Below are positions 1 through 64,000 of a stretch of 64,000 nucleotides of DNA, one piece after another (positions within the stretch are counted from its first letter, which is position 1; every line of letters starts with the position of its first letter). Source of the stretch: Sideroxydans sp. Its GTDB lineage: Bacteria; Pseudomonadota; Gammaproteobacteria; Burkholderiales; Gallionellaceae. The stretch spans positions 1 to 64,000 of the forward strand of contig DAIDAG010000078.1 of NCBI GenBank assembly GCA_027310725.1, in the 5' to 3' direction. The notes under the pieces were generated by a model. The model had not been told where the DNA came from. It ran no database searches and was given only the letters and a program-made list of their open reading frames with translations. A program made the position numbers and the translations under genes.

Positions 1-44
1 TTCAAACGGCGTTGCAATCCACTCAGGGTCTCTACATTTGACAT
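1..44 (-). CDS. tig: Trigger factor, N-terminal fragment (runs off window)
   Basis: Only the first 14 codons are in the window, reading MSNVETLSGLQRRL. This fits the start of bacterial trigger factor, the ribosome-bound chaperone and peptidyl-prolyl isomerase, whose N-terminus in betaproteobacteria typically has a V-E-x-L-S-G-L-x-R-R pattern. A GGAAG ribosome-binding site lies 7 bases before the ATG at 44. The gene lies downstream of glgP on the same strand but behind a hairpin terminator, so it probably has its own promoter in 45-114. The call rests on 14 residues, so it is moderate; the sequence beyond position 1 would settle it. Confidence 0.6.
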   Translation of the reverse strand, partial: MSNVETLSGLQRRL

Positions 45-114
45 ACTGACACTTCCTTTGAATTTAGGCTGGCTACACAAAACGAATACCGAGGGTGGAA
101 TAATACATGAAACA

Positions 115-132
115 GGGCGGGAAGGCCCGCCC
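115..132 (-). terminator. Hairpin terminator after glgP
   Basis: A perfect 7-bp inverted repeat, GGGCGGG (115-121) and CCCGCCC (126-132), has a 4-base loop. It lies 6 bases past the glgP stop codon and is followed on the minus strand by a T-rich but imperfect stretch. It probably ends the glycogen operon before the trigger factor gene. Confidence 0.7.
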
Positions 133-138
133 GTCCAC

Positions 139-2643
139 TCACTCTACATGTGCCGGTATCTGCGGCAGATGCCAGATATCGCGGTTATAGTCCTGTATGG
201 TGCGGTCGCTTGAGAATTTACCGCTGGTGGCGGTATTGAGAATACTCATGCGCGTCCAGCGTTCCCGGTCGCGGTAGGCGGCAGCGACTTTACGCTGCGC
301 ATCCACAAAACCGCGAAAATCAGCCGCCGTCAGCCACGGATCGTTCGGGCTCAGAATTGAATTTACGACGGGCTCGAATAACCCAGGTTCCAGCAGGCTG
401 AAATGTCCACTTTGCAAAAGGTGTATTACGCGCGCCAGATCGGCATCCCCGGCAACGATTGCGGCAGGGTCGTAGTGTCCGCGCATCGCATCCACCTGAT
501 CGGCAGTCAACCCGAAAAGGAAAAAATTCTCCGCCCCCACTTCTTCCCGGATCTCGATGTTCGCACCGTCCAAAGTGCCTATGGTGATCGCACCGTTCAT
601 CATGAACTTCATGTTGCCCGTTCCCGAAGCTTCCTTGCCCGCCGTGGATATCTGCTCCGACAGATCTGCCGCAGGGCAGATCGCTTCCATCGCCGAGACA
701 CGATAGTCCGGCAGAAAAGCGAGCCTCAACAAGCCCTGGGTGGCCGGATCGTGGTTGACGACATCAGCCACTGCCGTCACCAGCCGAATGATGCGCTTCG
801 CCATGATATAACCGGGAGCCGCCTTGCCGCCGATCAGCACACAACGCGGCGTCCATTCCGCAATATCGCCGCGTTTGATGCGGTCATAAAGGTGAATGAC
901 ATGCAGCACATTGAGCAACTGGCGTTTGTATTCGTGAATACGCTTCACCTGCACATCGAACATCGCGGCAGGATCGAATTCGACTCCGCAATCGGATGTG
1001 ACCATCTCCGCGAGGCGCTGTTTGTTGGTCTGTTTTACCTTGTGCCATTCGGTGCGGAACCTCTTGTCACCGGCAAACCCCTTCAACGCCGTCAACCTGG
1101 TCAGGTCCGTGCGCCACGCATCGCCGATACTGCGGTCGATCAGGCTGCTCAGCAAAGGATTGCTTGATGCCATCCAGCGGCGCGGCGTCACGCCGTTGGT
1201 CTTGTTGTTGAACTTATTCGGCCACAGCTCGAAGAAATCATGGAAGAGATGCTGTTGCAACAGCTGCGAATGCAGTGCCGCCACGCCGTTCACCGAGTGG
1301 CATGCGATCACGGCCAGATAAGCCATGCGTATCTGCGGCGCCCCAGTTTCATCGATGATGGACATGCGGCGCTCACGCTCAATGTCGCCCGGCCAGCGCA
1401 TCGACACTTCCCAGGTAAAACGCGCGTTGATCTCGTAGATGATATCCAGCAAGCGCGGCAGCAGACGCCCGAACATGCTCACTGCCCAGCGTTCCAGCGC
1501 TTCCGGCAGCAAAGTATGGTTGGTATAGGCCATGGTGTTCGACGTGATATCCCAGGCCTCATCCCAACCCAGGCCATGCTCATCCATCAGCAAGCGCATC
1601 AATTCCGGTACGGCACAGGTCGGATGGGTATCGTTCAGCTGGAAGCAGTTCTTCCCGGCAAAGCCGGAAAAATCCTGACCATGCTTGCGAACCCAGTGCC
1701 GCAACACATCCTGCAGACTTGCCGATGCCAGGAAGTATTGCTGGCGCAAGCGCAATTCCTTGCCGTTTTCGCTGGCATCGTTCGGGTACAGCACCATGGT
1801 GATATGTTCAGCCGCGTTCTTGGCAGCGACGGCCTCGGTGTAGCTGCCGGCATTGAATTCGTCCAGATCGAACTCTTCGGTCGCGGCGGCTTTCCACAAG
1901 CGCAGGGTATTCACTGTTCCGTTGCCATATCCGGGTATCGGCATGTCGAAAGGCACAGCCAGCACATCCTGGGTATCGACCCAGCGCGCAAGCGTGTTCC
2001 CAGCCGCGTCGATGTAGAAATCGCTGCGCCCGCCAAACTTGACCCTGACCGCATATTCCGGACGCTCGATCTCCCATGGATTGCCATTGCGCAGCCAGTG
2101 ATCCGGCTCTTCCAGCTGGTGCCCGTGATCGATCTTTTGGCGGAACATGCCATACTCGTAACGAATGCCGTACCCCGTCACCGGCAATTGCAGCGTCGCA
2201 CAGCTATCAAGGAAGCACGCCGCCAATCGACCCAAGCCGCCGTTGCCCAAACCGGCATCGCTCTCCAGTTCCTGCACCTCTTCCATGTCCAGGCCCAGAT
2301 TGCGCATCGCTTCCGCACCCGCCCCCTCCAGCCCCATGTTCAACAGAGCATTGCCCAAAGCGCGCCCCATCAGGAACTCAAGCGACAGGTAATACGCCTG
2401 CTTGCAATCCGACTCGTCGTACGCGCGCTGGGTTCGCCGCCAACGCTCCACCAGCCGGTCTCTCAATACCAAAGCACAGGAGGAATACACATGGTGCGAC
2501 GACACGCTCGCACTATCCCAGCCGAGGGTGTGATTGAAGTAGCGGCAAAAATCTTCTTCCAGCCCGGTTGCATTCATACCCAGGGGAGGTATTTTCAGCG
2601 TGTTCGGATGTTTGGCAAGGAACGGCTTATTGACAGTATTCAT
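139..2643 (-). CDS. glgP: Glycogen/starch phosphorylase
   Basis: This 834-residue protein has the usual length for the GT35 family. It releases glucose-1-phosphate from the non-reducing ends of glycogen, using pyridoxal phosphate in the cytoplasm. Visible family blocks are SLEFLMGRALGNALLNMG near residue 90, DAGLGNGGLGRLAA near 130, the HEYKRQLLN segment near 575, and EASGTGNMKFMMNGA near 670, which carries the PLP-binding lysine. The start ATG at 2643 has a GGGA element 5 bases upstream. It is the last gene of the glycogen cluster, separated from the GH57 gene by 483 bp, so it could also be transcribed separately. No damage is seen. Confidence 0.97.
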   Translation of the reverse strand: MNTVNKPFLAKHPNTLKIPPLGMNATGLEEDFCRYFNHTLGWDSASVSSHHVYSSCALVLRDRLVERWRRTQRAYDESDCKQAYYLSLEFLMGRALGNALLNMGLEGAGAEAMRNLGLDMEEVQELESDAGLGNGGLGRLAACFLDSCATLQLPVTGYGIRYEYGMFRQKIDHGHQLEEPDHWLRNGNPWEIERPEYAVRVKFGGRSDFYIDAAGNTLARWVDTQDVLAVPFDMPIPGYGNGTVNTLRLWKAAATEEFDLDEFNAGSYTEAVAAKNAAEHITMVLYPNDASENGKELRLRQQYFLASASLQDVLRHWVRKHGQDFSGFAGKNCFQLNDTHPTCAVPELMRLLMDEHGLGWDEAWDITSNTMAYTNHTLLPEALERWAVSMFGRLLPRLLDIIYEINARFTWEVSMRWPGDIERERRMSIIDETGAPQIRMAYLAVIACHSVNGVAALHSQLLQQHLFHDFFELWPNKFNNKTNGVTPRRWMASSNPLLSSLIDRSIGDAWRTDLTRLTALKGFAGDKRFRTEWHKVKQTNKQRLAEMVTSDCGVEFDPAAMFDVQVKRIHEYKRQLLNVLHVIHLYDRIKRGDIAEWTPRCVLIGGKAAPGYIMAKRIIRLVTAVADVVNHDPATQGLLRLAFLPDYRVSAMEAICPAADLSEQISTAGKEASGTGNMKFMMNGAITIGTLDGANIEIREEVGAENFFLFGLTADQVDAMRGHYDPAAIVAGDADLARVIHLLQSGHFSLLEPGLFEPVVNSILSPNDPWLTAADFRGFVDAQRKVAAAYRDRERWTRMSILNTATSGKFSSDRTIQDYNRDIWHLPQIPAHVE

Positions 2644-3126
2644 TTCATTCCCGGAATTTAAAATTGGTTGCTTTAAAAATTAACAGCAACATTGATGCCA
2701 AGTAGCAGCTGCCAGTCAAGAGCTTGGAACGCACTTGAAAGCCATCACTTTGCATCCTAAAAATTTGTGCGTGAAGACCAACCATGCGCCGACAACAACT
2801 TCGGCCCGCTCGCTATGGAACGACTGTCGGCACCAACCCGGTGCAATCCGGACCGAGCGGCACCAACTTGTCCCGTTACGCCATTTTCATATATATAAAC
2901 ACGCAATGCCGATTGAATCTATGCAAAACAAGCAGTCCGTCACCCGGAAGCAGACATGGAAAGCGGTTTAAAATGCTGGATAAATATCGGGCAAACGCGG
3001 AAAAACCATATCTAAAGTTGAATAAGCCACATACGGAAAATGGGTAGGTTTCCCCACAAACGGGAACAAACACTGTCAGGGTAACAACTGAACCGTTTTA
3101 GCCATGCTCGACAGTCCCAGCCCATA
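2644..3126. other. Intergenic gap before glgP
   Basis: This 483-bp stretch has no convincing gene on either strand; short open frames in it lack ribosome-binding sites and recognisable protein. It is AT-richer than its flanks, including a TA-rich run near 2890, and probably holds the glgP promoter. A small inverted repeat (GCACC and GGTGC around a 5-base loop) lies near 2832-2846. No strong terminator for the GH57 gene could be identified. Confidence 0.5.
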
Positions 3127-4887
3127 TCAAACAGCTTCGGAACGACGCATGGTCCCACCCATCGCCGGCGCACCGCTGCCTACACTGAGTACGTGTTGCA
3201 GTTCCTCCGGCGCCTTGAGCTTGAGCAAGTGGTACAAGTTGGAAAGGTTGCGCCTGAACAGGCTGTCGAACGAGGCGACGCTCAGCGCCGAATTGTAATC
3301 GCCGAACCACCAGAACCAATCCGATCCTTCGCAATCTGCAAGCTGCTCGGTGGCCAGACGCATTTCCTCTTCGTTCAACCGTCCGCTCGCCATGACGATA
3401 TCGTAGCTGCGTTTTGCATCGCACAGCAGATCCCAGCCGCGATTTTTATCAGGAGAGCCGATCCAGGTGCTGAACGTGCCATATACCCAGCTGCCCGCAA
3501 CCATCTGCTGCAATTTGCTCGGCGTCACGCGCGCATCCCGCCCGTCCAGACCCTGCACACATTCATGAAAAGTGGTGGTGCGGATATCCGGATGATTTTC
3601 CAGCTTGGTGTACAACTCGGACAGGAAATAATAGGCGTTGTAAGGATAGTATTCCCATGCGTTTTCGCCATCCAGGATCACCGTGACCACAGGATCATCC
3701 CCGCCGGGTGCGTTGCGCAATATCTCCTCCAGTTGATGGACAAAATCGGCTGCGGCATCGTCGCCCTTCCACTTGGCGTATTCGAAGCCGACTTTGTCCG
3801 ACAGGTGGTCATCGCGGAAGAAACAATAGATCGGCTTGCCGCCGGTCTCGACCAGATACGGCTTGTACAGGTAGCCCGAACTGCCGGGCAGCGGATAGTC
3901 GTTCATTTCTCGCAACAGGCTGTTGGCCAGCACCGCCTGTCCGGTCGCAGTCCATTCGCAACCATGTTCCGCCAGCACCTTCAACGTCGCTCGCGACACA
4001 CCGCCTTCGGACGGCCACATCCCGTGAGGTGCGGCACCGAAGTTCTGTTTGTGGCTCTCCACGGCATTCGACAGATGAGAATGCAACCGCGAAAGTCCGC
4101 CGGGATATTGCGCCGTTTGCGGCAAAAGCGCGTTGGGTTCGCTCTCCCGCGCCGAGGCAAAGTCGAGCAACAACGGCATGATGGGATGATTGTAAGGGGT
4201 GGAGGAAATTTCGATCTGCCCGAGTTCGGCCAACTTCCGGTAACGGGGCACAATGTCGGCAATGGTCGCGCCTATCAGGTCGAACAACTCCTTGCGTTCG
4301 GCAAAAGTGAACTGGCTGCCCTTGGTCATCAGCCGCGCCACCGTTTCACTGCTGCGCCGGATACTCTCGCCCATCCACACCAGGTGGTACCAGACCAGCA
4401 AATCGGCCAGATACTGTCCGGACAGATAGGTCACGTTCTCGCGACCGTGCCCATCCATCAACGCCTGCAAATCGAACAGGTGCTGATAAGCCCGGTACGG
4501 CTTCAACATCTTGGTATGGTTGCTCTTGAAACAGCTGTCCAGAATATGCTGACGGGCTTCGTCCCCCAATTCATCCAGATGCTCGTGACACAGCATCCTG
4601 AGCAGCGCATCGCGGATATGACCGCTCTTGAATTGCTGTTCGTAATCGTGCAACTGCTCGACCAGAATGGGCACAAAGTTCACAACCGCCTTCGCCTTGG
4701 GATGCTGCTCAAGGTGAAACACCATGTCGGTGTAATCCTTCATGGCATGCAGATACGTCCAAGGCAGCACATAACCGTGGTGCAGATATTCCCGGTAATC
4801 CGGCTGATGCATGTGCCAGCACAGAATGAGCTGAAGTTTCTTGTCTGTCTGCTGTGACGTGTTACTTTGTGGCATGGCGCTTTCCAT
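3127..4887 (-). CDS. GH57 alpha-amylase/glucanotransferase-type enzyme
   Basis: This glycoside hydrolase family 57 protein of about 586 residues acts on alpha-glucans (amylase, amylopullulanase or 4-alpha-glucanotransferase; which one cannot be told from sequence alone). The first family motif is CWHMHQPDYRE near the N-terminus. A GMWPSEGGVS segment near residue 310 and the LDGENAWEYYP block near 410 hold the expected catalytic acidic residues. No signal peptide is present, so it acts on internal glycogen. It lies 24 bp after glgC on the same strand, which suggests glycogen remodelling in one operon. ATG codons at 4887 and 4875 and a TTG at 4896 are all possible starts; none has a clearly better ribosome-binding site. 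Confidence 0.9.
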   Translation of the reverse strand: MESAMPQSNTSQQTDKKLQLILCWHMHQPDYREYLHHGYVLPWTYLHAMKDYTDMVFHLEQHPKAKAVVNFVPILVEQLHDYEQQFKSGHIRDALLRMLCHEHLDELGDEARQHILDSCFKSNHTKMLKPYRAYQHLFDLQALMDGHGRENVTYLSGQYLADLLVWYHLVWMGESIRRSSETVARLMTKGSQFTFAERKELFDLIGATIADIVPRYRKLAELGQIEISSTPYNHPIMPLLLDFASARESEPNALLPQTAQYPGGLSRLHSHLSNAVESHKQNFGAAPHGMWPSEGGVSRATLKVLAEHGCEWTATGQAVLANSLLREMNDYPLPGSSGYLYKPYLVETGGKPIYCFFRDDHLSDKVGFEYAKWKGDDAAADFVHQLEEILRNAPGGDDPVVTVILDGENAWEYYPYNAYYFLSELYTKLENHPDIRTTTFHECVQGLDGRDARVTPSKLQQMVAGSWVYGTFSTWIGSPDKNRGWDLLCDAKRSYDIVMASGRLNEEEMRLATEQLADCEGSDWFWWFGDYNSALSVASFDSLFRRNLSNLYHLLKLKAPEELQHVLSVGSGAPAMGGTMRRSEAV

Positions 4888-4911
4888 TGACTGCAATTTA
4901 TTCCGGGGATC

Positions 4912-6195
4912 TCATCTGATGTGGTGTATCGACTGCCCCAGCATGTCCGGGGTCACCAGCGTGATGCCACCGGGAGATACATGGAAACGACGGGCGTCTT
5001 CCTCATGGTCGAAACCGATCCTCATCCCGTCGGGTATTTTACAGTTATTATCGAGTACCACCCGATTCAGCTTCACATCCTCCCCGATGCGCGCGCCGGA
5101 CAGGATCACCGAATCGTCGATCTCGCTGCGCGCACCGACGCGAATATCCGAGAACAACAAGGAATGGTGCACTCTGGCGCCGCTGATGATGCAACCGCCG
5201 GAAACCATGGAGTCGATCGCCACACCGCGCCTGCCTTCGTCATTGAATACGAACTTGGCAGGCGGCAGCTGTTCCTGATACGTCCAGATCGGCCAGTTTT
5301 TGTCATACAGATCCAGCGCGGGGGTCACGCTGACCATTTCCATATTGGCATCCCAATAGGCATCTATGGTTCCCACATCGCGCCAGTAGGGCTCAACGCC
5401 GTCAGTCGTGCCGACGCAACTCTTCTCGAAACGGTGCGCATACACACGATAGCGGTCGATCAGGTAGGGGATGATATCGTGGCCGAAATCGTGAGTCGAT
5501 TTCTTGGTGTCCGCATCGCGGATCAATTGTTCGTATAAAAATCTGGCGTTGAACACGTAGATGCCCATGCTGGCGAGGATACGTCCGGGCTTTCCCGGAA
5601 TCTCGTCTCCCTTGGGAGGTTTCTCGGTGAACTTGATGACGCGGTCTTTTTCGCCGACTGTCATCACGCCGAACGACGACGATTCGGATGCCGGCATTTC
5701 GACGCAGCCCACTGTCATATCCGCGTCGCTGCTCACGTGATACGCCAGCATCTCGCCGTAGTCCATCTTGTAGATATGGTCTCCCGCAAGGATCACGATG
5801 TACTCCGGATTATACCCGCGCAGGATGTCGATATTCTGGAACACCGCATCTGCGGTACCCCGATACCACTCCTCCTGGATGCGCTGTTGCGCGGGCAGCA
5901 AGGCCAGGAATTCGTTGAACTCGCCGCGCAAGAACCCCCATCCCTTCTGGACATGCTCGATCAGCGTGTGCGCCTTGTACTGTGTTACCACACCGATGCG
6001 CCTGATGCCGGAATTGATGCAATTTGACAGGGGAAAATCGATGATGCGGAACTTGCCGCCGAACTGCACTGCCGGCTTTGCGTTCCAGTCCGTCAGGTTG
6101 TGCAACCGGCTGCCTCGCCCTCCCGCCAACACCAGGGCTACGGTGTTCTTGGTCAATGCACTGATGAATCGCGGTGAACGCATTTCTTGTACCAT
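4912..6195 (-). CDS. glgC: Glucose-1-phosphate adenylyltransferase
   Basis: This 427-residue protein makes ADP-glucose from ATP and glucose-1-phosphate, the committed step of bacterial glycogen synthesis. The nucleotide-binding motif LAGGRGSRLHNLTDWNAKP is near residue 24, followed by the sugar-phosphate region KFRIIDFPLSNCINSGI. The block WYRGTADAVFQNIDIL and a C-terminal left-handed beta-helix region follow. A strong GGGGAGGAG ribosome-binding site precedes the ATG at 6195. It lies between glgA and the GH57 gene in the operon. In this family the activity is usually set allosterically by glycolytic intermediates. Confidence 0.97.
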   Translation of the reverse strand: MVQEMRSPRFISALTKNTVALVLAGGRGSRLHNLTDWNAKPAVQFGGKFRIIDFPLSNCINSGIRRIGVVTQYKAHTLIEHVQKGWGFLRGEFNEFLALLPAQQRIQEEWYRGTADAVFQNIDILRGYNPEYIVILAGDHIYKMDYGEMLAYHVSSDADMTVGCVEMPASESSSFGVMTVGEKDRVIKFTEKPPKGDEIPGKPGRILASMGIYVFNARFLYEQLIRDADTKKSTHDFGHDIIPYLIDRYRVYAHRFEKSCVGTTDGVEPYWRDVGTIDAYWDANMEMVSVTPALDLYDKNWPIWTYQEQLPPAKFVFNDEGRRGVAIDSMVSGGCIISGARVHHSLLFSDIRVGARSEIDDSVILSGARIGEDVKLNRVVLDNNCKIPDGMRIGFDHEEDARRFHVSPGGITLVTPDMLGQSIHHIR

Positions 6196-6232
6196 GATGC
6201 TCCTCCCCTTTAGTCACTCCCCAAAAACATTC

Positions 6233-7663
6233 CTATGCGATCATCCGGTACAGGTCGATATAACGTTGGGCACTGCTGCCACAACCGACATCGCGGCGCA
6301 TGCCGTTGAGTTGTACCCGTTTAAAATCGTTTTCTTCGCGATAACATTCGATGGCCCGCACAATGGTGCGATACAAAACGGCCGAATCCGTCTCGTCGAA
6401 GACGAAACCGGTGCCATCTGCCTCTTTCGCGTCGATCACCGAATCCGCCAGACCGCCAGTCCGGCGCACCACCGGCGGCGTGCCGTAGCGCATGCCATAC
6501 ATCTGGTTCAGCCCGCAGGGCTCGAAACGGGACGGCATCAGAAAGATGTCCGCGCCCGCCATGACCTGGTGCGACAACGCCTCGTCGAAGCGTACGGTGA
6601 CCGAGGCTCTTCCCGGATAACGCTGCGCGAGATGCTGATAGCGCCGCTCCAGTTCCACCTCGCCGCTGCCAAGCACGACCAACTGTGCGCCGCCATCCAG
6701 CAATTTGGGCAGGCATTCCAGCAGCAGATCCAATCCCTTTTGATAGGTCAGGCGGCTCACAACGCCGAGAACAGCTGCCTGGGCATTGGTTTCAAGACCG
6801 AGCCGCTGCTGCAATGCCTGCTTGACTGACGCCTTGGGTGCAAGATCGCCGCTGTCATAAGTTGCAGCCAGATATCTGTCGATCGCCGGATTCCATTCCT
6901 TTTCGTCGATGCCGTTCAGAATGCCGCTGACATCGCCGTTGCGCGCCGTGAGCAAACCCTGCATGCCGTAGCCCATCTCGGTCGTTTGTATTTCACGCGC
7001 ATAGGTCGGACTGACCGTCACGATACGGTCGGCGTAATGCAAGCCGGCTTTCAGGAAGGATAGGTAACCGTTGAATTCCACGCCGTGCATATCGAAGCAG
7101 GATTGAGGCAGATCGAGCGGCTGCAGCCAGTCGCGGTCGAAATTGCCCTGAAACGCCATATTGTGGACGGTCATCACCGTCTTCGCATGCGCGCTCTGGG
7201 TCATTTGCAGATAGGCCGGGGCGAGACCGCTCTGCCAGTCGTTGCAATGCACGATGTCGGCGCGCCATGCGACAGGCGAAAGAGCGCTGCCCAGCATGGC
7301 CGCCACCTTGGACAGCATGCCGAAACGCATGGCGTTATCCGGCCAGTCGCCGCCCAGTTCGTATTGATAGGGCCCCGCCACGCGAGCATAGTATTGCGGT
7401 GCATCCAGCACATATACCTGCACTCCGGTCTCCGGCATCTTCGCGCCGAGCAGTCTCACCTCCGGCTGCCCCGGGAACACTGCAAAGGTAGCAACCGTGC
7501 GCTTGTTTTCCAGCTTGTCCAACACCGGGGTATAACCGGGTATCAACAACCGCACATCTTCGCCCAGCGCCTGAAGAGCGGCGGGCAGCGCGGCGCTGAC
7601 ATCGGCCAGACCGCCGGTCTTGATCAATGGGTGGACTTCGGAAGTGGCGAAAAGTATCTTCAT
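6233..7663 (-). CDS. glgA: Glycogen synthase (ADP-glucose type)
   Basis: This 476-residue GT5 glycosyltransferase transfers glucose from ADP-glucose to the growing alpha-1,4-glucan. The ADP-glucose contact motif KTGGLADV is at residues 16-23, directly after [14 protein letters not shown]. The C-terminal GT-B half has the [18 protein letters not shown] block with the catalytic glutamate. The start codon overlaps the pgi stop by 4 bases (ATGA), so the two are translationally coupled. glgC follows 37 bp downstream. Confidence 0.97.
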
Positions 7664-9306
7664 TTGAGCGTGTTGTAGTGATGGACCAATCCGTTCGTGG
7701 AGGAGTCATGCGCCGTGACCTCAGCCCCGCTACGCAACTCGGCCTGGATATGGGCAGCCAACTGCTTCCCCAATTCCACGCCCCATTGGTCGAAAGAATT
7801 GATGTTCCAGATGATGCCCTGCGCGAATATCTTGTGCTCATAGAGCGCGATCAGCCTGCCGAGCGTGCGCGGCGTCAACTTCTCGAACAATATGGAGTTG
7901 GTGGGCTTGTTGCCCGCGAAAACCTTGTGCGGCAGCAGCGCCTCAATGGCTTTTGCGTCGAGGCCGGAATCTTTCAACTCGCCACGCGCTTCCGCCTCGG
8001 TCTTGCCGCGCATCAGCGCTTCGGTCTGTGCAAAAAAATTCGACAGCAGCGTCGGATGATGCTCGCCCAGAGGATAAAAACCCTGCGCCGACGCAATGAA
8101 ATCGGCCGGAACCATCTGCGTACCCTGGTGAATATTCTGGAAATACGCATGTTGCCCGTTGGTGCCGATACCGCCCCACAGAATGGGACCGGTCGGGTAG
8201 TCAACGGGAACACCATCGCGGTCAACGCATTTGCCGTTGCTCTCCATGTCGGCCTGCTGGAAATACGGCACGAAATACTCCAGCGTCTGGTCATAAGGCA
8301 ACAGCGCCTGAGTCGAGACATGGTGGAAATTGTTGTACCAGATACCCAGCAATGCCAGGATCACCGGCATGTTCTGTTCCAGTGGCGCGGTGCGGAAATG
8401 CGTATCCATCTCGTAGCCGCCGCGCAGCAGTTCCTCGAAATCATCCATGCCGACCGCCAGCGCGATGGGCAGCCCGATCGCCGACCACAGGGAATATCTC
8501 CCGCCCACCCAGTCGGAGAATTCGAACATGTTTGCCACGTCGATGCCGAATGCCGCAACCTCTTTGGAATTGGTCGAAAGCGCCACAAAATGCCTGGCGA
8601 TGTGCCTGCTGTCGCCGGCGCTGCGCAGGAACCAGTCGCGTGCCGACCGCGCATTCATCAGCGTCTCTTGCGTAGTGAAAGTCTTGGAGGCGACGACGAA
8701 CAGCGTCGTTTCGGGATCGAGAGCCGCCAGATTCTCCAGAAGGTCGGTACTGTCGACATTGGAAACGAAATGCACCTTCACCTTGCCCGCATATGGATGC
8801 AAGGCGCGGCACGCCATCAACGGCCCGAGGAACGATCCGCCGATTCCGATGTTCACGACATCCGTGATGGCCTTGCCGGAATAGCCGCGCCATGTCCCGT
8901 CGCGCACGCTTGAGCTGAAGACGCGCATCTTGTCCATTACCCGGCGCACGCCCGGCAGTACATCCTGCCCATCGACCACGATCGGCGGATGTTTGGCATC
9001 CAGCGCCGCACGCAAAGCCGTATGCAACACCGCGCGCTGCTCGGTACAGTTTATCTTCGCGCCGGAAAACATCCTGTCGCGCCAGTCTTCGACTTCACAC
9101 TGGCGTGCCAGCGCGAACAGCAGCTCCATCGTCTCTTGAGTGACAAGGTTCTTTGAATAATCCAGCAACAGGTCGTCCAGACGGAGGGAGAACCGTCCGA
9201 ACCGATCCGGGTCGCCGTCGAACAGACGACGCATCGAAAGCTGTCTATTTGCAGCGTAATGGGCAAGCAAGGCTTGCCAGGCTGTCGATTGTGTCAATGC
9301 AGACAT
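7660..9306 (-). CDS. pgi: Glucose-6-phosphate isomerase
   Basis: This 548-residue protein interconverts glucose-6-phosphate and fructose-6-phosphate. The two family signatures are present: [14 protein letters not shown] near residue 265 and the C-terminal block [10 protein letters not shown] near 505. A purine-rich ribosome-binding site precedes the ATG at 9306. Placing pgi between glgB and glgA ties central sugar phosphate flow to glycogen synthesis. Length and motifs are normal. Confidence 0.97.
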
Positions 9307-9324
9307 ACTTTCCCCCTGATGCCG

Positions 9325-11496
<2,172 letters not shown>

Positions 11497-11953
11497 TTCT
11501 TCGCTCCTCGACGGCAATATAGCCTTTTAGCACGAGTGGGGCAATTTAAATGCGAACGCGTAGTTAAACTGTAACCAATAAATTACGTCAAAGTTTAGCC
11601 TTCGATGCGAAATTTTGCTTCTATATATTTGGCCGATACCAGCATGATGGCGCACGATGCAGCTCGAAGTTGCAGTTATGCGAAACCGTCTGCGCACCTT
11701 GCCATTTCACATCACAGGGAATGAAGTCATCGTTATTGAAATCATGACCTCCGATTGGCATAAACTGGCCCGATCAGGCAATGCTAGCATGTCGGTAATA
11801 CATAAGACCCATTGGGCATCCATTGATGCGAATACTCGCTTGGATTTTTTAAATATACAGTTTTCACAGTATTGAATGGGGCGTCCATATCGATTAACTT
11901 GTAAAGGCCAATTTAGAGAATCTCTTGAATCCTGCAAGGTGGAGATACTTCCG
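11497..11953. promoter_or_regulatory. Divergent promoter region, glgB operon and lytic transglycosylase
   Basis: This gap separates glgB (minus) from the lytic transglycosylase gene (plus), so it should hold promoters for both. It is AT-rich, with TATATATTT near 11621-11630 and TTTTTTAAATATACAG near 11846. The open frames seen in it have no ribosome-binding sites and no recognisable protein. No specific operator could be identified by eye. Confidence 0.45.
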
Positions 11954-12583
11954 ATGAGACTGCCATGGCACATATTATCTGTGTTATTTTGGTTCGGTAT
12001 CGGCTGTTCATTGCCGGTCAAGGCGGACATATACGAGTACACAAGTAATGACGGCATGGTCTACCTCAGCAATGTTCAAAAGAATAGCCAATACAAAGTG
12101 CTGATTTCGGTGCCACCGGAACCGCCGACAGAGAAAGAACCCCCGGCTCAACCAGATAAACCTCCTTTTAACCACGCCGACAAATCCAGTTACAACCAGC
12201 TCATCAAAGGAATTGCCAGAAAATATGGTGTGGATAGTGCATTGCTCCATGCAGTAATTACAGTAGAGTCCAAATACAATCCCAGGGCTGTTTCAAATAA
12301 AGGCGCAGTCGGCTTGATGCAACTCATGCCAAAAATCGCACGTCAATACGGAATTGACAACTTGTATGACCCGGCGCAAAACGTTCAGGGCGGGGCGCAG
12401 TATCTGCGTGACCTGCTGAACAAATTCAACGGGGATGTGAGTCTGGCTCTTGCCGCATACAATGCCGGCGAAATTGCGGTAGCACGAAATGGCAACCGTA
12501 TCCCTCCCTATCGCGAAACCAGGGACTATGTGCCAAGGGTATTGCACTTCTACAGAAAGTACCAGGCAAGCCAGTTATATTGA
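11954..12583 (+). CDS. Exported lytic transglycosylase with DUF4124-like N-terminus
   Basis: This 209-residue protein has a signal peptide (MRLPWHILSVLFWFGIGCSL...KA). A short DUF4124-like segment (DIYEYTSNDGMVYLSN) is followed by an SLT/GEWL domain. The catalytic glutamate lies in AVITVESKYNPRAVSNKGA, followed by GLMQLMPKIARQYG and LALAAYNAGE, all typical of soluble lytic transglycosylases that cut peptidoglycan glycan strands in the periplasm. The start at 11954 is preceded by GGTGGAG; an upstream in-frame extension to 11876 would destroy the signal peptide. Such enzymes often serve wall remodelling or insertion of envelope machines, but no partner gene is adjacent. Confidence 0.9.
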   Translation: MRLPWHILSVLFWFGIGCSLPVKADIYEYTSNDGMVYLSNVQKNSQYKVLISVPPEPPTEKEPPAQPDKPPFNHADKSSYNQLIKGIARKYGVDSALLHAVITVESKYNPRAVSNKGAVGLMQLMPKIARQYGIDNLYDPAQNVQGGAQYLRDLLNKFNGDVSLALAAYNAGEIAVARNGNRIPPYRETRDYVPRVLHFYRKYQASQLY

Positions 12584-12585
12584 GC

Positions 12586-12722
12586 TAAGGAAACGCAGAT
12601 CAAGCCCGTTCGCCCTGAGCCTGACGAAGGGCAGGTTCCGCAACTGCTTGATTGTTTGTCGTCCTCCATTCATGGTTCGACAAGCTCACCGCGAACGGAG
12701 GACTTAATCGGCGTTTCCCTAA
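12586..12722. repeat. MITE/REP-like nested inverted repeat
   Basis: The outer arms are GGAAACGCAGATCAAG (about 12589-12604) and CTTAATCGGCGTTTCC (about 12703-12718), nearly exact inverse complements. Inside, 12605-12632 (CCCGTTCGCCCTGAGCCTGA...) and 12665-12701 (...GGTTCGACAAGCTCACC...GCGAACGG) form a second inverted pair of the kind scattered as REP-like elements in many beta- and gammaproteobacteria. The element has no coding capacity and follows the transglycosylase stop codon directly, where it could act as a transcript-end hairpin. Confidence 0.7.
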
Positions 12723-12768
12723 ATGTAGGCACAGTCAGGCATAAGCGATCAGATCGTCTCAGCAGGCT

Positions 12769-13092
12769 CTAATTTCTTGTTGCCAGATAATTTTTACAAG
12801 CTCGTGCCATGTCGTCCCGGCTCATACTTCCAAGTTCCTCGGTGACATCGTGATAAGCCTGTTTGTATTCTTCTGACCTGCTGGCCTGATCTACCGTTTC
12901 TTTCGTGGCGTCGCCGATCAGTGTCTTAATCTCCAGAAGATATTTCGATGCTTCCCGCGGATTTACGCTGCTGCAGGCGCTCAGGATGCCCTTCATGCGT
13001 CCGAATTGCCCGGTATCGACCGAAGTATCCGCCAGAGTAATTGTTGGATATGCCATCGCCATAACTAGAACAAAAACTTGCATCGTCTTCAT
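12769..13092 (-). CDS. Small exported protein of unknown function
   Basis: This 107-residue protein starts with a signal peptide (MKTMQVFVLVMAMAYPTITLA). The mature part of about 85 residues is charged and probably helical, with two cysteines (ILSACSSVNP and ARACKNYL) that could form a disulfide. The start at 13092 is 6 bases after AGAGGGG. I do not recognise the family. It lies on the same strand as the multicopper oxidase operon, 53 bp past its last possible gene, so it may be the operon's tail or independent. Confidence 0.65.
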   Translation of the reverse strand: MKTMQVFVLVMAMAYPTITLADTSVDTGQFGRMKGILSACSSVNPREASKYLLEIKTLIGDATKETVDQASRSEEYKQAYHDVTEELGSMSRDDMARACKNYLATRN

Positions 13093-13145
13093 GATCATCC
13101 CCTCTACTTTGCTGTCACTCTTTGGGTTGCAACCTACGCATGGTT

Positions 13146-13286
13146 CTACCAATTATGAAAAATTGCCGCCAGCGGCTTCGACGGCAAGGATCCGGGCACA
13201 GCGATCGGCGCATACGGCAGCCGTATCTGAGCACCGTACACACCGTCCGATCCTGCCACGAAGTCCCGCAACAGAGAGTAAGTCAC
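13146..13286 (-). CDS. Possible 46-residue small protein
   Basis: A GTG at 13286, five bases after a strong AGGAGG, opens a 46-codon frame beginning MTYSLLRDFVAGSDGVYGAQ. It has no signal peptide or transmembrane segment and no family I recognise. It follows the cytochrome c gene by 32 bp on the same strand, so it would be the last gene of the multicopper oxidase operon. Short length and a GTG start make this a weak call, supported mainly by the ribosome-binding site. Confidence 0.3.
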   Translation of the reverse strand: MTYSLLRDFVAGSDGVYGAQIRLPYAPIAVPGSLPSKPLAAIFHNW

Positions 13287-13318
13287 ATGTACCTCCTGCC
13301 ATAAAGGCGCCCCCCGGA

Positions 13319-14992
13319 TCACGGCACAAGCCAGTTGGAGTCCGCAACCAAACGACCATCCTTGGGATCGGCGAAATGAACGACATAGCCACCTTTGGAT
13401 GCAAATCGCTGGCCCGGCGCAAGCGACAGGTGCGGGTAATATCCGGTAATAATTCGGTGGGCGAGCATGTCCTGGACACGCTCGACGAGATAAACCGGTA
13501 CAAAAGTATCGGCCATGTCACTCAGCGTCTCCGCAAGCAGGCCGCAGGCAAGGAACGTATCCGCCTGCACCTGCTCGTCCACGACCGGAATGTGCCGGAT
13601 TGCGAACCAGCCGAGAGCATAGTCGACAGGGACAATCCGCTTTTCCGGCAAATCGAACGGGTATGCAAGACGCGTGCGGCTGCGCCAACTCGACGGTAGT
13701 GGCGAATACTCGAGCCCCCCCATCAATCCCGACATGAAGACCGCAGCGGGCGAGGCCGGCGCGTTACCGAGAGCAGCCACATCGGGCGGCCGCAACCACA
13801 GGACGAGCACATTTGCGCCTGAAGCCTTGCGCAACACCTTGGTGACACCCCGCCCTGATGCGCCCTGCGCAAGAACATGGGTATGCACGGTAACGCCATG
13901 GGATTCAAGTGCAGTGCTGAGTGCCTCGGCGGCCGGCTCGCCACTCTCGCCGGCGCGATAGATCTGGTGCACCACCTTGCCGTTACCTGATTCCAGAATA
14001 CTGTTCGCTATCAGCTGCGCTTCCAGCAGCACTCCCCTGGAAAAATACAAGGAATAAAAATCCCGGTCAGCATTGATTGGTGGCACCTCGACGTTCGGAA
14101 ATAGACAAGGCACGTCCTCGTGCTCACAAAAGGCGTGGACCGGCTCCCAGTTCTTGCCACCCAGACCAGATACCACCGCCAGTACCGGCTCCTTGGCAAA
14201 ATCCTGCTTCAGTTGTTCCTCCCATGTGTTCGCCGGACCGGTCAGTTCCCACACGTGCAGTTGCCAGCGGCGATTGACCATGAACATCGTGTTCGCCCAC
14301 GCTGTCTTGGTGGAGGTGCGCAGGCGCGGTGACGGAGCGAACTGAACCGCGTTCCTGTCGGCAAAATAGCGCTCGATCACATCGAGCATGCCGCGACGTT
14401 TAACGGGATCGGCATCCGGCGTGATGATGGTGGCAAAATTCAGTACCGTGTCCGTGACACCGGGTGTCTTCCGCTGGTCCAGACTTTTCAGATAAGCGAT
14501 GAGCGCCGCCATATCTGCGTCGTTCAGCTCGAATTGTGGCATCAGATAGCTAAGCGGCTTTCCTGCAGCGTCTACACCTTCGCGGATCGCTCTGGCGAGG
14601 GTCTCATCGGTATATGAAGGATCGTGACCAACATGCATCGTTTCGACATACGGCAAGGATTGATCTCCGGTACCGCGGTCATTACGGCGCAAGAGATACG
14701 CACCGGTGATCGGCGGTATGGGGATACTGCCCTCTCTGACGCCGAAACCACTGCGCCTGTGGCAGTTGACGCATGCTGCGTCCGCACCCTCCATGCGAAT
14801 TCCGCCCTCGCGGTACGCCACGAGCGGTGCACCCGAGTCCAGAATGCCGCGCCTGTAGATTGCCTCACCCGCACTCGAGTCGGCATGTGCATAGCCCATC
14901 GGGTAGACCAACGCAGCAATCACGAGAATCGCGGCGCTTGCGCAAATTGATGCGGCTACACGCAAAAACCCGAAATTGCGACTGATATTCAT
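13319..14992 (-). CDS. c-type cytochrome fused to periplasmic binding protein-like domain
   Basis: This 557-residue exported protein has an N-terminal signal (MNISRNFGFLRVAASICASA...AHA). A cytochrome c domain follows, with one heme motif CVNCHRRSGFGVREG near residue 75 and a candidate methionine ligand in LSYLMPQFELNDADM near 150. From about residue 175 on it resembles a type I periplasmic ligand-binding (ABC amino-acid receptor-like) domain, for example VLAVVSGLGGKNWEPVHAFC. Cytochrome plus binding-protein fusions are known, but ligands are unclear. The gene lies 16 bp after a LolA-like gene, in the operon of the two multicopper-oxidase-like proteins. It could accept electrons from them in the periplasm; that role is inference. 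Confidence 0.85.
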   Translation of the reverse strand: MNISRNFGFLRVAASICASAAILVIAALVYPMGYAHADSSAGEAIYRRGILDSGAPLVAYREGGIRMEGADAACVNCHRRSGFGVREGSIPIPPITGAYLLRRNDRGTGDQSLPYVETMHVGHDPSYTDETLARAIREGVDAAGKPLSYLMPQFELNDADMAALIAYLKSLDQRKTPGVTDTVLNFATIITPDADPVKRRGMLDVIERYFADRNAVQFAPSPRLRTSTKTAWANTMFMVNRRWQLHVWELTGPANTWEEQLKQDFAKEPVLAVVSGLGGKNWEPVHAFCEHEDVPCLFPNVEVPPINADRDFYSLYFSRGVLLEAQLIANSILESGNGKVVHQIYRAGESGEPAAEALSTALESHGVTVHTHVLAQGASGRGVTKVLRKASGANVLVLWLRPPDVAALGNAPASPAAVFMSGLMGGLEYSPLPSSWRSRTRLAYPFDLPEKRIVPVDYALGWFAIRHIPVVDEQVQADTFLACGLLAETLSDMADTFVPVYLVERVQDMLAHRIITGYYPHLSLAPGQRFASKGGYVVHFADPKDGRLVADSNWLVP

Positions 14993-15008
14993 AACCAGGG
15001 GATGCGCA

Positions 15009-15905
15009 CTAGTGGGTCGCCCCGGAACCGGGCACGGATTGAGGTCTCAACCGCGGCATCTCCGCAGGCATGGATAACGCCGAACCGGCAGCCTGACGGA
15101 CCGCCCCAGGCGAGCTGATGCCGGCTGCAGCCATGCTATGCCTTCCCGGCACACCGGGTAGGGCGAACATCCGATCTTCCAGTGGCAGATTCAGTGAGAC
15201 TTTATCTATCACCAGTTTTTCCGTAGCCTTGCCTGTGTCCGCGCCGCTTTCGATCATGAGCGGTATCTGTAGGCCCTCAATCGTCTGGTAGTTGCGGTAA
15301 TACACCGCCACCGCGCCCGGCTGGCCAAATTTGTTGCGGGACATGCGATCGTATTTGATGTCCAGGAATGTCTTAGCGTCGACCCATACATGGTGGCTGT
15401 TGCCAGAGGGCAATTTGACGCTCAAGCGATATGCCTTGCGCCCTTCAACCTCGTCAACGCCGTCCAGTGCAACCGCAATGCCCTTGGCTCGATAATCCAT
15501 GAGCGGCCCGTCGATGATCTGCCCATCACGCGCGAATCTCAACTCATCGGGCGTATACGGCTGCACGTCAGGCCTGCCGCTGCCCGACGGACGCACCTTC
15601 CAGCCATGAGCCCCGTCATACATGCGCACAGATGTCTGGCCTTGCACTTTGACCTCAAAGCGCGTTTTATTGGGACGCTTCATTTCGAGGGCAAACGGCA
15701 ATCTAGGCTCTGGAGCATTTGCTCCTTCGATGTGCCCTATCCACGCCATGGACTGAATCTTCCGCCACGCATCCAGACCGCCTCTTGCGGCAATATTCTT
15801 CTCGACAATCTGGGTCGCTGACAGTCCCTGATCATTTACAGGTTCAATGGCCACCGCAAGACCCGAAAAGCCCAACGCCAATGCCCATGTTATGACCCCT
15901 CTCAT
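15009..15905 (-). CDS. LolA-like exported protein (paralogue 2)
   Basis: This protein of about 298 residues has a signal peptide (MRGVITWALALGFSGLAVA). The beta-rich body resembles the LolA/LolB-type outer membrane lipoprotein-sorting fold: motifs include IAARGGLDAWRKIQSMAW, VRMYDGAHGWKVRPSG and GPLMDYRAKGIAVAL. It is a clear paralogue of the gene at 15911-16708. The ATG at 15905 is preferred because AGGTGA lies 6 bases upstream; a GTG at 15914 overlaps the previous stop. It has a proline- and alanine-rich C-terminal tail of about 40 residues absent from its paralogue. It may chaperone hydrophobic proteins or lipoproteins across the periplasm; the substrate is unknown. Confidence 0.8.
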   Translation of the reverse strand: MRGVITWALALGFSGLAVAIEPVNDQGLSATQIVEKNIAARGGLDAWRKIQSMAWIGHIEGANAPEPRLPFALEMKRPNKTRFEVKVQGQTSVRMYDGAHGWKVRPSGSGRPDVQPYTPDELRFARDGQIIDGPLMDYRAKGIAVALDGVDEVEGRKAYRLSVKLPSGNSHHVWVDAKTFLDIKYDRMSRNKFGQPGAVAVYYRNYQTIEGLQIPLMIESGADTGKATEKLVIDKVSLNLPLEDRMFALPGVPGRHSMAAAGISSPGAVRQAAGSALSMPAEMPRLRPQSVPGSGATH

Positions 15906-15910
15906 ATCAT

Positions 15911-16708
15911 TCACCTAGTCTGCTGCATGGATGCGTTGGCCACTACCAACTGGGGTTTCGCGAACAACGCATTCTCCATCGCCTGATTGATCGCCACATG
16001 CTCAATGTGCATCTTGTATGGATGTTTTCCCCCATCGACCACGGTTTCCAGGATGTGCGGCATGGTCAGTCCGTTCTCTTTGTTGTACTCGCGGTAAAAA
16101 ATGGCGACATCACGGAGTTTGCCGTCCAGCATTCTGGGTTCGCCATCGATTTTCAGTTCCAAGAAACTCGCCGCATCGATCCACACATGCCGTTCTACGC
16201 CGTTATCCATGGTCAACTCGAGTTTGTAAGCGCGGTGTCCTTCCACTGATTCCGTGCCCTGCAACTTTACCTTGATTCCTTTTTTGGCATAATCAACCAG
16301 CGGACCGTCCAATTCCTGCCAGTCCAACGCTGCGTTTTTCTCGCCAGCTGTAAATGGCTCGACTTCATTGCGCCCAAGAAATGGCCGGACCTTCCAGCCT
16401 TGGACGCCGTCATATACCTGCACGGCTGTTTGATTCTGGAAGAGAATTTCCAAGCGGCTCATGTGCGCTCTCTTCATTTTGAGTACGAACGGCAGTTCCG
16501 GATTTTTTTCACTGCCAGCTTCCAATTTGCCGGTCATCGTCAAAGTCTTGGCGGCTCGCCAAGCCTTAAGCCCTCCGCGGGCATCGACGTTTATGGCAAT
16601 GATCTGGGCCGCGGTCAGCTTGCCCGCAGGTGCGATGTGGCTCTTGGATACCTCAGCCGATGCCGTGAGTGAAACCAGACAACATGCCAAGCAGAGAAAT
16701 CGTCTCAT
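15911..16708 (-). CDS. LolA-like exported protein (paralogue 1)
   Basis: This protein of about 265 residues has a signal peptide (MRRFLCLACCLVSLTASA). The same fold and motifs as its neighbour are present: VDARGGLKAWRAAKTLTM, VQVYDGVQGWKVRPF and GPLVDYAKKGIKVKL. The ATG at 16708 is favoured by GGGGA about 8 bases upstream; an earlier in-frame ATG at 16723 would put extra residues before the signal. Genes of this type occur next to exported oxidases, so assistance in envelope targeting is plausible but not shown. The stop overlaps the start region of paralogue 2. Confidence 0.8.
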   Translation of the reverse strand: MRRFLCLACCLVSLTASAEVSKSHIAPAGKLTAAQIIAINVDARGGLKAWRAAKTLTMTGKLEAGSEKNPELPFVLKMKRAHMSRLEILFQNQTAVQVYDGVQGWKVRPFLGRNEVEPFTAGEKNAALDWQELDGPLVDYAKKGIKVKLQGTESVEGHRAYKLELTMDNGVERHVWIDAASFLELKIDGEPRMLDGKLRDVAIFYREYNKENGLTMPHILETVVDGGKHPYKMHIEHVAINQAMENALFAKPQLVVANASMQQTR

Positions 16709-16783
16709 GTTTGCATCCCCCATTTAATAAATACGCACCAAAATTTGCGTTCATGCCAGCCACGAACCGACGGAAGGAAAACC

Positions 16784-17302
16784 CTACTCCACCACCAGTC
16801 CGTCAGCTCGAAATTGTCCAATCAACACACTAACGCGGTCTCCGCGCTTCACTAACCTGCCCTGGTTCGAAAAAGCCATCCAGTAGGATTTGCCAGCCTC
16901 CGGCGGGGCGCTCTGGCGCAATTGTCCGACCTGTTCCAGCGACGGGACCACCAGACTTACCCGTGCCTGCGGGTCGATCAAAGCAGGCTCGGCCTTCTTG
17001 TCGTTGAGTTCTTTGGCTTTGTCTGCATCCAACACGCGCCAGCTAAAACGGATGATCTCGCCCGATTCCACCCTCTTGATGCGCAACGAGTCAACTCCCC
17101 AAATGCCTCCGAAATACATACTGGCTCGTTTTGGCAACCGATTCGGCAGATAGTGGGTTGGAGCTGCGACGGCAGACGCCGTCATGGCCGGGGCAGGAGA
17201 TTTTTCTGCCTGAGCCGACTGCGCACGGGCGGTGGAAACGAAGAGGCCGCTGGCGAGAGACATCCCGATAATCAATGTGCGTGATACAGAGTATTTGAAC
17301 AT
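16784..17302 (-). CDS. Exported protein of unknown function
   Basis: This 172-residue protein has a signal peptide (MFKYSVSRTLIIGMSLASGLF...ARA). The mature region carries SMYFGGIWGVDSLRIKRVES, then IIRFSWRVLDADKAKEL, and near the end GKSYWMAFSNQGRLVKRGD. It looks like a beta-rich periplasmic domain. I do not recognise a named family. The start at 17302 follows GGAGG at about 11 bases. Its place inside the multicopper oxidase operon suggests an envelope accessory role; nothing more can be read from it. Confidence 0.75.
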   Translation of the reverse strand: MFKYSVSRTLIIGMSLASGLFVSTARAQSAQAEKSPAPAMTASAVAAPTHYLPNRLPKRASMYFGGIWGVDSLRIKRVESGEIIRFSWRVLDADKAKELNDKKAEPALIDPQARVSLVVPSLEQVGQLRQSAPPEAGKSYWMAFSNQGRLVKRGDRVSVLIGQFRADGLVVE

Positions 17303-17373
17303 AACCGCGCAAACCTCCGAGTTAGACGAGTTTGACCAGGCTGGGGCGAATCTGGCGTCCATCCCGGATTCGC

Positions 17374-17763
17374 CTACCTGACACTGATAATAGTTTCCTG
17401 GGTGGCGGTTTTTCCCCCAGTATCTGCCAGCGTCACGCGTGCCGTCGATATCTCGGTATCCAACGGCGTGTATCGCACACCAATCGCACACGTTCCCCCT
17501 TTACCGGCGACCACCAGCGTTTTTGCACAGGGGGTTCCCGTGGCCGGCGCCACGATCGCAAAGCTACCGGAACCTGAGATTCTGGTGACTTCAGGATCCG
17601 CTGTGATCGTGAGAGGCCCGTAGCCGCGATTGGTCACTGTGATCACGCCGGTCTTTACAGTCAATTTTGCCGAACCATTCGCGGCCACGGCGCCGCATGT
17701 TGTGGTGGCGGCAAGTACGGAGAGCAAAACAAGAAGCATCAGTTTGCGGGAAAACTTAAACAT
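17374..17763 (-). CDS. Small exported Ig-like (HYDIN/ASH-type) protein
   Basis: This 129-residue protein has a signal peptide (MFKFSRKLMLLVLLSVLAATTTCGAVA). The body matches the pattern of short choice-of-anchor/HYDIN-like Ig domains: LTVKTGVITVTNRGYGPLTI, a central CAKTL...GGTCAIGVRYTPLD segment with two cysteines, then ARVTLADTGG. AAGGAG lies 7 bases before the ATG at 17763. The gene follows the 2876-residue protein by 24 bp. It could be a structural partner or surface anchor for that protein; this is inference. Confidence 0.75.
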   Translation of the reverse strand: MFKFSRKLMLLVLLSVLAATTTCGAVAANGSAKLTVKTGVITVTNRGYGPLTITADPEVTRISGSGSFAIVAPATGTPCAKTLVVAGKGGTCAIGVRYTPLDTEISTARVTLADTGGKTATQETIISVR

Positions 17764-17787
17764 GATTATCTCCTTAAGTTCCAATTG

Positions 17788-20700
17788 CTACGGTGCCTGA
17801 TTGAACACAGGTGGCACGTTGAAGACCACACTTGCCTGAGCAAACTCGACCGCACCAACGTCGAAATGTGTCAGGTTTGTAGGATCGGGCCGCGGATTTC
17901 CGAAGAAGTCCGTGGGCGGGTGTGCCTGCCCTACAGGCACGTAATCAATAGCCGGGGAAGTCGACACCAGCGTGTAGTCGCCGAGAGGCAAGCCGCCGCC
18001 ATAATTTCCATCCGTACCCAAGGTCGTCGGGTTAGTTGTCGTCAGCGGACCCCACCGCAGGTTGACCCAGTTGTTGCCCTCGTCCACCGTCGCTACCGGG
18101 GTCAGGTTGAAGATGGGATTGGGCACGGTTGCATCGGAAATTCCTGGAGGCACCGCCCAACCAGATGCCCCGGATTCAGGAGGAATCCGCGCACCATCGC
18201 AGTACTGAGTAACGAAAGCAGGGTTCGACGCGGTGTTGTGCTGCGAAGATCCGCTATAGCCGGCAATGCTGGTCAGTACCGACCATGTCGGGTTAAGCGT
18301 AAAGCCTGAACCCGAATTCGGTGTAGCACTGGTGTCGCCGCGCACGCCGATGTCCCAATAACTGGCCGGGACGCAGGCACCGGTTGCCGTCTGAGTCGCT
18401 GGCTGTGTTCCGGTAAACGCGTTGAACAACGTCACCACGGCCTGCTGGTATTGCGTACTGAACGGGGCCACACCGACATAGTACGCACTGTTCTGCCAGA
18501 ACACGTTATTGGCCAGCACCGGATACGAGATACTCTTGCATGTCCCGTTCCTGGCGGCCGTACCGGGTGCATAGTTGCCGTCCGGACATATGATCGGGGT
18601 CGCAGTGGGAAGCTGATTCATATTCGCTGCCAAAACCGCGCTGTTCTGGATGCTCACCAGGCCGGCAGGCTCAGGCAGCGAAGTATTTCCGCAGTTAGCC
18701 GAGTTGACGCAATTGTTGGTGGTGTTCTGGGTACTGGCCAGTGGTGCCCCCAAAGTGTTGAACAGCGTTCCCGACGTCGCCGTGGTCGAGTTGGAAGCGA
18801 TCGTGTTGTTGGTGATATTCATCTTCAACGCATCCAGCAGCGACATCCCGGCTCCATCCCAGCCCGCGACGTTGTTGACGATGATGTTGTTGGTGACGCT
18901 CACCCCGTACCATTGCCCCGGCCTGTTCGGGAAAGCAAGCACCTCGGCACCGTTGACGTTCTGGAAGGCGATGCCGCCGCCGCTGCCGCTTTCCGCAGCG
19001 TTACCCATGATCAGGTTCCCATTGATCTTCAATCCGGGGCCAATACCATCGCTGGGGCCGATCGAGCCGGGAGCGGACACGCAATCCTGGTCGGTCGTTG
19101 CACCGCAGGTGGGATCCACGTCCGGAGCTCCCATGACGACGATGCCGCCACCGTTGGTCGGGATCGTCGGATTGGTGCTCTGATTGAACACGATCACGTT
19201 GTGCTCGATTTCACCGTTCTTGCTGAATCCGACGTGGCCCACGCCGCCGCCGTCCCCGCTGCTCAGGTTGCCGCATATCCAGTTGTAGTTGAACTTGTAG
19301 TAGTCGGCGCCGGTGCAGAAAGTGACACCGCCTGCCCCCGCCGGCGTCGCCGAGAACAGTTCGTCGCCGGTGGATGAATTCAGCGTGACCGCGTTGTGGT
19401 GCACGTTCACGTTCAAGTTATGGCAGTACGGCAGTTGAACACCCGTAACCTCACTGCTCTCGCAGGAACCCGGGGCCAGGTTCGCGGCGCCCTGGCTGTA
19501 AGAAGGCGGATATTCACCCTGACCGATGTTGATACCACCCGAGAGCGTTCCGGAATTGGCGGTGATCCGGTTGTTCGCGATTTGAATGTTATGTCCCCAG
19601 GCGTGCACGAATACCGCTCCGCCACCCTGCGAACTCTCGGTGATGCCCATGCCGTCGATTGCGGATGGGTTGCACTGGAAGTTGCTTGGATACGGATTGC
19701 TTCCGCCCGAACCAGTTGTGCAGTCGGCGTTTGTAAGCAGCGTGGTGCCGGTCGGGAATGCGGCTTCGCCGGCGTTGAGCTGGAACGGATCCTGTCCGGC
19801 AGGGAAATTCACGCCCTTGGCCAAGATGGTGATGCCGGCTCCTTCAAGAGCGCCCATCAGCGACGGCTCTTGCAGCATCTCGGCAAGGTTGCCGTTCAGC
19901 GTGGCATCCCAACCAATGGTTGCCTCGGTCGGTATCCGGTCCACCTGGAACTGCATGGTCGCCGAGCACGTATATGTCCCGGAAGAATCGTAAGGATGCG
20001 CTCCCGAGATGGGCCAGCCGTCGAGCGTCAGTCCAAACAGGCAATTGACCTGCCGGCGCCATGGGTCCAGCTTGCCCGCAGGCTGCGTGGTCGCGTTGAT
20101 GACGCTCGATGCGGCTCCGACACCTTGCAACCGGACCGGCTTCCACATCAGCAACATCTCGTTGTACGTACCGGCAGGAACGATAATCAGGTCGCCCGGA
20201 GCCGCGGCGTCAATGGCCTGTTGAATCGAACCTGGGCCATTTTGCGTCAGCGGGTTGTTAGTCGCCAGGCGTGTCGGGGCCTTTCCGCCGATCGTCACGG
20301 TCACGGTGTCGATCGACTCCTTGCCGTTTGCGGCCGTGATGACCAATTGACCGCACCTCGCGGTCGAACCGCCGTATTGCACCTGCTGCTGGACGGCGCA
20401 TTCCGCCACACCCTTAGGCACCGTACCGGTAATGGTCGAATCGCTCCAGCTCACACTCGTGAGCGGATGAGAGACGCCATGTTTATCTATCAGAGCGACG
20501 GTACCTGGGGTATTGCCGAAGCCGAAGTGCCGGTTGACGGTCTTCTGGTTGTAGGGAGCAGTCGTCGCCGACGGCCCGTTGTAGGCGTTGTTTGGTACCT
20601 GCTGGTCGCCCAGAGCCGTGATCGTCAGCTTGTGGCCCGCGGCACTCACCCATGGTCCGATGCCGTCGCCGTCGACTTCCTTGACTGCCGGTGTGGCATC

Positions 20701-23700
20701 CGGATAGGCGCAGTCCGCATTGTTGTACCCGGCACCTGCGAAGGCGGACGTCGGTACGACGGGCGTATCCAGGTACTGGGTCGTCCCGGGCATGAACGGC
20801 AGCTCATAACAGAACTGGCTGTAACCCTGAGTGAACAACGGATCCGTGCCTATCTTCCCGAAGTTCGGATTGGGCACTACCGTCCCGGCGGAATTGACGA
20901 TCGTCGATCTGATGTCGGCGGTCGGCCCCAGATCGTTCATGCAGAACACCATCATCGTCGGTGCATACCCGGTCGGGTTGGGCGGATTGACTTCCCAGGT
21001 CGAGTAAGTCATCCCGTTGTAAGCGCCCCAATGGTCCGCATATACGCGGTTGGTTTCGTTCCCTGCCCAGTCACGGACAGACACCGGCAAATCGGGTGGC
21101 GCAAACTTCTCGCCGAATTGCGGAGAGAAGGGATCGAATTCCGACGTGTAGTCGTCCGTGATGCCGCCGGTGAACTTGGAGGCGATATGGGTGGACGTGA
21201 AGACGTAGAACTTTGCGATCGCTCCCATCTGGTCATTCAGTGTCACTTCCTTGCGATCGCAAAGACGGCGGGTCGCTCCTGCGAACGGCGCCACTTCTTT
21301 GGAACCGGGGAACAGGCTGATGTAGTCCGGCACGATCCGCGCTTCGCCGACGCACGGCCAAGTGGGCTCAGGCACGAATCCCGGCACGATCTGGTTATTG
21401 GGCTTGGTGCCCAAGCCTTGTGTCGGATTCTGGGCGTTGTTCGCGTTGTAGGCTGCACCCACCGAAGCCTGGTCGGGCAGGATGAATATGTTGCCCAGAC
21501 CGCCGAACTGCTGCGTCACCGGCGCGATATAGTTGTCGCCGATCAGGATGTTCTTGTCCTCTTCCTTGACCAGCTCAAAGCCCGGTGGGACGACCACCTC
21601 GACAACGTACTTGCCGGGCGGCAGCATCGGTATACCCGCATAGAGATCAGGCGCAGCAACCGGGTCGGGCGAGCAGATCGTGCAATTCGTACCATTGGGC
21701 TTGCCGGTCGCCGGATCCGTCGAGGTCACGCTCGGGAACTTGTACATGCCGTCGTAGGGTGCCGGCTGGAGTTGATTCCAGTTGTGCATGCCGTCGTAGC
21801 ACTTGAACTGCGAGTTATACGGCAATGCAGTCAGGGCTGCCCCGCCATGCTGAGAGTTGTAAAAATCAAGGTATTCCGGCTGGTTGTACAGCGAGAAGAA
21901 GAACAGATCGGCGAGCGCGGTCCCTCCCGGCGTGCCCGGTGCCCCGCCCTGGCCTGGACAGTTCATGTTCGGGACCATATTCCCGTTGGCATCTGCATGG
22001 AATCCCTGCGCCCAATCGTCGAAGCTGCTGGTCTGCGTGTGATCGACCAGTGTCAACGTCGGGGTGATTCCGTCCGATGCGACTCCCTCTTGGTACAGGT
22101 TGATCGTGACGTGCGGAACCAAGGGCTCCCACTGCGTCTGGACCAGCATTTGCGGATCGTCGAATGGGCGCGTCGAAGCGTAGACGACGTGACCCTTGAT
22201 GCCGCCATTCTCACCGGCAACATAGGGCTCCTTGCCGAACTCGAGGAAATTGTTCTGGCCCGGGAAGCCCTGCCAGCCCTCGACACCACCCAGCCACGGC
22301 GGGTCGATACGGCCCGAGGAGAGTTGGGTACTGCAAGTCGTCGCACCATTGGTGGTGGTGCACACGCTGGGCGGATCACTGACCGGAGTCTGAATCGTCT
22401 TGCCGGCGCAGTCCGCACCGGCGCAATAGACGGCGCCAGGCAGGCGCAGATTGGCCGGCAGCGAAACCTGCTCGACGGTATTGGCCAGATTCTTGCCGAT
22501 AACGGAGGTTCCGCACGGAGGGTAGCCCGCACCGGGCACGGAACCGCCGCAGGTAGTCAATGTCTGGTCGGCTGGTCCGCCGACGTCGTAGACCACATGC
22601 GTACCCGTGTTCTTGTACCGGGTCACGTCCGTTTCAACGGTGTACCAACTGAACAGCGGGAAGGTCTCGTTGAAATTGGCCGTGCCGGTAAAGTCCGTGA
22701 CGAGCAGGTTCTCAAGGCTGCCATCGCGCAGCCGGACCGCGACGTTGGCGAACGGTATCCCCGCCTCGGTAGACTGTGAGAGGCCATCCCTGTTGTCGTC
22801 GATGAATGTTCGTGTGTAGAGGTTGGTCTGCCATTGGGTCGACGCGATATTGCCCATGTTGCAGACATGCTGCGAGGATCCTGAACCTGGGCAAACGCTG
22901 GTTGCCGATCCCAGCCTGACAGGCGTCGAGAGGCCGTCCACCAGTTGATCGTTCCATTGGTCAAACGTCGTGATGCGCCAATCGCCATCGGGAAGGCCGG
23001 TGAGGGTGAAATTGCCTTTCGCGTCGCACTTGGCAAATGCGAAGTCTTCACCGTCGGGGTCTCCGACGCTGACGTAGCACTGCGTCCAATAGTAGGTGTC
23101 GCGCGAACCGCTTTCATACAATCTTTCATCGGGCGTCCGGCTCAAGCGCTGACCGGTGATCGTGCCTTTCAGGGTGTTGCCGCAATTCGCAGCCGCTGGA
23201 TACTGGGGCGCGCTCGGGTCCGTTCCCGCGCAGACCTCCTTCAGACGGCTGCTGATGATCTTCGGGTTTGCAAAGCCGATGCTGACGTGGTAGCCCGCCG
23301 GCCCGAACTCCTGGAAGTAGCTCGGCTCGCCAATCCGGATAAATGCATCGTGTGCCTTCTGACCGTCCAGCGTGTTGGTCTGCAGCCATTCCTCACCTCG
23401 TGCTATGCGGTCCGCTCCCGGCGTGGCTACCACACCGAACCGTCCCGGCATCAGGTTGTTGATCACCGCCTGCCCTGCCAACGGTGAGAGGGTTTTGCCG
23501 TCACTTTCATATTTGGGGCAGGTCACGATCATACCGGTGATACCCTGCCCCAGTTTCGTGATGGGGCAGGCATTGAGCCCTGTATTCGGATCCATCGTTC
23601 CGTCCAGGCTGTTGGTCAGCGGCTGGTTGAACATGTCGTAGGTCATCTGTCCGGTGAAATCGCCATTGCCGGCCATCGCGTCCCACAGGTGGATCTGGAA

Positions 23701-26418
23701 ACTTCCCAGACCCGGCTCCTGCGGTGACAGCACGTCGACCCCGCCTCCGCCATCCTGCTCGCCGTTCAGCGGAAAGTCATCCTCGAACACGAGTACGGAA
23801 AGTTTGCCCGGCTGGAATGGCGCTGGCTGCGCCAGTATCGTGACCGGCGGAATACAGGTCGTTGCGCCCGCTGCCGGCGTGCATGTGGCTCCGGTGAGCG
23901 GCGCTACACAGGTCGTCGTCGTGCCGGACGTCTGGCAGTTTGCTCCGATTGGAGCACCGCCCATGCCGTGGCCACAATGACCGGCGGCCATTCCGGCCTT
24001 GGAGCAATCCGGTGTCCCCGTGTATCCTGCACCAAACGGATTGGCCGCGTCACCCGGCAGGATTGAGATGTAGTAGCGCTTGGTCGGATCAAGGGCAACC
24101 TGGCTGGGAAGGACCGGCGTCATTCCGTTCCCCGTCGGATCTGGCCGGCAAACGCCATTGCTGATGTCGCAGACCGTATTCACGTGAGATCCCGTCGTCG
24201 GATCGATAACGGTCTGGCCTGCTTCACAGGAGAGCGGGCCTGTACAGCCCTGCGCCACGAAGGGCATGTAGCTGGTGTGGAAATTGACTCCCAAGGTAGG
24301 AACGATGCCGCTCCCCGCACTCGGGCATCCTGCCGGCGGCGGGTTGGTCGTGCACGACGGATCGATGTAGAAAGTCCGGTCTTCCTCGATCACCCAGCGA
24401 TAGTCGGTGATTTGAGTCTTCTTGTCGCCACCGTCCAGAACTGTGACACCCAAGCCGCTCCCGGCGGGGAAGACGACCGTCACGGTCGTGGCCGCACTAA
24501 GCGTTCCCTGGGAGTTCTGCGCCTGGTACGTGAACGTATAGGTGCCCGGCCCTGGGGCGACTGCCGTGAACCCGCCGTTTCCATCCGGAAGAACCGTCAT
24601 CCCGGCAGCTGCAACCGTCGACGTGTTGACTGTAAGTGGATAGCCAGCGGCGTCTTTGCAACCTGCCAGGACGCCCGGGGTCTTGACGGCCAGATATGTG
24701 GCCGTGCTCGCGTTGTACGTGGTCGCAGTACAGGTGATGCCGGAAGCACTCTCGATTGTCGCAGCAGCCAGACTGACGGTAGCGGTTATACCGGATGAAC
24801 AAGCCCCCGCCACAACGGTACCGTTCGCGCAGTAGGTAAAGGAATCCGTGGTGGCTGTCCCTGTGGGCACATACGTGAATGTGCCATTCGCGGCAAGAGT
24901 CAAAGTACCATTGACAGGCGCAACGAGGAGTTGAACGCCATAGACATTGGTATCGTTGGCGATCACACCCTTGGACGGATCCGACACGCTGAGTGTCTGG
25001 GCCGCAACCAGGGAGTTGTAGGTATCCGGTCTGGCAACCGCCGCGCCGAGCGAACCTGCAGCTGGGAGCCCGGTGCCATTGACACTAATGTAAGCCAGCA
25101 TGCCGGCATCGCGCTCGATCGCATTACCCGAAAGGCTCAATTCGCGGTCATACACCGGAAGTGCTGTGCCGCCGGCAGGGGGTACATTGATCATCACATC
25201 GTAGGTCTTGCCGGCGGCCATGAATACGTCGCTTTGCACCTTGGGAAGACCGGGCAGCCGGTTGCCGTCTTCCGCGATCAGCGAAAACCCCGAGGCCGGC
25301 GGTACTGGAGGAACGGCTGTCGGATTGCCACCCGTCAGCGAGCCTACGATCGACGGCACATGCATGCGCAAGCCTGCATTCACCATGCGCACCAGAACGT
25401 TTCCGGTGACGGGGGCGGCGGTCGTGCCCGGCAAAGCCGGGAACAGCGAAATCGCGGCATTAGTCTTGTTAAATGCGACGCCGTTGATCATGTAATAGAG
25501 CGGCGTATAGTTCACCGCCGGGGGATAGCAGGTATTTGCGATCCCGACGCCTGAGTTGGGATTTCCGCAGCCACCGGGCTGGCCAGACCATACCTTGGTC
25601 TCACTGAAACCCGCAGTGCTAACAGCGGTTTGGACGGCGCCGTTCTGGACAGGATCGATTTCGCTGAAGAGCAGCGGGACTTCAGCGTTGTAGGTTACGG
25701 CGGGCGTAGTCCCTGCTAACGGATATGCCGTGCCTGCAGTCGCTCCGACGGGCGCGGTGGTGACCACCAGGATTCCATACAGACCCATGGGACCCTGTAT
25801 CGACGGGTGTGTACCGGACTCAATCAGGTAGGTGCCCGGCCGCAAGTTGCTCCAGGTGAGCGTACATCCGGAGGCGCACTCTCCGGTGGTCGGGGTCGCT
25901 CCGGTCGCGGCTACTTCCATGCCGAACGATTGCACGCGGGGTCCTTGCGGCGGGGGCGTAAAGGTCGCGCTACCACCCGCGATCGGCCAAGTCGTGCCCA
26001 CCTGCGGGGCGTGTGTCGCAACCGGACCGTATTGGGGCGTTCCGAGACCTCCGCCCAACTGGCCAACGATCACCAGCGAGGTAGGCACGGTGTTAGGAGT
26101 CGTGCTGCCTGTCGGCGTGAACGAGAGATTATTCGTCAGGTTGATCGTCAGAGGTTGTCCTGTGGGAACGCTAATCACGACGGGGGACCAACCGCCGGCA
26201 CCCGCGCTGTTATTCAACGCTGCGCAGGTCGCAGTCTCGCCGGTCACGACCGTGCCGCAGCTGTAGCCCCACATCGGGATCGTTGAGCCATCGGGCAGGT
26301 TTGCGATGGCCGGCCCCGCAGTCAGATTGAGCGCGAATGACGCTCCACTCGCCAGTAGGAAAACGGACAGTGCTGTCGCTGCTGCGAGCTTATTCAGCTT
26401 GAGTATGTTGTCTCTCAT
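17788..26418 (-). CDS. Giant exported multidomain protein with degenerate cupredoxin domains
   Basis: This 2876-residue protein (about 290 kDa) has a signal peptide (MRDNILKLNKLAAATALSVF...SFA). Residues 30-450 resemble the cupredoxin domains of the neighbouring multicopper oxidases (GPMGLYGILVV; LIAEDGNRLPGLPKVQSD) but lack their HxH copper motifs. Then come a bacterial cadherin-like repeat (about 460-550), an Ig-like region to about 650, and a HCGHGMGG segment near 814-821. SdrD B/carboxypeptidase-regulatory-like repeats extend to about 1900. An IPT/TIG-like domain lies near 1950-2050. A right-handed beta-helix from about 2060 to 2800 (SIQQAIDAAAPGDLIIVPAG, then many N-N-x-I repeats) and a DFFGNPRPDPTNLTHFDVGA end follow. 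It starts 17 bp after an oxidase gene and has GAGGAG upstream. It probably forms an extracellular scaffold; catalysis is doubtful. Confidence 0.85.
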   Translation of the reverse strand: MRDNILKLNKLAAATALSVFLLASGASFALNLTAGPAIANLPDGSTIPMWGYSCGTVVTGETATCAALNNSAGAGGWSPVVISVPTGQPLTINLTNNLSFTPTGSTTPNTVPTSLVIVGQLGGGLGTPQYGPVATHAPQVGTTWPIAGGSATFTPPPQGPRVQSFGMEVAATGATPTTGECASGCTLTWSNLRPGTYLIESGTHPSIQGPMGLYGILVVTTAPVGATAGTAYPLAGTTPAVTYNAEVPLLFSEIDPVQNGAVQTAVSTAGFSETKVWSGQPGGCGNPNSGVGIANTCYPPAVNYTPLYYMINGVAFNKTNAAISLFPALPGTTAAPVTGNVLVRMVNAGLRMHVPSIVGSLTGGNPTAVPPVPPASGFSLIAEDGNRLPGLPKVQSDVFMAAGKTYDVMINVPPAGGTALPVYDRELSLSGNAIERDAGMLAYISVNGTGLPAAGSLGAAVARPDTYNSLVAAQTLSVSDPSKGVIANDTNVYGVQLLVAPVNGTLTLAANGTFTYVPTGTATTDSFTYCANGTVVAGACSSGITATVSLAAATIESASGITCTATTYNASTATYLAVKTPGVLAGCKDAAGYPLTVNTSTVAAAGMTVLPDGNGGFTAVAPGPGTYTFTYQAQNSQGTLSAATTVTVVFPAGSGLGVTVLDGGDKKTQITDYRWVIEEDRTFYIDPSCTTNPPPAGCPSAGSGIVPTLGVNFHTSYMPFVAQGCTGPLSCEAGQTVIDPTTGSHVNTVCDISNGVCRPDPTGNGMTPVLPSQVALDPTKRYYISILPGDAANPFGAGYTGTPDCSKAGMAAGHCGHGMGGAPIGANCQTSGTTTTCVAPLTGATCTPAAGATTCIPPVTILAQPAPFQPGKLSVLVFEDDFPLNGEQDGGGGVDVLSPQEPGLGSFQIHLWDAMAGNGDFTGQMTYDMFNQPLTNSLDGTMDPNTGLNACPITKLGQGITGMIVTCPKYESDGKTLSPLAGQAVINNLMPGRFGVVATPGADRIARGEEWLQTNTLDGQKAHDAFIRIGEPSYFQEFGPAGYHVSIGFANPKIISSRLKEVCAGTDPSAPQYPAAANCGNTLKGTITGQRLSRTPDERLYESGSRDTYYWTQCYVSVGDPDGEDFAFAKCDAKGNFTLTGLPDGDWRITTFDQWNDQLVDGLSTPVRLGSATSVCPGSGSSQHVCNMGNIASTQWQTNLYTRTFIDDNRDGLSQSTEAGIPFANVAVRLRDGSLENLLVTDFTGTANFNETFPLFSWYTVETDVTRYKNTGTHVVYDVGGPADQTLTTCGGSVPGAGYPPCGTSVIGKNLANTVEQVSLPANLRLPGAVYCAGADCAGKTIQTPVSDPPSVCTTTNGATTCSTQLSSGRIDPPWLGGVEGWQGFPGQNNFLEFGKEPYVAGENGGIKGHVVYASTRPFDDPQMLVQTQWEPLVPHVTINLYQEGVASDGITPTLTLVDHTQTSSFDDWAQGFHADANGNMVPNMNCPGQGGAPGTPGGTALADLFFFSLYNQPEYLDFYNSQHGGAALTALPYNSQFKCYDGMHNWNQLQPAPYDGMYKFPSVTSTDPATGKPNGTNCTICSPDPVAAPDLYAGIPMLPPGKYVVEVVVPPGFELVKEEDKNILIGDNYIAPVTQQFGGLGNIFILPDQASVGAAYNANNAQNPTQGLGTKPNNQIVPGFVPEPTWPCVGEARIVPDYISLFPGSKEVAPFAGATRRLCDRKEVTLNDQMGAIAKFYVFTSTHIASKFTGGITDDYTSEFDPFSPQFGEKFAPPDLPVSVRDWAGNETNRVYADHWGAYNGMTYSTWEVNPPNPTGYAPTMMVFCMNDLGPTADIRSTIVNSAGTVVPNPNFGKIGTDPLFTQGYSQFCYELPFMPGTTQYLDTPVVPTSAFAGAGYNNADCAYPDATPAVKEVDGDGIGPWVSAAGHKLTITALGDQQVPNNAYNGPSATTAPYNQKTVNRHFGFGNTPGTVALIDKHGVSHPLTSVSWSDSTITGTVPKGVAECAVQQQVQYGGSTARCGQLVITAANGKESIDTVTVTIGGKAPTRLATNNPLTQNGPGSIQQAIDAAAPGDLIIVPAGTYNEMLLMWKPVRLQGVGAASSVINATTQPAGKLDPWRRQVNCLFGLTLDGWPISGAHPYDSSGTYTCSATMQFQVDRIPTEATIGWDATLNGNLAEMLQEPSLMGALEGAGITILAKGVNFPAGQDPFQLNAGEAAFPTGTTLLTNADCTTGSGGSNPYPSNFQCNPSAIDGMGITESSQGGGAVFVHAWGHNIQIANNRITANSGTLSGGINIGQGEYPPSYSQGAANLAPGSCESSEVTGVQLPYCHNLNVNVHHNAVTLNSSTGDELFSATPAGAGGVTFCTGADYYKFNYNWICGNLSSGDGGGVGHVGFSKNGEIEHNVIVFNQSTNPTIPTNGGGIVVMGAPDVDPTCGATTDQDCVSAPGSIGPSDGIGPGLKINGNLIMGNAAESGSGGGIAFQNVNGAEVLAFPNRPGQWYGVSVTNNIIVNNVAGWDGAGMSLLDALKMNITNNTIASNSTTATSGTLFNTLGAPLASTQNTTNNCVNSANCGNTSLPEPAGLVSIQNSAVLAANMNQLPTATPIICPDGNYAPGTAARNGTCKSISYPVLANNVFWQNSAYYVGVAPFSTQYQQAVVTLFNAFTGTQPATQTATGACVPASYWDIGVRGDTSATPNSGSGFTLNPTWSVLTSIAGYSGSSQHNTASNPAFVTQYCDGARIPPESGASGWAVPPGISDATVPNPIFNLTPVATVDEGNNWVNLRWGPLTTTNPTTLGTDGNYGGGLPLGDYTLVSTSPAIDYVPVGQAHPPTDFFGNPRPDPTNLTHFDVGAVEFAQASVVFNVPPVFNQAP

Positions 26419-26435
26419 TGCAGTTCTCCTCTTTC

Positions 26436-28040
26436 CTAATTAGATTCGTCGATCACGAATTCACGGGAATCGATCAGCATCATCATCAGCATTCCGCCGG
26501 GGAAGACATTGTTGGTAGTGATCTCGCGCTCGTTGTGCGAGTGCCACATGAACGCAAAGCCGCGCTCGTTGGATGGATTGGCCTGAATATTCGAGGGCTG
26601 AAAAACACCGGTGGGACCGGTCGCGCGGGAGGTCGCATCCGGACCCAGATAGGGACTGCCGCTGTACCAGGCGCCGTTCGTCAGGATGTTCGGATCAGGA
26701 AGAGTGGCGGGGCCACCGCTAGCGACATCCCCGAACGGAGCAACCTGCAGCGGCTTGTTGTGATCCTGGCACCATTCGAAATAGTTGACTGCGGTCGGAT
26801 CTCCAGTGTTGTAGCCATTGGCATCCGGAGTGCAGGTGAGCAAAGCGAGCGGATCAGCGGAACCCGGATTGTGGCCGTACATATCCCAGTTCAATCCTCT
26901 CCCGGTGTAGTAGAAAATTCCATCGAAAGCCTGCCCCGGCGTGGTGTCGGTTGTGAACATCAGCATTCCCGCAAGCTGGGTGGCGCCGGTCGAATCGGGC
27001 GGAGTCAGTATGAGGTTCCCGTCGCGCCCGAGGATGCGCACATGATTCGCATGCTCGTGGAATGGATGCTGCCAACGCCCCTGGCCAATAACGCGGATCA
27101 GCGTTTGCTCCCCCGGATGCATGTGAGGATTGCCGTTGTAGGGCTGGTGCGGATATTCGGGCGCGAAGTTGGCGTCCATGTCATCCGGCATGGAGCGCCC
27201 GTTGATCAGGAAGTACGCCGGGTGGTAAGGCTCGGTCGGAACCTCAAGACTGCATGCAGGAGTTCCCGCGGTGCAGCCAGCCAATGCTGTGACCTGCGCC
27301 AAAGCCTGGTTGTGTATGTTGGGATCCATCTCCGCGAACTGGAACAGGTACTCCCTGTCGTAGCACGTTTTGGGGTGGTCGTAAGCGGACTTAGACAGCC
27401 TGAAATCAGACTCATGATGAGCCGCTTCCGCCGAGAGGTTCTTCGCCGCGTAGCCTGTCGTACAAGCGGTGGGGATGCTGGCCGGGAGTACGATGATTGC
27501 GCCATACAGGCCCATCTCGACCTGGAGATCACCCTGCGTTCCGCTGTAGTAGGCGCGAGTTCCCGGCGACGAGGCTGTAAACGTGTAGGTCACGGATCCG
27601 CCGGGGGGAGCCTCGCACGTCAACAATCCTTGCTGACCTGCAGGGCAGGTGGACGTCAGTTGGAATCCAGGAAACAGAATGGAGGTGTTGCCGACTGCAG
27701 CGGGGAGATTATTCGTCAGGTTGACCGTTACCGTCTGCCCTTCCGTGACGATCAGCGTGGGGCCTGGAACCTGCATCGTGGGGCAATTAGCGCCCGGCAT
27801 CAAGCTTGCGGGAGGATTGAAGCCGCCAGGCGTGTGTGCCGAGTCGCAGCCGTAGCCCCAGGCGTAAACCGCTGCTCCATCAGGCTGATTGAGATTGGCC
27901 GTTTTCGCGGTCAGATAGAAGGTCGGACCTGTTATGCCCGGAGCCGCCGCGTACGCAGTACTTGCAAGCAATGCGCTTAGGCACGCCACGGCAGCCACCA
28001 GGAGGCGCCCGAATAAGGTCTCTGCATAAAGTTGGCACAT
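26436..28040 (-). CDS. Multicopper oxidase-like protein 2 (C-terminal copper motifs only)
   Basis: This 534-residue exported protein has a signal sequence ending near AYA at residues 29-31. The C-terminal cupredoxin has HPFHEHANH at 325-333 and FMWHSHNEREITTNN at 498-510, the places of the third and fourth copper motifs of multicopper oxidases. The type 1 cysteine is serine (HSH instead of HCH). The N-terminal domain has SILFPG and YYSGTQ where HxH motifs are expected, so it is degenerate. The gene begins 10 bp after the stop of protein 1, with its AGGAG site overlapping that stop (TAGGAG), so translation is coupled. It may supply half a trinuclear copper site together with protein 1. Large secreted oxidases of this kind are linked to Mn(II) oxidation in some bacteria, but no substrate is shown here. 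Confidence 0.85.
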   Translation of the reverse strand: MCQLYAETLFGRLLVAAVACLSALLASTAYAAAPGITGPTFYLTAKTANLNQPDGAAVYAWGYGCDSAHTPGGFNPPASLMPGANCPTMQVPGPTLIVTEGQTVTVNLTNNLPAAVGNTSILFPGFQLTSTCPAGQQGLLTCEAPPGGSVTYTFTASSPGTRAYYSGTQGDLQVEMGLYGAIIVLPASIPTACTTGYAAKNLSAEAAHHESDFRLSKSAYDHPKTCYDREYLFQFAEMDPNIHNQALAQVTALAGCTAGTPACSLEVPTEPYHPAYFLINGRSMPDDMDANFAPEYPHQPYNGNPHMHPGEQTLIRVIGQGRWQHPFHEHANHVRILGRDGNLILTPPDSTGATQLAGMLMFTTDTTPGQAFDGIFYYTGRGLNWDMYGHNPGSADPLALLTCTPDANGYNTGDPTAVNYFEWCQDHNKPLQVAPFGDVASGGPATLPDPNILTNGAWYSGSPYLGPDATSRATGPTGVFQPSNIQANPSNERGFAFMWHSHNEREITTNNVFPGGMLMMMLIDSREFVIDESN

Positions 28041-28050
28041 GGCTGATCTC

Positions 28051-29916
28051 CTAGTTGATATGGACCTCAGTCATCAGCCCGCCAAAGTTCTCGGCGTCGT
28101 TTGACAGGTGGTCGAGGTTGGAGGTGTATAGGTAGTACGTGCCCTTGGGAATGCCGGTACTATCCAGAATCACGTCGAGGGATTCGCCCCCCCCCAGGGT
28201 GATCGAATTGGTCGTGTAGTACATATTGTTGCCGGCCTGGTCACGCAACAGCTTGGCGTTGAACCCGATGACCTTCATCGGAATCCCCATTGAAGCCAGC
28301 GTTTGATACTCCGAGACGTCCAGGTCTGAAATGCGCAGAAGCGCCTTCCCGCCTGCCGGTATGTTGATGATGGCAGGCAGCGGCTGCGAGTAATGCATTC
28401 TGCCATCCGCCGCCTGCGTCGCCAGCGCGCCGGGCGTGACGGTGTCGGGATAGCTGCGCCCGTTGAGCAGGAAATACTTGTCCTTCATGTCGACAAACGC
28501 TTCCGGGTTGAAGGTCATGCCGACGAAGTGGAAGTTCGGGTCGAAGCCGTGTATCTGGATCGGGTACTCGACGTCGTAGTAGGTGGAGCCGTCGCCATCG
28601 TTATAGGCGTACCCGCTGGTCCCGCCACTCCCGATGGTTGCGGCGGCGGTCGCCCCCGTGTTGACGGCCGGCAAGGGATTGCTGCACAGGATGTCGGAAG
28701 CGGTATTGCAGGCAGTACGCAGGTCGTTCTGCTGAGTCTGGAGCGCTGCATAGAGGCTGGTGCCGGCGGGAACCCGATCCTGGCGCGGACGTACATATAT
28801 TTGCCCGACCATGCCCATCTGCAAGTGTTCGGGCGGTGTGATGTGGCAGTGCCAGAAGTAGGTGCCGGCGTCAGGTGCAAGGTAGTAATAGGTGAAGCTG
28901 CCGCCGATATTGATGGCGACCGAAGCGTCAGGCACGCCATCGTAGAACGCGGAGGCATTGGGATACCCGTGGAAGTGGACGGTATGCTGCTCGAAAAGGT
29001 CTGGGCGCATGATCATCCCGACGTTGGAAAGCGTGAGGAAGAACTCGTCATCCTCGTCGATCGCCATCAAGGGCGCCGGAATATTGCCGTTCATCACGCC
29101 GACATCCATGATCTGGCGCGGATCCACGTGACCATCGATTCTCGGTGGAGTTGATGCGGTGCCGACGGTCAGGGCAGTCGCCGCAGCCAGCCCAGTGACC
29201 GAATTGGTATACGTGAAGGAATAGCTGGGCGGAAAGCCGGTTCCCTGAGCACCCCCGACGCTGGTGACCGTGAAGGTACCGTTGTAGCCGGCCGGACTGA
29301 TGTTTGCGATGACAACCTGGTCGCCGACATTCACGCCCAACGGCGCGTTCGGGGTCACCGTCACCGTGCTCCCGGCCTCGCTGATGCTGTAGATGTTGAC
29401 GGTGTTCGCAATATCCAGAGCCAGTCCGACGGCGCCGTTATACGTGAATCCTGCAGTCGGAAGGGGAAACCCGGGCCACGTATTGGCTGCAATTCCGTCG
29501 CTCGCTGCCGGATCGCCGGGCTGGAACGTGCCTGCGTACATCGTGTTGAACGCACTGGGGAAGTCAGTACCGGGCTGCCCGTTCGCAATTGCCGCGAGTC
29601 CGGAGAGCGGCCCGAACGAGAACATGAACGTCTGAGTGCCGTCAGCCATTGTCGCGTAGCCATCGCCTCCAGAGATCTGTTGACACTTGATCGCACCGTT
29701 TACATTTGCAGATGGCACGAGATAACCATTGTTGCCGGGCGCAAATGTCGTCGGACTGACGTAGGCAGGTTCGGCATCGTTATTGTTGAGCGCCAACGGG
29801 TGCGTAATCGTGTTGTTTGGACATTGAACCCGGAACGATGTGGCGCCCGCCGTCCCCGCCAAGACGCTCAATAACAATGCCGGCAACAGCCGAACAAAGC
29901 AGGAAAAGTTCAGCAT
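28051..29916 (-). CDS. Multicopper oxidase-like protein 1 (N-terminal copper motifs only)
   Basis: This 621-residue exported protein (signal MLNFSCFVRLLPALLLSVLA...GA) is the first gene of the operon. It has HTVHFHGYPN at 311-320 and GTYFWHCHITPPEHLQMGM at 351-369, giving one HxH pair, an HCH with the type 1 cysteine (357), a further histidine (364) and methionine ligands. The C-terminal cupredoxin has lost its motifs (ASMGIPMKVIGFN; YLYTSNLDHLS). Residues of about 170-255 form an extra Ig-like insertion (VGDQVVIANISPAGYNGTF). AGGAGG lies 7 bases before the ATG at 29916. It may pair with protein 2 to make one complete oxidase. Confidence 0.85.
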   Translation of the reverse strand: MLNFSCFVRLLPALLLSVLAGTAGATSFRVQCPNNTITHPLALNNNDAEPAYVSPTTFAPGNNGYLVPSANVNGAIKCQQISGGDGYATMADGTQTFMFSFGPLSGLAAIANGQPGTDFPSAFNTMYAGTFQPGDPAASDGIAANTWPGFPLPTAGFTYNGAVGLALDIANTVNIYSISEAGSTVTVTPNAPLGVNVGDQVVIANISPAGYNGTFTVTSVGGAQGTGFPPSYSFTYTNSVTGLAAATALTVGTASTPPRIDGHVDPRQIMDVGVMNGNIPAPLMAIDEDDEFFLTLSNVGMIMRPDLFEQHTVHFHGYPNASAFYDGVPDASVAINIGGSFTYYYLAPDAGTYFWHCHITPPEHLQMGMVGQIYVRPRQDRVPAGTSLYAALQTQQNDLRTACNTASDILCSNPLPAVNTGATAAATIGSGGTSGYAYNDGDGSTYYDVEYPIQIHGFDPNFHFVGMTFNPEAFVDMKDKYFLLNGRSYPDTVTPGALATQAADGRMHYSQPLPAIINIPAGGKALLRISDLDVSEYQTLASMGIPMKVIGFNAKLLRDQAGNNMYYTTNSITLGGGESLDVILDSTGIPKGTYYLYTSNLDHLSNDAENFGGLMTEVHIN

Positions 29917-30121
29917 GATGTTTCCTCCTTCCAATTTGTGGACGCTTGACGCCCCGCCGGGAACAAGCCAGAATTTTTCCCCGCAACATATGCCAGATCT
30001 GAAACCGCTCGGAGAATGCGCACCGCAACTGCGCACCGCGAAAAAGAAAAGTACGTATTTGGAAACGCCCAGGGACCTGGGGTCGGATGCAACAAGATCA
30101 AATTCAGGCTTGGAACTCGTA

Positions 30122-30140
30122 TACTCATTGCGAATGAGTA
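30122..30140. promoter_or_regulatory. 19-bp palindrome upstream of oxidase operon
   Basis: TACTCATT-GCG-AATGAGTA is a perfect inverted repeat of 8-bp arms around 3 bases, about 205 bp before the first oxidase start codon. Its size and symmetry fit a dimeric regulator site. It does not match the usual Fur consensus, and the cognate regulator is unknown. Confidence 0.5.
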
Positions 30141-30183
30141 CAACGTGACAAGGACCCAGAACAACTCGGTTGCCCCGCTGAAT

Positions 30184-30207
30184 AACATATGATCAGTGAA
30201 CATATGA
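30184..30207. promoter_or_regulatory. Paired direct repeat AACATATGA
   Basis: Two exact 9-bp copies of AACATATGA start 15 bp apart (30184 and 30199). Each contains the palindrome CATATG. Direct repeats at this spacing fit binding by a response regulator or activator; the NarL-type regulator encoded at 31194-31853 is a candidate. Confidence 0.35.
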
Positions 30208-30486
30208 CCTCCCGCTACGGCGTTGGATTGGCAAAATCTCTTTATGCCGTATGGTCGAATTCTAGTAACTGCTTGAGAAAATCCCATCAGGTAAACACTG
30301 TATTTCGAGGGGAAAAATTACTACTATTAAACCGCGCCAAAATGGCTTCGGAACGCGGACATAACCACGACGTCTTCAGAGGCAAACCATCGATTCACCC
30401 ACTTGCGGAAGCCTGGAATTTCACCTCATCTAACGACAAAGCGTTTCCTCGATAGTACGCATGGGTATGCGAGAAAAGTTCGCTTC

Positions 30487-31134
30487 TCAATAAGCGATTT
30501 CCGGATGCCTCACCTCCTTGAAGACATCCATATCTCCCAAGCCGCGCAACAGTTCATCAGACTTGGCAAACCCGTCAATCCGCAGCCAGGACTTTCCCGG
30601 AGCGGCACGAATGAAGGTAACAGGATTATGTTCCATCTTGTCCCCGCGGTAGACTTCGAATGCGCGCTGTGCCGCGATACTCGCATCGATTGTGCCTGTA
30701 TAGAATTGCCACTGCGGGCCGGCGCCGAATTTGTGGGCGTATTTGGCAAGCACCTCTGGCGTATCCTGCTCCGGGTCTATCGAGATCGAAACCATGTGCA
30801 CGCGATCACGCTCGGTCCCGAGCTTATCCTGCAATTCAGCGAATATCTTGGTGGTTAAAGGGCAGATTTCGGTGCAGGTGGTGTACATGAAGTTCAATAC
30901 CAATGGACGGCCATCATTCAATTCTTCGATTAGGGAGACATTCTTGCCATCCTCGCGTACCAGCTGTATCTGCGGTAATTTGTAATCCACAATTTGATGT
31001 TTCGTTTGTTCCATCACCATATGATGATGAGCGTGCATACTGCCGACATCCTCAAGCTCCGCCCCGGGAATTGAGGTACTGAAACCTAAGACAGCAAGCG
31101 CGATTAGTGCTAAGGGTTTGGTGGAAGTTTTCAT
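30487..31134 (-). CDS. SCO1/SenC family copper chaperone
   Basis: This 215-residue exported thioredoxin-fold protein has a signal MKTSTKPLALIALAVLGFST. The copper-binding CxxxC is in YTTCTEICPLTTK near residue 85, and the expected histidine is in MEHNPVTF near 170. SCO proteins deliver copper to cuproenzymes such as cytochrome oxidase CuA in the periplasm. A histidine-rich stretch (HAHHHMVMEQ) just after the signal may bind copper as well. The gene lies 59 bp after the response regulator gene and about 570 bp before the multicopper oxidase genes, all on one strand. Supplying copper to those oxidases is a reasonable inference. No cytochrome oxidase gene is in the window. Confidence 0.88.
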   Translation of the reverse strand: MKTSTKPLALIALAVLGFSTSIPGAELEDVGSMHAHHHMVMEQTKHQIVDYKLPQIQLVREDGKNVSLIEELNDGRPLVLNFMYTTCTEICPLTTKIFAELQDKLGTERDRVHMVSISIDPEQDTPEVLAKYAHKFGAGPQWQFYTGTIDASIAAQRAFEVYRGDKMEHNPVTFIRAAPGKSWLRIDGFAKSDELLRGLGDMDVFKEVRHPEIAY

Positions 31135-31193
31135 TTTTCGTAATCTCCGTAATCAAAAATGAGGTGTGGCAAAACGTGAATCATTCGGGGTGG

Positions 31194-31853
31194 TCAGCAT
31201 ATTGTCACCAGCCCTTTTTCTATCGCATACGCTGTCAAGGTCGATGCGTTGTGCAGGTCCAGCTTCTTCATCAGGTTGGAACGGTGCTTTTCTACAGTCT
31301 TGACGCTCAGGCAAAGGTAATCGGCGATGTGCTTGTTGGCATGTCCTTCCGCAACAAGCTTGAGAATCTCTCTCTCCCGGAATGTCAACGTATCCCATGC
31401 GCTGGTGAGGCTCGTTGTGTTGCCTGGGTTCAGGTAACCGTTGATGACTCTTTCCGAGATGTCCGGGCTCAGGTAGGTCTTGCCATTTAAAATACTATGT
31501 ATTGCTACACTCAACTCGCTATGCGTAGCTTCCTTCAGAATATAACCATCGGCACCGGCCTTCAGACTTTCGTGTATATACTCATCGGTTTTATGGGCGG
31601 TTAGAACCAGTACTTTGGTTTCTGGCAATAGCATTTTGATGGCCCGGGTTGCCTCGATACCGCTCATGCCGGGCATATTCAAATCCGTGAGTATCAGATG
31701 CGGTATCAACTTCAGGGCTATCTTGATCGCTTCACGACCGTTATCCGCTTCACCGATAACTTCCAGATCGTCATCCTGCGACAACAGCATTCGCAACCCT
31801 GCCCTGAGCAAGGTATGGTTTTCGACGATCATAATGCGGCGTTTCCCGTTCAT
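31194..31853 (-). CDS. NarL/FixJ-type response regulator
   Basis: This 219-residue protein has a receiver domain (phospho-acceptor Asp57 in LILTDLNMPGMSG) and a C-terminal LuxR-type helix-turn-helix (LTFREREILKLVAEGHANKHIADYL then VEKHRSNLMKKL). The acidic pocket reads VENHTLLR rather than the usual DD pair, so one metal-binding acid is asparagine. It starts 28 bp after the last pseudopilin gene and is the last gene of the secretion operon whose first gene is a histidine kinase. The two probably form one signalling pair. Targets could be this operon or the oxidase operon. Confidence 0.9.
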   Translation of the reverse strand: MNGKRRIMIVENHTLLRAGLRMLLSQDDDLEVIGEADNGREAIKIALKLIPHLILTDLNMPGMSGIEATRAIKMLLPETKVLVLTAHKTDEYIHESLKAGADGYILKEATHSELSVAIHSILNGKTYLSPDISERVINGYLNPGNTTSLTSAWDTLTFREREILKLVAEGHANKHIADYLCLSVKTVEKHRSNLMKKLDLHNASTLTAYAIEKGLVTIC

Positions 31854-31881
31854 GACTGCTTCACTCTTTCGCTAATCGAAT

Positions 31882-32433
31882 TTATGGTTTGAGAAGTTTT
31901 ACCGGCGTGCCTGGAGGATTCGTCACTGCAGGTGCCGGGACAAATCTTGCTGAAATTATGAATACCCAATCCGAATATTTCATTTGTCCCTCGAAACCTT
32001 GATCGGCAAAACTGAAATTGCTTTTCTTCACCGGCTCATCTTCCGATGCGCTATGCACACCAAAAATTTCACCATTCGGTCCTTTGACCAATTCCCAATT
32101 GGTGCTATTGGTTATCGGGTCAAGATAAATCTTCCTTAAATATCGTTTCGTAGCCGGATAACGCGGGTCTTTCAGCAAATCTTCCAGACTCATCGGGTAA
32201 CGTACCGACTGACCGGGGGTACGGTAGTAGTACATGGTGATGGCGTTGCGGAATTGGTTGCCGACAAAGAGAAGTTCCTCTTCTTTTTCCCGCTTCATTG
32301 TCATATGCCATACCTCGCCGACCGCAGCGAGTCCTATGCCCATAACGGCGATAAAAATGAGCAGCGCAATATAGGTGAAGCCCTGTTCATCACCCGGCTT
32401 TTTCTGCGCCATGGATATCGACCTGACTTTCAT
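31882..32433 (-). CDS. Minor pseudopilin lacking Glu5
   Basis: This 183-residue protein has a type IV prepilin-like N-terminus, QGFTYIALLIFIAVMGIG, but the usual glutamate at position +5 is alanine. In type II secretion systems the GspK-type tip pseudopilin also lacks Glu5. A hydrophobic helix of about 20 residues is followed by a soluble domain containing MYYYRTPGQSVRYPMSLEDL. It is last of the three pseudopilin genes downstream of the secretin. ATG at 32433 follows AAAGGAAAGC; an ATG at 32412 is an alternative. Confidence 0.8.
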   Translation of the reverse strand: MKVRSISMAQKKPGDEQGFTYIALLIFIAVMGIGLAAVGEVWHMTMKREKEEELLFVGNQFRNAITMYYYRTPGQSVRYPMSLEDLLKDPRYPATKRYLRKIYLDPITNSTNWELVKGPNGEIFGVHSASEDEPVKKSNFSFADQGFEGQMKYSDWVFIISARFVPAPAVTNPPGTPVKLLKP

Positions 32434-32466
32434 CCTGCTTTCCTTTGCCGTACTGGCAACATTTTT

Positions 32467-32850
32467 CTACCAATCCTTGTATGCCGAGCCATCCACACCT
32501 TTGTCGGGCGAACCACTTTTGATGTCGAATACACTACCTTTGTCGGGCCCATCCGGAGGAGGAGTAACTGTCCATGTGGAGGTGCTGCCCGTGAAAGGAT
32601 CCATAGGAAGACTGCGCAAGTATTTTTTGGTAACAAGATCGTCCAGGGCATCGGGATACTTGCCGTTGTCACCAAAGAATTTATCTATTGCTTGTCTTGT
32701 CATGGCGAGGTTTTCACGCAACACTGCCTCCTTCGATTTATCCACACTGCCAAAATAGCGCGGAGCAGCAAGACTCAGCAGTATGGCGATGATCGCCATG
32801 ACCACCAATAGTTCGATCAGAGTGAATCCATTGCACTTGAATCGGGACAT
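32467..32850 (-). CDS. Type II secretion pseudopilin (GspG-like)
   Basis: This 127-residue protein has a classical prepilin peptidase site, NGFTLIELLVVMAIIAILL, with Glu5. Its short globular part ends in DGSAYKDW, nearly the same ending as the neighbouring pseudopilin (NGVPYKDW). The G-type length and C-terminus suggest GspG-like calcium-stabilised pseudopilins. The ATG at 32850 was chosen because it sits directly ahead of the leader; AAGGAG is 12 bases upstream. Confidence 0.85.
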   Translation of the reverse strand: MSRFKCNGFTLIELLVVMAIIAILLSLAAPRYFGSVDKSKEAVLRENLAMTRQAIDKFFGDNGKYPDALDDLVTKKYLRSLPMDPFTGSTSTWTVTPPPDGPDKGSVFDIKSGSPDKGVDGSAYKDW

Positions 32851-32866
32851 TATTTGCAATCGCTCC

Positions 32867-33358
32867 TTACCAGTCCTTGTATGGAACACCGTTTATTCCG
32901 ATATCCGTCGCCTGCGAGTAAACGTCAAATACGTCATCGCCTTCCTCGGGGGCATCGGGGCTGCTCTCATAACTTCGCTTGCCCCAGGTTTCCTCATCAG
33001 ACTTGCTTGAATCCGGATTCATTGGGTCTCTGGGAATACGGCGCAGAAAATAGATTTTGCTATTGTGGTCCGGACTCTTTTCATCGGTTACTCCATCAAC
33101 CAGAACCTTTAATTGAGGTGGATAGCCGGATTTACCCATCTCGGAAATAACTCGTCCCTCATTTACCGCTTTTTTATATGCGTCCAATGCAGTGCGAATT
33201 TCTCGAAGCGCCAGGCGCAGTTCGTGCTCGTGATCACGTTTCACGACCAACTCCGTCATTGGCAATACCAGAGTCGCCAGCAAACCCACGATTGCAACTG
33301 TGATCGCGAGTTCGATGAACGTAAATCCGCTTTGTCGCTCGGCGTTTCGCATGGTCAT
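32867..33358 (-). CDS. Type II secretion pseudopilin
   Basis: This 163-residue protein has prepilin motif SGFTFIELAITVAIVGLL with Glu5, then RDHEHELRLALREIRTALDA, typical of pseudopilin helix continuation. It ends in INGVPYKDW like its neighbour. Its start overlaps the secretin stop codon (ATGA), so translation is coupled; an ATG two codons further in (33352) is also possible. With the other pseudopilins it would form the periplasmic piston of the secretion machine. Confidence 0.85.
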   Translation of the reverse strand: MTMRNAERQSGFTFIELAITVAIVGLLATLVLPMTELVVKRDHEHELRLALREIRTALDAYKKAVNEGRVISEMGKSGYPPQLKVLVDGVTDEKSPDHNSKIYFLRRIPRDPMNPDSSKSDEETWGKRSYESSPDAPEEGDDVFDVYSQATDIGINGVPYKDW

Positions 33359-35652
33359 TTGCTCACCGCGAGCAGATACGGCGCCGGAGCGCTATACGGC
33401 AGTTCATGTCCACCGGCTCGATTTGGGTCAATCTGGTTCAACGTGATCTTCGATTTCGGAGCTTCGCCTATTGCCTCGAACGTCAGCGTGACAATACTGC
33501 CCTCTCCCATGGCACCATTCGCGCCGTGGCCCGCCAAGCCGACCACGACCTGGCCATTAGCCTGATTTATTGACGTGGTCAATTTTGACTGTATGTTGCT
33601 CTGTTTCAGTATATTTCCTTCAACCACCTCGACCACCTTAAGTACGGCAGGGTCGAAATTCACCTGCAGGCCAAGATTGTTCATACCTTGTGCAGACTGC
33701 GTATTGAGGGTGAGACTGATCTTGTCGCCCACCTTCGCTTGGGTGGGGCCTTGCCATGAGAACGCCATCGGTGAAGGAGCCGCCGGAGCAGGCGTTTCTA
33801 CTGGCGCAGGTACTGATGTCGATACTGGCGCAGGTAATGGCGGATGGGCAGCCGCCATCGCTACTGCAGAACTGGCTCCGATGGGTTTCATTATCAGCTG
33901 GCTATCCCGCAGAGTTGCCTCCGTACCGGACCAGTATTCCGTTTTCCGGGCATCAGGGATACGCGATTTGCCGACGACATGGGGCGTAATGGAAAGAACG
34001 ATTTCCGTTTTGGTATTTTTATCTCCGTTGTCGGAGAACAGATGCCCTAGTATCGGCAATTGGCCGAGTCCGGGTACTTTGGCTGAGCTAGCGCGATCCT
34101 CGTTATCAATCAGACCGGCCAGGATCTGTGTTTCCCCATCCTTCAATTGCAGCAGCGTCTGGGCATTGCGCGTGCTGACTTGGTAGGCGACCGAACCGGA
34201 GACATTCTGGACTTGTGCACCAAGGGTGCTTACTTCCATATTGATTTTGATGGCAACCTCATTATCGAGATGAATATCGGGTTCGACTTCCAGTTTCAGA
34301 CCGACGTCCAGGTACTGAATGCTACCGGTCACGACCGGCGTGCCTGTCGAAATCGGTGTCACCGCGTTTGTTATGATTGGGACGCGGTCGCCGATCATAA
34401 TTTTGGCCTTCTCGTGATTGCGCGCCCGGATGCGCGGGCTGGCCAAAATATTGGTGCTTGAATCCTGAAGCATGAGATCCAGCGTTGCTCCCAGTGAGGA
34501 GGCAGTGATGGTGGCTGCATCCTGGTGCTTCAAATCATTGAGAGTTGTTCCCGTTGTGGCGACTGAAAATGTGCTGGGCCAATTGATCCCCAGTTGATCT
34601 GTGAGGGACCGGTTGACCTCAAGCACCTCGACTTCCAGCATCACCTCTGGCTCTGAAACATCCTGGTCTTCAACCATCTTCTCTGCCAAGCGGATAGCCT
34701 CCGGCGTATCCCGCATGACCATGGAGTTGGTTTTTTCATTGACGTATATATCCCTGGTTTTCAGAAGCGCTTTGATCATCGCAACCATTTGCTTGGGATC
34801 GGCATTGGTCAAATGGAAACTTCTGACCTTGAGTTCCTGGTAATCCTTGTTTTTTTCCGGCGTATTCGGATAGACAAATACGGTGTTGTCGTTGAGAACC
34901 TTTTTCTCCAACATGTTTTGCAGCAAGATTAAATCGATTGCGTCCTCCACCGAGGCGTCTTTGACGAATATCGAGGTTTTGAGATCCGGTTTCACGTCTT
35001 TATCCAGCAATACGTTGATGCCACTGGTGCGTGACAGTGCTTCGAACACCATCTTCACATTGGCATCGCGGAACTCCAGGGTGACAGGCTTCTTGAACTT
35101 TGCCGTAAGCGAAGGGCCGGCTGACTTTTCTTTTTCCGTTAATTCGTCAATCTTGCGCTGAATCTCCAATGCTTCAGCTTGCACAGGATTTTCGAGAAGC
35201 ACTGGTCTCAGGGCATCGCGCGTAGCATCCAGATCACCTTTTTTCATAAGCTCCCTTGCTTCGGCGATGATCTTGCTGTGACGATTGTCCATTTCCAGTG
35301 CGGCAAGTCCCTCCTTGGCACGAGCGTTATTCGCATTGATCTTCAATACCTCCATATACGCCGTTTGTGCTGCATCGGGATGTCCGGCAATGCGTGCGTT
35401 ATTCCCGACAGCCAGCAACCGGTTGATGGCCAGATCGCGATTTCTTGCGAGGGACGCGCGATAGCCCGCGTTATCCGGCTCTTCTTTTATGGATTCCTGC
35501 AGCTTCGCCAGCCCCTCCATGGTTTTGCCTTCATCCAGTAGTGCCAACCCTTCATCGTGCAGCCTTTGCGCGGAAGCGCATGCTGCCAGCAAGACCACGA
35601 TGAATAGCAGCGCTGTTCTCCCTCGCTTGAGTGATATAGCTAACTGATTCAT
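33355..35652 (-). CDS. gspD: GspD-like secretin with C-terminal cohesin-like domain
   Basis: This lipoprotein of about 765 residues has a lipobox in VVLLAACASAQRL. Tetratricopeptide-like repeats occupy about residues 30-170. A secretin N-domain follows (VTLEFRDANVKMVFEALSRT), then further ring domains and the secretin barrel (SSAKVPGLGQLPILGHLFSD and TEIVLSITPHVV). The last 150 residues, after a Pro/Ala-rich linker, form a cohesin-like domain (AKVGDKISLTLNTQS...VNFDPAVLKVV). Secretins form the outer membrane channel. Similar secretins with TPR and cohesin-like ends accompany PilM-N-O-type genes in betaproteobacteria. AGGAGG lies 7 bases before the ATG at 35652. Confidence 0.9.
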   Translation of the reverse strand: MNQLAISLKRGRTALLFIVVLLAACASAQRLHDEGLALLDEGKTMEGLAKLQESIKEEPDNAGYRASLARNRDLAINRLLAVGNNARIAGHPDAAQTAYMEVLKINANNARAKEGLAALEMDNRHSKIIAEARELMKKGDLDATRDALRPVLLENPVQAEALEIQRKIDELTEKEKSAGPSLTAKFKKPVTLEFRDANVKMVFEALSRTSGINVLLDKDVKPDLKTSIFVKDASVEDAIDLILLQNMLEKKVLNDNTVFVYPNTPEKNKDYQELKVRSFHLTNADPKQMVAMIKALLKTRDIYVNEKTNSMVMRDTPEAIRLAEKMVEDQDVSEPEVMLEVEVLEVNRSLTDQLGINWPSTFSVATTGTTLNDLKHQDAATITASSLGATLDLMLQDSSTNILASPRIRARNHEKAKIMIGDRVPIITNAVTPISTGTPVVTGSIQYLDVGLKLEVEPDIHLDNEVAIKINMEVSTLGAQVQNVSGSVAYQVSTRNAQTLLQLKDGETQILAGLIDNEDRASSAKVPGLGQLPILGHLFSDNGDKNTKTEIVLSITPHVVGKSRIPDARKTEYWSGTEATLRDSQLIMKPIGASSAVAMAAAHPPLPAPVSTSVPAPVETPAPAAPSPMAFSWQGPTQAKVGDKISLTLNTQSAQGMNNLGLQVNFDPAVLKVVEVVEGNILKQSNIQSKLTTSINQANGQVVVGLAGHGANGAMGEGSIVTLTFEAIGEAPKSKITLNQIDPNRAGGHELPYSAPAPYLLAVSK

Positions 35653-35683
35653 TTCATGGCCTCCTGTTGAGTACTTCAGCACC

Positions 35684-36238
35684 TTAGCGGTGTTGAGCAT
35701 TTTCCGGCACCCCAATCGTGCTGATCGATTGACTGATATTCAGCGGCAGATAGACAAGCTCCACTGCACTGTCGGTTATCCGGTCAACGCGATAATTTCC
35801 GTCGATCACCTCTCCTGCTGAAACGGTATACATCTTGTTGCCCATAGCCAAAATAACGAGCAGCTTCGGCGGATCCTCATAGCGCCCCATATAGGTAAAT
35901 GGCAACGGCGGCGCAGTCGGTATTGGCGGAGGCTGAGGAGGTGGATCCTGTTGACGTGGCGGTGCGACATGCCAGGAAGTCGGACTAAAGGCATTGGCAA
36001 CAGTCTTGCGGCTCACTGCATTATTTTTTTGCTGGCTCAGCCGCTCGAGTTCAACATGCTCTTGCTGTGCCGGTTGAGGTTTGGTAGCCGGTTCGGACGA
36101 AACCGATCCGGATTGTTGCAAATCATTATTGACCTTTGCAGCAGCTTTGCCATGCTCGCCTGTTGGAGGAAAGGCAATGACGACAGCGACAGCTGTCAAG
36201 CCGATAAATGGCCAAGTCTTGCGTGCGGGCCATTTCAT
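35684..36238 (-). CDS. PilP/GspC-like inner membrane protein
   Basis: This 184-residue protein has an N-terminal membrane segment (WPFIGLTAVAVVIAF), a charged and proline-rich linker (PPPQPPPIPTAPPLP) and a small C-terminal beta domain (FTYMGRYEDPPKLLVILAMG, then GEVIDGNYRVDRI). This matches the GspC homology-region/PilP type, which links the inner membrane platform to the secretin. The start overlaps the pilO-like stop (ATGA), and the secretin gene follows 31 bp later, consistent with that bridging role. Confidence 0.82.
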   Translation of the reverse strand: MKWPARKTWPFIGLTAVAVVIAFPPTGEHGKAAAKVNNDLQQSGSVSSEPATKPQPAQQEHVELERLSQQKNNAVSRKTVANAFSPTSWHVAPPRQQDPPPQPPPIPTAPPLPFTYMGRYEDPPKLLVILAMGNKMYTVSAGEVIDGNYRVDRITDSAVELVYLPLNISQSISTIGVPENAQHR

Positions 36239-36894
36239 GGCTCATGCCCCAAATATAGCGCCAGCTTGATTTTGGCCTCCACTACCGGATCATCGACTTT
36301 CTGGCGCTCGAACTGCAAATGTTCCATTGAGATGATTGGAATTTCCGCACGCAGGCTATTGAGATATTTCCTGATCTGGGGATACTCGCTCTTGATGGGC
36401 AGGGTCATTTGGAATCGCATCAATCTTCCTACCCTGTCATGTGTCACTTTGTACTCGCCCTGATCCAGATTGATCCCTTGGCTCTGTGCCAAAGTAAAAA
36501 TTTTCTCCAGCCATGGCAAAAGGTTTTTTTCGTTGGGAAATATCTGATAGAACTCGGCAAGTTGCTCAGCCTGCGTGAGCTCACTTCGATTGAGTCCATT
36601 TGTAGCGCGTTTTACCCGTTCCTGGATTGAATCGGCACTCTCATGTGCCTCACTCAGTCTCATTTGTGCCGGCTGAATGGTTGATAAATACAAGGCCATA
36701 CACATGGCCATCAGTCCGGCCCCTGCCGCGCCCGGCCAGCCAAAAATTTGCAACCAGCGCCGTCTCGCCAACAACGGACTTTCCGATAACAAAACTAAGG
36801 AGCGTCTAAATTTGCCACCGCCAGCCTTCGGAACGATGCCGCTTGTCGGAGACTTCCGGATCACATTCCGCAATCTGGCGAAAAGATTTTTCAC
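36235..36894 (-). CDS. PilO-like inner membrane assembly protein
   Basis: This protein of about 219 residues has a transmembrane helix near 50-70 (GAAGAGLMAMCMALYLSTI), then a coiled-coil stretch and a ferredoxin-like fold (MRFQMTLPIKSEYPQIRKYL), as in PilO/GspM. The start is set to GTG 36894, which overlaps the pilN-like stop (GTGA) and has AAGGA 7 bases upstream. Residues upstream of that point in the same frame are the shadow of the preceding gene. Confidence 0.8.
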   Translation of the reverse strand: MKNLFARLRNVIRKSPTSGIVPKAGGGKFRRSLVLLSESPLLARRRWLQIFGWPGAAGAGLMAMCMALYLSTIQPAQMRLSEAHESADSIQERVKRATNGLNRSELTQAEQLAEFYQIFPNEKNLLPWLEKIFTLAQSQGINLDQGEYKVTHDRVGRLMRFQMTLPIKSEYPQIRKYLNSLRAEIPIISMEHLQFERQKVDDPVVEAKIKLALYLGHEP

Positions 36895-37418
36895 AACGTA
36901 TCCTTCCATGTGGCAATCAATGCAAAACGTACCGGTCTTTCCGGGTTCTGCTCCTGTACCTGATGGCTCTGCAGATAAACGCCGTTGAAGATTTCCTGAT
37001 CCGACAGGTGTCTTACGTAGTTCAGGGCCGCTTCGATATTTTTTGCTTCGCCGCTGATTTTCACGACATGCTTTTCCGCATCGGGTTCTATGGTCAGCAA
37101 CGCAACGTCCTTGCCCGATGACCATTCGACTGCCTGAAACAACTTGTCCCACGGCAGGGTGATCTGGTTCAACACATCGTTCGCATGTTTGATTTCCAGC
37201 GCCATATCCTTGATCTCGCGCGGGCTGTTCCCCATTTTTCGCCCTGTGGCCTTTTGGAACTGCCCGGACTTCAATTCCCAATAGGAAATTCTTTCAGTCA
37301 GATTCTGGTAGTAGATATCGGCAAGGGCCAGCAAGCCCAAAGACAACAACAGCAGTACCGTTCCTGCCCAGGGAAACAGTTTGTTGCTGCGCTGATAATC
37401 CAGAAATAGCTGTGTCAT
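36891..37418 (-). CDS. PilN-like inner membrane assembly protein
   Basis: This 175-residue protein has one N-terminal transmembrane helix (WAGTVLLLLSLGLLALADIY) followed by a heptad-rich segment and a ferredoxin-like domain (VALLTIEPDAEKHVVKISG...AALNYVRHL). This is the PilN/GspL-C pattern. It begins directly after the stop of the PilM-like gene. PilN binds PilM and PilO to link the cytoplasmic motor to the periplasmic parts. Confidence 0.82.
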   Translation of the reverse strand: MTQLFLDYQRSNKLFPWAGTVLLLLSLGLLALADIYYQNLTERISYWELKSGQFQKATGRKMGNSPREIKDMALEIKHANDVLNQITLPWDKLFQAVEWSSGKDVALLTIEPDAEKHVVKISGEAKNIEAALNYVRHLSDQEIFNGVYLQSHQVQEQNPERPVRFALIATWKDTL

Positions 37419-38261
37419 TCAATGCTCCACCGCCAATGTTTTCAGGAAGCCATATGCCAATTTATGACTGGGGTTTTCACCTGGTCTAAAGCGCTCGAGT
37501 TTCCAGCGCCCCACTGTCTGGATATCTAATGCCTCAAAATGTGGAGCCCACAGGAAAACCTCGTCCAAATCCACTCCGGTATCTGTCAGGTAGGCTTCCC
37601 GCTGCAAAATCGTTGATAGTTCCTCGTTCCATGCATCACCGATACGCAGCGTTCTTATCCAACTCAATTGACCTTTCCGTAACGCGGCGAGACAAAGACT
37701 GCCCGGCTCCAGAAGTGCGAGCCATGAACTACGCCCCTCCAGACTGGGTCGGCAACTGTTGAATGCGGCCATCAGATGGGGCTGGATAGACTTGATATTC
37801 AAACCCTGGCGTACCACGGATTCACGCAACTCTTCGAGAAGTCTTGTATCCACTGCACTGGCAAGTGTCGCGACTCCGGCTCGACCCGGACTGATGCGTA
37901 CACTCCATGAATCAGTTGCGTTACCGTAGGTTTCCCTGAAGCAATGCCGGGCAAAGGCCATTTCTTCCTCATCGCTCATCTTGTCGAGCCAGGGAACCAG
38001 CAGATATCGCATGAAATGATTGGAAAGGGTCACGCTTACAGCAGGCTTGCCATGGATAATCGACGGCAATGCCGCTTCCAGCGTCCTGATTGCGTTTTGC
38101 CAGGGCATTTCACTTTCCGCTGCGATTTCGCAAGGGATGGTTTTATCTGTGTGGGTCTCATTCTTGTATCCGCGCAATGTCAGCTCGCGCCCGGTATGAA
38201 GAAACGCAATCTGTTCCGGATAAAGAACAACACTTAGTTCATTACGTGACAAGAGTGACAC
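37419..38261 (-). CDS. PilM/GspL-like cytoplasmic assembly protein
   Basis: This protein of about 280 residues has an actin-like fold pattern of the PilM type but no clear ATP-binding motif by eye. Visible stretches are AVSVTLSNHFMRYLLVPWLD and GRSSWLALLEPGSLCLAALR. It was assigned mainly from its position before PilN-, PilO- and PilP-like genes. The start was set to GTG 38261, with AGGAG 7 bases upstream and a 20-base overlap with the end of gspE. No transmembrane segment is seen, fitting a cytoplasmic partner. Confidence 0.72.
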   Translation of the reverse strand: MSLLSRNELSVVLYPEQIAFLHTGRELTLRGYKNETHTDKTIPCEIAAESEMPWQNAIRTLEAALPSIIHGKPAVSVTLSNHFMRYLLVPWLDKMSDEEEMAFARHCFRETYGNATDSWSVRISPGRAGVATLASAVDTRLLEELRESVVRQGLNIKSIQPHLMAAFNSCRPSLEGRSSWLALLEPGSLCLAALRKGQLSWIRTLRIGDAWNEELSTILQREAYLTDTGVDLDEVFLWAPHFEALDIQTVGRWKLERFRPGENPSHKLAYGFLKTLAVEH

Positions 38262-39942
38262 GATTGATCTCCTGCAAGGTCGTTTCACCACTTCTTACCA
38301 ATGCAATTGCGGACTCACGCAGAAACTGCGTGCCATTGTTCCTGGCGGCCTCACGGAGAAAGCGCATGGGTTGGCGGGTAATGATGAGTTCACGGATTTG
38401 GTCATTCAAAAACAGTATTTCGGCAATCGCCTTACGTCCTTTGAAACCGGTACCGCGGCATTGCCCGCAGCCCGTTCCGGCACGAAAGTTCATGGTTTCG
38501 ATGTCTTCCGGCTTCAGACATGAATCGGCAAGCAGTTGCGCGTCCGGATATGCTTCTGCGGCACAGTGGGAACAGCTCACCCGTATCAGGCGCTGGGCGA
38601 CGATGCCGTTCATGGCGGAAACAAAACTGTAGGGGTCGACTCCCATATGGATGAAACGGCCAATGACATCGAAGACGTTGTTCGCATGAACTGTAGTGAA
38701 TACTTGATGGCCGGTCAGGGCGGACTGGACTGCGATCTGTGCGGTTTCCTCGTCGCGTATCTCACCGACCATGATCTTGTCCGGATCATGGCGCAGGATG
38801 GAGCGCAACCCGCGCGCAAAAGTGAGCCCCTTTTTTTCATTGACCGGAATTTGCAACACCCCCGGCAACTGGTACTCGACGGGATCTTCAATGGTGATGA
38901 TCTTGTCCTGCCCATTGTTTATTTCCGAGATGGCTGCATAGAGCGTCGTGGTCTTCCCGCTGCCGGTCGGTCCGGTGACCAGCAACATGCCATAAGGCTC
39001 GTTGGACAAGCGACGCAAGCCTTTAATGGATTGTTCGTCGAACCCGAGATGGCTAAGGCTCAGCCCTCTGAGGTTGTCGGTGAGGGTTTGTTTATCGAGG
39101 ATCCGCAGCACGGCATCCTCTCCGAAAATACTCGGCATGATCGAGACGCGAAAATCGACTTCATGCCCCTGCACCGACACTTTGAAGCGGCCATCCTGCG
39201 GTATACGCCGCTCGGCAATATCGAGTTCCGACATGACCTTGACCCGCGAGATCACCTGCTCTGCGACCTCCAGTCCCGCAATGGAGCCGACTTGGGTCAA
39301 TACACCGTCAACGCGGTACTTGATCAGCAGTCCGGACGGGGTTGTCTCCAGGTGAATGTCGCTCGCCAAAACTTTCAGTGCGTCATACATTGTCGAATGC
39401 ACGAGCTTGACGACCGGACTGCTGTCTTCGCTGATGGCCTTGAACGACAAGTTTTCCACACCGGCTGTGGATGTCTTCGTCTCAACTCCCGCCGGGATAA
39501 GACTATCCATGGCGCGCAATGTTTCCTCATATCGTGCCAGGTAAGCCAACACATCGGCGCGACTAGACAAGCCCCAGCCAAATGATACAAAGGGAATACG
39601 CTGCTCTGCCCACGCCTGCAAATTGAAATCGAAAGGATCGCACATCACCAGGATCAGTTTCTCGTCATTCTTCAGCGGCAAGCACTCGCGTTCGACTGCT
39701 TCAGAAAATGGGAGTGCATCGAATGCCGGCGTTAACTGATACAACTCGCTCATGGAAAAAGTCGGATAGTTCAGCGTTCTGCCCAATACCGAGATGAAGT
39801 CCGACGTTCCCAGCCCGGCTCGCTCCTCCATCTCCTCGACTATGCGGCGCTTGCTTTGCACGGCGGCTGCACGAGCCTCGCGAACCTGATCCGGTGAAAA
39901 CGCAATCTCTGTTTCAATCCCGATGTCCCGAGGCTGATTCAT
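38242..39942 (-). CDS. gspE: GspE-type secretion ATPase
   Basis: This 566-residue protein powers assembly of the pseudopilus. The Walker A motif is GPTGSGKTTTLYAAI, followed by the Asp box (DKIITIEDPVEYQLPG) and Walker B region (RHDPDKIMVGEIRDEETA). A tetracysteine zinc motif (CSHC...CGQC) near the C-terminus is typical of GspE/PilB. An N-terminal MshEN-like domain precedes the catalytic part. The start overlaps the gspF stop (ATGA). Confidence 0.95.
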   Translation of the reverse strand: MNQPRDIGIETEIAFSPDQVREARAAAVQSKRRIVEEMEERAGLGTSDFISVLGRTLNYPTFSMSELYQLTPAFDALPFSEAVERECLPLKNDEKLILVMCDPFDFNLQAWAEQRIPFVSFGWGLSSRADVLAYLARYEETLRAMDSLIPAGVETKTSTAGVENLSFKAISEDSSPVVKLVHSTMYDALKVLASDIHLETTPSGLLIKYRVDGVLTQVGSIAGLEVAEQVISRVKVMSELDIAERRIPQDGRFKVSVQGHEVDFRVSIMPSIFGEDAVLRILDKQTLTDNLRGLSLSHLGFDEQSIKGLRRLSNEPYGMLLVTGPTGSGKTTTLYAAISEINNGQDKIITIEDPVEYQLPGVLQIPVNEKKGLTFARGLRSILRHDPDKIMVGEIRDEETAQIAVQSALTGHQVFTTVHANNVFDVIGRFIHMGVDPYSFVSAMNGIVAQRLIRVSCSHCAAEAYPDAQLLADSCLKPEDIETMNFRAGTGCGQCRGTGFKGRKAIAEILFLNDQIRELIITRQPMRFLREAARNNGTQFLRESAIALVRSGETTLQEINRVTLVT

Positions 39943-41129
39943 TGGATGCTCCCTGCGAGTTCAAAGATAGGGAAATACATCAGCACAACGATGACGCCGA
40001 TTGCCACCCCGACAAAAGTCATCAACAGCGGTTCAAACACCTTGATAAAACGTTCCAGCCAGCGCGCAGTTTCTTCTTCATAGAAGGCCGCGATACGCTC
40101 CATCATTTCTCCCATCTGCCCGGTACGTTCACCGACGCGGAGCATGCGTAATGCCACGGGGGTGGTCAGTCCATGCACTTCCATGGCCTGGGAAATGGAA
40201 CGACCCTCGCGCACATAGATCGTTGCCTGTGCCAATTGATCCCGCAACGACAGTTGCAATAGACCGGATACCATCTGCAACGCCGGCACCACCGGCATAC
40301 CGCCGCGCAACAACATACCGAGTGAACGGTAGAACCGGGCCAACTGGTAAAGGCGAAGACGAGCACCTATCGTTGGCGTCAGCCATAGCTTGCGCATCAT
40401 CCACTGTTTCGATGCCGGACGAACCGATGCATATGCCAGCACCCCAACCAGCAGTATCGTATCGGCCAATACCTGCCAGCCGTGATTCGCCAGAAAGAGT
40501 CCCCAGTTCATCAGCATCCTCGACATGAATGGAATATTGGTGCCGATCTCGAGATAGATTTTGCTGAAACGGGGCACGACATAAAGCATCAGAAACAACA
40601 TCACCAGCCCGCCAACCAGGGTTACCAACAGCGGATAGATCATGGCGCTTACCAGCTGGTTTCTTACGCTATCGATTTTGTTTTGATATGCGATGTATCG
40701 CATCATGACCTCGGACAATGCACCGGTTTTTTCGCTGGCCCGAACGGTTTCAATGTACAGCAGCGGAAAATTCGCCTCCGATTTCTCCAGCGCGTAGGAC
40801 AAAGTATGTCCTTCGTAAAGGGAGGTTATGATTTGCGTCAGCGTTTTTTTGATTTCTGGCCGCAGCTCTTTTTCTGACAACGTTTCCAGAGATTCGATCA
40901 GGGAAAGTCCGGCATCCAGAAGCGACAACAACTCCTGGCTAAACAGCACGACAGGAAAGTTCGTTTTCCGGTGCTTCAGCCATGGCATCAAGGACAATTT
41001 CGGTTTGATCCCGATGACGGTATAGCCCTGAGACTTGGCCTGAAGACTGGCGTCGATGATATCTGTGGCATTCAATGCAAAGGTGGTCAGCCCTTCATTA
41101 GCTCGCAGCGCCTTGATTTCATATTGCAT
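39939..41129 (-). CDS. gspF: GspF-type inner membrane platform protein
   Basis: This 396-residue protein has the duplicated T2SSF domain, for example LLSLLDAGLSLIESLETLSE in the first half and GMLLRGGMPVVPALQMVSGL in the second. Three membrane segments are visible, including MIYPLLVTLVGGLVMLFLML and PLLMTFVGVAIGVIVVLM at the end. It anchors the ATPase at the membrane. A GGGGG-rich ribosome-binding site precedes the ATG at 41129. Confidence 0.94.
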   Translation of the reverse strand: MQYEIKALRANEGLTTFALNATDIIDASLQAKSQGYTVIGIKPKLSLMPWLKHRKTNFPVVLFSQELLSLLDAGLSLIESLETLSEKELRPEIKKTLTQIITSLYEGHTLSYALEKSEANFPLLYIETVRASEKTGALSEVMMRYIAYQNKIDSVRNQLVSAMIYPLLVTLVGGLVMLFLMLYVVPRFSKIYLEIGTNIPFMSRMLMNWGLFLANHGWQVLADTILLVGVLAYASVRPASKQWMMRKLWLTPTIGARLRLYQLARFYRSLGMLLRGGMPVVPALQMVSGLLQLSLRDQLAQATIYVREGRSISQAMEVHGLTTPVALRMLRVGERTGQMGEMMERIAAFYEEETARWLERFIKVFEPLLMTFVGVAIGVIVVLMYFPIFELAGSIQ

Positions 41130-41177
41130 TGCATCCCCCTGTTGCGTTGCATTGCATCTGCCTGCTTTTCCACAGAC

Positions 41178-41624
41178 CTACCAGTTGGTAACGTCAGCCG
41201 CCTCTCCTTCTCCGCCCGGCTGCCCATCCTTGCCATACGACAAAAGGTCATACTCGCCGTGGTCACCGGGAATTTTGAAAACATAGGGATTGCCCCAGGG
41301 ATCGGCAGGCACATTTTTTGTCAGGTAAGGTCCGTCCCATTTGGGTTCACTAGATGAACGCGTAACCAGTACTCCCAAGCCTTCTTCCATCGTAGGGTAG
41401 TGCCCGGTATCGAGTCTGAATTGATCCAGCGCTTTTCCCAAAGCATCGATCTGTGCACGCGCCGCCTTGATTTCGGATTTACCGATTTGGGAAAAATATC
41501 TTGGGCCGACGTAACCTGCGAGCAGTCCGATGATCACCATGACTACCAGCAACTCCAGCAATGTGAATCCTCGATTTGCGCAAGGATCCACGCTGGAAAT
41601 AACCAAGGAATTATGTCTCGGCAT
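41178..41624 (-). CDS. gspG: Major pseudopilin GspG
   Basis: This protein of about 148 residues has leader and helix RGFTLLELLVVMVIIGLL with Glu5, followed by the GspG hallmarks: ARAQIDALGKALDQFRLDTG, HYPTMEEGLGVLV and DPWGNPYVFKIPG...YDLLSYGKDGQPGGEGE. The last motif is the usual calcium-binding loop of GspG. AGGGAG lies 7 bases before ATG 41624; a TTG further upstream overlaps the kinase stop. It is the second gene of the operon. Confidence 0.95.
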   Translation of the reverse strand: MPRHNSLVISSVDPCANRGFTLLELLVVMVIIGLLAGYVGPRYFSQIGKSEIKAARAQIDALGKALDQFRLDTGHYPTMEEGLGVLVTRSSSEPKWDGPYLTKNVPADPWGNPYVFKIPGDHGEYDLLSYGKDGQPGGEGEAADVTNW

Positions 41625-41644
41625 TTTTAGCTCCCTTACGGGTT

Positions 41645-42682
41645 TCAAACGTTAGATAAATTGCGTGCTCGGCCAGATCTGTCCGAGAATTCGCCATCTG
41701 TGTGGTTTGCGAACCGCCATGAAACGAGAATCCTGGTTCCTGACTCAAGGGCAGACTGCATCTCGAACGAGCCCCCCGAAGACCTGGCACGTTCTTTCAT
41801 CGTAAACAGGCCAAAACCACGGTCCGATCCACGCCGGGCAGATGCTGCTGACAGATCGAATCCGCGTCCGTTATCCGCGATTGAAAGTTGAAGAATATCG
41901 CCCGTTCTTTTCAGGCTTACATGGATACTATCGGCTCTGGCATGCTTGACGATATTGTTCATTGCCTCTTGCAGAATGCGGAAAATGGTCGCCTTGAGCG
42001 GAACAGGAACATCACTTTCCGCGATGCTGACATCCTTCTCGACTTTCCTGTCGTGCCAGGCTGATTCAAACTCCCGGAAGAACCATGACAAGGTGGGGAT
42101 GATGCCCAGATCATCAAGCATTGCCGGACGCATATCCATGGTTGTGCGGTGCAACTCAGCCATTGTTTCTTTTACTTTATGGCTCAACTGCTGCAATGAC
42201 CTCACCGCTTCCCGGCGTTCCCCGGTTACAACCTGCTGCATCACCGATTCCAGTGACAGTTTGATCAAACTCAATGACTGGCCTATCCCGTCGTGCAAAT
42301 CCGCAGCAATACGCTGCCGTTCGTTTTCTTGAATGGTCAACAACTGCTTCGATATCTGCCGCAATTCTTCCCGGGATCTGAGCAGCGCTTCTTCCGATTT
42401 CATCGCGCCCAACAATTTTTTAACTTCGCCCTCATGCAAATCAGGCAAGACCGATTTGTGTTTCGTTGTGGCCGATACTTCATTTTTTCTTAATTGCCTA
42501 CGTATCGATTTGGTCAAGCCAAAATCTGAGGGAAACTGTGCAATAGAAAAACTCCCGGTCTCCGTTTGCTGTTGTAATCCATTCACGGATGGCTGACTGT
42601 CAGACTGTTGGATTAGCTGTTCCATGGCAATTCGGCAACTAAGATATCGACGGTTGCAAACGTGCCGGGATAGATACAACAT
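41645..42682 (-). CDS. NarX-type soluble sensor histidine kinase
   Basis: This protein of up to 345 residues has a HisKA_3 dimerisation domain with the phospho-histidine in RIAADLHDGIGQSLSLIKLS, and an HATPase_c domain (IADNGRGFDLS; GFGLFTMKERARSSGG). No transmembrane helix is seen, so it may be cytoplasmic and sense an internal signal. The first roughly 90 residues have no family I recognise. Start choice is uncertain: ATG 42682 has weak AGTGGG upstream, and ATG 42625 is an alternative. It opens the secretion operon and probably signals to the NarL-type regulator at its end. Confidence 0.85.
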   Translation of the reverse strand: MLYLSRHVCNRRYLSCRIAMEQLIQQSDSQPSVNGLQQQTETGSFSIAQFPSDFGLTKSIRRQLRKNEVSATTKHKSVLPDLHEGEVKKLLGAMKSEEALLRSREELRQISKQLLTIQENERQRIAADLHDGIGQSLSLIKLSLESVMQQVVTGERREAVRSLQQLSHKVKETMAELHRTTMDMRPAMLDDLGIIPTLSWFFREFESAWHDRKVEKDVSIAESDVPVPLKATIFRILQEAMNNIVKHARADSIHVSLKRTGDILQLSIADNGRGFDLSAASARRGSDRGFGLFTMKERARSSGGSFEMQSALESGTRILVSWRFANHTDGEFSDRSGRARNLSNV

Positions 42683-43158
42683 TACCCACTGAATAGATTT
42701 TTTTTGCGTTGTGCATATTGGCCCCCTGAATTTCTAATGTGTGTGCACGAAAACATTTATCAAACGCCGCGGAGTCAATCTAATCAATTTGGCAAAATCT
42801 CCTCAATACCCGAACTCGAGTATTCTCCTAAGTAAAATACGGTAATCAGGTAGATAAGTCAGGGTAGCGTCTACAGTGTATTCGGTATGTTCCGATCAAA
42901 ACCATGCCAAATTCATGGTAGTAAAAGGTCGACGTAACTACTCAATTCCACTAGTGAAAGGCATAACCATTTCAGGGGGTGAGTACTTTTGTTGATAAGG
43001 TATGGCGATACCACTTAAACGGGCAAGATTCATGGTCAAGTCTGACCTTGACTTAAGTAGGCTGATTCCAGGATGAATATTTAAACGTTGGACAGGACAA
43101 GCAGTGCGCGGTGAATCCGTGCAGGTTGCAGCGCAGACCCATCAAGACTTACTCAAGA
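42683..43158. promoter_or_regulatory. Promoter region of the secretion operon
   Basis: This 476-bp gap contains no convincing gene. An inverted triple motif, AATAC (42805-42809), GTATT (42820-42824) and AATAC (42836-42840), lies about 140 bp before the kinase start and could be an operator. The stretch 43036-43054 contains a small TCAAG...CTTGA repeat. It probably holds the promoter for the operon and the 3' end of the downstream regulator gene's transcript. Confidence 0.5.
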
Positions 43159-43803
43159 TCAACCAGTAGTGATGCCGTTGCGAATGGCATATTTGGTCAA
43201 GTCGGCAATGCTGTGCAGGTTAAGCTTGTGCATAATGTTTCGACGGTGTACCTCCACCGTTGATGAAGACAATTGTAGCTGTTGTGCAATGCTGGATGAG
43301 GAGCAACCCTCGGCGACCAGATGCAGCACCTGCTGCTCCCGATGACTGAGCTTTGCGACAGATGTTTCTTGAGTTGCCGGTTTGAATACTGCGTCCACGA
43401 CATGCGCCGCGATGTCCGGACATAGATATTTTTTCTGACTGTGATGCACGGTATTGATGGCGCGCATGATTTCCTCCACGGATTCGGCCTTGGTGATATA
43501 ACCGGCCGCACCCGCGTTCATCATCTCCATCACATAATACTGGTCTGCGTAAGCAGACAGGCCTATGATTCTGATCGATGAATTGATAGCAAGAAGGCGC
43601 CGCGTCGCGTCGATACCATCCATATTGGGCATGGAAATATCCATGCATACCACGTCGGGCAAGACCTTGCGCGCGAGGGCCAGCATCTCCTGGCCATCTC
43701 CCGCCTCGCCCACAATCTCGATATGCGGTTCCTTTTCAAGAATGAGCCTCAGCGCATAACGGAACATCTTGTGATCATCTACGAGAAGTACGCGCACTTT
43801 CAT
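43159..43803 (-). CDS. UvrY/GacA-like response regulator
   Basis: This 214-residue protein has a receiver domain (Asp55 in VVCMDISMPNMDG, acidic pair in LLVDDHKMFR) and a LuxR-type helix-turn-helix (LSHREQQVLHLVAEGCSSSSIAQQL, VEVHRRNIMHKLNL). AGGAG lies 8 bases before the ATG at 43803. It lies next to, and in the same direction as, a BarA-like hybrid kinase. The pair resembles BarA/UvrY (GacS/GacA). DNA targets are unknown. Confidence 0.9.
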   Translation of the reverse strand: MKVRVLLVDDHKMFRYALRLILEKEPHIEIVGEAGDGQEMLALARKVLPDVVCMDISMPNMDGIDATRRLLAINSSIRIIGLSAYADQYYVMEMMNAGAAGYITKAESVEEIMRAINTVHHSQKKYLCPDIAAHVVDAVFKPATQETSVAKLSHREQQVLHLVAEGCSSSSIAQQLQLSSSTVEVHRRNIMHKLNLHSIADLTKYAIRNGITTG

Positions 43804-43855
43804 GAAGGTTTCTCCTGGGAGAGCAACGCCGATTTTAAGCGCTTTATAGCATAAA

Positions 43856-43892
43856 GTTCCAGATGCCCGCGATTTTCAGCCCGATCTGGAAC
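43856..43892 (-). terminator. Hairpin after hybrid kinase gene
   Basis: A perfect 9-bp inverted repeat, GTTCCAGAT (43856-43864) and ATCTGGAAC (43884-43892), encloses a 19-base loop and is followed on the minus strand by TTTATGC. It lies 77 bases past the kinase stop. It may be a weak terminator or an element in the leader of the regulator gene. Confidence 0.45.
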
Positions 43893-43968
43893 AGCAGGTT
43901 CGACTTGATAGCTTGCGGGAATGTTCTTCAATTGGGCAGCCCGCATTTCTCGACCGGCCGTTGATCGA

Positions 43969-45738
43969 TCATTTCGCAAATGATTCTTCAGCTATCGGTA
44001 ATGCGCGAATTGCCACTCTGAGGCGGGCCAGTTCCGCCTCGCAAGCCCCCTCCATTTTCGCAATATCAACGTTGTCGGAACCGGAACGCAGCGCTTGCAC
44101 CATCTCGTCGGCCAACGATTCGACTCGCCTCGCACCAATCAACCCTGCTATGCCTTTAAGATTATGCGCGATCGCATGTGCGGCATAAAATTCCCCGGCT
44201 GCCAGGTGTTCCCGCAACAGCGATATGTCCTGGCCGTGCAGTTTCACAAACTTGATCAACAGTGCACAATAATCGGCCAGCCGTTCCGGTGAGCGCCACC
44301 AGGATATCGCCACCTCCAACCCCGAAATTTTCGCGAGCGCCTCGCTCAATTCGCATTCGCATTGCGCACCCTGCTCGCTTGGAACGACCAGATCGGGAAG
44401 CCATTTACTCAGGATGGACGCAAGTTTGGCAGGCGTAACCGGCTTGCTGATATGATCATTCATCCCGGCGTCCTGACAGCGCTGGCGATCTTCAACAAAG
44501 GCATTTGCCGTCAGGGCGATGATGGGCTTGTCCCGGTGTCCCGGCAAAGTGCGGATGATACGGGTGGCCGCCAACCCGTCCATCTTCGGCATCTGCATAT
44601 CCATCAGAATAAGGTCGAAGTCATGGACCAGGGCGCATTCGACCGCCTCCACTCCATCTGTCGCTATCTCGGCGATACAGCCCAGGTCTTCCAGCATCTC
44701 GAGGATGATTTCCTGACTCAACGGGTGGTCCTCGGCAACCAGCACCCGCAAGCCCACAAGATCGGGAGCCGTCGGCATTACACTCGCGGTTTCCGGAACC
44801 TTGTCCCCGCGCGCAAGAGTCAATTCAAAGCTGAACGTGCTGCCGACTCCCGGCTGGCTATCAACCCATATCCTGCCGCCCATCATGGAAACGAGTCGAT
44901 GACAGATCGCAAGACCCAGGCCCGTACCGCCATATTCGCGCGTGATCGATCCGTCAATTTGCTCGAAGGGAAGGAAGATGCGCGTTTGATCCTCCTTCGC
45001 GATACCGATACCGCTGTCCAGTACGCTGAAGCACAGCCTCAGAGTCGCTGCGTTCTCTTCAAGAATAGAGACTCCTATTTGTATTTTCCCGTGGTTGCTG
45101 AATTTTACGGCGTTACCTCCAAGATTAATGAGAATCTGAGACAAACGAAGCGCATCTCCGCGCACTACCGCGTTGAAACATGCAGGTGAAATATCGATTT
45201 TCAGCGCCAGCTTCTTGACGAATGCCAGTTGCGTGACGACCTCCCTTACCTGGTCGATGACCGACCCAAGAATGAAGGCGCTATCATCGAGAACAAAACG
45301 GCCGGATTCTATTTTGGACAGATCGAGAATGTCGTTGACCAGGGCAAGCAGATGGTCGGAAGTGGCGCAGAGCTGGTCGAGCCGTTGCAATTGGACAGGG
45401 TGATCCGGATCGCGCCGCAATAGCTGCCCCAATCCGATAAGGACATGCAACGGAGTGCGTATTTCGTGGCTGATATTGGCCATGAAAGCGCTTTTGGCGC
45501 GGTTTGCCGACTCGGCATCCCGGGTTCTTGCCTCCAATTCCGCATTGAGCATCTTTAAAGGCCTGAACACCCAGAAATAGAGCATGGGAGAAACCAGGAC
45601 AACCAGCAGGAAAGCGTCAAGCGAGTTCTCGACCCACTCTGGGATGGGTTCAAACAGAGACAACACACTCATGATCAGCAATTCAGCAGCGAACACTGAA
45701 ATGATCAGTATAGCCAGCAATCTTTTAGGGCTGTACAT
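43969..45738 (-). CDS. BarA-like hybrid sensor kinase with REC and Hpt domains
   Basis: This 589-residue membrane protein has two transmembrane segments near residues 7-28 and 42-60 (LLAILIISVFAAELLIMSVL; FLLVVLVSPMLYFWVF) with almost no periplasmic loop. HisKA with FMANISHEIRTPLHVLIG, HATPase_c (TGLGLAICHRLVSMMGG), a receiver (LILMDMQMPKMDG) and a C-terminal Hpt domain (HAIAHNLKGIAGLIGARRV) follow. This is the full phosphorelay layout of BarA-type tripartite kinases. Its partner is probably the LuxR-type regulator downstream. Confidence 0.93.
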   Translation of the reverse strand: MYSPKRLLAILIISVFAAELLIMSVLSLFEPIPEWVENSLDAFLLVVLVSPMLYFWVFRPLKMLNAELEARTRDAESANRAKSAFMANISHEIRTPLHVLIGLGQLLRRDPDHPVQLQRLDQLCATSDHLLALVNDILDLSKIESGRFVLDDSAFILGSVIDQVREVVTQLAFVKKLALKIDISPACFNAVVRGDALRLSQILINLGGNAVKFSNHGKIQIGVSILEENAATLRLCFSVLDSGIGIAKEDQTRIFLPFEQIDGSITREYGGTGLGLAICHRLVSMMGGRIWVDSQPGVGSTFSFELTLARGDKVPETASVMPTAPDLVGLRVLVAEDHPLSQEIILEMLEDLGCIAEIATDGVEAVECALVHDFDLILMDMQMPKMDGLAATRIIRTLPGHRDKPIIALTANAFVEDRQRCQDAGMNDHISKPVTPAKLASILSKWLPDLVVPSEQGAQCECELSEALAKISGLEVAISWWRSPERLADYCALLIKFVKLHGQDISLLREHLAAGEFYAAHAIAHNLKGIAGLIGARRVESLADEMVQALRSGSDNVDIAKMEGACEAELARLRVAIRALPIAEESFAK

Positions 45739-46052
45739 TCAGAATGCTCCCCCGATTTTTTCAGAGATTCTTCATGCCGACATTAAGTTAGCTCAAACAT
45801 CCGCTGTTCGCAAGAGGAGATGAGTCACCTGTCCGGCATTGTGGATATCGGTAAAGCCAAGCTCGCACACTGTAAAGAACCGGCGGAAACGCACCGGCAT
45901 CCTGATCATATTTGCCTGCCGTACGTGCCGCCGTCCAAGGACATCCGTTGCCGGCAGCAAAAATCAACGCGCTGGCTGCCTCGCCGATATCGGAGTAAAT
46001 TCCGCCTGTCTTGAGCGTTCAAAATATCAATTGCATACGATTGGACATTGCC
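45739..46052. other. Divergent intergenic region, hybrid kinase and retropepsin
   Basis: No supported gene is seen here. A 64-codon frame from 45820 has AGGAG directly against its ATG with no spacing, and its peptide has no recognisable character. The region should hold promoters for the kinase (minus) and the protease (plus). Confidence 0.4.
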
Positions 46053-46649
46053 ATGCGCATCCCGCTATTGCCTGAAGCAGCGTTACCAAGTACTTTCGTT
46101 TCGTCTTGCCGCCTTTCGACGGCCAGACTCGTCCTTGTCCTCGCAGGATTGAACTCCATACTATTTCCCTGCGACACCATGGCGGCAGTATTCAAATGCG
46201 ACAACCACGGGAAAATGACTTATAGCGGCACAAAATGCGCGGAGAATGCGCAGGTGTTGTCAAGCGCGAGCGAACAGCCCGTCAGCGAACACGGCAACCT
46301 GACATTGTATTTGAATGCCCATCACAGCTTTACCGCGCAAGGCTCGATCAACGACTTGCCGGTCACCTTTGTCGTGGATACGGGTGCTTCGGTCACGACG
46401 ATTTCTGAGCGTGTTGCTCGAAGCGCGGGCATCAAAAGCTGCACCGGGGCAGGCCTTGTTGCAACGGGCAATGGTGTGGTTCGCACCTGCTCGGTAACGA
46501 TCCCGAGACTGTCATTCGGGACTTTCCATCTTAACGATGTGACCGTGAACATATTGCCGTCTTTGGGCGTGGATGCATTGCTCGGCATGAATGTGCTGAG
46601 GCGAATGAAGATCAATCAACAGGAAGATGTGATGTTCATTTCCAATTAG
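46053..46649 (+). CDS. Retropepsin-like aspartic protease, exported
   Basis: This protein of about 198 residues has an N-terminal hydrophobic signal region (STARLVLVLAGLNSILF). A short DUF4124-like stretch (VFKCDNHGKMTYSGTKCAEN) is followed by a single retropepsin-type domain. The active site FVVDTGASVTTIS and the flap/core blocks LSFGTFHLNDVTVNILPS and VDALLGMNVLRRMKI are typical of bacterial TIGR02281-type clan AA proteases, which would act as dimers in the periplasm. The ATG at 46053 was chosen over a TTG at 46011. No strong ribosome-binding site is seen. Substrate is unknown. Confidence 0.85.
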   Translation: MRIPLLPEAALPSTFVSSCRLSTARLVLVLAGLNSILFPCDTMAAVFKCDNHGKMTYSGTKCAENAQVLSSASEQPVSEHGNLTLYLNAHHSFTAQGSINDLPVTFVVDTGASVTTISERVARSAGIKSCTGAGLVATGNGVVRTCSVTIPRLSFGTFHLNDVTVNILPSLGVDALLGMNVLRRMKINQQEDVMFISN

Positions 46650-47156
46650 AATTTGGAGCAACTCTGGAAGTCATTATTTCCGGAGGTCAAAACAGGCTGC
46701 CGGCATTGCTCGGGAATTCCCGCTGGCAGGCAGCTTTCAGAGGAAGTCCCGGTAAGAAACGGTAAATTTCCAGCCCACTGTTATGCAGTGAATGCAGGCA
46801 TAGCGCAGCAGGCGATGTACTGCACGCCTACACCATAGAAACAGCCCTTCACAGGGAACTCTCGCGATTTTCCGGTCTTGCTTTAAGCATTGCATCCGGA
46901 AAAAGCAGTCCAGAAGCCATTTCCGGCACCTTCCCTTCGAATTGGTTGAATAACTTTTCAGGGAATGATTTATTAGCAAACAGGAAATTTGCGGCGCGTT
47001 TGGCAATCAAGTCCAAAACGCACAATGACATTCCCTTTACTTGCTCTTGTAGATGAGTGCCATTGCTCGGTGAGAAAGTAAAAATGCTTGACAAGGACAA
47101 CATCATAAGATGAAATTCTTGCCGCAACAGGGGGCTACCTCCTGAAGCAGTGCTGC
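46650..47156. other. Intergenic stretch with decayed sequence
   Basis: No supported gene is seen between the protease gene and the riboswitch. It contains repeat copy 1 (46797-46858), which matches the tRNA-Ser 3' flank 2.2 kb away. Short open frames here lack ribosome-binding sites. The stretch may be a remnant of an insertion next to the tRNA gene. Confidence 0.4.
46797..46858. repeat. Direct repeat copy 1, related to tRNA-Ser 3' flank
   Basis: These 62 bases align without gaps to 48977-49038, with about 50 of 62 positions identical by hand count. The last 35 bases, including ACACCATAGAAA and AGCCCTTCACAGGGAA, are almost identical. This copy stops within what is the left arm and loop of the tRNA terminator in copy 2, so it lacks a complete hairpin. 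Confidence 0.75.
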
Positions 47157-47253
47157 AAATGTGTAAGGGCAAACCTGTCGAAAGGCAGGGACGCAGAGTC
47201 ACCGGTCTAAGGAGCTATGAAGTTTTAAGACAGCGGGATCGCCACATAGATTT
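47157..47253 (+). ncRNA. Cyclic di-GMP-I (GEMM) riboswitch
   Basis: The sequence has the class I c-di-GMP riboswitch core: AGGGCAAACC, a small hairpin CCTGTC-GAAA-GGCAGG with GNRA tetraloop, GGACGCAGAGTC, ACCGGTCTAAGG and AGACAGCGGGATCGCCAC. The P1 stem is closed by ATGTG (47159-47163) and CACAT (47243-47247). It lies about 180 bases upstream of the lipoprotein gene at 47433 in the same direction. It should make expression of that gene respond to c-di-GMP. Whether it switches on or off cannot be read directly. Confidence 0.88.
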
Positions 47254-47314
47254 AGTAGTGCCCGTACGTCCAGCGTGCACATCTACCTTCTATTCAATCT
47301 CCCTCCATTCCGAA

Positions 47315-47356
47315 AACAACCCGGATTCTCAATTCATCTGAGGCGAATCGGTTGTT
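47315..47356 (+). terminator. Hairpin in riboswitch leader (possible expression platform)
   Basis: The arms AACAACC-CG-GATTC (47315-47328) and GAATC-GGTTGTT (47345-47356) form a 12-bp stem with a 2-base bulge, followed by ATTGTTTGTTG. It lies between the c-di-GMP aptamer and the start codon, as expected for a terminator-type expression platform, but the U-tract is broken. Confidence 0.5.
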
Positions 47357-47432
47357 ATTGTTTGTTGCTGCAAGGCTCGAACACACGAGCTGGCAGGCTT
47401 ATTTAATGATGTAGAACTTTTGGGGAGATGAC

Positions 47433-48248
47433 ATGCAAATTATAAGAACATACAGCTTGACCTTGACTGTAATCATCGGCGTCCTGGTTTCAGGATGTGC
47501 CCATATGGCCATTACCGGCTCTGCCGACGTTGACAAAAACTCCTTCGGCGCCAAGAAGAGATTCGCAGTGGTATCAATTGCCTCGATGAAAAGGTTTCAG
47601 GGAGAACAAGGCATTGGACAAAAGTTTACAAGCGACGACAACATTCCGGGTATGAACACCCAACCGATCATCAATAAACTCGATCAAAAAATCATTCAAG
47701 CACTTGGCAGCTCCAAGTATTTTACCTTGGTACCTGAAAATAAGGTGCTAATGAGCAAGGCATATAAGAGTCTCGCAGAAGATGAAAAAGTTATAAAAGT
47801 ACTGTTCATCAGTGTACCGATGAATGTGGCGAATAACTACAAGTACGTTTCCGATGAAAAAAAATATGTGCAATTGGCCAAGGATCTAGGTGTAGATGGC
47901 GTTATCGGCATTACCTTGAATTTCACGGTTTCTCAGGGTGGCGGGCAATTCAACCTCGGACCATTAAGCCTTGGCAAGAAGAGTTATAGCGCAATGGCCA
48001 CGATAACAGCCATCGCCTACAACAAGGACGGCAAGGTTATCTGGAAGGATTCCACTATGAAAGAGGCAGAACCTGGCGATTCCAAGGCGATTGTCCTCAT
48101 CGATACATCAAACATGACGGATACCAATTTCGAGAAACTCCATCCCTCTGCCATTGAGATTGGCGGCAAGGCAGTGGATGTATTGCTTGCCCGCTTTGAC
48201 GATACGATGGTCGGTAAAGGAACCAGCAGCTTCCAGAGCGTTAAATAA
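47433..48248 (+). CDS. Riboswitch-controlled lipoprotein of unknown function
   Basis: This 271-residue protein has a lipoprotein signal with lipobox VLVSGC near residue 22. The mature part contains KKRFAVVSIASMKRFQGEQG, IINKLDQKIIQALGSSKYFT and GVDGVIGITLNFTVSQGGGQ, a mixed alpha/beta outer membrane lipoprotein pattern I cannot place in a named family. GGGGAGATGAC precedes the ATG at 47433. The c-di-GMP riboswitch upstream suggests a role in surface attachment, biofilm or matrix. A clear terminator follows 16 bases after the stop. Base use looks more AT-rich than the flanking operons, which fits acquisition. Confidence 0.8.
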   Translation: MQIIRTYSLTLTVIIGVLVSGCAHMAITGSADVDKNSFGAKKRFAVVSIASMKRFQGEQGIGQKFTSDDNIPGMNTQPIINKLDQKIIQALGSSKYFTLVPENKVLMSKAYKSLAEDEKVIKVLFISVPMNVANNYKYVSDEKKYVQLAKDLGVDGVIGITLNFTVSQGGGQFNLGPLSLGKKSYSAMATITAIAYNKDGKVIWKDSTMKEAEPGDSKAIVLIDTSNMTDTNFEKLHPSAIEIGGKAVDVLLARFDDTMVGKGTSSFQSVK

Positions 48249-48264
48249 TACAGGTATCGGCTAA

Positions 48265-48294
48265 ATAAGCCCGGCAGTGCCGGGCTTATCTTTT
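48265..48294 (+). terminator. Rho-independent terminator after lipoprotein gene
   Basis: An 11-bp perfect stem, ATAAGCCCGGC (48265-48275) and GCCGGGCTTAT (48279-48289), has a 3-base loop and is followed by CTTTT. It ends the riboswitch-controlled transcript. Confidence 0.88.
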
Positions 48295-48333
48295 CAGCAT
48301 GACGCGTCCTGAAATAAGTTGACGCTTTTTGCA

Positions 48334-48801
48334 ATGACGAAAGGAGCGGTAAATGGGACCAAGAGGAAGAAAGAGTCAGCAGGTGAAACATGGTCGGCTG
48401 ATCACGCTCCGATAATCGAAGAAGCAACGACCTCAATTGGCCTTCCAGTGCAGTTGAAACGGGACCGAATGGCCGTTAGGCCGATTGTGAAAACCCCGGG
48501 CTAATACGTCAAATCGAAAGCCGGCTGCCACGCTGGTTTCCTTGATCGCCAAAGTCGCACTTTGCTTGCAAAGCTGACCTCGAATCACGACTCAGGCAAT
48601 AAAGCCATCGCCAGAGAGAAAAGCGTTGGCGGCTCCTATGTGAACTGGGCAGTCAATCTGGCATTCCTCGCTCCCGGCATTATTCAGAAAATCCTGCGGG
48701 AAGTTCGTTCCCCTGAGTTGAACGCCGAGCGATTGATCCGGATGGTGCCGCTGCCGAAAAGCTGGGAAGAACAACGAAAACCGCCTGGTATGAACGGTTA
48801 A
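48334..48801 (+). pseudogene. Recombinase-accessory protein remnant with in-frame stop
   Basis: One reading frame from 48334 to 48801 is broken only by a TAA at 48502-48504. Before it, GETWSADHAPII and LPVQLKRDRMAVRPIV, and after it, AIAREKSVGGSYVNWAVNLA, LAFLAPGIIQKILR and SPELNAERLIRMVPLPKSW, match the small protein (or C-terminal part) that accompanies serine site-specific recombinases of phage and integrative elements. The helix-turn-helix-like SYVNWAVNLAFLAP segment is the clearest part. No recombinase catalytic gene is nearby. It is therefore a decayed relic of a mobile element, close to tRNA-Ser. Confidence 0.75.
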
Positions 48802-48821
48802 ATTCACAGAAGGCTCATGAA

Positions 48822-48849
48822 ATGCAGGCCAGCGATCGCAGGCCTGCAT
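48822..48849. repeat. Perfect hairpin after pseudogene
   Basis: The arms ATGCAGGCC (48822-48830) and GGCCTGCAT (48841-48849) form a 9-bp stem with a 10-base loop that is itself near-palindromic (AGCGATCGCA). It could be a terminator of the pseudogene or a mobile-element end. Confidence 0.5.
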
Positions 48850-48976
48850 CATTTCAACAAGCATAATGATGAAAATCTCAATCCCGAATGGCAAACTGGT
48901 ATTGCCAGAATTGCCAACAGAGAAAGTTCCGACTGGAACGGGGAGATTGCCTGCGATTTCTCGATTAGAGAATATC

Positions 48977-49038
48977 GGTATAGCCCTGAAGCCAGTGTAC
49001 TGTTGGCTTACACCATAGAAAAAGCCCTTCACAGGGAA
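48977..49038. repeat. Direct repeat copy 2, tRNA-Ser 3' flank
   Basis: This 62-base partner of 46797-46858 overlaps the tRNA-Ser terminator. The two copies bracket 2.1 kb holding the c-di-GMP riboswitch, lipoprotein gene and recombinase-accessory pseudogene. Identity is about 80 percent by hand count. Confidence 0.75.
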
Positions 49039-49043
49039 GGGCT
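49023..49043 (-). terminator. Terminator of tRNA-Ser transcript
   Basis: An 8-bp perfect stem, AGCCCTTC (49023-49030) and GAAGGGCT (49036-49043), has a 5-base loop and is followed on the minus strand by TTTTTC. It lies 9 bases past the tRNA CCA end. Confidence 0.9.
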
Positions 49044-49052
49044 CAGACTACT

Positions 49053-49146
49053 TGGCGGAGAAGGAGGGATTCGAACCCTCGATACAAGTTTAAGCTCGTA
49101 TGCGCCCTTAGCAGGGGCGTGCCTTCGACCTCTCGGCCACCTCTCC
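49053..49146 (-). tRNA. tRNA-Ser (anticodon GCT)
   Basis: This 94-base gene encodes its own CCA. The acceptor arms GGAGAGG and CTTCTCC pair with one G-T wobble. The anticodon loop reads CTGCTAA, with GCT at 49110-49112, and the T-arm GGGTTCGAATCCC is standard. A long variable arm (TACGAGC...) identifies a class II serine tRNA for AGC/AGU codons. It lies 45 bp after lysC on the same strand and may be cotranscribed with it. Confidence 0.97.
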
Positions 49147-49191
49147 GAAGGCCGCGAATAATACTGATTAGAGGCTACGCGGTCAAACGAT

Positions 49192-50424
49192 TTATGCGTT
49201 TTCCTGGTCCAGATCGAAAGCTTTGTGCAGTACTCGCACAGCCAGTTCCAGATATTTTTCGTCTATGACCACGGAAATCTTGATTTCGGAGGTGGAAATC
49301 ATCTGGATATTGATGCCCTCCTCCGCCAGGGTACGGAACATCTTGCTGGCGATCCCCACATGCGAACGCATACCGACACCCACCACCGAGACTTTGGCGG
49401 TCTTGTTGTCGCCGATGACGTCGCGTGCCCCGATGTGCGGCTGCACCTTGCCCTTCAGGATGTCCATCGCCTTGTTGAATTCGTTGCGATGCACAGTGAA
49501 GGAGAAGTCCGTCAAACCGTCCACGCCGACGTTCTGGATGATCATGTCGACATCGATATTGGATTCGCTCACCGGGCCGAGGATCTGGTAAGCGATCCCG
49601 GGCTTGTCCGGCACGCCGCGTACGGTGATCTTCGCCTCATCGCGATTGAACGCGATCCCTGAAATGATTGCCTGTTCCATTTTATTGCCTTCCTCGAATG
49701 TGATCAGCGTACCTTCGCCCTCTTCGGTAAAACTGGAGAGCACACGCAATTTGACTTTGTATTTGCCGGCGAACTCGACCGAGCGTATCTGCAATACCTT
49801 GGAACCCAGGCTCGCCATCTCCAGCATCTCTTCGAAAGTGATGCTCTTCAGACGGCGCGCTTCCGGCACCATGCGCGGGTCTGTGGTGTAGACGCCGTCC
49901 ACGTCGGTGTAGATCTGGCATTCGTCTGCACGCAATGCAGCGGCAATCGCGACGCCCGTGGTATCCGACCCGCCGCGCCCCAGCGTGGTGATGTTGCCGG
50001 CCTCGTCCATACCCTGGAATCCCGCCACCACGACCACGTTGCCATTGGCCAGATCCGTGCGGATGTTCTGTTCATCGATGCTCAGGATGCGTGCTTTGGT
50101 AAAGGCACTGTCGGTTAATATCTTGACCTGCGCCCCAGTGTAACTCTTGGCTTCCAGACCGGCCTCCTTGAGTGCCATCGCCAGTAGCCCGATCGTCACT
50201 TGCTCGCCGGTAGAGATGATCACATCGAGTTCGCGCGGATCGGGGTGTTTCTGGATTTCCTTGGCCAGTGCGATCAGGCGATTGGTCTCGCCGCTCATGG
50301 CGGAGACCACGACCACGACCTGATGTCCCTGAGCCTTGTATTTTGCTACGCGCTGCGCAACATTCTTGATGCGCTCCGGACTGCCGACGGAAGTGCCGCC
50401 GTATTTCTGAACTATCAATGCCAC
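49192..50424 (-). CDS. lysC: Aspartate kinase
   Basis: This 410-residue protein phosphorylates aspartate, the first step to lysine, threonine and methionine. The kinase motif VQKYGGTSVGS is at the N-terminus, with TTLGRGGSDTTGVAIAAAL near residue 150. Two ACT domains occupy about 265-405 (ISGIAFNRDEAKITVRGVPD; KVSVVGVGMRSHVGIASKMF), the usual sites for feedback by end products. It is a monofunctional enzyme of normal length. It is divergent from recJ across a 104-bp gap. Confidence 0.96.
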   Translation of the reverse strand: MALIVQKYGGTSVGSPERIKNVAQRVAKYKAQGHQVVVVVSAMSGETNRLIALAKEIQKHPDPRELDVIISTGEQVTIGLLAMALKEAGLEAKSYTGAQVKILTDSAFTKARILSIDEQNIRTDLANGNVVVVAGFQGMDEAGNITTLGRGGSDTTGVAIAAALRADECQIYTDVDGVYTTDPRMVPEARRLKSITFEEMLEMASLGSKVLQIRSVEFAGKYKVKLRVLSSFTEEGEGTLITFEEGNKMEQAIISGIAFNRDEAKITVRGVPDKPGIAYQILGPVSESNIDVDMIIQNVGVDGLTDFSFTVHRNEFNKAMDILKGKVQPHIGARDVIGDNKTAKVSVVGVGMRSHVGIASKMFRTLAEEGINIQMISTSEIKISVVIDEKYLELAVRVLHKAFDLDQENA

Positions 50425-50528
50425 GATATGCCTGCGTCGATTTAAAAGTGGGCGGCATTCTAACTGAACTGACGCAAAAAGACGATTACCCCTCTGCTAC
50501 ACTGCGAAAAATCCAGCGACCCGTTCCC

Positions 50529-52277
50529 ATGAACAAAATTACCCAACGCCCTTATCCCGCCGACACCACCCAGCGCCTGATCCGATCCGGTGTTGCACCT
50601 TTGCTGGCGCGCATCTATGCGGCACGCGGCATCGAGTCTTCGACACAGCTCGACACAGACATCAAACACCTTCTGCCCTTTACCCTGCTCAAGAATGTGG
50701 AAAAGATGGCTGGCTTGCTGGCCGATGCGATCGCAGACCGGAAAAGGATCTTGATCGTGGCCGATTACGATGCCGACGGCGCTACGGCCTGCGCAGTCGC
50801 CATGCGCGGTTTGAGTGCCCTCGGCGCCAGAGCGGACTTTATCGTGCCCAACCGTTTTGAGTATGGTTACGGCCTGACGCCGGAGATCGTGCAACTGGCT
50901 GCAAAGAGCACGCCGGATATTTTACTCACCGTGGACAACGGCATCGCCAGTGTGGAGGGAGTGGCAGAAGCCAAACGGCTGGGCATGCAAGTATTGGTGA
51001 CCGATCATCACCTGCCCGGCGATGCGTTGCCGGATGCGCTGTGCATTGTTAATCCCAACCAGCCCGGCTGCAGCTTTCCCAGCAAAAATCTGGCCGGTGT
51101 GGGCGTCATGTTCTATGTATTGATGGCGTTGCGGGCCGAGATGCGCAAGCGCGGTGCGTTTGCCGTAAAAGCCGAACCCAATCTCGGCAACCTGCTCGAC
51201 CTTGTCGCACTCGGCACGGTAGCGGATGTAGTCAGGCTGGACGACAACAATCGTATCCTCGTCCAGCAGGGCTTGCAGCGTATCCGTGCCGGACGCAGTT
51301 GTGCCGGCATTCAGGCGTTGTTACACGTGGCGCGCAGACCGGCCGCGCAGGCAACAGCCTATGAAATGGGTTTTATCGTCGGGCCGCGCCTGAACGCAGC
51401 CGGGCGGCTGGAAGACATGAGTCTTGGTATCCATTGCCTGCTGACCGACGATGCCGCCGAAGCCGGCGAGATCGCGGCGAAGCTGGATGCCTTGAACCAC
51501 GAACGGCGCAGCATCGAGGCCGACATGCAGGACAGCGCACTGGCCACCCTCAATGCCTTCGACCCGGAAGATGGCTTTTCGCTTTCGCTGTTCAACGAGG
51601 ATTGGCACCAGGGGGTGATAGGCATCCTCGCCTCGCGACTCAAGGATAAGTTCCACCGCCCGGTGATCGCCTTCGCACGCTCGCAAACGGCACCCGCAAG
51701 GGGTACGCCGGTGGGTGCCCCGCCGCATCGCGGCGACCCTTCCGCAGGCGAACTCAAAGGCTCCGGGCGCAGCATCGCGGGGTTGCACCTGCGCGATGCA
51801 CTCGATCTGGTATCCAAACGCCATCCGCACCTGATCCTGAAGTTCGGCGGGCACGCCATGGCAGCAGGCCTGAGCATCAATGAAGATAAGCTGAACGACT
51901 TCCGGTCAGCTTTCGAAAAAGTTGCGCAGGAACTGCTCGACGCCGAGGCATTAGTCAAAACCATTGCAACCGACGGCACACTCGACGCTGGCGAATTCAC
52001 CTTGAATATCGCGCGCGATCTGCAACGCCAGGTTTGGGGACAGGGTTTCCCGGAGCCGCTGTTCGAGGGCGATTTTCGGGTGCAAACCCAGCGCGTGGTC
52101 GGCGAGAAACATCTCAAGCTGAAATTGTCGTCGCCCACCGGCAGTTTCGACGCCATCCGCTTCTTTTCCGCCGAACCCGCGCCAGATGCCATCCATGCGG
52201 TGTACAGTCTGAGTGTCAATGAATACAATGGCAGCGAGACTTTGCAGCTTATCGTGCGCCACTGGATAGGAGATTGA
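50529..52277 (+). CDS. recJ: Single-stranded-DNA-specific exonuclease RecJ
   Basis: This 582-residue protein degrades single-stranded DNA 5' to 3' in recombination and mismatch repair. DHH-family motifs are visible: LIVADYDADGATACAVAMRG, LLTVDNGIAS, VTDHHLPGDALPDALCIVNP and, in the DHHA1 part, LKFGGHAMAAGLSI. Between ARSQ and GELKGSGRSIAGLHLRDAL lies an extra segment, TAPARGTPVGAPPHRGDPS, that is not usual in RecJ; its DNA is a REP-like inverted repeat (51689-51738) inserted in frame. The ATG at 50529 was taken as start; an upstream frame extension has no support. The stop overlaps the next start (TGATG). Confidence 0.94.
   Translation: MNKITQRPYPADTTQRLIRSGVAPLLARIYAARGIESSTQLDTDIKHLLPFTLLKNVEKMAGLLADAIADRKRILIVADYDADGATACAVAMRGLSALGARADFIVPNRFEYGYGLTPEIVQLAAKSTPDILLTVDNGIASVEGVAEAKRLGMQVLVTDHHLPGDALPDALCIVNPNQPGCSFPSKNLAGVGVMFYVLMALRAEMRKRGAFAVKAEPNLGNLLDLVALGTVADVVRLDDNNRILVQQGLQRIRAGRSCAGIQALLHVARRPAAQATAYEMGFIVGPRLNAAGRLEDMSLGIHCLLTDDAAEAGEIAAKLDALNHERRSIEADMQDSALATLNAFDPEDGFSLSLFNEDWHQGVIGILASRLKDKFHRPVIAFARSQTAPARGTPVGAPPHRGDPSAGELKGSGRSIAGLHLRDALDLVSKRHPHLILKFGGHAMAAGLSINEDKLNDFRSAFEKVAQELLDAEALVKTIATDGTLDAGEFTLNIARDLQRQVWGQGFPEPLFEGDFRVQTQRVVGEKHLKLKLSSPTGSFDAIRFFSAEPAPDAIHAVYSLSVNEYNGSETLQLIVRHWIGD
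51689..51738. repeat. REP-like inverted repeat inserted in recJ
   Basis: GGCACCC (51689-51695) and GGGTGCC (51713-51719) are perfect inverse copies, and CGCCGC-ATC-GCGGCG (51721-51735) is a second hairpin directly after. Together they encode the proline- and glycine-rich extra segment of RecJ without breaking the frame. Confidence 0.65.
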
Positions 52278-53539
52278 TGGAATCCAACCTGTTACAGGTC
52301 AACGGCATCGAGGCGCTGCCCCAATTCCTGACCAGTCTAGCCATCGGCCTCCTGATCGGCCTTGAGCGCGAGCGCAACCCTTCCGCAAAAGCCGGCCTGC
52401 GCACCTTTGCACTGGTTTCCCTGTTCGGCACACTCATCGCCCTGCTGGCCGACAAGGGCGGCACCCCCTGGCTATTGATAGCCGGCCTACTGGCTGTCGC
52501 CGGCATGATCATCGCGGCTTATATCAACTTTCCCACTGAAAATAACGACCCCGGCACAACCACAGTCGCCGCGCTGCTGATCTGTTACGCGCTCGGCGTG
52601 CTGGTCTGGTATGGTTCATCCAGACTCGCCGTGATGCTGGCCATCGCCACCACCACCCTGCTTTATTTCAAGCCGGAACTGCAAGGCATGAGCCAGCGAC
52701 TGACGCGACGTGACCTGGTATCGATCCTGCAATTTTCAGTACTCAGTTTCGTCATCCTGCCCATACTGCCCGACCAGAACTACGGCCCATACGGCGCATT
52801 CAACCCCTACCAGGCATGGACGATGGTGGTGTTGATCTCGGGCCTGAGTTTGGCCGGCTATGTCGCCCTGCGCTGGACTGGGCAGCGCTACGGTGCACCG
52901 TTGCTGGGTTTCCTGGGCGGGCTGGTTTCCAGCACGGCAACGACGCTGGTCTACGCCAGACACAGCAAGCTCAACAGCAACATGCTGCACCTTTCGGCCG
53001 TGGTCATCCTGATCGCCAGCCAGGTTGTGCTGATCCGACTCGTCGTGGTCAGCGGCATCGTTTCCCCCGGCATTCTCAGGCAGCTCGCCCCGGTAATGGG
53101 TCTGGGACTGCTGTTCGGCCTGATCGCCACCCTGTTCAATTGGAAACGCCTGAAAAACACCGGGGAATTGCCGATGCCGGAAACCTCCAACCCGACCGAG
53201 ATCCATGCAGCGCTGACTTTCGGCCTGTTGTTCGTGGCTGTGCTGTTCTGCTCTGCCTGGCTTTCGGATGTGGCAGGCAGCGGCGGCCTGTATATCGTGG
53301 CCATTATTTCCGGACTGACCGACGTCGATGCCATCGCGCTTTCCAGCTTGCGGCTATTTCATATGGACAAACTGAGCAACGTACAGACAGTGACGGCCAT
53401 CTCTCTCGCCTTTCTCTCCAACATGATGTTCAAATTCGGGATGGCAGCTTCCATAGGCGGCCTGGCGCTAGCCAGACACCTTGCCATCGGCTTCATCGCC
53501 ATCGCTGCGGGTGTCGCACTTGGATTGCTTCTCCTGTGA
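52277..53539 (+). CDS. MgtC/DUF4010 family membrane protein
   Basis: This 420-residue protein has about 12 hydrophobic segments. The N-terminal part is MgtC/SapB-like, with AIGLLIGLERERNPSAKAGL, RTFALVSLFGTLIALLAD and a cluster of small residues. The C-terminal part is DUF4010-like (GFLGGLVSSTATTLVYARHS; LTDVDAIALSSL). Function in this family is not firmly known; magnesium or envelope homeostasis is often suggested. It is coupled to recJ (TGATG) with TAGGAG upstream. No terminator is seen before the prfB promoter. Confidence 0.88.
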   Translation: MESNLLQVNGIEALPQFLTSLAIGLLIGLERERNPSAKAGLRTFALVSLFGTLIALLADKGGTPWLLIAGLLAVAGMIIAAYINFPTENNDPGTTTVAALLICYALGVLVWYGSSRLAVMLAIATTTLLYFKPELQGMSQRLTRRDLVSILQFSVLSFVILPILPDQNYGPYGAFNPYQAWTMVVLISGLSLAGYVALRWTGQRYGAPLLGFLGGLVSSTATTLVYARHSKLNSNMLHLSAVVILIASQVVLIRLVVVSGIVSPGILRQLAPVMGLGLLFGLIATLFNWKRLKNTGELPMPETSNPTEIHAALTFGLLFVAVLFCSAWLSDVAGSGGLYIVAIISGLTDVDAIALSSLRLFHMDKLSNVQTVTAISLAFLSNMMFKFGMAASIGGLALARHLAIGFIAIAAGVALGLLLL

Positions 53540-53560
53540 ACAGATACGGCCTCTGACTCC

Positions 53561-53586
53561 TTGGACACACTCAGGACGTGTATAAT
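53561..53586 (+). promoter_or_regulatory. Likely promoter of the prfB-Wadjet transcript
   Basis: A perfect -10 box TATAAT at 53581-53586 lies 35 bp before the prfB start. A TTGGAC at 53561 could serve as -35, but the 14-bp spacing is short, so the -35 is uncertain. Confidence 0.5.
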
Positions 53587-53621
53587 CGCGCCCTTTCCAA
53601 GCAGCGATAGAACACACAAAA

Positions 53622-54726
53622 ATGGAAGCCGAACAACTCAACGCCCTGACGAATAAAATCCAAGACCTGCGCACCCGCAACGTCGAACTGCGGAGGTATC
53701 TTTGACTACGACGGCAAACAGGAACGTTTAGCCGAAGTCGTCGTCCTCGCGGAAGACCCCGCCATCTGGCAGGACAACAAACGCTCCCAGGAACTCGGGC
53801 GCGAGCGCAAGATGCTGGAAGGCGTCGTGCTCAATCTGCAAAAAGTCGAAACCGCGCTCAATGACGCGGGCGAACTCATGGAGATGGCGCTGGCGGAAAA
53901 CGACGACGAGAGCCTGCAAGGCATCGCCAACGACATTGCGCAGACCGAAAAGCTGGTGGCCGACATGGAGTTCCGTCGCATGTTTTCCGGCGAGCTGGAT
54001 TCAGCCAATTGCTTCCTCGACATCCAGGCAGGCTCCGGCGGCACCGAAGCCCAGGACTGGGGCGCGATGCTGCTGCGCATGTATGTGCGCTACGCCGAAC
54101 GCAAGGGCTTCCAAGTGGAGATCCTGGAACAATCGGACGGTGAAGTTGCGGGCATCAAGGGCGCATCCATCAAGATCAGCGGCGAATATGCCTACGGCCA
54201 CCTGCGCACCGAATCAGGCGTGCACCGCCTCGTGCGCAAGTCGCCGTTCGACTCCGGCAACCGCCGTCACACCTCGTTCTCCAGCGTGTTCGTCTATCCC
54301 GAAGTGGACGACTCCATCGAGGTCGACATCAACCCTGCCGATCTGCGCGTGGATACTTACCGTGCCTCCGGCGCGGGCGGACAGCACATCAACAAGACCG
54401 ACTCCGCGGTGCGTATCACCCACATCCCGACCAACATCGTGGTGCAGTGCCAGAGCGACCGTTCGCAGCACCGCAACCGCGCCGAGGCCATGGCGATGTT
54501 GAAGTCACGGCTGTACGAAGCCGAGTTGCGCAAGCGTCAGTCCGCACAGCAGGCACTGGAAGATTCCAAGACCGACATCGGCTGGGGACACCAGATCCGC
54601 AGCTATGTGCTGGACCAGTCGCGCATCAAGGACCTGCGCACGAACTTTGAAGTCGGCAACACTCAAGCCGTGCTGGATGGCGACCTCGACGATTTCATCT
54701 CGGCCAGTTTGAAACAAGGCGTTTAA
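53622..54726 (+). CDS. prfB: Peptide chain release factor 2 (programmed frameshift)
   Basis: RF2 recognises UGA and UAA stop codons. Translation starts at ATG 53622, reads 27 codons to CTT 53700-53702, then shifts +1 past an in-frame TGA (53703-53705) to read on to TAA 54724-54726. The catalytic GGQ is in [19 protein letters not shown], and the stop-recognition SPF is in [16 protein letters not shown]. Total product is about 367 residues, the usual length. prfB is followed 5 bp later by the Wadjet genes, while lysS, its common neighbour, is now 5.9 kb away. Confidence 0.97.
53692..53706 (+). promoter_or_regulatory. prfB +1 frameshift site
   Basis: GGAGG (53692-53696), a 3-base spacer, CTT (53700-53702) and TGA-C (53703-53706) form the classical RF2 autoregulatory recoding signal: low RF2 makes the ribosome pause at UGA and slip, aided by the internal Shine-Dalgarno element. 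Confidence 0.97.
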
Positions 54727-54731
54727 GACTG

Positions 54732-55997
54732 ATGTCCGTGCAGGAAGATAGCGGACTCGCCGAGTTCTTCGTCGACGGGGTCAACCCCGCCGATGTGCCC
54801 CAGTTCTTTCCGCTGGTCGAAGCCAAACCGCTGATCGGTGCGATGATCGCACTGTTCCGCGGCGGCGACGACGAGGTGATGGTGCGTCTGATGGTGCTGC
54901 GCGAGATCGGTCTGCGTGCCACTGCACCGGAATGGACGCCGCGCGAATTGCAGAGCCACTTCGCCTTTATCAATCAATCCAAACTCAATACCGTGCTCGG
55001 CCGCCTGCGCGAGCACGAGCTGCTGTTGTGGGACAGCGAGCGCCACGTCTACCAGATATCCTCCGCCGGACGCATGGTGCTGTCCGCGCTGTCCAGCCTG
55101 CTTTCGTTCAGCACCGAACAGGATGGCGAATTTTTCGCCGCACAGATCGCCGCCGGTGCCGCCGTCGGCAAATTGTCGCCGGAAGCGCTGTCGCACCTGC
55201 TGGCACGGCTGGCCGAACTGGAAGAAGAGTTCTCGCAAGCCGTCGCCTCCGGTTCCGAATTCCGCCTGCGTGCCGCGCAAAGCAAACTGGCTTCGGTATG
55301 GCAATGGATGGAGAAAGCCAACGAAGTGCTGCGCAACCTGTCTGCCGAAGGCTTTGCCGACGATGCCAGTTGGCGGCTGGCACAGGAGATCGGTTCGCGC
55401 CAGTCGCGCATCATGCGCATGTCGTCGGTGTTCCAGCGTGAGCTGGCCGAGATCTCGCGCCAGCAGGTGCACCTGTCGCATGGCGGACTCAGCTCCTCCG
55501 AACTGGCGGCATGGCTCAAGGAGCGCAACGTGGACGAGCTGGTTGGTCTTGCTGCAGGACAGCTTGTCATCACGCCGGAGCCCACTTTCATCCTGCCCGA
55601 CGTGATGCTGGACAACACCGAGGAATTCGTCGCGCGCGAGCAGTCAGATCGCCGCGTCTCCGCAATGCCCGCTCCCGCCGAAGTCGAATACGTGGACGAC
55701 ATCCAGCACGAACCGCCGTATCAGCTGGTCGCGCTGACGCGCCTGCTTGCCGGACTGGAGGAGCCGATGAACCTGGCCGATGGCATCGTCGGCGGCAACT
55801 TCAGCGATGCCTCGTATCGCCTGTCGCTGCTGTCGTTCCTCGGTGAACAGAACGTCGATCCCGAACTGGCCCCGCTGGCACACCTGCCGCTACGCCTGCG
55901 CTGGAATGAAAGTCTGGAACTGAAAACCATAGGACGCGATGAGATCGCCGCCATGAGCGACGGTCGCATCGAACCGCAACAGGAGAAAACCCCATGA
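54732..55997 (+). CDS. jetA: Wadjet JetA (MksF/MukF-like kleisin)
   Basis: This 421-residue acidic protein is the kleisin-type subunit of a four-gene condensin-like system. An N-terminal winged-helix-like region contains WTPRELQSHFAFINQSKLNT, and a helical middle contains LARLAELEEEFSQAVASGSE. The C-terminal region of about 100 residues (LADGIVGGNFSDASYRLSLL) would bind the SMC head. Assignment rests on gene order (A-B-C-D) and the clear identity of C and D. It starts 5 bp after prfB with only a weak ribosome-binding site, so it is probably coexpressed with prfB. jetB overlaps its end (ATGA). Confidence 0.85.
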   Translation: MSVQEDSGLAEFFVDGVNPADVPQFFPLVEAKPLIGAMIALFRGGDDEVMVRLMVLREIGLRATAPEWTPRELQSHFAFINQSKLNTVLGRLREHELLLWDSERHVYQISSAGRMVLSALSSLLSFSTEQDGEFFAAQIAAGAAVGKLSPEALSHLLARLAELEEEFSQAVASGSEFRLRAAQSKLASVWQWMEKANEVLRNLSAEGFADDASWRLAQEIGSRQSRIMRMSSVFQRELAEISRQQVHLSHGGLSSSELAAWLKERNVDELVGLAAGQLVITPEPTFILPDVMLDNTEEFVAREQSDRRVSAMPAPAEVEYVDDIQHEPPYQLVALTRLLAGLEEPMNLADGIVGGNFSDASYRLSLLSFLGEQNVDPELAPLAHLPLRLRWNESLELKTIGRDEIAAMSDGRIEPQQEKTP

Positions 55998-56668
55998 ACC
56001 AGGATCACGCCGCCCGCCTGATCGCACGCCTGCTGGCGTTGCGCTACCTGCCGCGCGAAGACAAGGAAGTGCGTCGCCTGCTGGTGGATGCCGGCTTCCG
56101 CGACGAAGTGGAACAACGCCTCGCCGCCAGCGGCCTGCGCCTGCTGGCGCACCCCTTCTCTGCCCATGTCGGCATCGCGCTCACGCGCGAATGTGAAAGC
56201 GCCGTTTTCGAGCAGAACGACACCTGGCAATCCAGCAACCTCGGCCTGCCCAAGGACGCCGTAGCGCTGCTAGTGATCCTGTGGGCGCTGATCATCCTGC
56301 CCAAACGCGAACGCCAGTTGTCCGGCGAAGCCGCGCAGAAGGAAGAACAAGGCGAGATGTTCGAGACCGTCAAGCTCACACCGCTGGCGCATGAAGCCTC
56401 GCGCGGCATCGCCGAGAACCTTCTGCTGGAAGACTACGGCAAACTGCTGGGCGGCAAGGCGCGCCTGCAACAGTTCGCGCTGCCGCAGTTGTCGCGCCTC
56501 GGCTTCATCGAGCGCAAGAACAAGGTGATCCATGAAGGCCCGCTGCTCGACCTCGCCTTCGACTACGCCGAAATGGCGCCGCGCATCCTCAACGGCGCCT
56601 TGTCCGACCTGCTGAAACAGCGCGGCATTCTGCGCGATGTGACACTTGAGGAGCTGCACAATGTTTAG
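55994..56668 (+). CDS. jetB: Wadjet JetB (MksE/MukE-like)
   Basis: This 224-residue protein is the small KITE-type subunit that joins kleisin and DNA. It has two winged-helix-like halves; visible segments are RLIARLLALRYLPREDKEVR and LPQLSRLGFIERKNKVIHEG. Length and place between JetA and JetC fit DUF4194/MukE-type proteins. AGGAG precedes the ATG at 55994. Its end overlaps jetC by 8 bases. Confidence 0.85.
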   Translation: MNQDHAARLIARLLALRYLPREDKEVRRLLVDAGFRDEVEQRLAASGLRLLAHPFSAHVGIALTRECESAVFEQNDTWQSSNLGLPKDAVALLVILWALIILPKRERQLSGEAAQKEEQGEMFETVKLTPLAHEASRGIAENLLLEDYGKLLGGKARLQQFALPQLSRLGFIERKNKVIHEGPLLDLAFDYAEMAPRILNGALSDLLKQRGILRDVTLEELHNV

Positions 56669-59429
56669 GTTGATGGAACTGGAGACAGTCCACTGGGACT
56701 ACTGGCGCAGTTTCAAGCTGCCGCTGGATGCGCCCATCATCACCATCTCCGGCCCCAACGGTTCGGGCAAGACCACCCTGCTCGACGCCATGCGCACCCT
56801 GCTGGCACTGGAGTGCTCGAAGAAGCGCGATTACAAGCGCTACGTGCGCCGCAACGGCGAGGACTTCTGCTGGCTGCGCGGCGTGGTGGACAACCGGTGC
56901 CCGCCCGGCGCCAGCTACCGCCCGTTCCGCCTGCCCTACCAGCAGGACAAGATCACGCTGGCCTGCCGCATCGACAAGAAGGGCGGCGACTGGTCGCGCA
57001 AATACTGGATCGCAGACGGCGAGGTGAGCCTGCAGGAGATCGAGCAGAAAGGCGAAGAGTTCGGCGTGCGTGATTACCAGCGCATCCTGCATAGCGCCGG
57101 CCTCTCTCCCGCCATCGCCCGCGTGCTGTCGCTGGAACAGGGACAGACAGACAAGCTGTGCGAACTGTCGCACAAGGACTTGCTCGACCTGGTGTTCCAG
57201 GTGTTCGGCGACAAGGAAGTGCTGGAGCGCTACCAGGAAGCGCGCCACCATCAGGAACACACCTCGCGCGAGCTGGATGCGGCACAAAATCAACTGGAAG
57301 CGCTGGGCAACAATCTGGAAAAGCATGAGCAGAAAGTGAACCGCTACCTGGAATGGCATCGCCTCAATCAGGAGCGTACCGACCTGTTCTCCGAAACGCG
57401 CCCCCGCCTGGAACATTACCTGCTGCAACGCGAAACCGACAACGCACGGCGCACGCTGCAATCCATGCGCAAGGAGTGGCGTGCGAAGCGCGTCGAGCGC
57501 AAGGAGTTGCAACTGGAATTGCAGATGCAGCAACAGGCGCTGGAGGCTGCGCAACTGCGCCGTCAGGCTGCCACAGACAACGAGCAGAATCAGCAACGCG
57601 CGCTGAATGAACTCAACCGCGAACTGGGACGATGGGAAACCGTCGTCGAACAGCAGAAGCGTCTGGAACAACAGGCTCAAGCCAAAGAAAGCGGCAAGAT
57701 CGCCGACGCGCGCGAGATCGAACACATGGAAAGCGATCGCGCCAACCTGCTGGTGCGCATCGCCGAACAGGAACAAAAGCTGCGCCAGCTCGACGAGATG
57801 CTGGAGAACCTCGCTGCGGGACGCCGTGCCGATCCGGTGGATGTCGCCGCCTTCCGTCAAGCGTTGACCCAGGCCGGTATCGCGCATGATCTGCTCGCCG
57901 ACGTGGTGGAGATCGCCGATCCATCCTGGCAAGCAGCGGTGGAAGCCGTGCTCGCCCCGTCCGCCCACATCGTGTTGCTCGCCAAAGAGAAGGACACAGA
58001 AGCAGCAATGGCGCTGGGCGAGAAGCTGCGCTACCGCCACTTCATCGTGCCGGATTGTATGCCTGCAGGGTTACCACCCAAGGGATCCCTGCTGGAAGTG
58101 GTGCGCTTCACCAAGCCGGTGCCGGAATGGCTGCTGCGCACGCTGGAACGCACACGTCGCGTGGAAGATGCCGTGGCCGGCGCCAAGCTGCCGCGTGGCG
58201 AAGACTGGATCACGCGCCAGGGTTATTTGCGCGAACGGCGCGGCGGTCGCTACGCAGCGCAGGAACAGGCACGTTTCGGCAAGGCGCGCCTGGAAGCCCT
58301 GCGCGAACAACGCAGCAGCATCGAAAAAAGCATCTCCCCGTTGCGCGAGCAGCGCGACGACCTCACCGCCCGCATCCGCAACCAGCAGGCGCAGTTGGCC
58401 GGAGTCAGCGCCAGTGCGCAGCTCGCCGCCCGCGCAGCGGAGTTCGCCGAAGCACGCCAGCAGTACGATGCGCTGGTGCTGCGCCGCCGCGACAACTCGG
58501 TCTTGCAGGCGCAGCAGGAGCGCGAACAGGCCGACAAGGCCGTCACTGCGGCCTACAGCAGCTCGCAGAAGATCCAGTTCACGCTGCAGACACTGGAAAA
58601 AGAAATCTCCGGCAAGGAAAACCGTGCCGCGCGCGAGGAGCAGATCCGCCGCCTGCAAACCCTGCGCCACAACCGCAGGCAATTCCCTGCGGGCTGGTGC
58701 GACGACGCAGCCAACCAGCAGATCGCCGAGAAATACCGCGACACCACCAACATCGACCGCCGTATCGAGGAAATCGAATTCCGCTTCAAGGAAGAATCCT
58801 GGGAGACCGACGACACGGTGGTCGCCCTGCGCGACAAGATCCGCGACGACTACCAGCGCATGGAACAAGACCTCGCCACGCGCCGCCGCGACAACGAGAT
58901 GGCGCGCAGCCAGACCGAAACGGCGCGCGAGCAGTACATCGCCGTGCTGCGCCACACCGTCGGGCGTTACGTGAAAAACATCAAGCTGCTGGGCGAACTG
59001 GCGGGCATCAAGGTCGATCACGAGCAAGTGCTGCTCGAGAACAACGATCTGTCCCTGGCACAGGCCGGCCTTGCGGTGCGCTTCAACTTCGACGACAAGG
59101 GATTCATGGGCATGAACGACGGCGACGCTTCCGGCGGCCAGCAGGTGATGAAGTCCCTGATCCTGCTGGTGGCACTGATGATGGAAGAATCGCGTCCCGG
59201 CGGTTTCGTGTTCATCGACGAACCGTTCGCCCACCTCGACATCGTCAACATCGAGCGCGTGGCAAAATTCCTCAAGGCCACCCGTGCCCAATACCTGCTG
59301 ACCACGCCGGTCACCCATAACGTCAGCGTGTACGACCCGTCCATGCTCACGCTGGTGACTTTCAAGAAGAAACCGGACGAGCCGTGGGCGCCGGGCGTGA
59401 AGGTGCTGGTGCGCGAGCGCAATGGCTGA
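56661..59429 (+). CDS. jetC: Wadjet JetC (MksB/MukB-like SMC ATPase)
   Basis: This 922-residue protein is the SMC-like motor. Walker A GPNGSGKT is at residues 31-38, the signature SGGQQ at 824-828 and Walker B GFVFIDEPFAHLD at 848-860. Two long coiled coils (about 180-390 and 540-780) flank a hinge-like globular part near 395-540 (VEAVLAPSAHIVLLAKEKD). In Wadjet systems this complex extrudes DNA loops and, with JetD, cuts small circular DNA such as plasmids. GAGGAG lies 7 bases before the ATG at 56661. Length is close to MksB of Pseudomonas. Confidence 0.95.
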   Translation: MFRLMELETVHWDYWRSFKLPLDAPIITISGPNGSGKTTLLDAMRTLLALECSKKRDYKRYVRRNGEDFCWLRGVVDNRCPPGASYRPFRLPYQQDKITLACRIDKKGGDWSRKYWIADGEVSLQEIEQKGEEFGVRDYQRILHSAGLSPAIARVLSLEQGQTDKLCELSHKDLLDLVFQVFGDKEVLERYQEARHHQEHTSRELDAAQNQLEALGNNLEKHEQKVNRYLEWHRLNQERTDLFSETRPRLEHYLLQRETDNARRTLQSMRKEWRAKRVERKELQLELQMQQQALEAAQLRRQAATDNEQNQQRALNELNRELGRWETVVEQQKRLEQQAQAKESGKIADAREIEHMESDRANLLVRIAEQEQKLRQLDEMLENLAAGRRADPVDVAAFRQALTQAGIAHDLLADVVEIADPSWQAAVEAVLAPSAHIVLLAKEKDTEAAMALGEKLRYRHFIVPDCMPAGLPPKGSLLEVVRFTKPVPEWLLRTLERTRRVEDAVAGAKLPRGEDWITRQGYLRERRGGRYAAQEQARFGKARLEALREQRSSIEKSISPLREQRDDLTARIRNQQAQLAGVSASAQLAARAAEFAEARQQYDALVLRRRDNSVLQAQQEREQADKAVTAAYSSSQKIQFTLQTLEKEISGKENRAAREEQIRRLQTLRHNRRQFPAGWCDDAANQQIAEKYRDTTNIDRRIEEIEFRFKEESWETDDTVVALRDKIRDDYQRMEQDLATRRRDNEMARSQTETAREQYIAVLRHTVGRYVKNIKLLGELAGIKVDHEQVLLENNDLSLAQAGLAVRFNFDDKGFMGMNDGDASGGQQVMKSLILLVALMMEESRPGGFVFIDEPFAHLDIVNIERVAKFLKATRAQYLLTTPVTHNVSVYDPSMLTLVTFKKKPDEPWAPGVKVLVRERNG

Positions 59430-60600
59430 GTGGCTGATCGAGCCGCTGGACAATCGCGCCGTTTGCCAGAAGCGGCGGCGCACAGCGCAGATTGCGCCAC
59501 AGACCCTCGACACCCTCCCCGCCGAATGGCGCGAACTGCTTGCCCGCTGGGTACGGCGCGGCGGCAACAGCCGCTGGGAAACGCTGCGCAACGATGCGGG
59601 CAACACCCATGTGCAAATGGCGCAGGACGTGCTGGATTGGCTGTTGCGCGCTGGCTGGGTGGCAGTGACCGAGCAGCGTCAACACAGCGAGTGGTGGCCA
59701 CAACACGTGGAACTTCTGCACCTGCCGCAACTGCGTGCCGCGCTCGGCCTGCGTGACAAAGACAGCGATGCGCAACGCTGGCTGGAATGCCGTGCCTTGC
59801 TGCACGAGCTGAATAACACAACACTCTCTCCAGCCCTCTTCGCCCTTGATGAATTGCCGGTGCAACGCGCGCTGGCGCGGCAGGATTTGATTTTCAAACT
59901 ACATGACTGGCAGACACAGCAACAAAGCGGCACGCGCCGTAACTTTGCCCTGTTTGCACGCGACGACACCAAAGCTGTCAGCGACGGCGAATGGAATTGG
60001 CTGGAGTCTGTGCTCGATCTTGCAGAATTCGGCATTGAACGCCATACGCCGCTATTGCTGATTGCCGCCCCGCTCAAGTTGACCTTGCCGAATGGGCAAC
60101 TTGATCTGGCAAGCTGCGCCGATTTCGCCGCGCTCACACCCGCCACCGTACAAGCGGTGATGGTGGCGTCTGGCACGACCAGCCGCTGGCAACTGGTAGA
60201 GAACCGCACCAGCTTTGAGAACGTTGCTAAAAAACGCGATGCCGGCACCGGGGTGATCTGGCTGCCAGGTTTCCCGCCGACCTGGTGGCGCGAAGCGGTC
60301 GGCCACCTGCTTGATCTCGTCCCGGCTCCCGCCTATATCGCCTGCGATCCAGACCCGGCCGGCATCGCCATTGCGCTCAAGGCCGCAGAACTATGGCGCG
60401 AACGCAGAATCGCGTGGGAGCCTTGCAAAATGTCCGTCAACGACCTTGCTTCCTTGCGCGTGCGCAAACCCCTGACCGAGGGCGACAAGCTGCAACTGGG
60501 CACCTTGCAGCAAGCAACCACACTTCCCTCCGCGCTTAGCGAGCTGTTGGAATGGATGCTGAAACAGGGTGAAAAGGGAGAGCAAGAGGGGTATCTGTAG
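59422..60600 (+). CDS. jetD: Wadjet JetD (MksG, toprim nuclease)
   Basis: This 392-residue protein is the DNA-cleaving subunit. The C-terminal toprim (DUF2220-type) domain has the catalytic glutamate in LVENRTSFENVAKK (Glu260) and the metal-binding pair in YIACDPDPAGIAIAL (Asp309, Asp311), as in topoisomerase VI-like nucleases. The N-terminal half (RWETLRNDAGNTHVQMAQDV) resembles a winged-helix arm. All catalytic residues are present, so the system looks functional. It overlaps jetC by 8 bases. Confidence 0.92.
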   Translation: MAEWLIEPLDNRAVCQKRRRTAQIAPQTLDTLPAEWRELLARWVRRGGNSRWETLRNDAGNTHVQMAQDVLDWLLRAGWVAVTEQRQHSEWWPQHVELLHLPQLRAALGLRDKDSDAQRWLECRALLHELNNTTLSPALFALDELPVQRALARQDLIFKLHDWQTQQQSGTRRNFALFARDDTKAVSDGEWNWLESVLDLAEFGIERHTPLLLIAAPLKLTLPNGQLDLASCADFAALTPATVQAVMVASGTTSRWQLVENRTSFENVAKKRDAGTGVIWLPGFPPTWWREAVGHLLDLVPAPAYIACDPDPAGIAIALKAAELWRERRIAWEPCKMSVNDLASLRVRKPLTEGDKLQLGTLQQATTLPSALSELLEWMLKQGEKGEQEGYL

Positions 60601-60667
60601 TCCTGAAAACCCCGCCCCTGTGCTATATTTCACGCCGCAAAATAATTAACCCACTACCCAGAACATC

Positions 60668-62170
60668 ATGAGCAACGAACCCACCATCCCAGTCCAGGAC
60701 GAGAACCAGATCATCGCGGAACGCCGCGCCAAGTTGAAAGCGATCCGCGGGAAAGGCGTCGCCTTCCCCAACGATTTCGACCGCCAGAACCTGGCAGGCG
60801 ATCTGCATGCCGAGTTCGGCGAGAAGACGCACGATGAACTGGAAGCCGCGCAGGTCCACGTCGCGGTGGCCGGACGCATGATGTTGAAGCGCGTGATGGG
60901 CAAGGCCAGCTTTGCCACGGTGCAGGACATGAGCGGCCGCATGCAGTTGTTCATCAGCAATGACAATACCGGCGAAGCTGCACATGGCGAATTCAAGCAT
61001 TACGACCTGGGCGACATACTCGGCGCCACCGGTGTGCTGTTCAAGACCAAGACCGGCGAGCTTTCCGTGCGGGTGACGCAGGTACGCCTGCTGACCAAGG
61101 CGCTGCGCCCTTTGCCCGAGAAATTCCACGGGCTGACCGACCAGGAACAGAAGTACCGCCAGCGCTACCTCGATCTGATCACCAACGAGGATTCGCGCAA
61201 AGTCTTCGTCGCCCGCACGCGGATCATCCAGGCCATCCGCGATTTCTTCGTGCGCCACGGGTACCTGGAAGTGGAAACGCCGATGATGCATCCCATTCCC
61301 GGCGGCGCGTCGGCCAAGCCTTTCGAAACGCATCACAATGCGCTCGATATGAAGATGTATCTGCGTATCGCGCCCGAGCTGTACCTGAAACGCCTGGTCG
61401 TGGGCGGTTTCGAAAAGGTGTTCGAGATCAACCGCAACTTCCGCAACGAGGGGGTTTCCACGCGGCACAACCCCGAGTTCACCATGATCGAGTTCTACGA
61501 GGCCTATCGAGATTACAGATACCTGATGGACTTCAGCGAGAAACTGTTCCGCGAAGTCGCCATGAAGGTATTGGGCACCACGGTCGTCACGTATCAGGGC
61601 AAGGAGCTGGACTTGGGCAAGCCCTTCCATCGCCTGACCATGGTGCAGGCTGTCCAGAAATATCACCCGCAGTTCACCGATGCGCAGCTGAACAACCGCG
61701 AGTTCCTGATCAACGAACTGCAAGACCTGAAAGCGAAATACAAACCCGAAGACGGCATCGGCGGCTTGCAGTTGTCCCTGTTCGAGGAACTGGCCGAATC
61801 CCACCTGTTCGAGCCAACCTTCATCGTCGATTACCCGATCGAAGTCTCACCGCTGGCGCGAAGCAGCGACGCCCGTCCCGAGATCACCGAACGCTTCGAG
61901 CTGTTCATCGTCGGGCGCGAGATCGCGAACGGCTTCTCCGAACTGAACGATGCGGAAGACCAGGAAGCGCGTTTCGATGCCCAGGTCGCGGCAAAGGATG
62001 CCGGAGATGAAGAAGCGATGTTCAAGGACAACGACTTTGTGCGCGCGCTGGAATACGGCCTTCCGCCCACAGCCGGTCAAGGCATCGGCATCGACCGCCT
62101 GGTGATGTTGCTTACCGACAGTGCCAACATCCGGGACGTGATCCTGTTCCCGCACATGCGGCCGGAATAA
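60668..62170 (+). CDS. lysS: Lysine--tRNA ligase (class II)
   Basis: This 500-residue enzyme charges tRNA-Lys. The N-terminal OB-fold runs from about 55 to 150 ([20 protein letters not shown]). Class II motif 2 is in [20 protein letters not shown] and motif 3 in [20 protein letters not shown] near 470. The 67-bp gap to jetD has TATATT near 60623, possibly a -10 box, so lysS probably has its own promoter. Length is normal. Confidence 0.97.
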
Positions 62171-62836
62171 ATGCTGGCCCCGGACATTCGCACTCGAGTG
62201 TTGCAGCTCTACCCGACGCTGGCCGAGCTGCCGGCAGCCGAACTGGATGCATTGTTGGCCAAGGCAATGGTGATGCCGCTGGCGGCCGGAACTGTCGTAT
62301 TCGATGAGAATCAGCCTTGCCAGGGCTTTCCAATGCTGCTTTCCGGCAGCATTCGTGTCATCAAAACAGCTCCGAACGGGCGTGAATTGCAGCTCTACCG
62401 TATCGCACCCGGGGAAAGTTGCATCCTCACCAGCAGCTGCCTGCTTGGAAATACCCGCTACCAGGCGCGGGGAATCGTCGAGCAGCCGCTGGAAATGGTG
62501 GTTTTGCCGGCACCTTCGTTTCATGATTTGCTGGCAAAACATGACGCGTTCCGCAATTATGTGTTTCACCTCTTCTCCGACCGCCTGACCGACCTGATGC
62601 AGCTGATTTCCGCTGTCGCGTTCCAGAAACTGGACCAGCGCCTCGCAGCCCTGCTCATCGCCAAACCCAATCCGCTGCATACGACGCATCAAGCCCTCGC
62701 GGACGAACTTGGCAGTGCACGCGAGATTGTCAGTCGTTTGCTGAAGGGATTTGCCGATCAGGGCTGGGTATCATTGGCACGCGAACATATAGAAATCACT
62801 GATAAGACTGCACTTAAGCGCTTCACCGAGCTATGA
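62171..62836 (+). CDS. Crp/Fnr family transcription regulator
   Basis: This 221-residue protein has an N-terminal cyclic-nucleotide-binding-like beta-barrel (GTVVFDENQPCQGFPMLLSG) and a C-terminal winged helix. The recognition helix SAREIVSRLLKGF keeps the arginine and glutamate (R-E) and last arginine that contact TGTGA in CRP, together with the serine-arginine seen in FNR. No FNR-type four-cysteine cluster is present; CILTSSCLLG has two cysteines only. It starts directly after the lysS stop. A perfect CRP-type site is found 450 bp downstream at 63290. Confidence 0.92.
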   Translation: MLAPDIRTRVLQLYPTLAELPAAELDALLAKAMVMPLAAGTVVFDENQPCQGFPMLLSGSIRVIKTAPNGRELQLYRIAPGESCILTSSCLLGNTRYQARGIVEQPLEMVVLPAPSFHDLLAKHDAFRNYVFHLFSDRLTDLMQLISAVAFQKLDQRLAALLIAKPNPLHTTHQALADELGSAREIVSRLLKGFADQGWVSLAREHIEITDKTALKRFTEL

Positions 62837-62843
62837 CTTCCGG

Positions 62844-62862
62844 GTCTGTGTTTTTTACAGAC
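62844..62862. promoter_or_regulatory. Inverted repeat upstream of first DUF2892 gene
   Basis: GTCTGT (62844-62849) and ACAGAC (62857-62862) are separated by GTTTTTT. Its centre lies 67 bp before the start of the gene at 62920, nearly the same distance as the perfect CRP-type site before the second DUF2892 gene, and both share TGTG, a T-run and ACAGAC. It may be a degenerate regulator site, or the terminator of the regulator gene. Confidence 0.45.
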
Positions 62863-62919
62863 AACCGGCCTTTTTAAGCCTATCCTGTATGCTCCTGTAA
62901 ACAAATTCGGGGAGATAAC

Positions 62920-63114
62920 ATGAGACTCAACGTCTGCGGTATTGATCGTTTCCTGCGCATTGCCATCGGCTTGGTATTCGTCGGCCTGACACTTTCCGGT
63001 GCGATCGGAGTGTGGGGATGGATAGGGGTTGTTCCCTTGCTGACCGGCATATTCAAGTTCTGCCCGGCTTATGCCATTTTCGGCCTGCAGACCTGCCCGC
63101 TGGAAAAGAAATAA
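62920..63114 (+). CDS. DUF2892 small membrane protein (copy 1)
   Basis: This 64-residue protein has two transmembrane helices (FLRIAIGLVFVGLTLSG and GWIGVVPLLTGIFKF) and a conserved CPAYAIFGLQTC end with two cysteines. This is the DUF2892/YgaP-C type, often joined to rhodanese proteins in sulfur or redox stress. GGGGAG lies 7 bases before the ATG. It is about 80 percent similar to the gene at 63366. Confidence 0.88.
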   Translation: MRLNVCGIDRFLRIAIGLVFVGLTLSGAIGVWGWIGVVPLLTGIFKFCPAYAIFGLQTCPLEKK

Positions 63115-63289
63115 TCCGCCTGCATCCCAAACGTTCAGACATGTCGATGGCAAGCGATATCCATTGGATATTTGCATCGAATATCTGACCGGGGACAAAA
63201 CCGGTAAGCGCGGACAGTTTGTCTTTCGGGTCAAAAGAGACCGCGCTCGCCCGCGACTTGCAACCTCATTGAACCCCGATGTGCAGGTA

Positions 63290-63305
63290 TGTGATTTATG
63301 TCACA
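63290..63305. promoter_or_regulatory. Perfect CRP-type site TGTGA-N6-TCACA
   Basis: TGTGATTTATGTCACA matches the CRP consensus exactly and is centred 68 bp before the ATG at 63366, a common activation distance. The Crp/Fnr regulator gene is adjacent (62171-62836), so it is a candidate to bind here. Confidence 0.8.
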
Positions 63306-63365
63306 GACACGCCCGCGCTTTCCGCATATCCTGACACCTCCTCTAACCTCATCCAAGGAGAAAAA

Positions 63366-63560
63366 ATGAAACTCAACGTTGGTGGTATCGACCGCATCCT
63401 TCGTATCGTCGTTGGTCTGGCCCTGATCGGCGCCACACTGGCCGGCATGATCGGCGTATGGGGCTGGATAGGCGTTGTTCCCTTGCTGACCGGCGTATTC
63501 AAGTTCTGCCCGGCCTATGCCCTGTTCGGCATGAACACTTGCCCGATGGAAAATAAATAA
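63366..63560 (+). CDS. DUF2892 small membrane protein (copy 2)
   Basis: This 64-residue paralogue has the same two helices (ILRIVVGLALIGATLAG; GWIGVVPLLTGVFKF) and CPAYALFGMNTC end. AAGGAG lies 7 bases before the ATG at 63366. The 250 bp between the two copies contains no other supported gene but holds the CRP-type site. A terminator follows the stop. Confidence 0.88.
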   Translation: MKLNVGGIDRILRIVVGLALIGATLAGMIGVWGWIGVVPLLTGVFKFCPAYALFGMNTCPMENK

Positions 63561-63577
63561 TCGCCCGGACTCATATC

Positions 63578-63608
63578 GCGCCCGTGCTGACGCCGGGCGC
63601 TTTTTATT
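63578..63608 (+). terminator. Rho-independent terminator
   Basis: GCGCCCG (63578-63584) and CGGGCGC (63594-63600) form a 7-bp stem followed by TTTTTATT. It separates the second DUF2892 gene from the DUF3365 gene. Confidence 0.88.
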
Positions 63609-63619
63609 GGGGAAAACTC

Positions 63620-64000
63620 ATGAGCAAAAAGATTGTCCTGTACACGCTGCTTGCACTTTCTGCAGCGCCCGCATTGGCCGACGACCTCGGAAAATACGAA
63701 AATGAAAGCCGCGCTATCGTCACACCGTTCATGCAGCAACTGATGGCCGCAAACAAAAAGGCCATCATGGAAGGCGGCCCGGAATCGGCCATCGATGTCT
63801 GCAAAGAGATCGCACCCCGGATGGCAAACGATCTTTCGCGGCAGCACGGCATCAAGGTCACCCGCGTCAGCCTCAAGGTGCGCAATCCACTGCTGGGCAC
63901 AGCAGACGAGTGGGAACAAAAGACCTTGAAGCAATTCGAAGTTCGTCTGGCCGGCGGAGAAAAGCCGGAAGCACTCGAGTCTGCGGAGATCGTGAACGAA
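63620..64000 (+). CDS. DUF3365 (Tll0287-like heme sensor domain) protein, partial
   Basis: The first 127 codons are in the window. A signal peptide (MSKKIVLYTLLALSAAPALA) is followed by the DUF3365 pattern: AIDVCKEIAPRMANDLSRQ with the single cysteine, then VSLKVRNPLLGTADEWEQ. This domain binds c-type heme in some periplasmic sensors; here the protein may be a stand-alone periplasmic form. GGGG lies 7 bases before the ATG at 63620. The C-terminus lies beyond the window. Confidence 0.85.
   Translation, partial: MSKKIVLYTLLALSAAPALADDLGKYENESRAIVTPFMQQLMAANKKAIMEGGPESAIDVCKEIAPRMANDLSRQHGIKVTRVSLKVRNPLLGTADEWEQKTLKQFEVRLAGGEKPEALESAEIVNE

Follow-up and report, generated by a model that had tools for sequence, protein, structure and literature searches.

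Two-domain multicopper oxidases are described as trimers in which domain 1 of each protomer and domain 2 of its neighbour have the trinuclear copper cluster between them, and in those of type C the type 1 copper sits in the N-terminal domain (relevant passages of PMC6854816 and PMC13151041). A cupredoxin cluster composed like the one described here, Slit_1812-1818, has been published from Sideroxydans lithotrophicus ES-1 (Keffer et al., 2025, PMC12016527), where three tandem multicopper oxidase (MCO) genes with a mofC-like gene and a copper chaperone had been listed (He et al., 2017, PMC5566968); the gene set itself is thus already known from an iron oxidiser. On Fe(II)-citrate, Slit_1816, 1817 and 1818 stand at percentiles of 13.7-15.3, 0 and 0; on fresh magnetite in late culture they reach 79.3, 74.8 and 29.5 (PMC12016527, Table 1), with the same three proteins at 0-33 in early magnetite cultures; as the rise is confined to late cultures, growth state may matter. 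Keffer et al. (PMC12016527) credit both Slit_1817 and Slit_1818 with canonical oxidase motifs and do not, in the passages concerned, conclude that a site is split. The corresponding passages of PMC12016527 and PMC5566968 do not describe a third oxidase unit as a subunit, and the terms 'type II secretion' and 'secretin' do not occur in the main text of PMC12016527. No split or heteromeric multicopper oxidase was found in the open PubMed Central literature, where the split design described below has apparently gone unnoticed.

Here we analyse a window of 64,000 nucleotides from Sideroxydans sp. (contig DAIDAG010000078.1, positions 1 to 64,000). The eight open reading frames of the operon, all on the minus strand, span 13319-29916 head to tail (Table 1), and the gaps between them, in order of transcription and assuming the starts judged most likely for each gene, are 10, 17, 24, 71, 60, -4 (an overlap) and 16 bases. 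By-eye inspection of the translations found signal-like N-terminal segments in all eight. An earlier note on this DNA had described just such a row of exported proteins with gaps of 75 bp or less, and its coordinates match ours. Loci in other genomes preserve both the genes and their order, which makes the arrangement more than chance. The hairpin listed at 13163..13187 is weak evidence, because terminator-like sites in the region (16) do not exceed the mean of shuffled sequences (17.6). The cluster is larger than eight genes: SCO1, regulator and type II secretion genes precede the operon on the same strand, to about position 43803.

Table 1. Features of the cluster and of the genes in front of it (window coordinates; aa, amino acids).
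Feature	Coordinates	Strand	Basis
MCO1, 621 aa, two-domain cupredoxin oxidase subunit	28051..29916	-	Pfam, alignment to 3g5w
MCO2, 534 aa, two-domain cupredoxin subunit	26436..28040	-	Pfam, profile alignments
Giant, 2876 aa, MCO3 unit at N-terminus	17788..26418	-	Pfam, structure model
Small exported protein 1, choice-of-anchor-D-like (below cut-off)	17374..17763	-	ORF listed from 17784
Small exported protein 2 (SM2), without Pfam match	16784..17302	-	ORF listed from 17491
LolA_like protein 1	15911..16723	-	PF17131, below cut-off
LolA_like protein 2	15009..15914	-	Likeness to protein 1; no Pfam match of its own
Mono-haem (CVNCH) cytochrome c, long C-terminal part, MofC-like architecture	13319..14992	-	Pfam, relatives
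Terminator-like hairpin and T-run, 3' of cytochrome gene	13163..13187	-	Hairpin scan, weak
SCO1/SenC copper chaperone	30487..31134	-	PF02630, 1.8e-23
LuxR-type response regulator	31194..31853	-	Pfam
Pseudopilin-like genes (31882-32433 and 32867-33358, 140-aa frame between)	31882..33358	-	N_methyl PF07963 in 32870-33358
Type II secretin with C-terminal cohesin domain	33355..35715	-	Pfam
Secretion inner-membrane assembly genes, PilM/N/O/P-like	35684..38291	-	Named by length and position
Type II secretion ATPase, GspE-like	38242..39942	-	PF00437, 6.2e-124
GspF-like membrane protein	39939-41129	-	Named by eye
GspG-like major pseudopilin	41178-41648	-	Named by eye
Sensor kinase-like gene	41645-42682	-	Named by eye
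Response regulator-like gene	43159-43803	-	Named by eye

The locus belongs with the Slit_1812-1818 type of cupredoxin cluster, sharing with it the cytochrome, SCO1, small proteins, two proteins with MCO motifs and a giant with adhesin/polysaccharide-lyase-like domains. Unlike that cluster, the window has SCO1 in front, at the other end, plus a pair of LolA_like genes and one more small protein. One relative, G029, has exactly the gene order printed for Slit_1812-1818; best-segment identities between it and the window are 64% over 390 columns for MCO1, 54% for MCO2, 40% for the giant and 54% for the cytochrome.

The sequences strongly support an active site split between two proteins, MCO1 and MCO2. 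Domain 1 of MCO1 holds the type 1 copper ligands H311, C357, H364 and M369 and the trinuclear ligands H314, H316, H356 and H358, four of the eight cluster histidines, and its domain 2 (about residues 434-621) lacks copper ligands. Domain 2 of MCO2 holds the other four (H328, H330, H500 and H502) as well as H325, with Ser501 in the position of the type 1 Cys, and its domain 1 has lost every ligand. The MCO1 roles were assigned by alignment to 3g5w (Nitrosomonas europaea), which, like 2zwn (mgLAC), we take to be a type C two-domain multicopper oxidase, and from general knowledge of the oxidase family. Profile alignments to both structures place the MCO1 ligands on domain 1 and the MCO2 ligands on domain 2; the opposite domains also align but are ligand-free, the domain 2 alignments being weak. 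All eight MCO1 ligands are invariant in eight of eight sequences including the window's, and recur in 80 of 80 further sequences save for H316 (79 of 80, with one Ser); two of the 80 have a second HxxHxH somewhere in the sequence. The five MCO2 histidines are likewise invariant in eight of eight, window included, and in all 72 sequences, out of 76, that cover those positions. As a control, six of six ordinary two-domain oxidases from related genomes hold both half-sites in one chain.

MCO1 and the MCO2 profile both match 3g5w best in the PDB; a single-sequence search with MCO2 puts ascorbate oxidase on top, and its poorly predicted single-chain model (mean pLDDT 59, domain 2 mostly under 50) matched nitrite reductases best. 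MCO1 thus resembles the type C oxidases in bearing type 1 copper in domain 1, and 3g5w matches all three oxidase units of the cluster, but ordinary type C enzymes are homotrimers with both half-sites in each chain, whereas here the halves lie on two genes and the third unit has none. Two independent complete oxidases are ruled out, since each of MCO1 and MCO2 is without half the ligands. Of the earlier note's two oxidase-like proteins, each has only half of the copper-site set, and a third such unit opens the giant. Alternatively, MCO1 could carry electrons by its type 1 copper and MCO2 could be a structural protein or one with type-2-like copper, each in a homo-oligomer of its own, as the incomplete copper set of each chain alone would allow; there are cupredoxin proteins, and nitrite-reductase-like ones, that have fewer coppers. 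The needless retention of trinuclear histidines that this would entail (79 of 80 for MCO1, all 72 covered for MCO2), together with the strict linkage of the two genes, makes it improbable.

The third unit, MCO3, occupies residues ~1-450 of the giant and is a two-domain oxidase-like unit without copper ligands, followed by parts resembling Big_9/cadherin and SdrD_B and, at the C-terminus, by a region that is NosD-like over a short match. Neither HxxHxH nor the HCH..H..M motif occurs in any of 69 MCO3 sequences. The best PDB fold for its single-chain model is again 3g5w (E 1.1e-12; TM-score 0.62 by target, 0.45 by query), and in three relatives MCO3 is a separate protein adjoining MCO2; searched against PDB sequences, the giant gave nothing at E <= 0.01. 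MCO1, MCO2 and the giant's N-terminus are three homologous two-domain cupredoxin units. That the giant starts with a third, ligand-free oxidase unit makes a heterotrimer likely, its one active site lying where MCO1 and MCO2 meet.

We propose that these paralogous units would replace the homotrimer of type C two-domain oxidases and that, because only MCO1 domain 1 and MCO2 domain 2 have kept ligands, each complex would have exactly one active site. The type 1 copper in MCO1 would draw electrons from a donor outside, O2 would be reduced to water at the trinuclear site in the interface, and MCO3 would close the ring and link it to the Ig/SdrD/beta-helix-like body of the giant, whose probable role is to bind a surface, be it mineral, matrix or polymer. 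The stoichiometry could also be that of an MCO1-MCO2 pair, or MCO3 could stand outside the ring. Taken as a whole, a secreted multi-chain multicopper oxidase with a split site, tied to a surface by the giant, appears probable to us. We lean, by a little, towards the stricter form: an obligate heterotrimer with its site built from two polypeptides and its dead third unit fused to a giant adhesin, secreted folded and copper-loaded onto solid substrates.

We counted 459 related loci by tblastn (E <= 1e-3) and inspected the best 80; the other 379 may include ordinary copper oxidases. Among these best 80 of 459, MCO2 follows MCO1 on the same strand at all 76 loci that continue, and MCO3 is next in line, same strand, at all 71 that continue; at the four loci without MCO2 and the five without MCO3 the sequence ends within 42 bases. 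A synteny search had been suggested in the earlier note, and the genes do indeed stay together. By record title, 48 of the best 80 are from Acidobacteriota and six from Burkholderiaceae; the system is found beyond the known metal oxidisers as well. Within the family, the MCO2 profile matched at E < 1e-200 in eight of 158 genomes and at E <= 1e-10 in 33, the other 25 scoring 2.5e-18 or weaker at best. It was found in three of 399 genomes sampled in the order and in one of 398 in the phylum, namely the window's own (first three candidates per genome scored). An old trait inherited family-wide is ruled out by this patchy occurrence. An MCO2 tree of 78 rows places the window and G024 among acidobacterial and proteobacterial copies (99/82), apart from G029/G013/G048 and from G011/G022/G093, which suggests, though it does not prove, transfer.

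In the window and in some proteobacterial relatives, genes for type II secretion stand ahead of the oxidase genes and bear on how the enzyme would be exported. Pfam identifies T2SSE, Secretin and N_methyl families among them, marking a type II secretion system, while the GspF-, GspG- and PilM/N/O/P-like genes were named by eye, the last by length and position. No Pfam match was obtained for the pseudopilin-like frame 31885-32433 or for two scanned genes of the PilM/N/O/P-like stretch. Of the 58 loci whose sequence before MCO1 extends for at least 8.5 kb, 11, the window included, have secretion ATPase, secretin and pseudopilin genes there on the same strand, as does G728; in the other 47 the full set is missing in front. 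Acidobacterial loci gave nothing beyond distant secretin matches (27-30% identity), and Paraburkholderia has pseudopilin genes behind its operon. Type II secretion moves folded proteins. A 2006 study by Mehta reportedly concerns such secretion of Geobacter OmpB, whose atypical type II system is named Oxp. In the proteobacterial clusters, SCO1 probably delivers copper in the periplasm and the adjacent secretion system probably exports the assembled enzyme.

The adjoining copper chaperone gene and the NCBIfam models copper_res_A and ascorbate oxidase, which match weakly, might also point to a copper-resistance oxidase system of the PcoA/CopA/CueO type. We reject this as highly improbable: scores are far under cut-offs (38-39 bits against 479 for copper_res_A), an exported giant with secretion genes is unlike a periplasmic Cu(I) oxidase, and the Pfam-scanned cluster proteins match no copper efflux family.

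MnxEFG of Bacillus, which a 2017 study by Romano reportedly concerns, is a multimeric Mn-oxidising copper enzyme and is compared here by its described make-up. OmpB, MofA and MofC, too, are compared by their described features. Geobacter OmpB and Leptothrix MofABC clusters share with the window a large secreted multicopper oxidase, SCO1 and a MofC-like protein of cytochrome plus periplasmic-binding architecture (passages of PMC5566968), the MofC likeness of our cytochrome being by architecture only. MofA is described as having four copper motifs within one chain (PMC8218464, in part), whereas here the motifs are spread over MCO1 and MCO2 rather than held in one very large chain, and scanned cluster proteins match no mofB-type isomerase. 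The view that the gene set matches no manganese operon thus holds in that it differs from mofABC, but the MofC-like architecture and SCO1 are shared with mof/ompB clusters, and the ES-1 cluster was already in print (PMC5566968).

The two proteins that the earlier note called LolA paralogues are not true LolA: neither matches PF03548, whose sole match in this genome falls on another contig, C65. Over 223 residues proteins 1 and 2 share 43% identity, and the Paraburkholderia relative of protein 1 matches PF17131 at 1.2e-6, below cut-off. In the cytochrome family, Cytochrom_C is found in eight of eight members and Peripla_BP_6 in four; the window's own protein matches Cytochrom_C only, so that its C-terminal binding domain rests on alignment with relatives in which this part resembles a periplasmic-binding protein. 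Against PDB sequences it gave nothing at E <= 1.

The earlier note suggested a candidate extracellular metal-oxidation system with an electron path into the periplasm; as a conduit, its copper oxidases would feed outside electrons to periplasmic cytochrome c for energy gain. A MofC-like cytochrome does end the operon, full-length profile matches occur in nine of 15 oxidase-bearing genomes, all nine proteobacterial by title, and protein abundance in ES-1 on magnetite (PMC12016527) would fit. None of the six acidobacterial genomes has a full-length match (G106 has a partial one, E 9.7e-4), however, and neither a full-length cytochrome match nor SCO1 was found in nine stretches behind their giants, CXXCH-bearing frames occurring in L130, L133 and L135. 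With its ligands complete, a trinuclear site would hand the electrons to O2 itself and short-circuit the path; no porin match was found among Pfam-scanned cluster proteins, nor more than one CXXCH in any operon frame compared across relatives. We consider the conduit unlikely, and the electron path into the periplasm not the core of the system.

What survives of the earlier view is an exported multicopper-oxidase system, kept together elsewhere and, by the ES-1 proteomics, higher on solid Fe(II) (PMC12016527, in part). That metal is what it oxidises gains from the same abundances and loses from the spread beyond known metal oxidisers, which also counts against an iron-only role. In Gallionellaceae, solid Fe(II) would be the most likely donor and is our best lead to the substrate. 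Acidobacteriota and Burkholderiaceae are known mainly as soil heterotrophs, and their share of the best 80 of 459 loci (48 and six), the five MCO2 copies of the acidobacterial genome G105 and the adhesin-type repeats of the giant would all suit a split enzyme that, like a laccase, oxidises phenolic or humic polymers, or else Mn(II), with iron incidental. This seems possible but doubtful, as the sole expression data found in print concern solid Fe(II) (parts of PMC12016527) and the annotated Paraburkholderia locus shows no obvious aromatic-degradation pathway. An arylsulfatase and several oxidoreductases lie further off at that locus.

New here are the split site, the third ligand-free unit in the giant, the secretion genes in front and the strict linkage across loci. 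If the proposal is true, a cluster named as a candidate for oxidising solid iron minerals but called uncharacterised gains a concrete structure that can be tested: MCO1 or MCO2 alone would be inactive, and their co-production would be needed. It would also point to many uncharacterised copies, chiefly in Acidobacteriota (48 of the 80 loci inspected). The enzyme would also represent a natural, hetero-oligomeric intermediate in copper oxidase evolution, between homotrimeric two-domain oxidases and six-domain single-chain oxidases of the ceruloplasmin kind.

The earlier note had read eight frames as one head-to-tail operon, and this reading holds; all eight lie on the minus strand. Transcription runs from two two-domain cupredoxin oxidase-like proteins, MCO1 (621 aa) and MCO2 (534 aa), through a giant multidomain protein (2876 aa), two small exported proteins and two LolA-like proteins to a cytochrome c that carries a periplasmic-binding-like part. 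The strand is shared by a gene set upstream of MCO1 that extends back to 43803. It comprises SCO1/SenC, a LuxR-type regulator, pseudopilins, a secretin, PilM/N/O/P-like genes and a GspE-type ATPase, together with a GspF-/GspG-like pair and a kinase/regulator pair, these last two pairs assigned by eye.

Features of the window, with strand and score where available
Feature	Position	Strand	Score	Remark
Glycogen branching enzyme-like and glucose-6-phosphate isomerase-like genes	7660-11517			downstream of operon; presumed gene names
Operon of eight genes	13319-29916	-		
Secretin	33355-35715	-	2.3e-13	C-terminal cohesin domain (PF00963), to which the score refers
c-di-GMP-I riboswitch	47158-47246	+	71.3 bits	
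271-aa lipoprotein-like frame	47433-48248			downstream of riboswitch; by eye
Four genes (421, 224, 927, 392 aa)	54732-60600	+		

An MCO1 match of any kind was found in 42 of 100 genomes, the window's own included, and true orthologues (E 1.2e-51 or lower) in seven besides the window's own (G024, G048, G013, G029, G093, G022, G011). The order MCO1-MCO2-giant is common to five genomes (the window's own, G024, G048, G013 and G029), bearing out the earlier note's view of these genes as a set; in all five the giant is followed by the second small exported protein (SM2) and one or two LolA-like genes, with SCO1 and the cytochrome within the cluster. The order is also retained in G093, G022 (where the contig end falls inside MCO1) and G011, with the oxidase unit that elsewhere opens the giant, MCO3, as a stand-alone protein of 635-642 aa; separate giants of 1678 aa and 1745 aa lie upstream of MCO1 (G093 and G011), and no LolA-like match was found in these three genomes. 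The glycogen branching enzyme-like and isomerase-like genes adjoin the operon also in G024, G013 and G029 (on the opposite side in G013), although the MCO2 tree divides this group of genomes, the window's own included.

A scan of one genome per species (84,980 species) yielded 459 related loci, the best 80 of which were inspected (by record title, 48 Acidobacteriota, 12 Gammaproteobacteria, 6 Burkholderiaceae and 14 others). MCO2 follows MCO1 on the same strand in 76 of these 80, and MCO3 is in order on that strand in 71; loci lacking either have at most 42 bases of sequence remaining. The middle part of the giant is present in 62. Nine loci have MCO3 without it, eight of them with at most 588 bases remaining; the exception, acidobacterial locus L095, continues for 7.4 kb past MCO3, with SM2 and a LolA-like gene following and the body of the giant missing. 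The genome of acidobacterium AB60 (G105, locus L064) holds five MCO2-profile matches at E <= 1e-60.

Ordinary two-domain oxidases are trimers, and each trinuclear cluster is formed where domain 1 of a protomer meets domain 2 of its neighbour; in type C enzymes the type 1 copper sits in domain 1 (PMC6854816, PMC13151041). The top matches of both the MCO1 and MCO2 profiles were two such oxidases, 3g5w and 2zwn. In the profile alignment, HTVHFHG and HCH..H..M of MCO1 line up with their domain 1 ligands, while domain 2 of MCO1 aligns weakly to theirs, its histidines gone; MCO2 is the mirror image, with HPFHxH and HSH in domain 2 and no ligands in domain 1. The MCO1 ligands are conserved in 80/80 sequences at seven positions and 79/80 at H316, those of MCO2 in all 72 sequences (of 76) that cover the sites. 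One HxxHxH and one HCH motif occur in 77/80 MCO1 sequences (two HxxHxH in 2, none in 1), and one HxxHxH with no HCH in 69/69 MCO2 sequences, 7 of the 76 being too short to count. Among 13 other oxidase loci of relatives (three of these, L010, L013 and L019, excluded for wrong frame), six two-domain chains (L011, L012, L014-L017) hold both half-sites in one chain, and L018 and L020-L022 are longer chains of different layout. Given these counts and control chains, neither MCO1 nor MCO2 by itself shows a canonical site. Combined, the two supply the four ligands of a type 1 copper and the eight histidines of a trinuclear cluster, and the sequences make it very probable that one site is divided between them.

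The first part of the giant resembles MCO2 in sequence, and neither motif occurs in MCO3 (69/69). Among solved folds, 3g5w is the closest to a model of giant residues 1-450 (pLDDT 73, pTM 0.77), with E 1.1e-12 and TM-scores of 0.62 by target and 0.45 by query; because the rmsd is large (8.2 A), the domain packing of the model is uncertain. The MCO2 model was poor, with nitrite reductases as top fold matches, and gives no basis for reading domain 2. In a heterotrimeric ring MCO1-MCO2-MCO3, the four emptied domains would be exactly those at two dead interfaces, and we lean towards MCO3 being a member of such a ring.

Downstream of nine acidobacterial giants from six genomes (one stretch, L132, ends after 3.3 kb), SM2 was found in 8/9 stretches, LolA-like genes in 4/9, and the cytochrome and SCO1 in 0/9; a full-length cytochrome match occurs in 9/15 oxidase-bearing genomes, none of them among the six acidobacterial ones. 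MCO1-MCO2-giant-SM2 is therefore the core, and the cytochrome, SCO1 and secretion genes are probable proteobacterial additions. A tandem pair of cytochrome frames lies downstream of the giant at L141 (genome G713), and G109 has two adjacent cytochrome matches. Upstream sequence of 8.5 kb or more is available at 58 loci; 11 of these, including the window, carry a secretion ATPase, secretin and pseudopilin there on the same strand, and the other 47 lack the set at that place; G728 has a layout entirely as in the window. The operon on three Paraburkholderia megaplasmids has a pseudopilin gene downstream, beside SCO1 and a regulator; the annotation of P. largidicola lists MCO1, MCO2, the giant and the small genes as ‘hypothetical protein’ and the cytochrome as ‘ABC transporter substrate-binding protein’. 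In the window, the neighbouring secretion system likely exports the enzyme.

Elsewhere in the window, the third and fourth of the four plus-strand genes match the JetC (5.8e-21) and JetD (6.7e-15) models, and the first two have no PADLOC match at E <= 0.001; this is perhaps a diverged Wadjet-like set.

The gene order of the G029 cluster is identical to that of Slit_1812-1818 in Sideroxydans lithotrophicus ES-1. For ES-1, He et al. (2017, PMC5566968) describe a cluster of three tandem MCO genes with a mofC-like gene and a copper chaperone. Keffer et al. (2025, PMC12016527) report a higher abundance of the Slit_1812-1818 proteins with late magnetite than with Fe(II)-citrate. They point to similar clusters in Paraburkholderia, Ralstonia, Anaeromyxobacter and Steroidobacteraceae; in their account Slit_1817 and 1818 are described with canonical MCO motifs but Slit_1816 without, having adhesin- and lyase-like domains. 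The cluster, part of its distribution and its link to solid Fe(II) are thus prior knowledge. The corresponding part of a Gallionellaceae pangenome paper (PMC10734462) gives a few BLAST matches to Mn-oxidase genes and nothing further. To this we add four points: the putative split site, a probable subunit role for the third unit, the adjoining secretion genes and the occurrence in Acidobacteriota. None of the first three turned up in print for this cluster in the literature passages searched. Tentatively, solid Fe(II) may be the main donor in Gallionellaceae.
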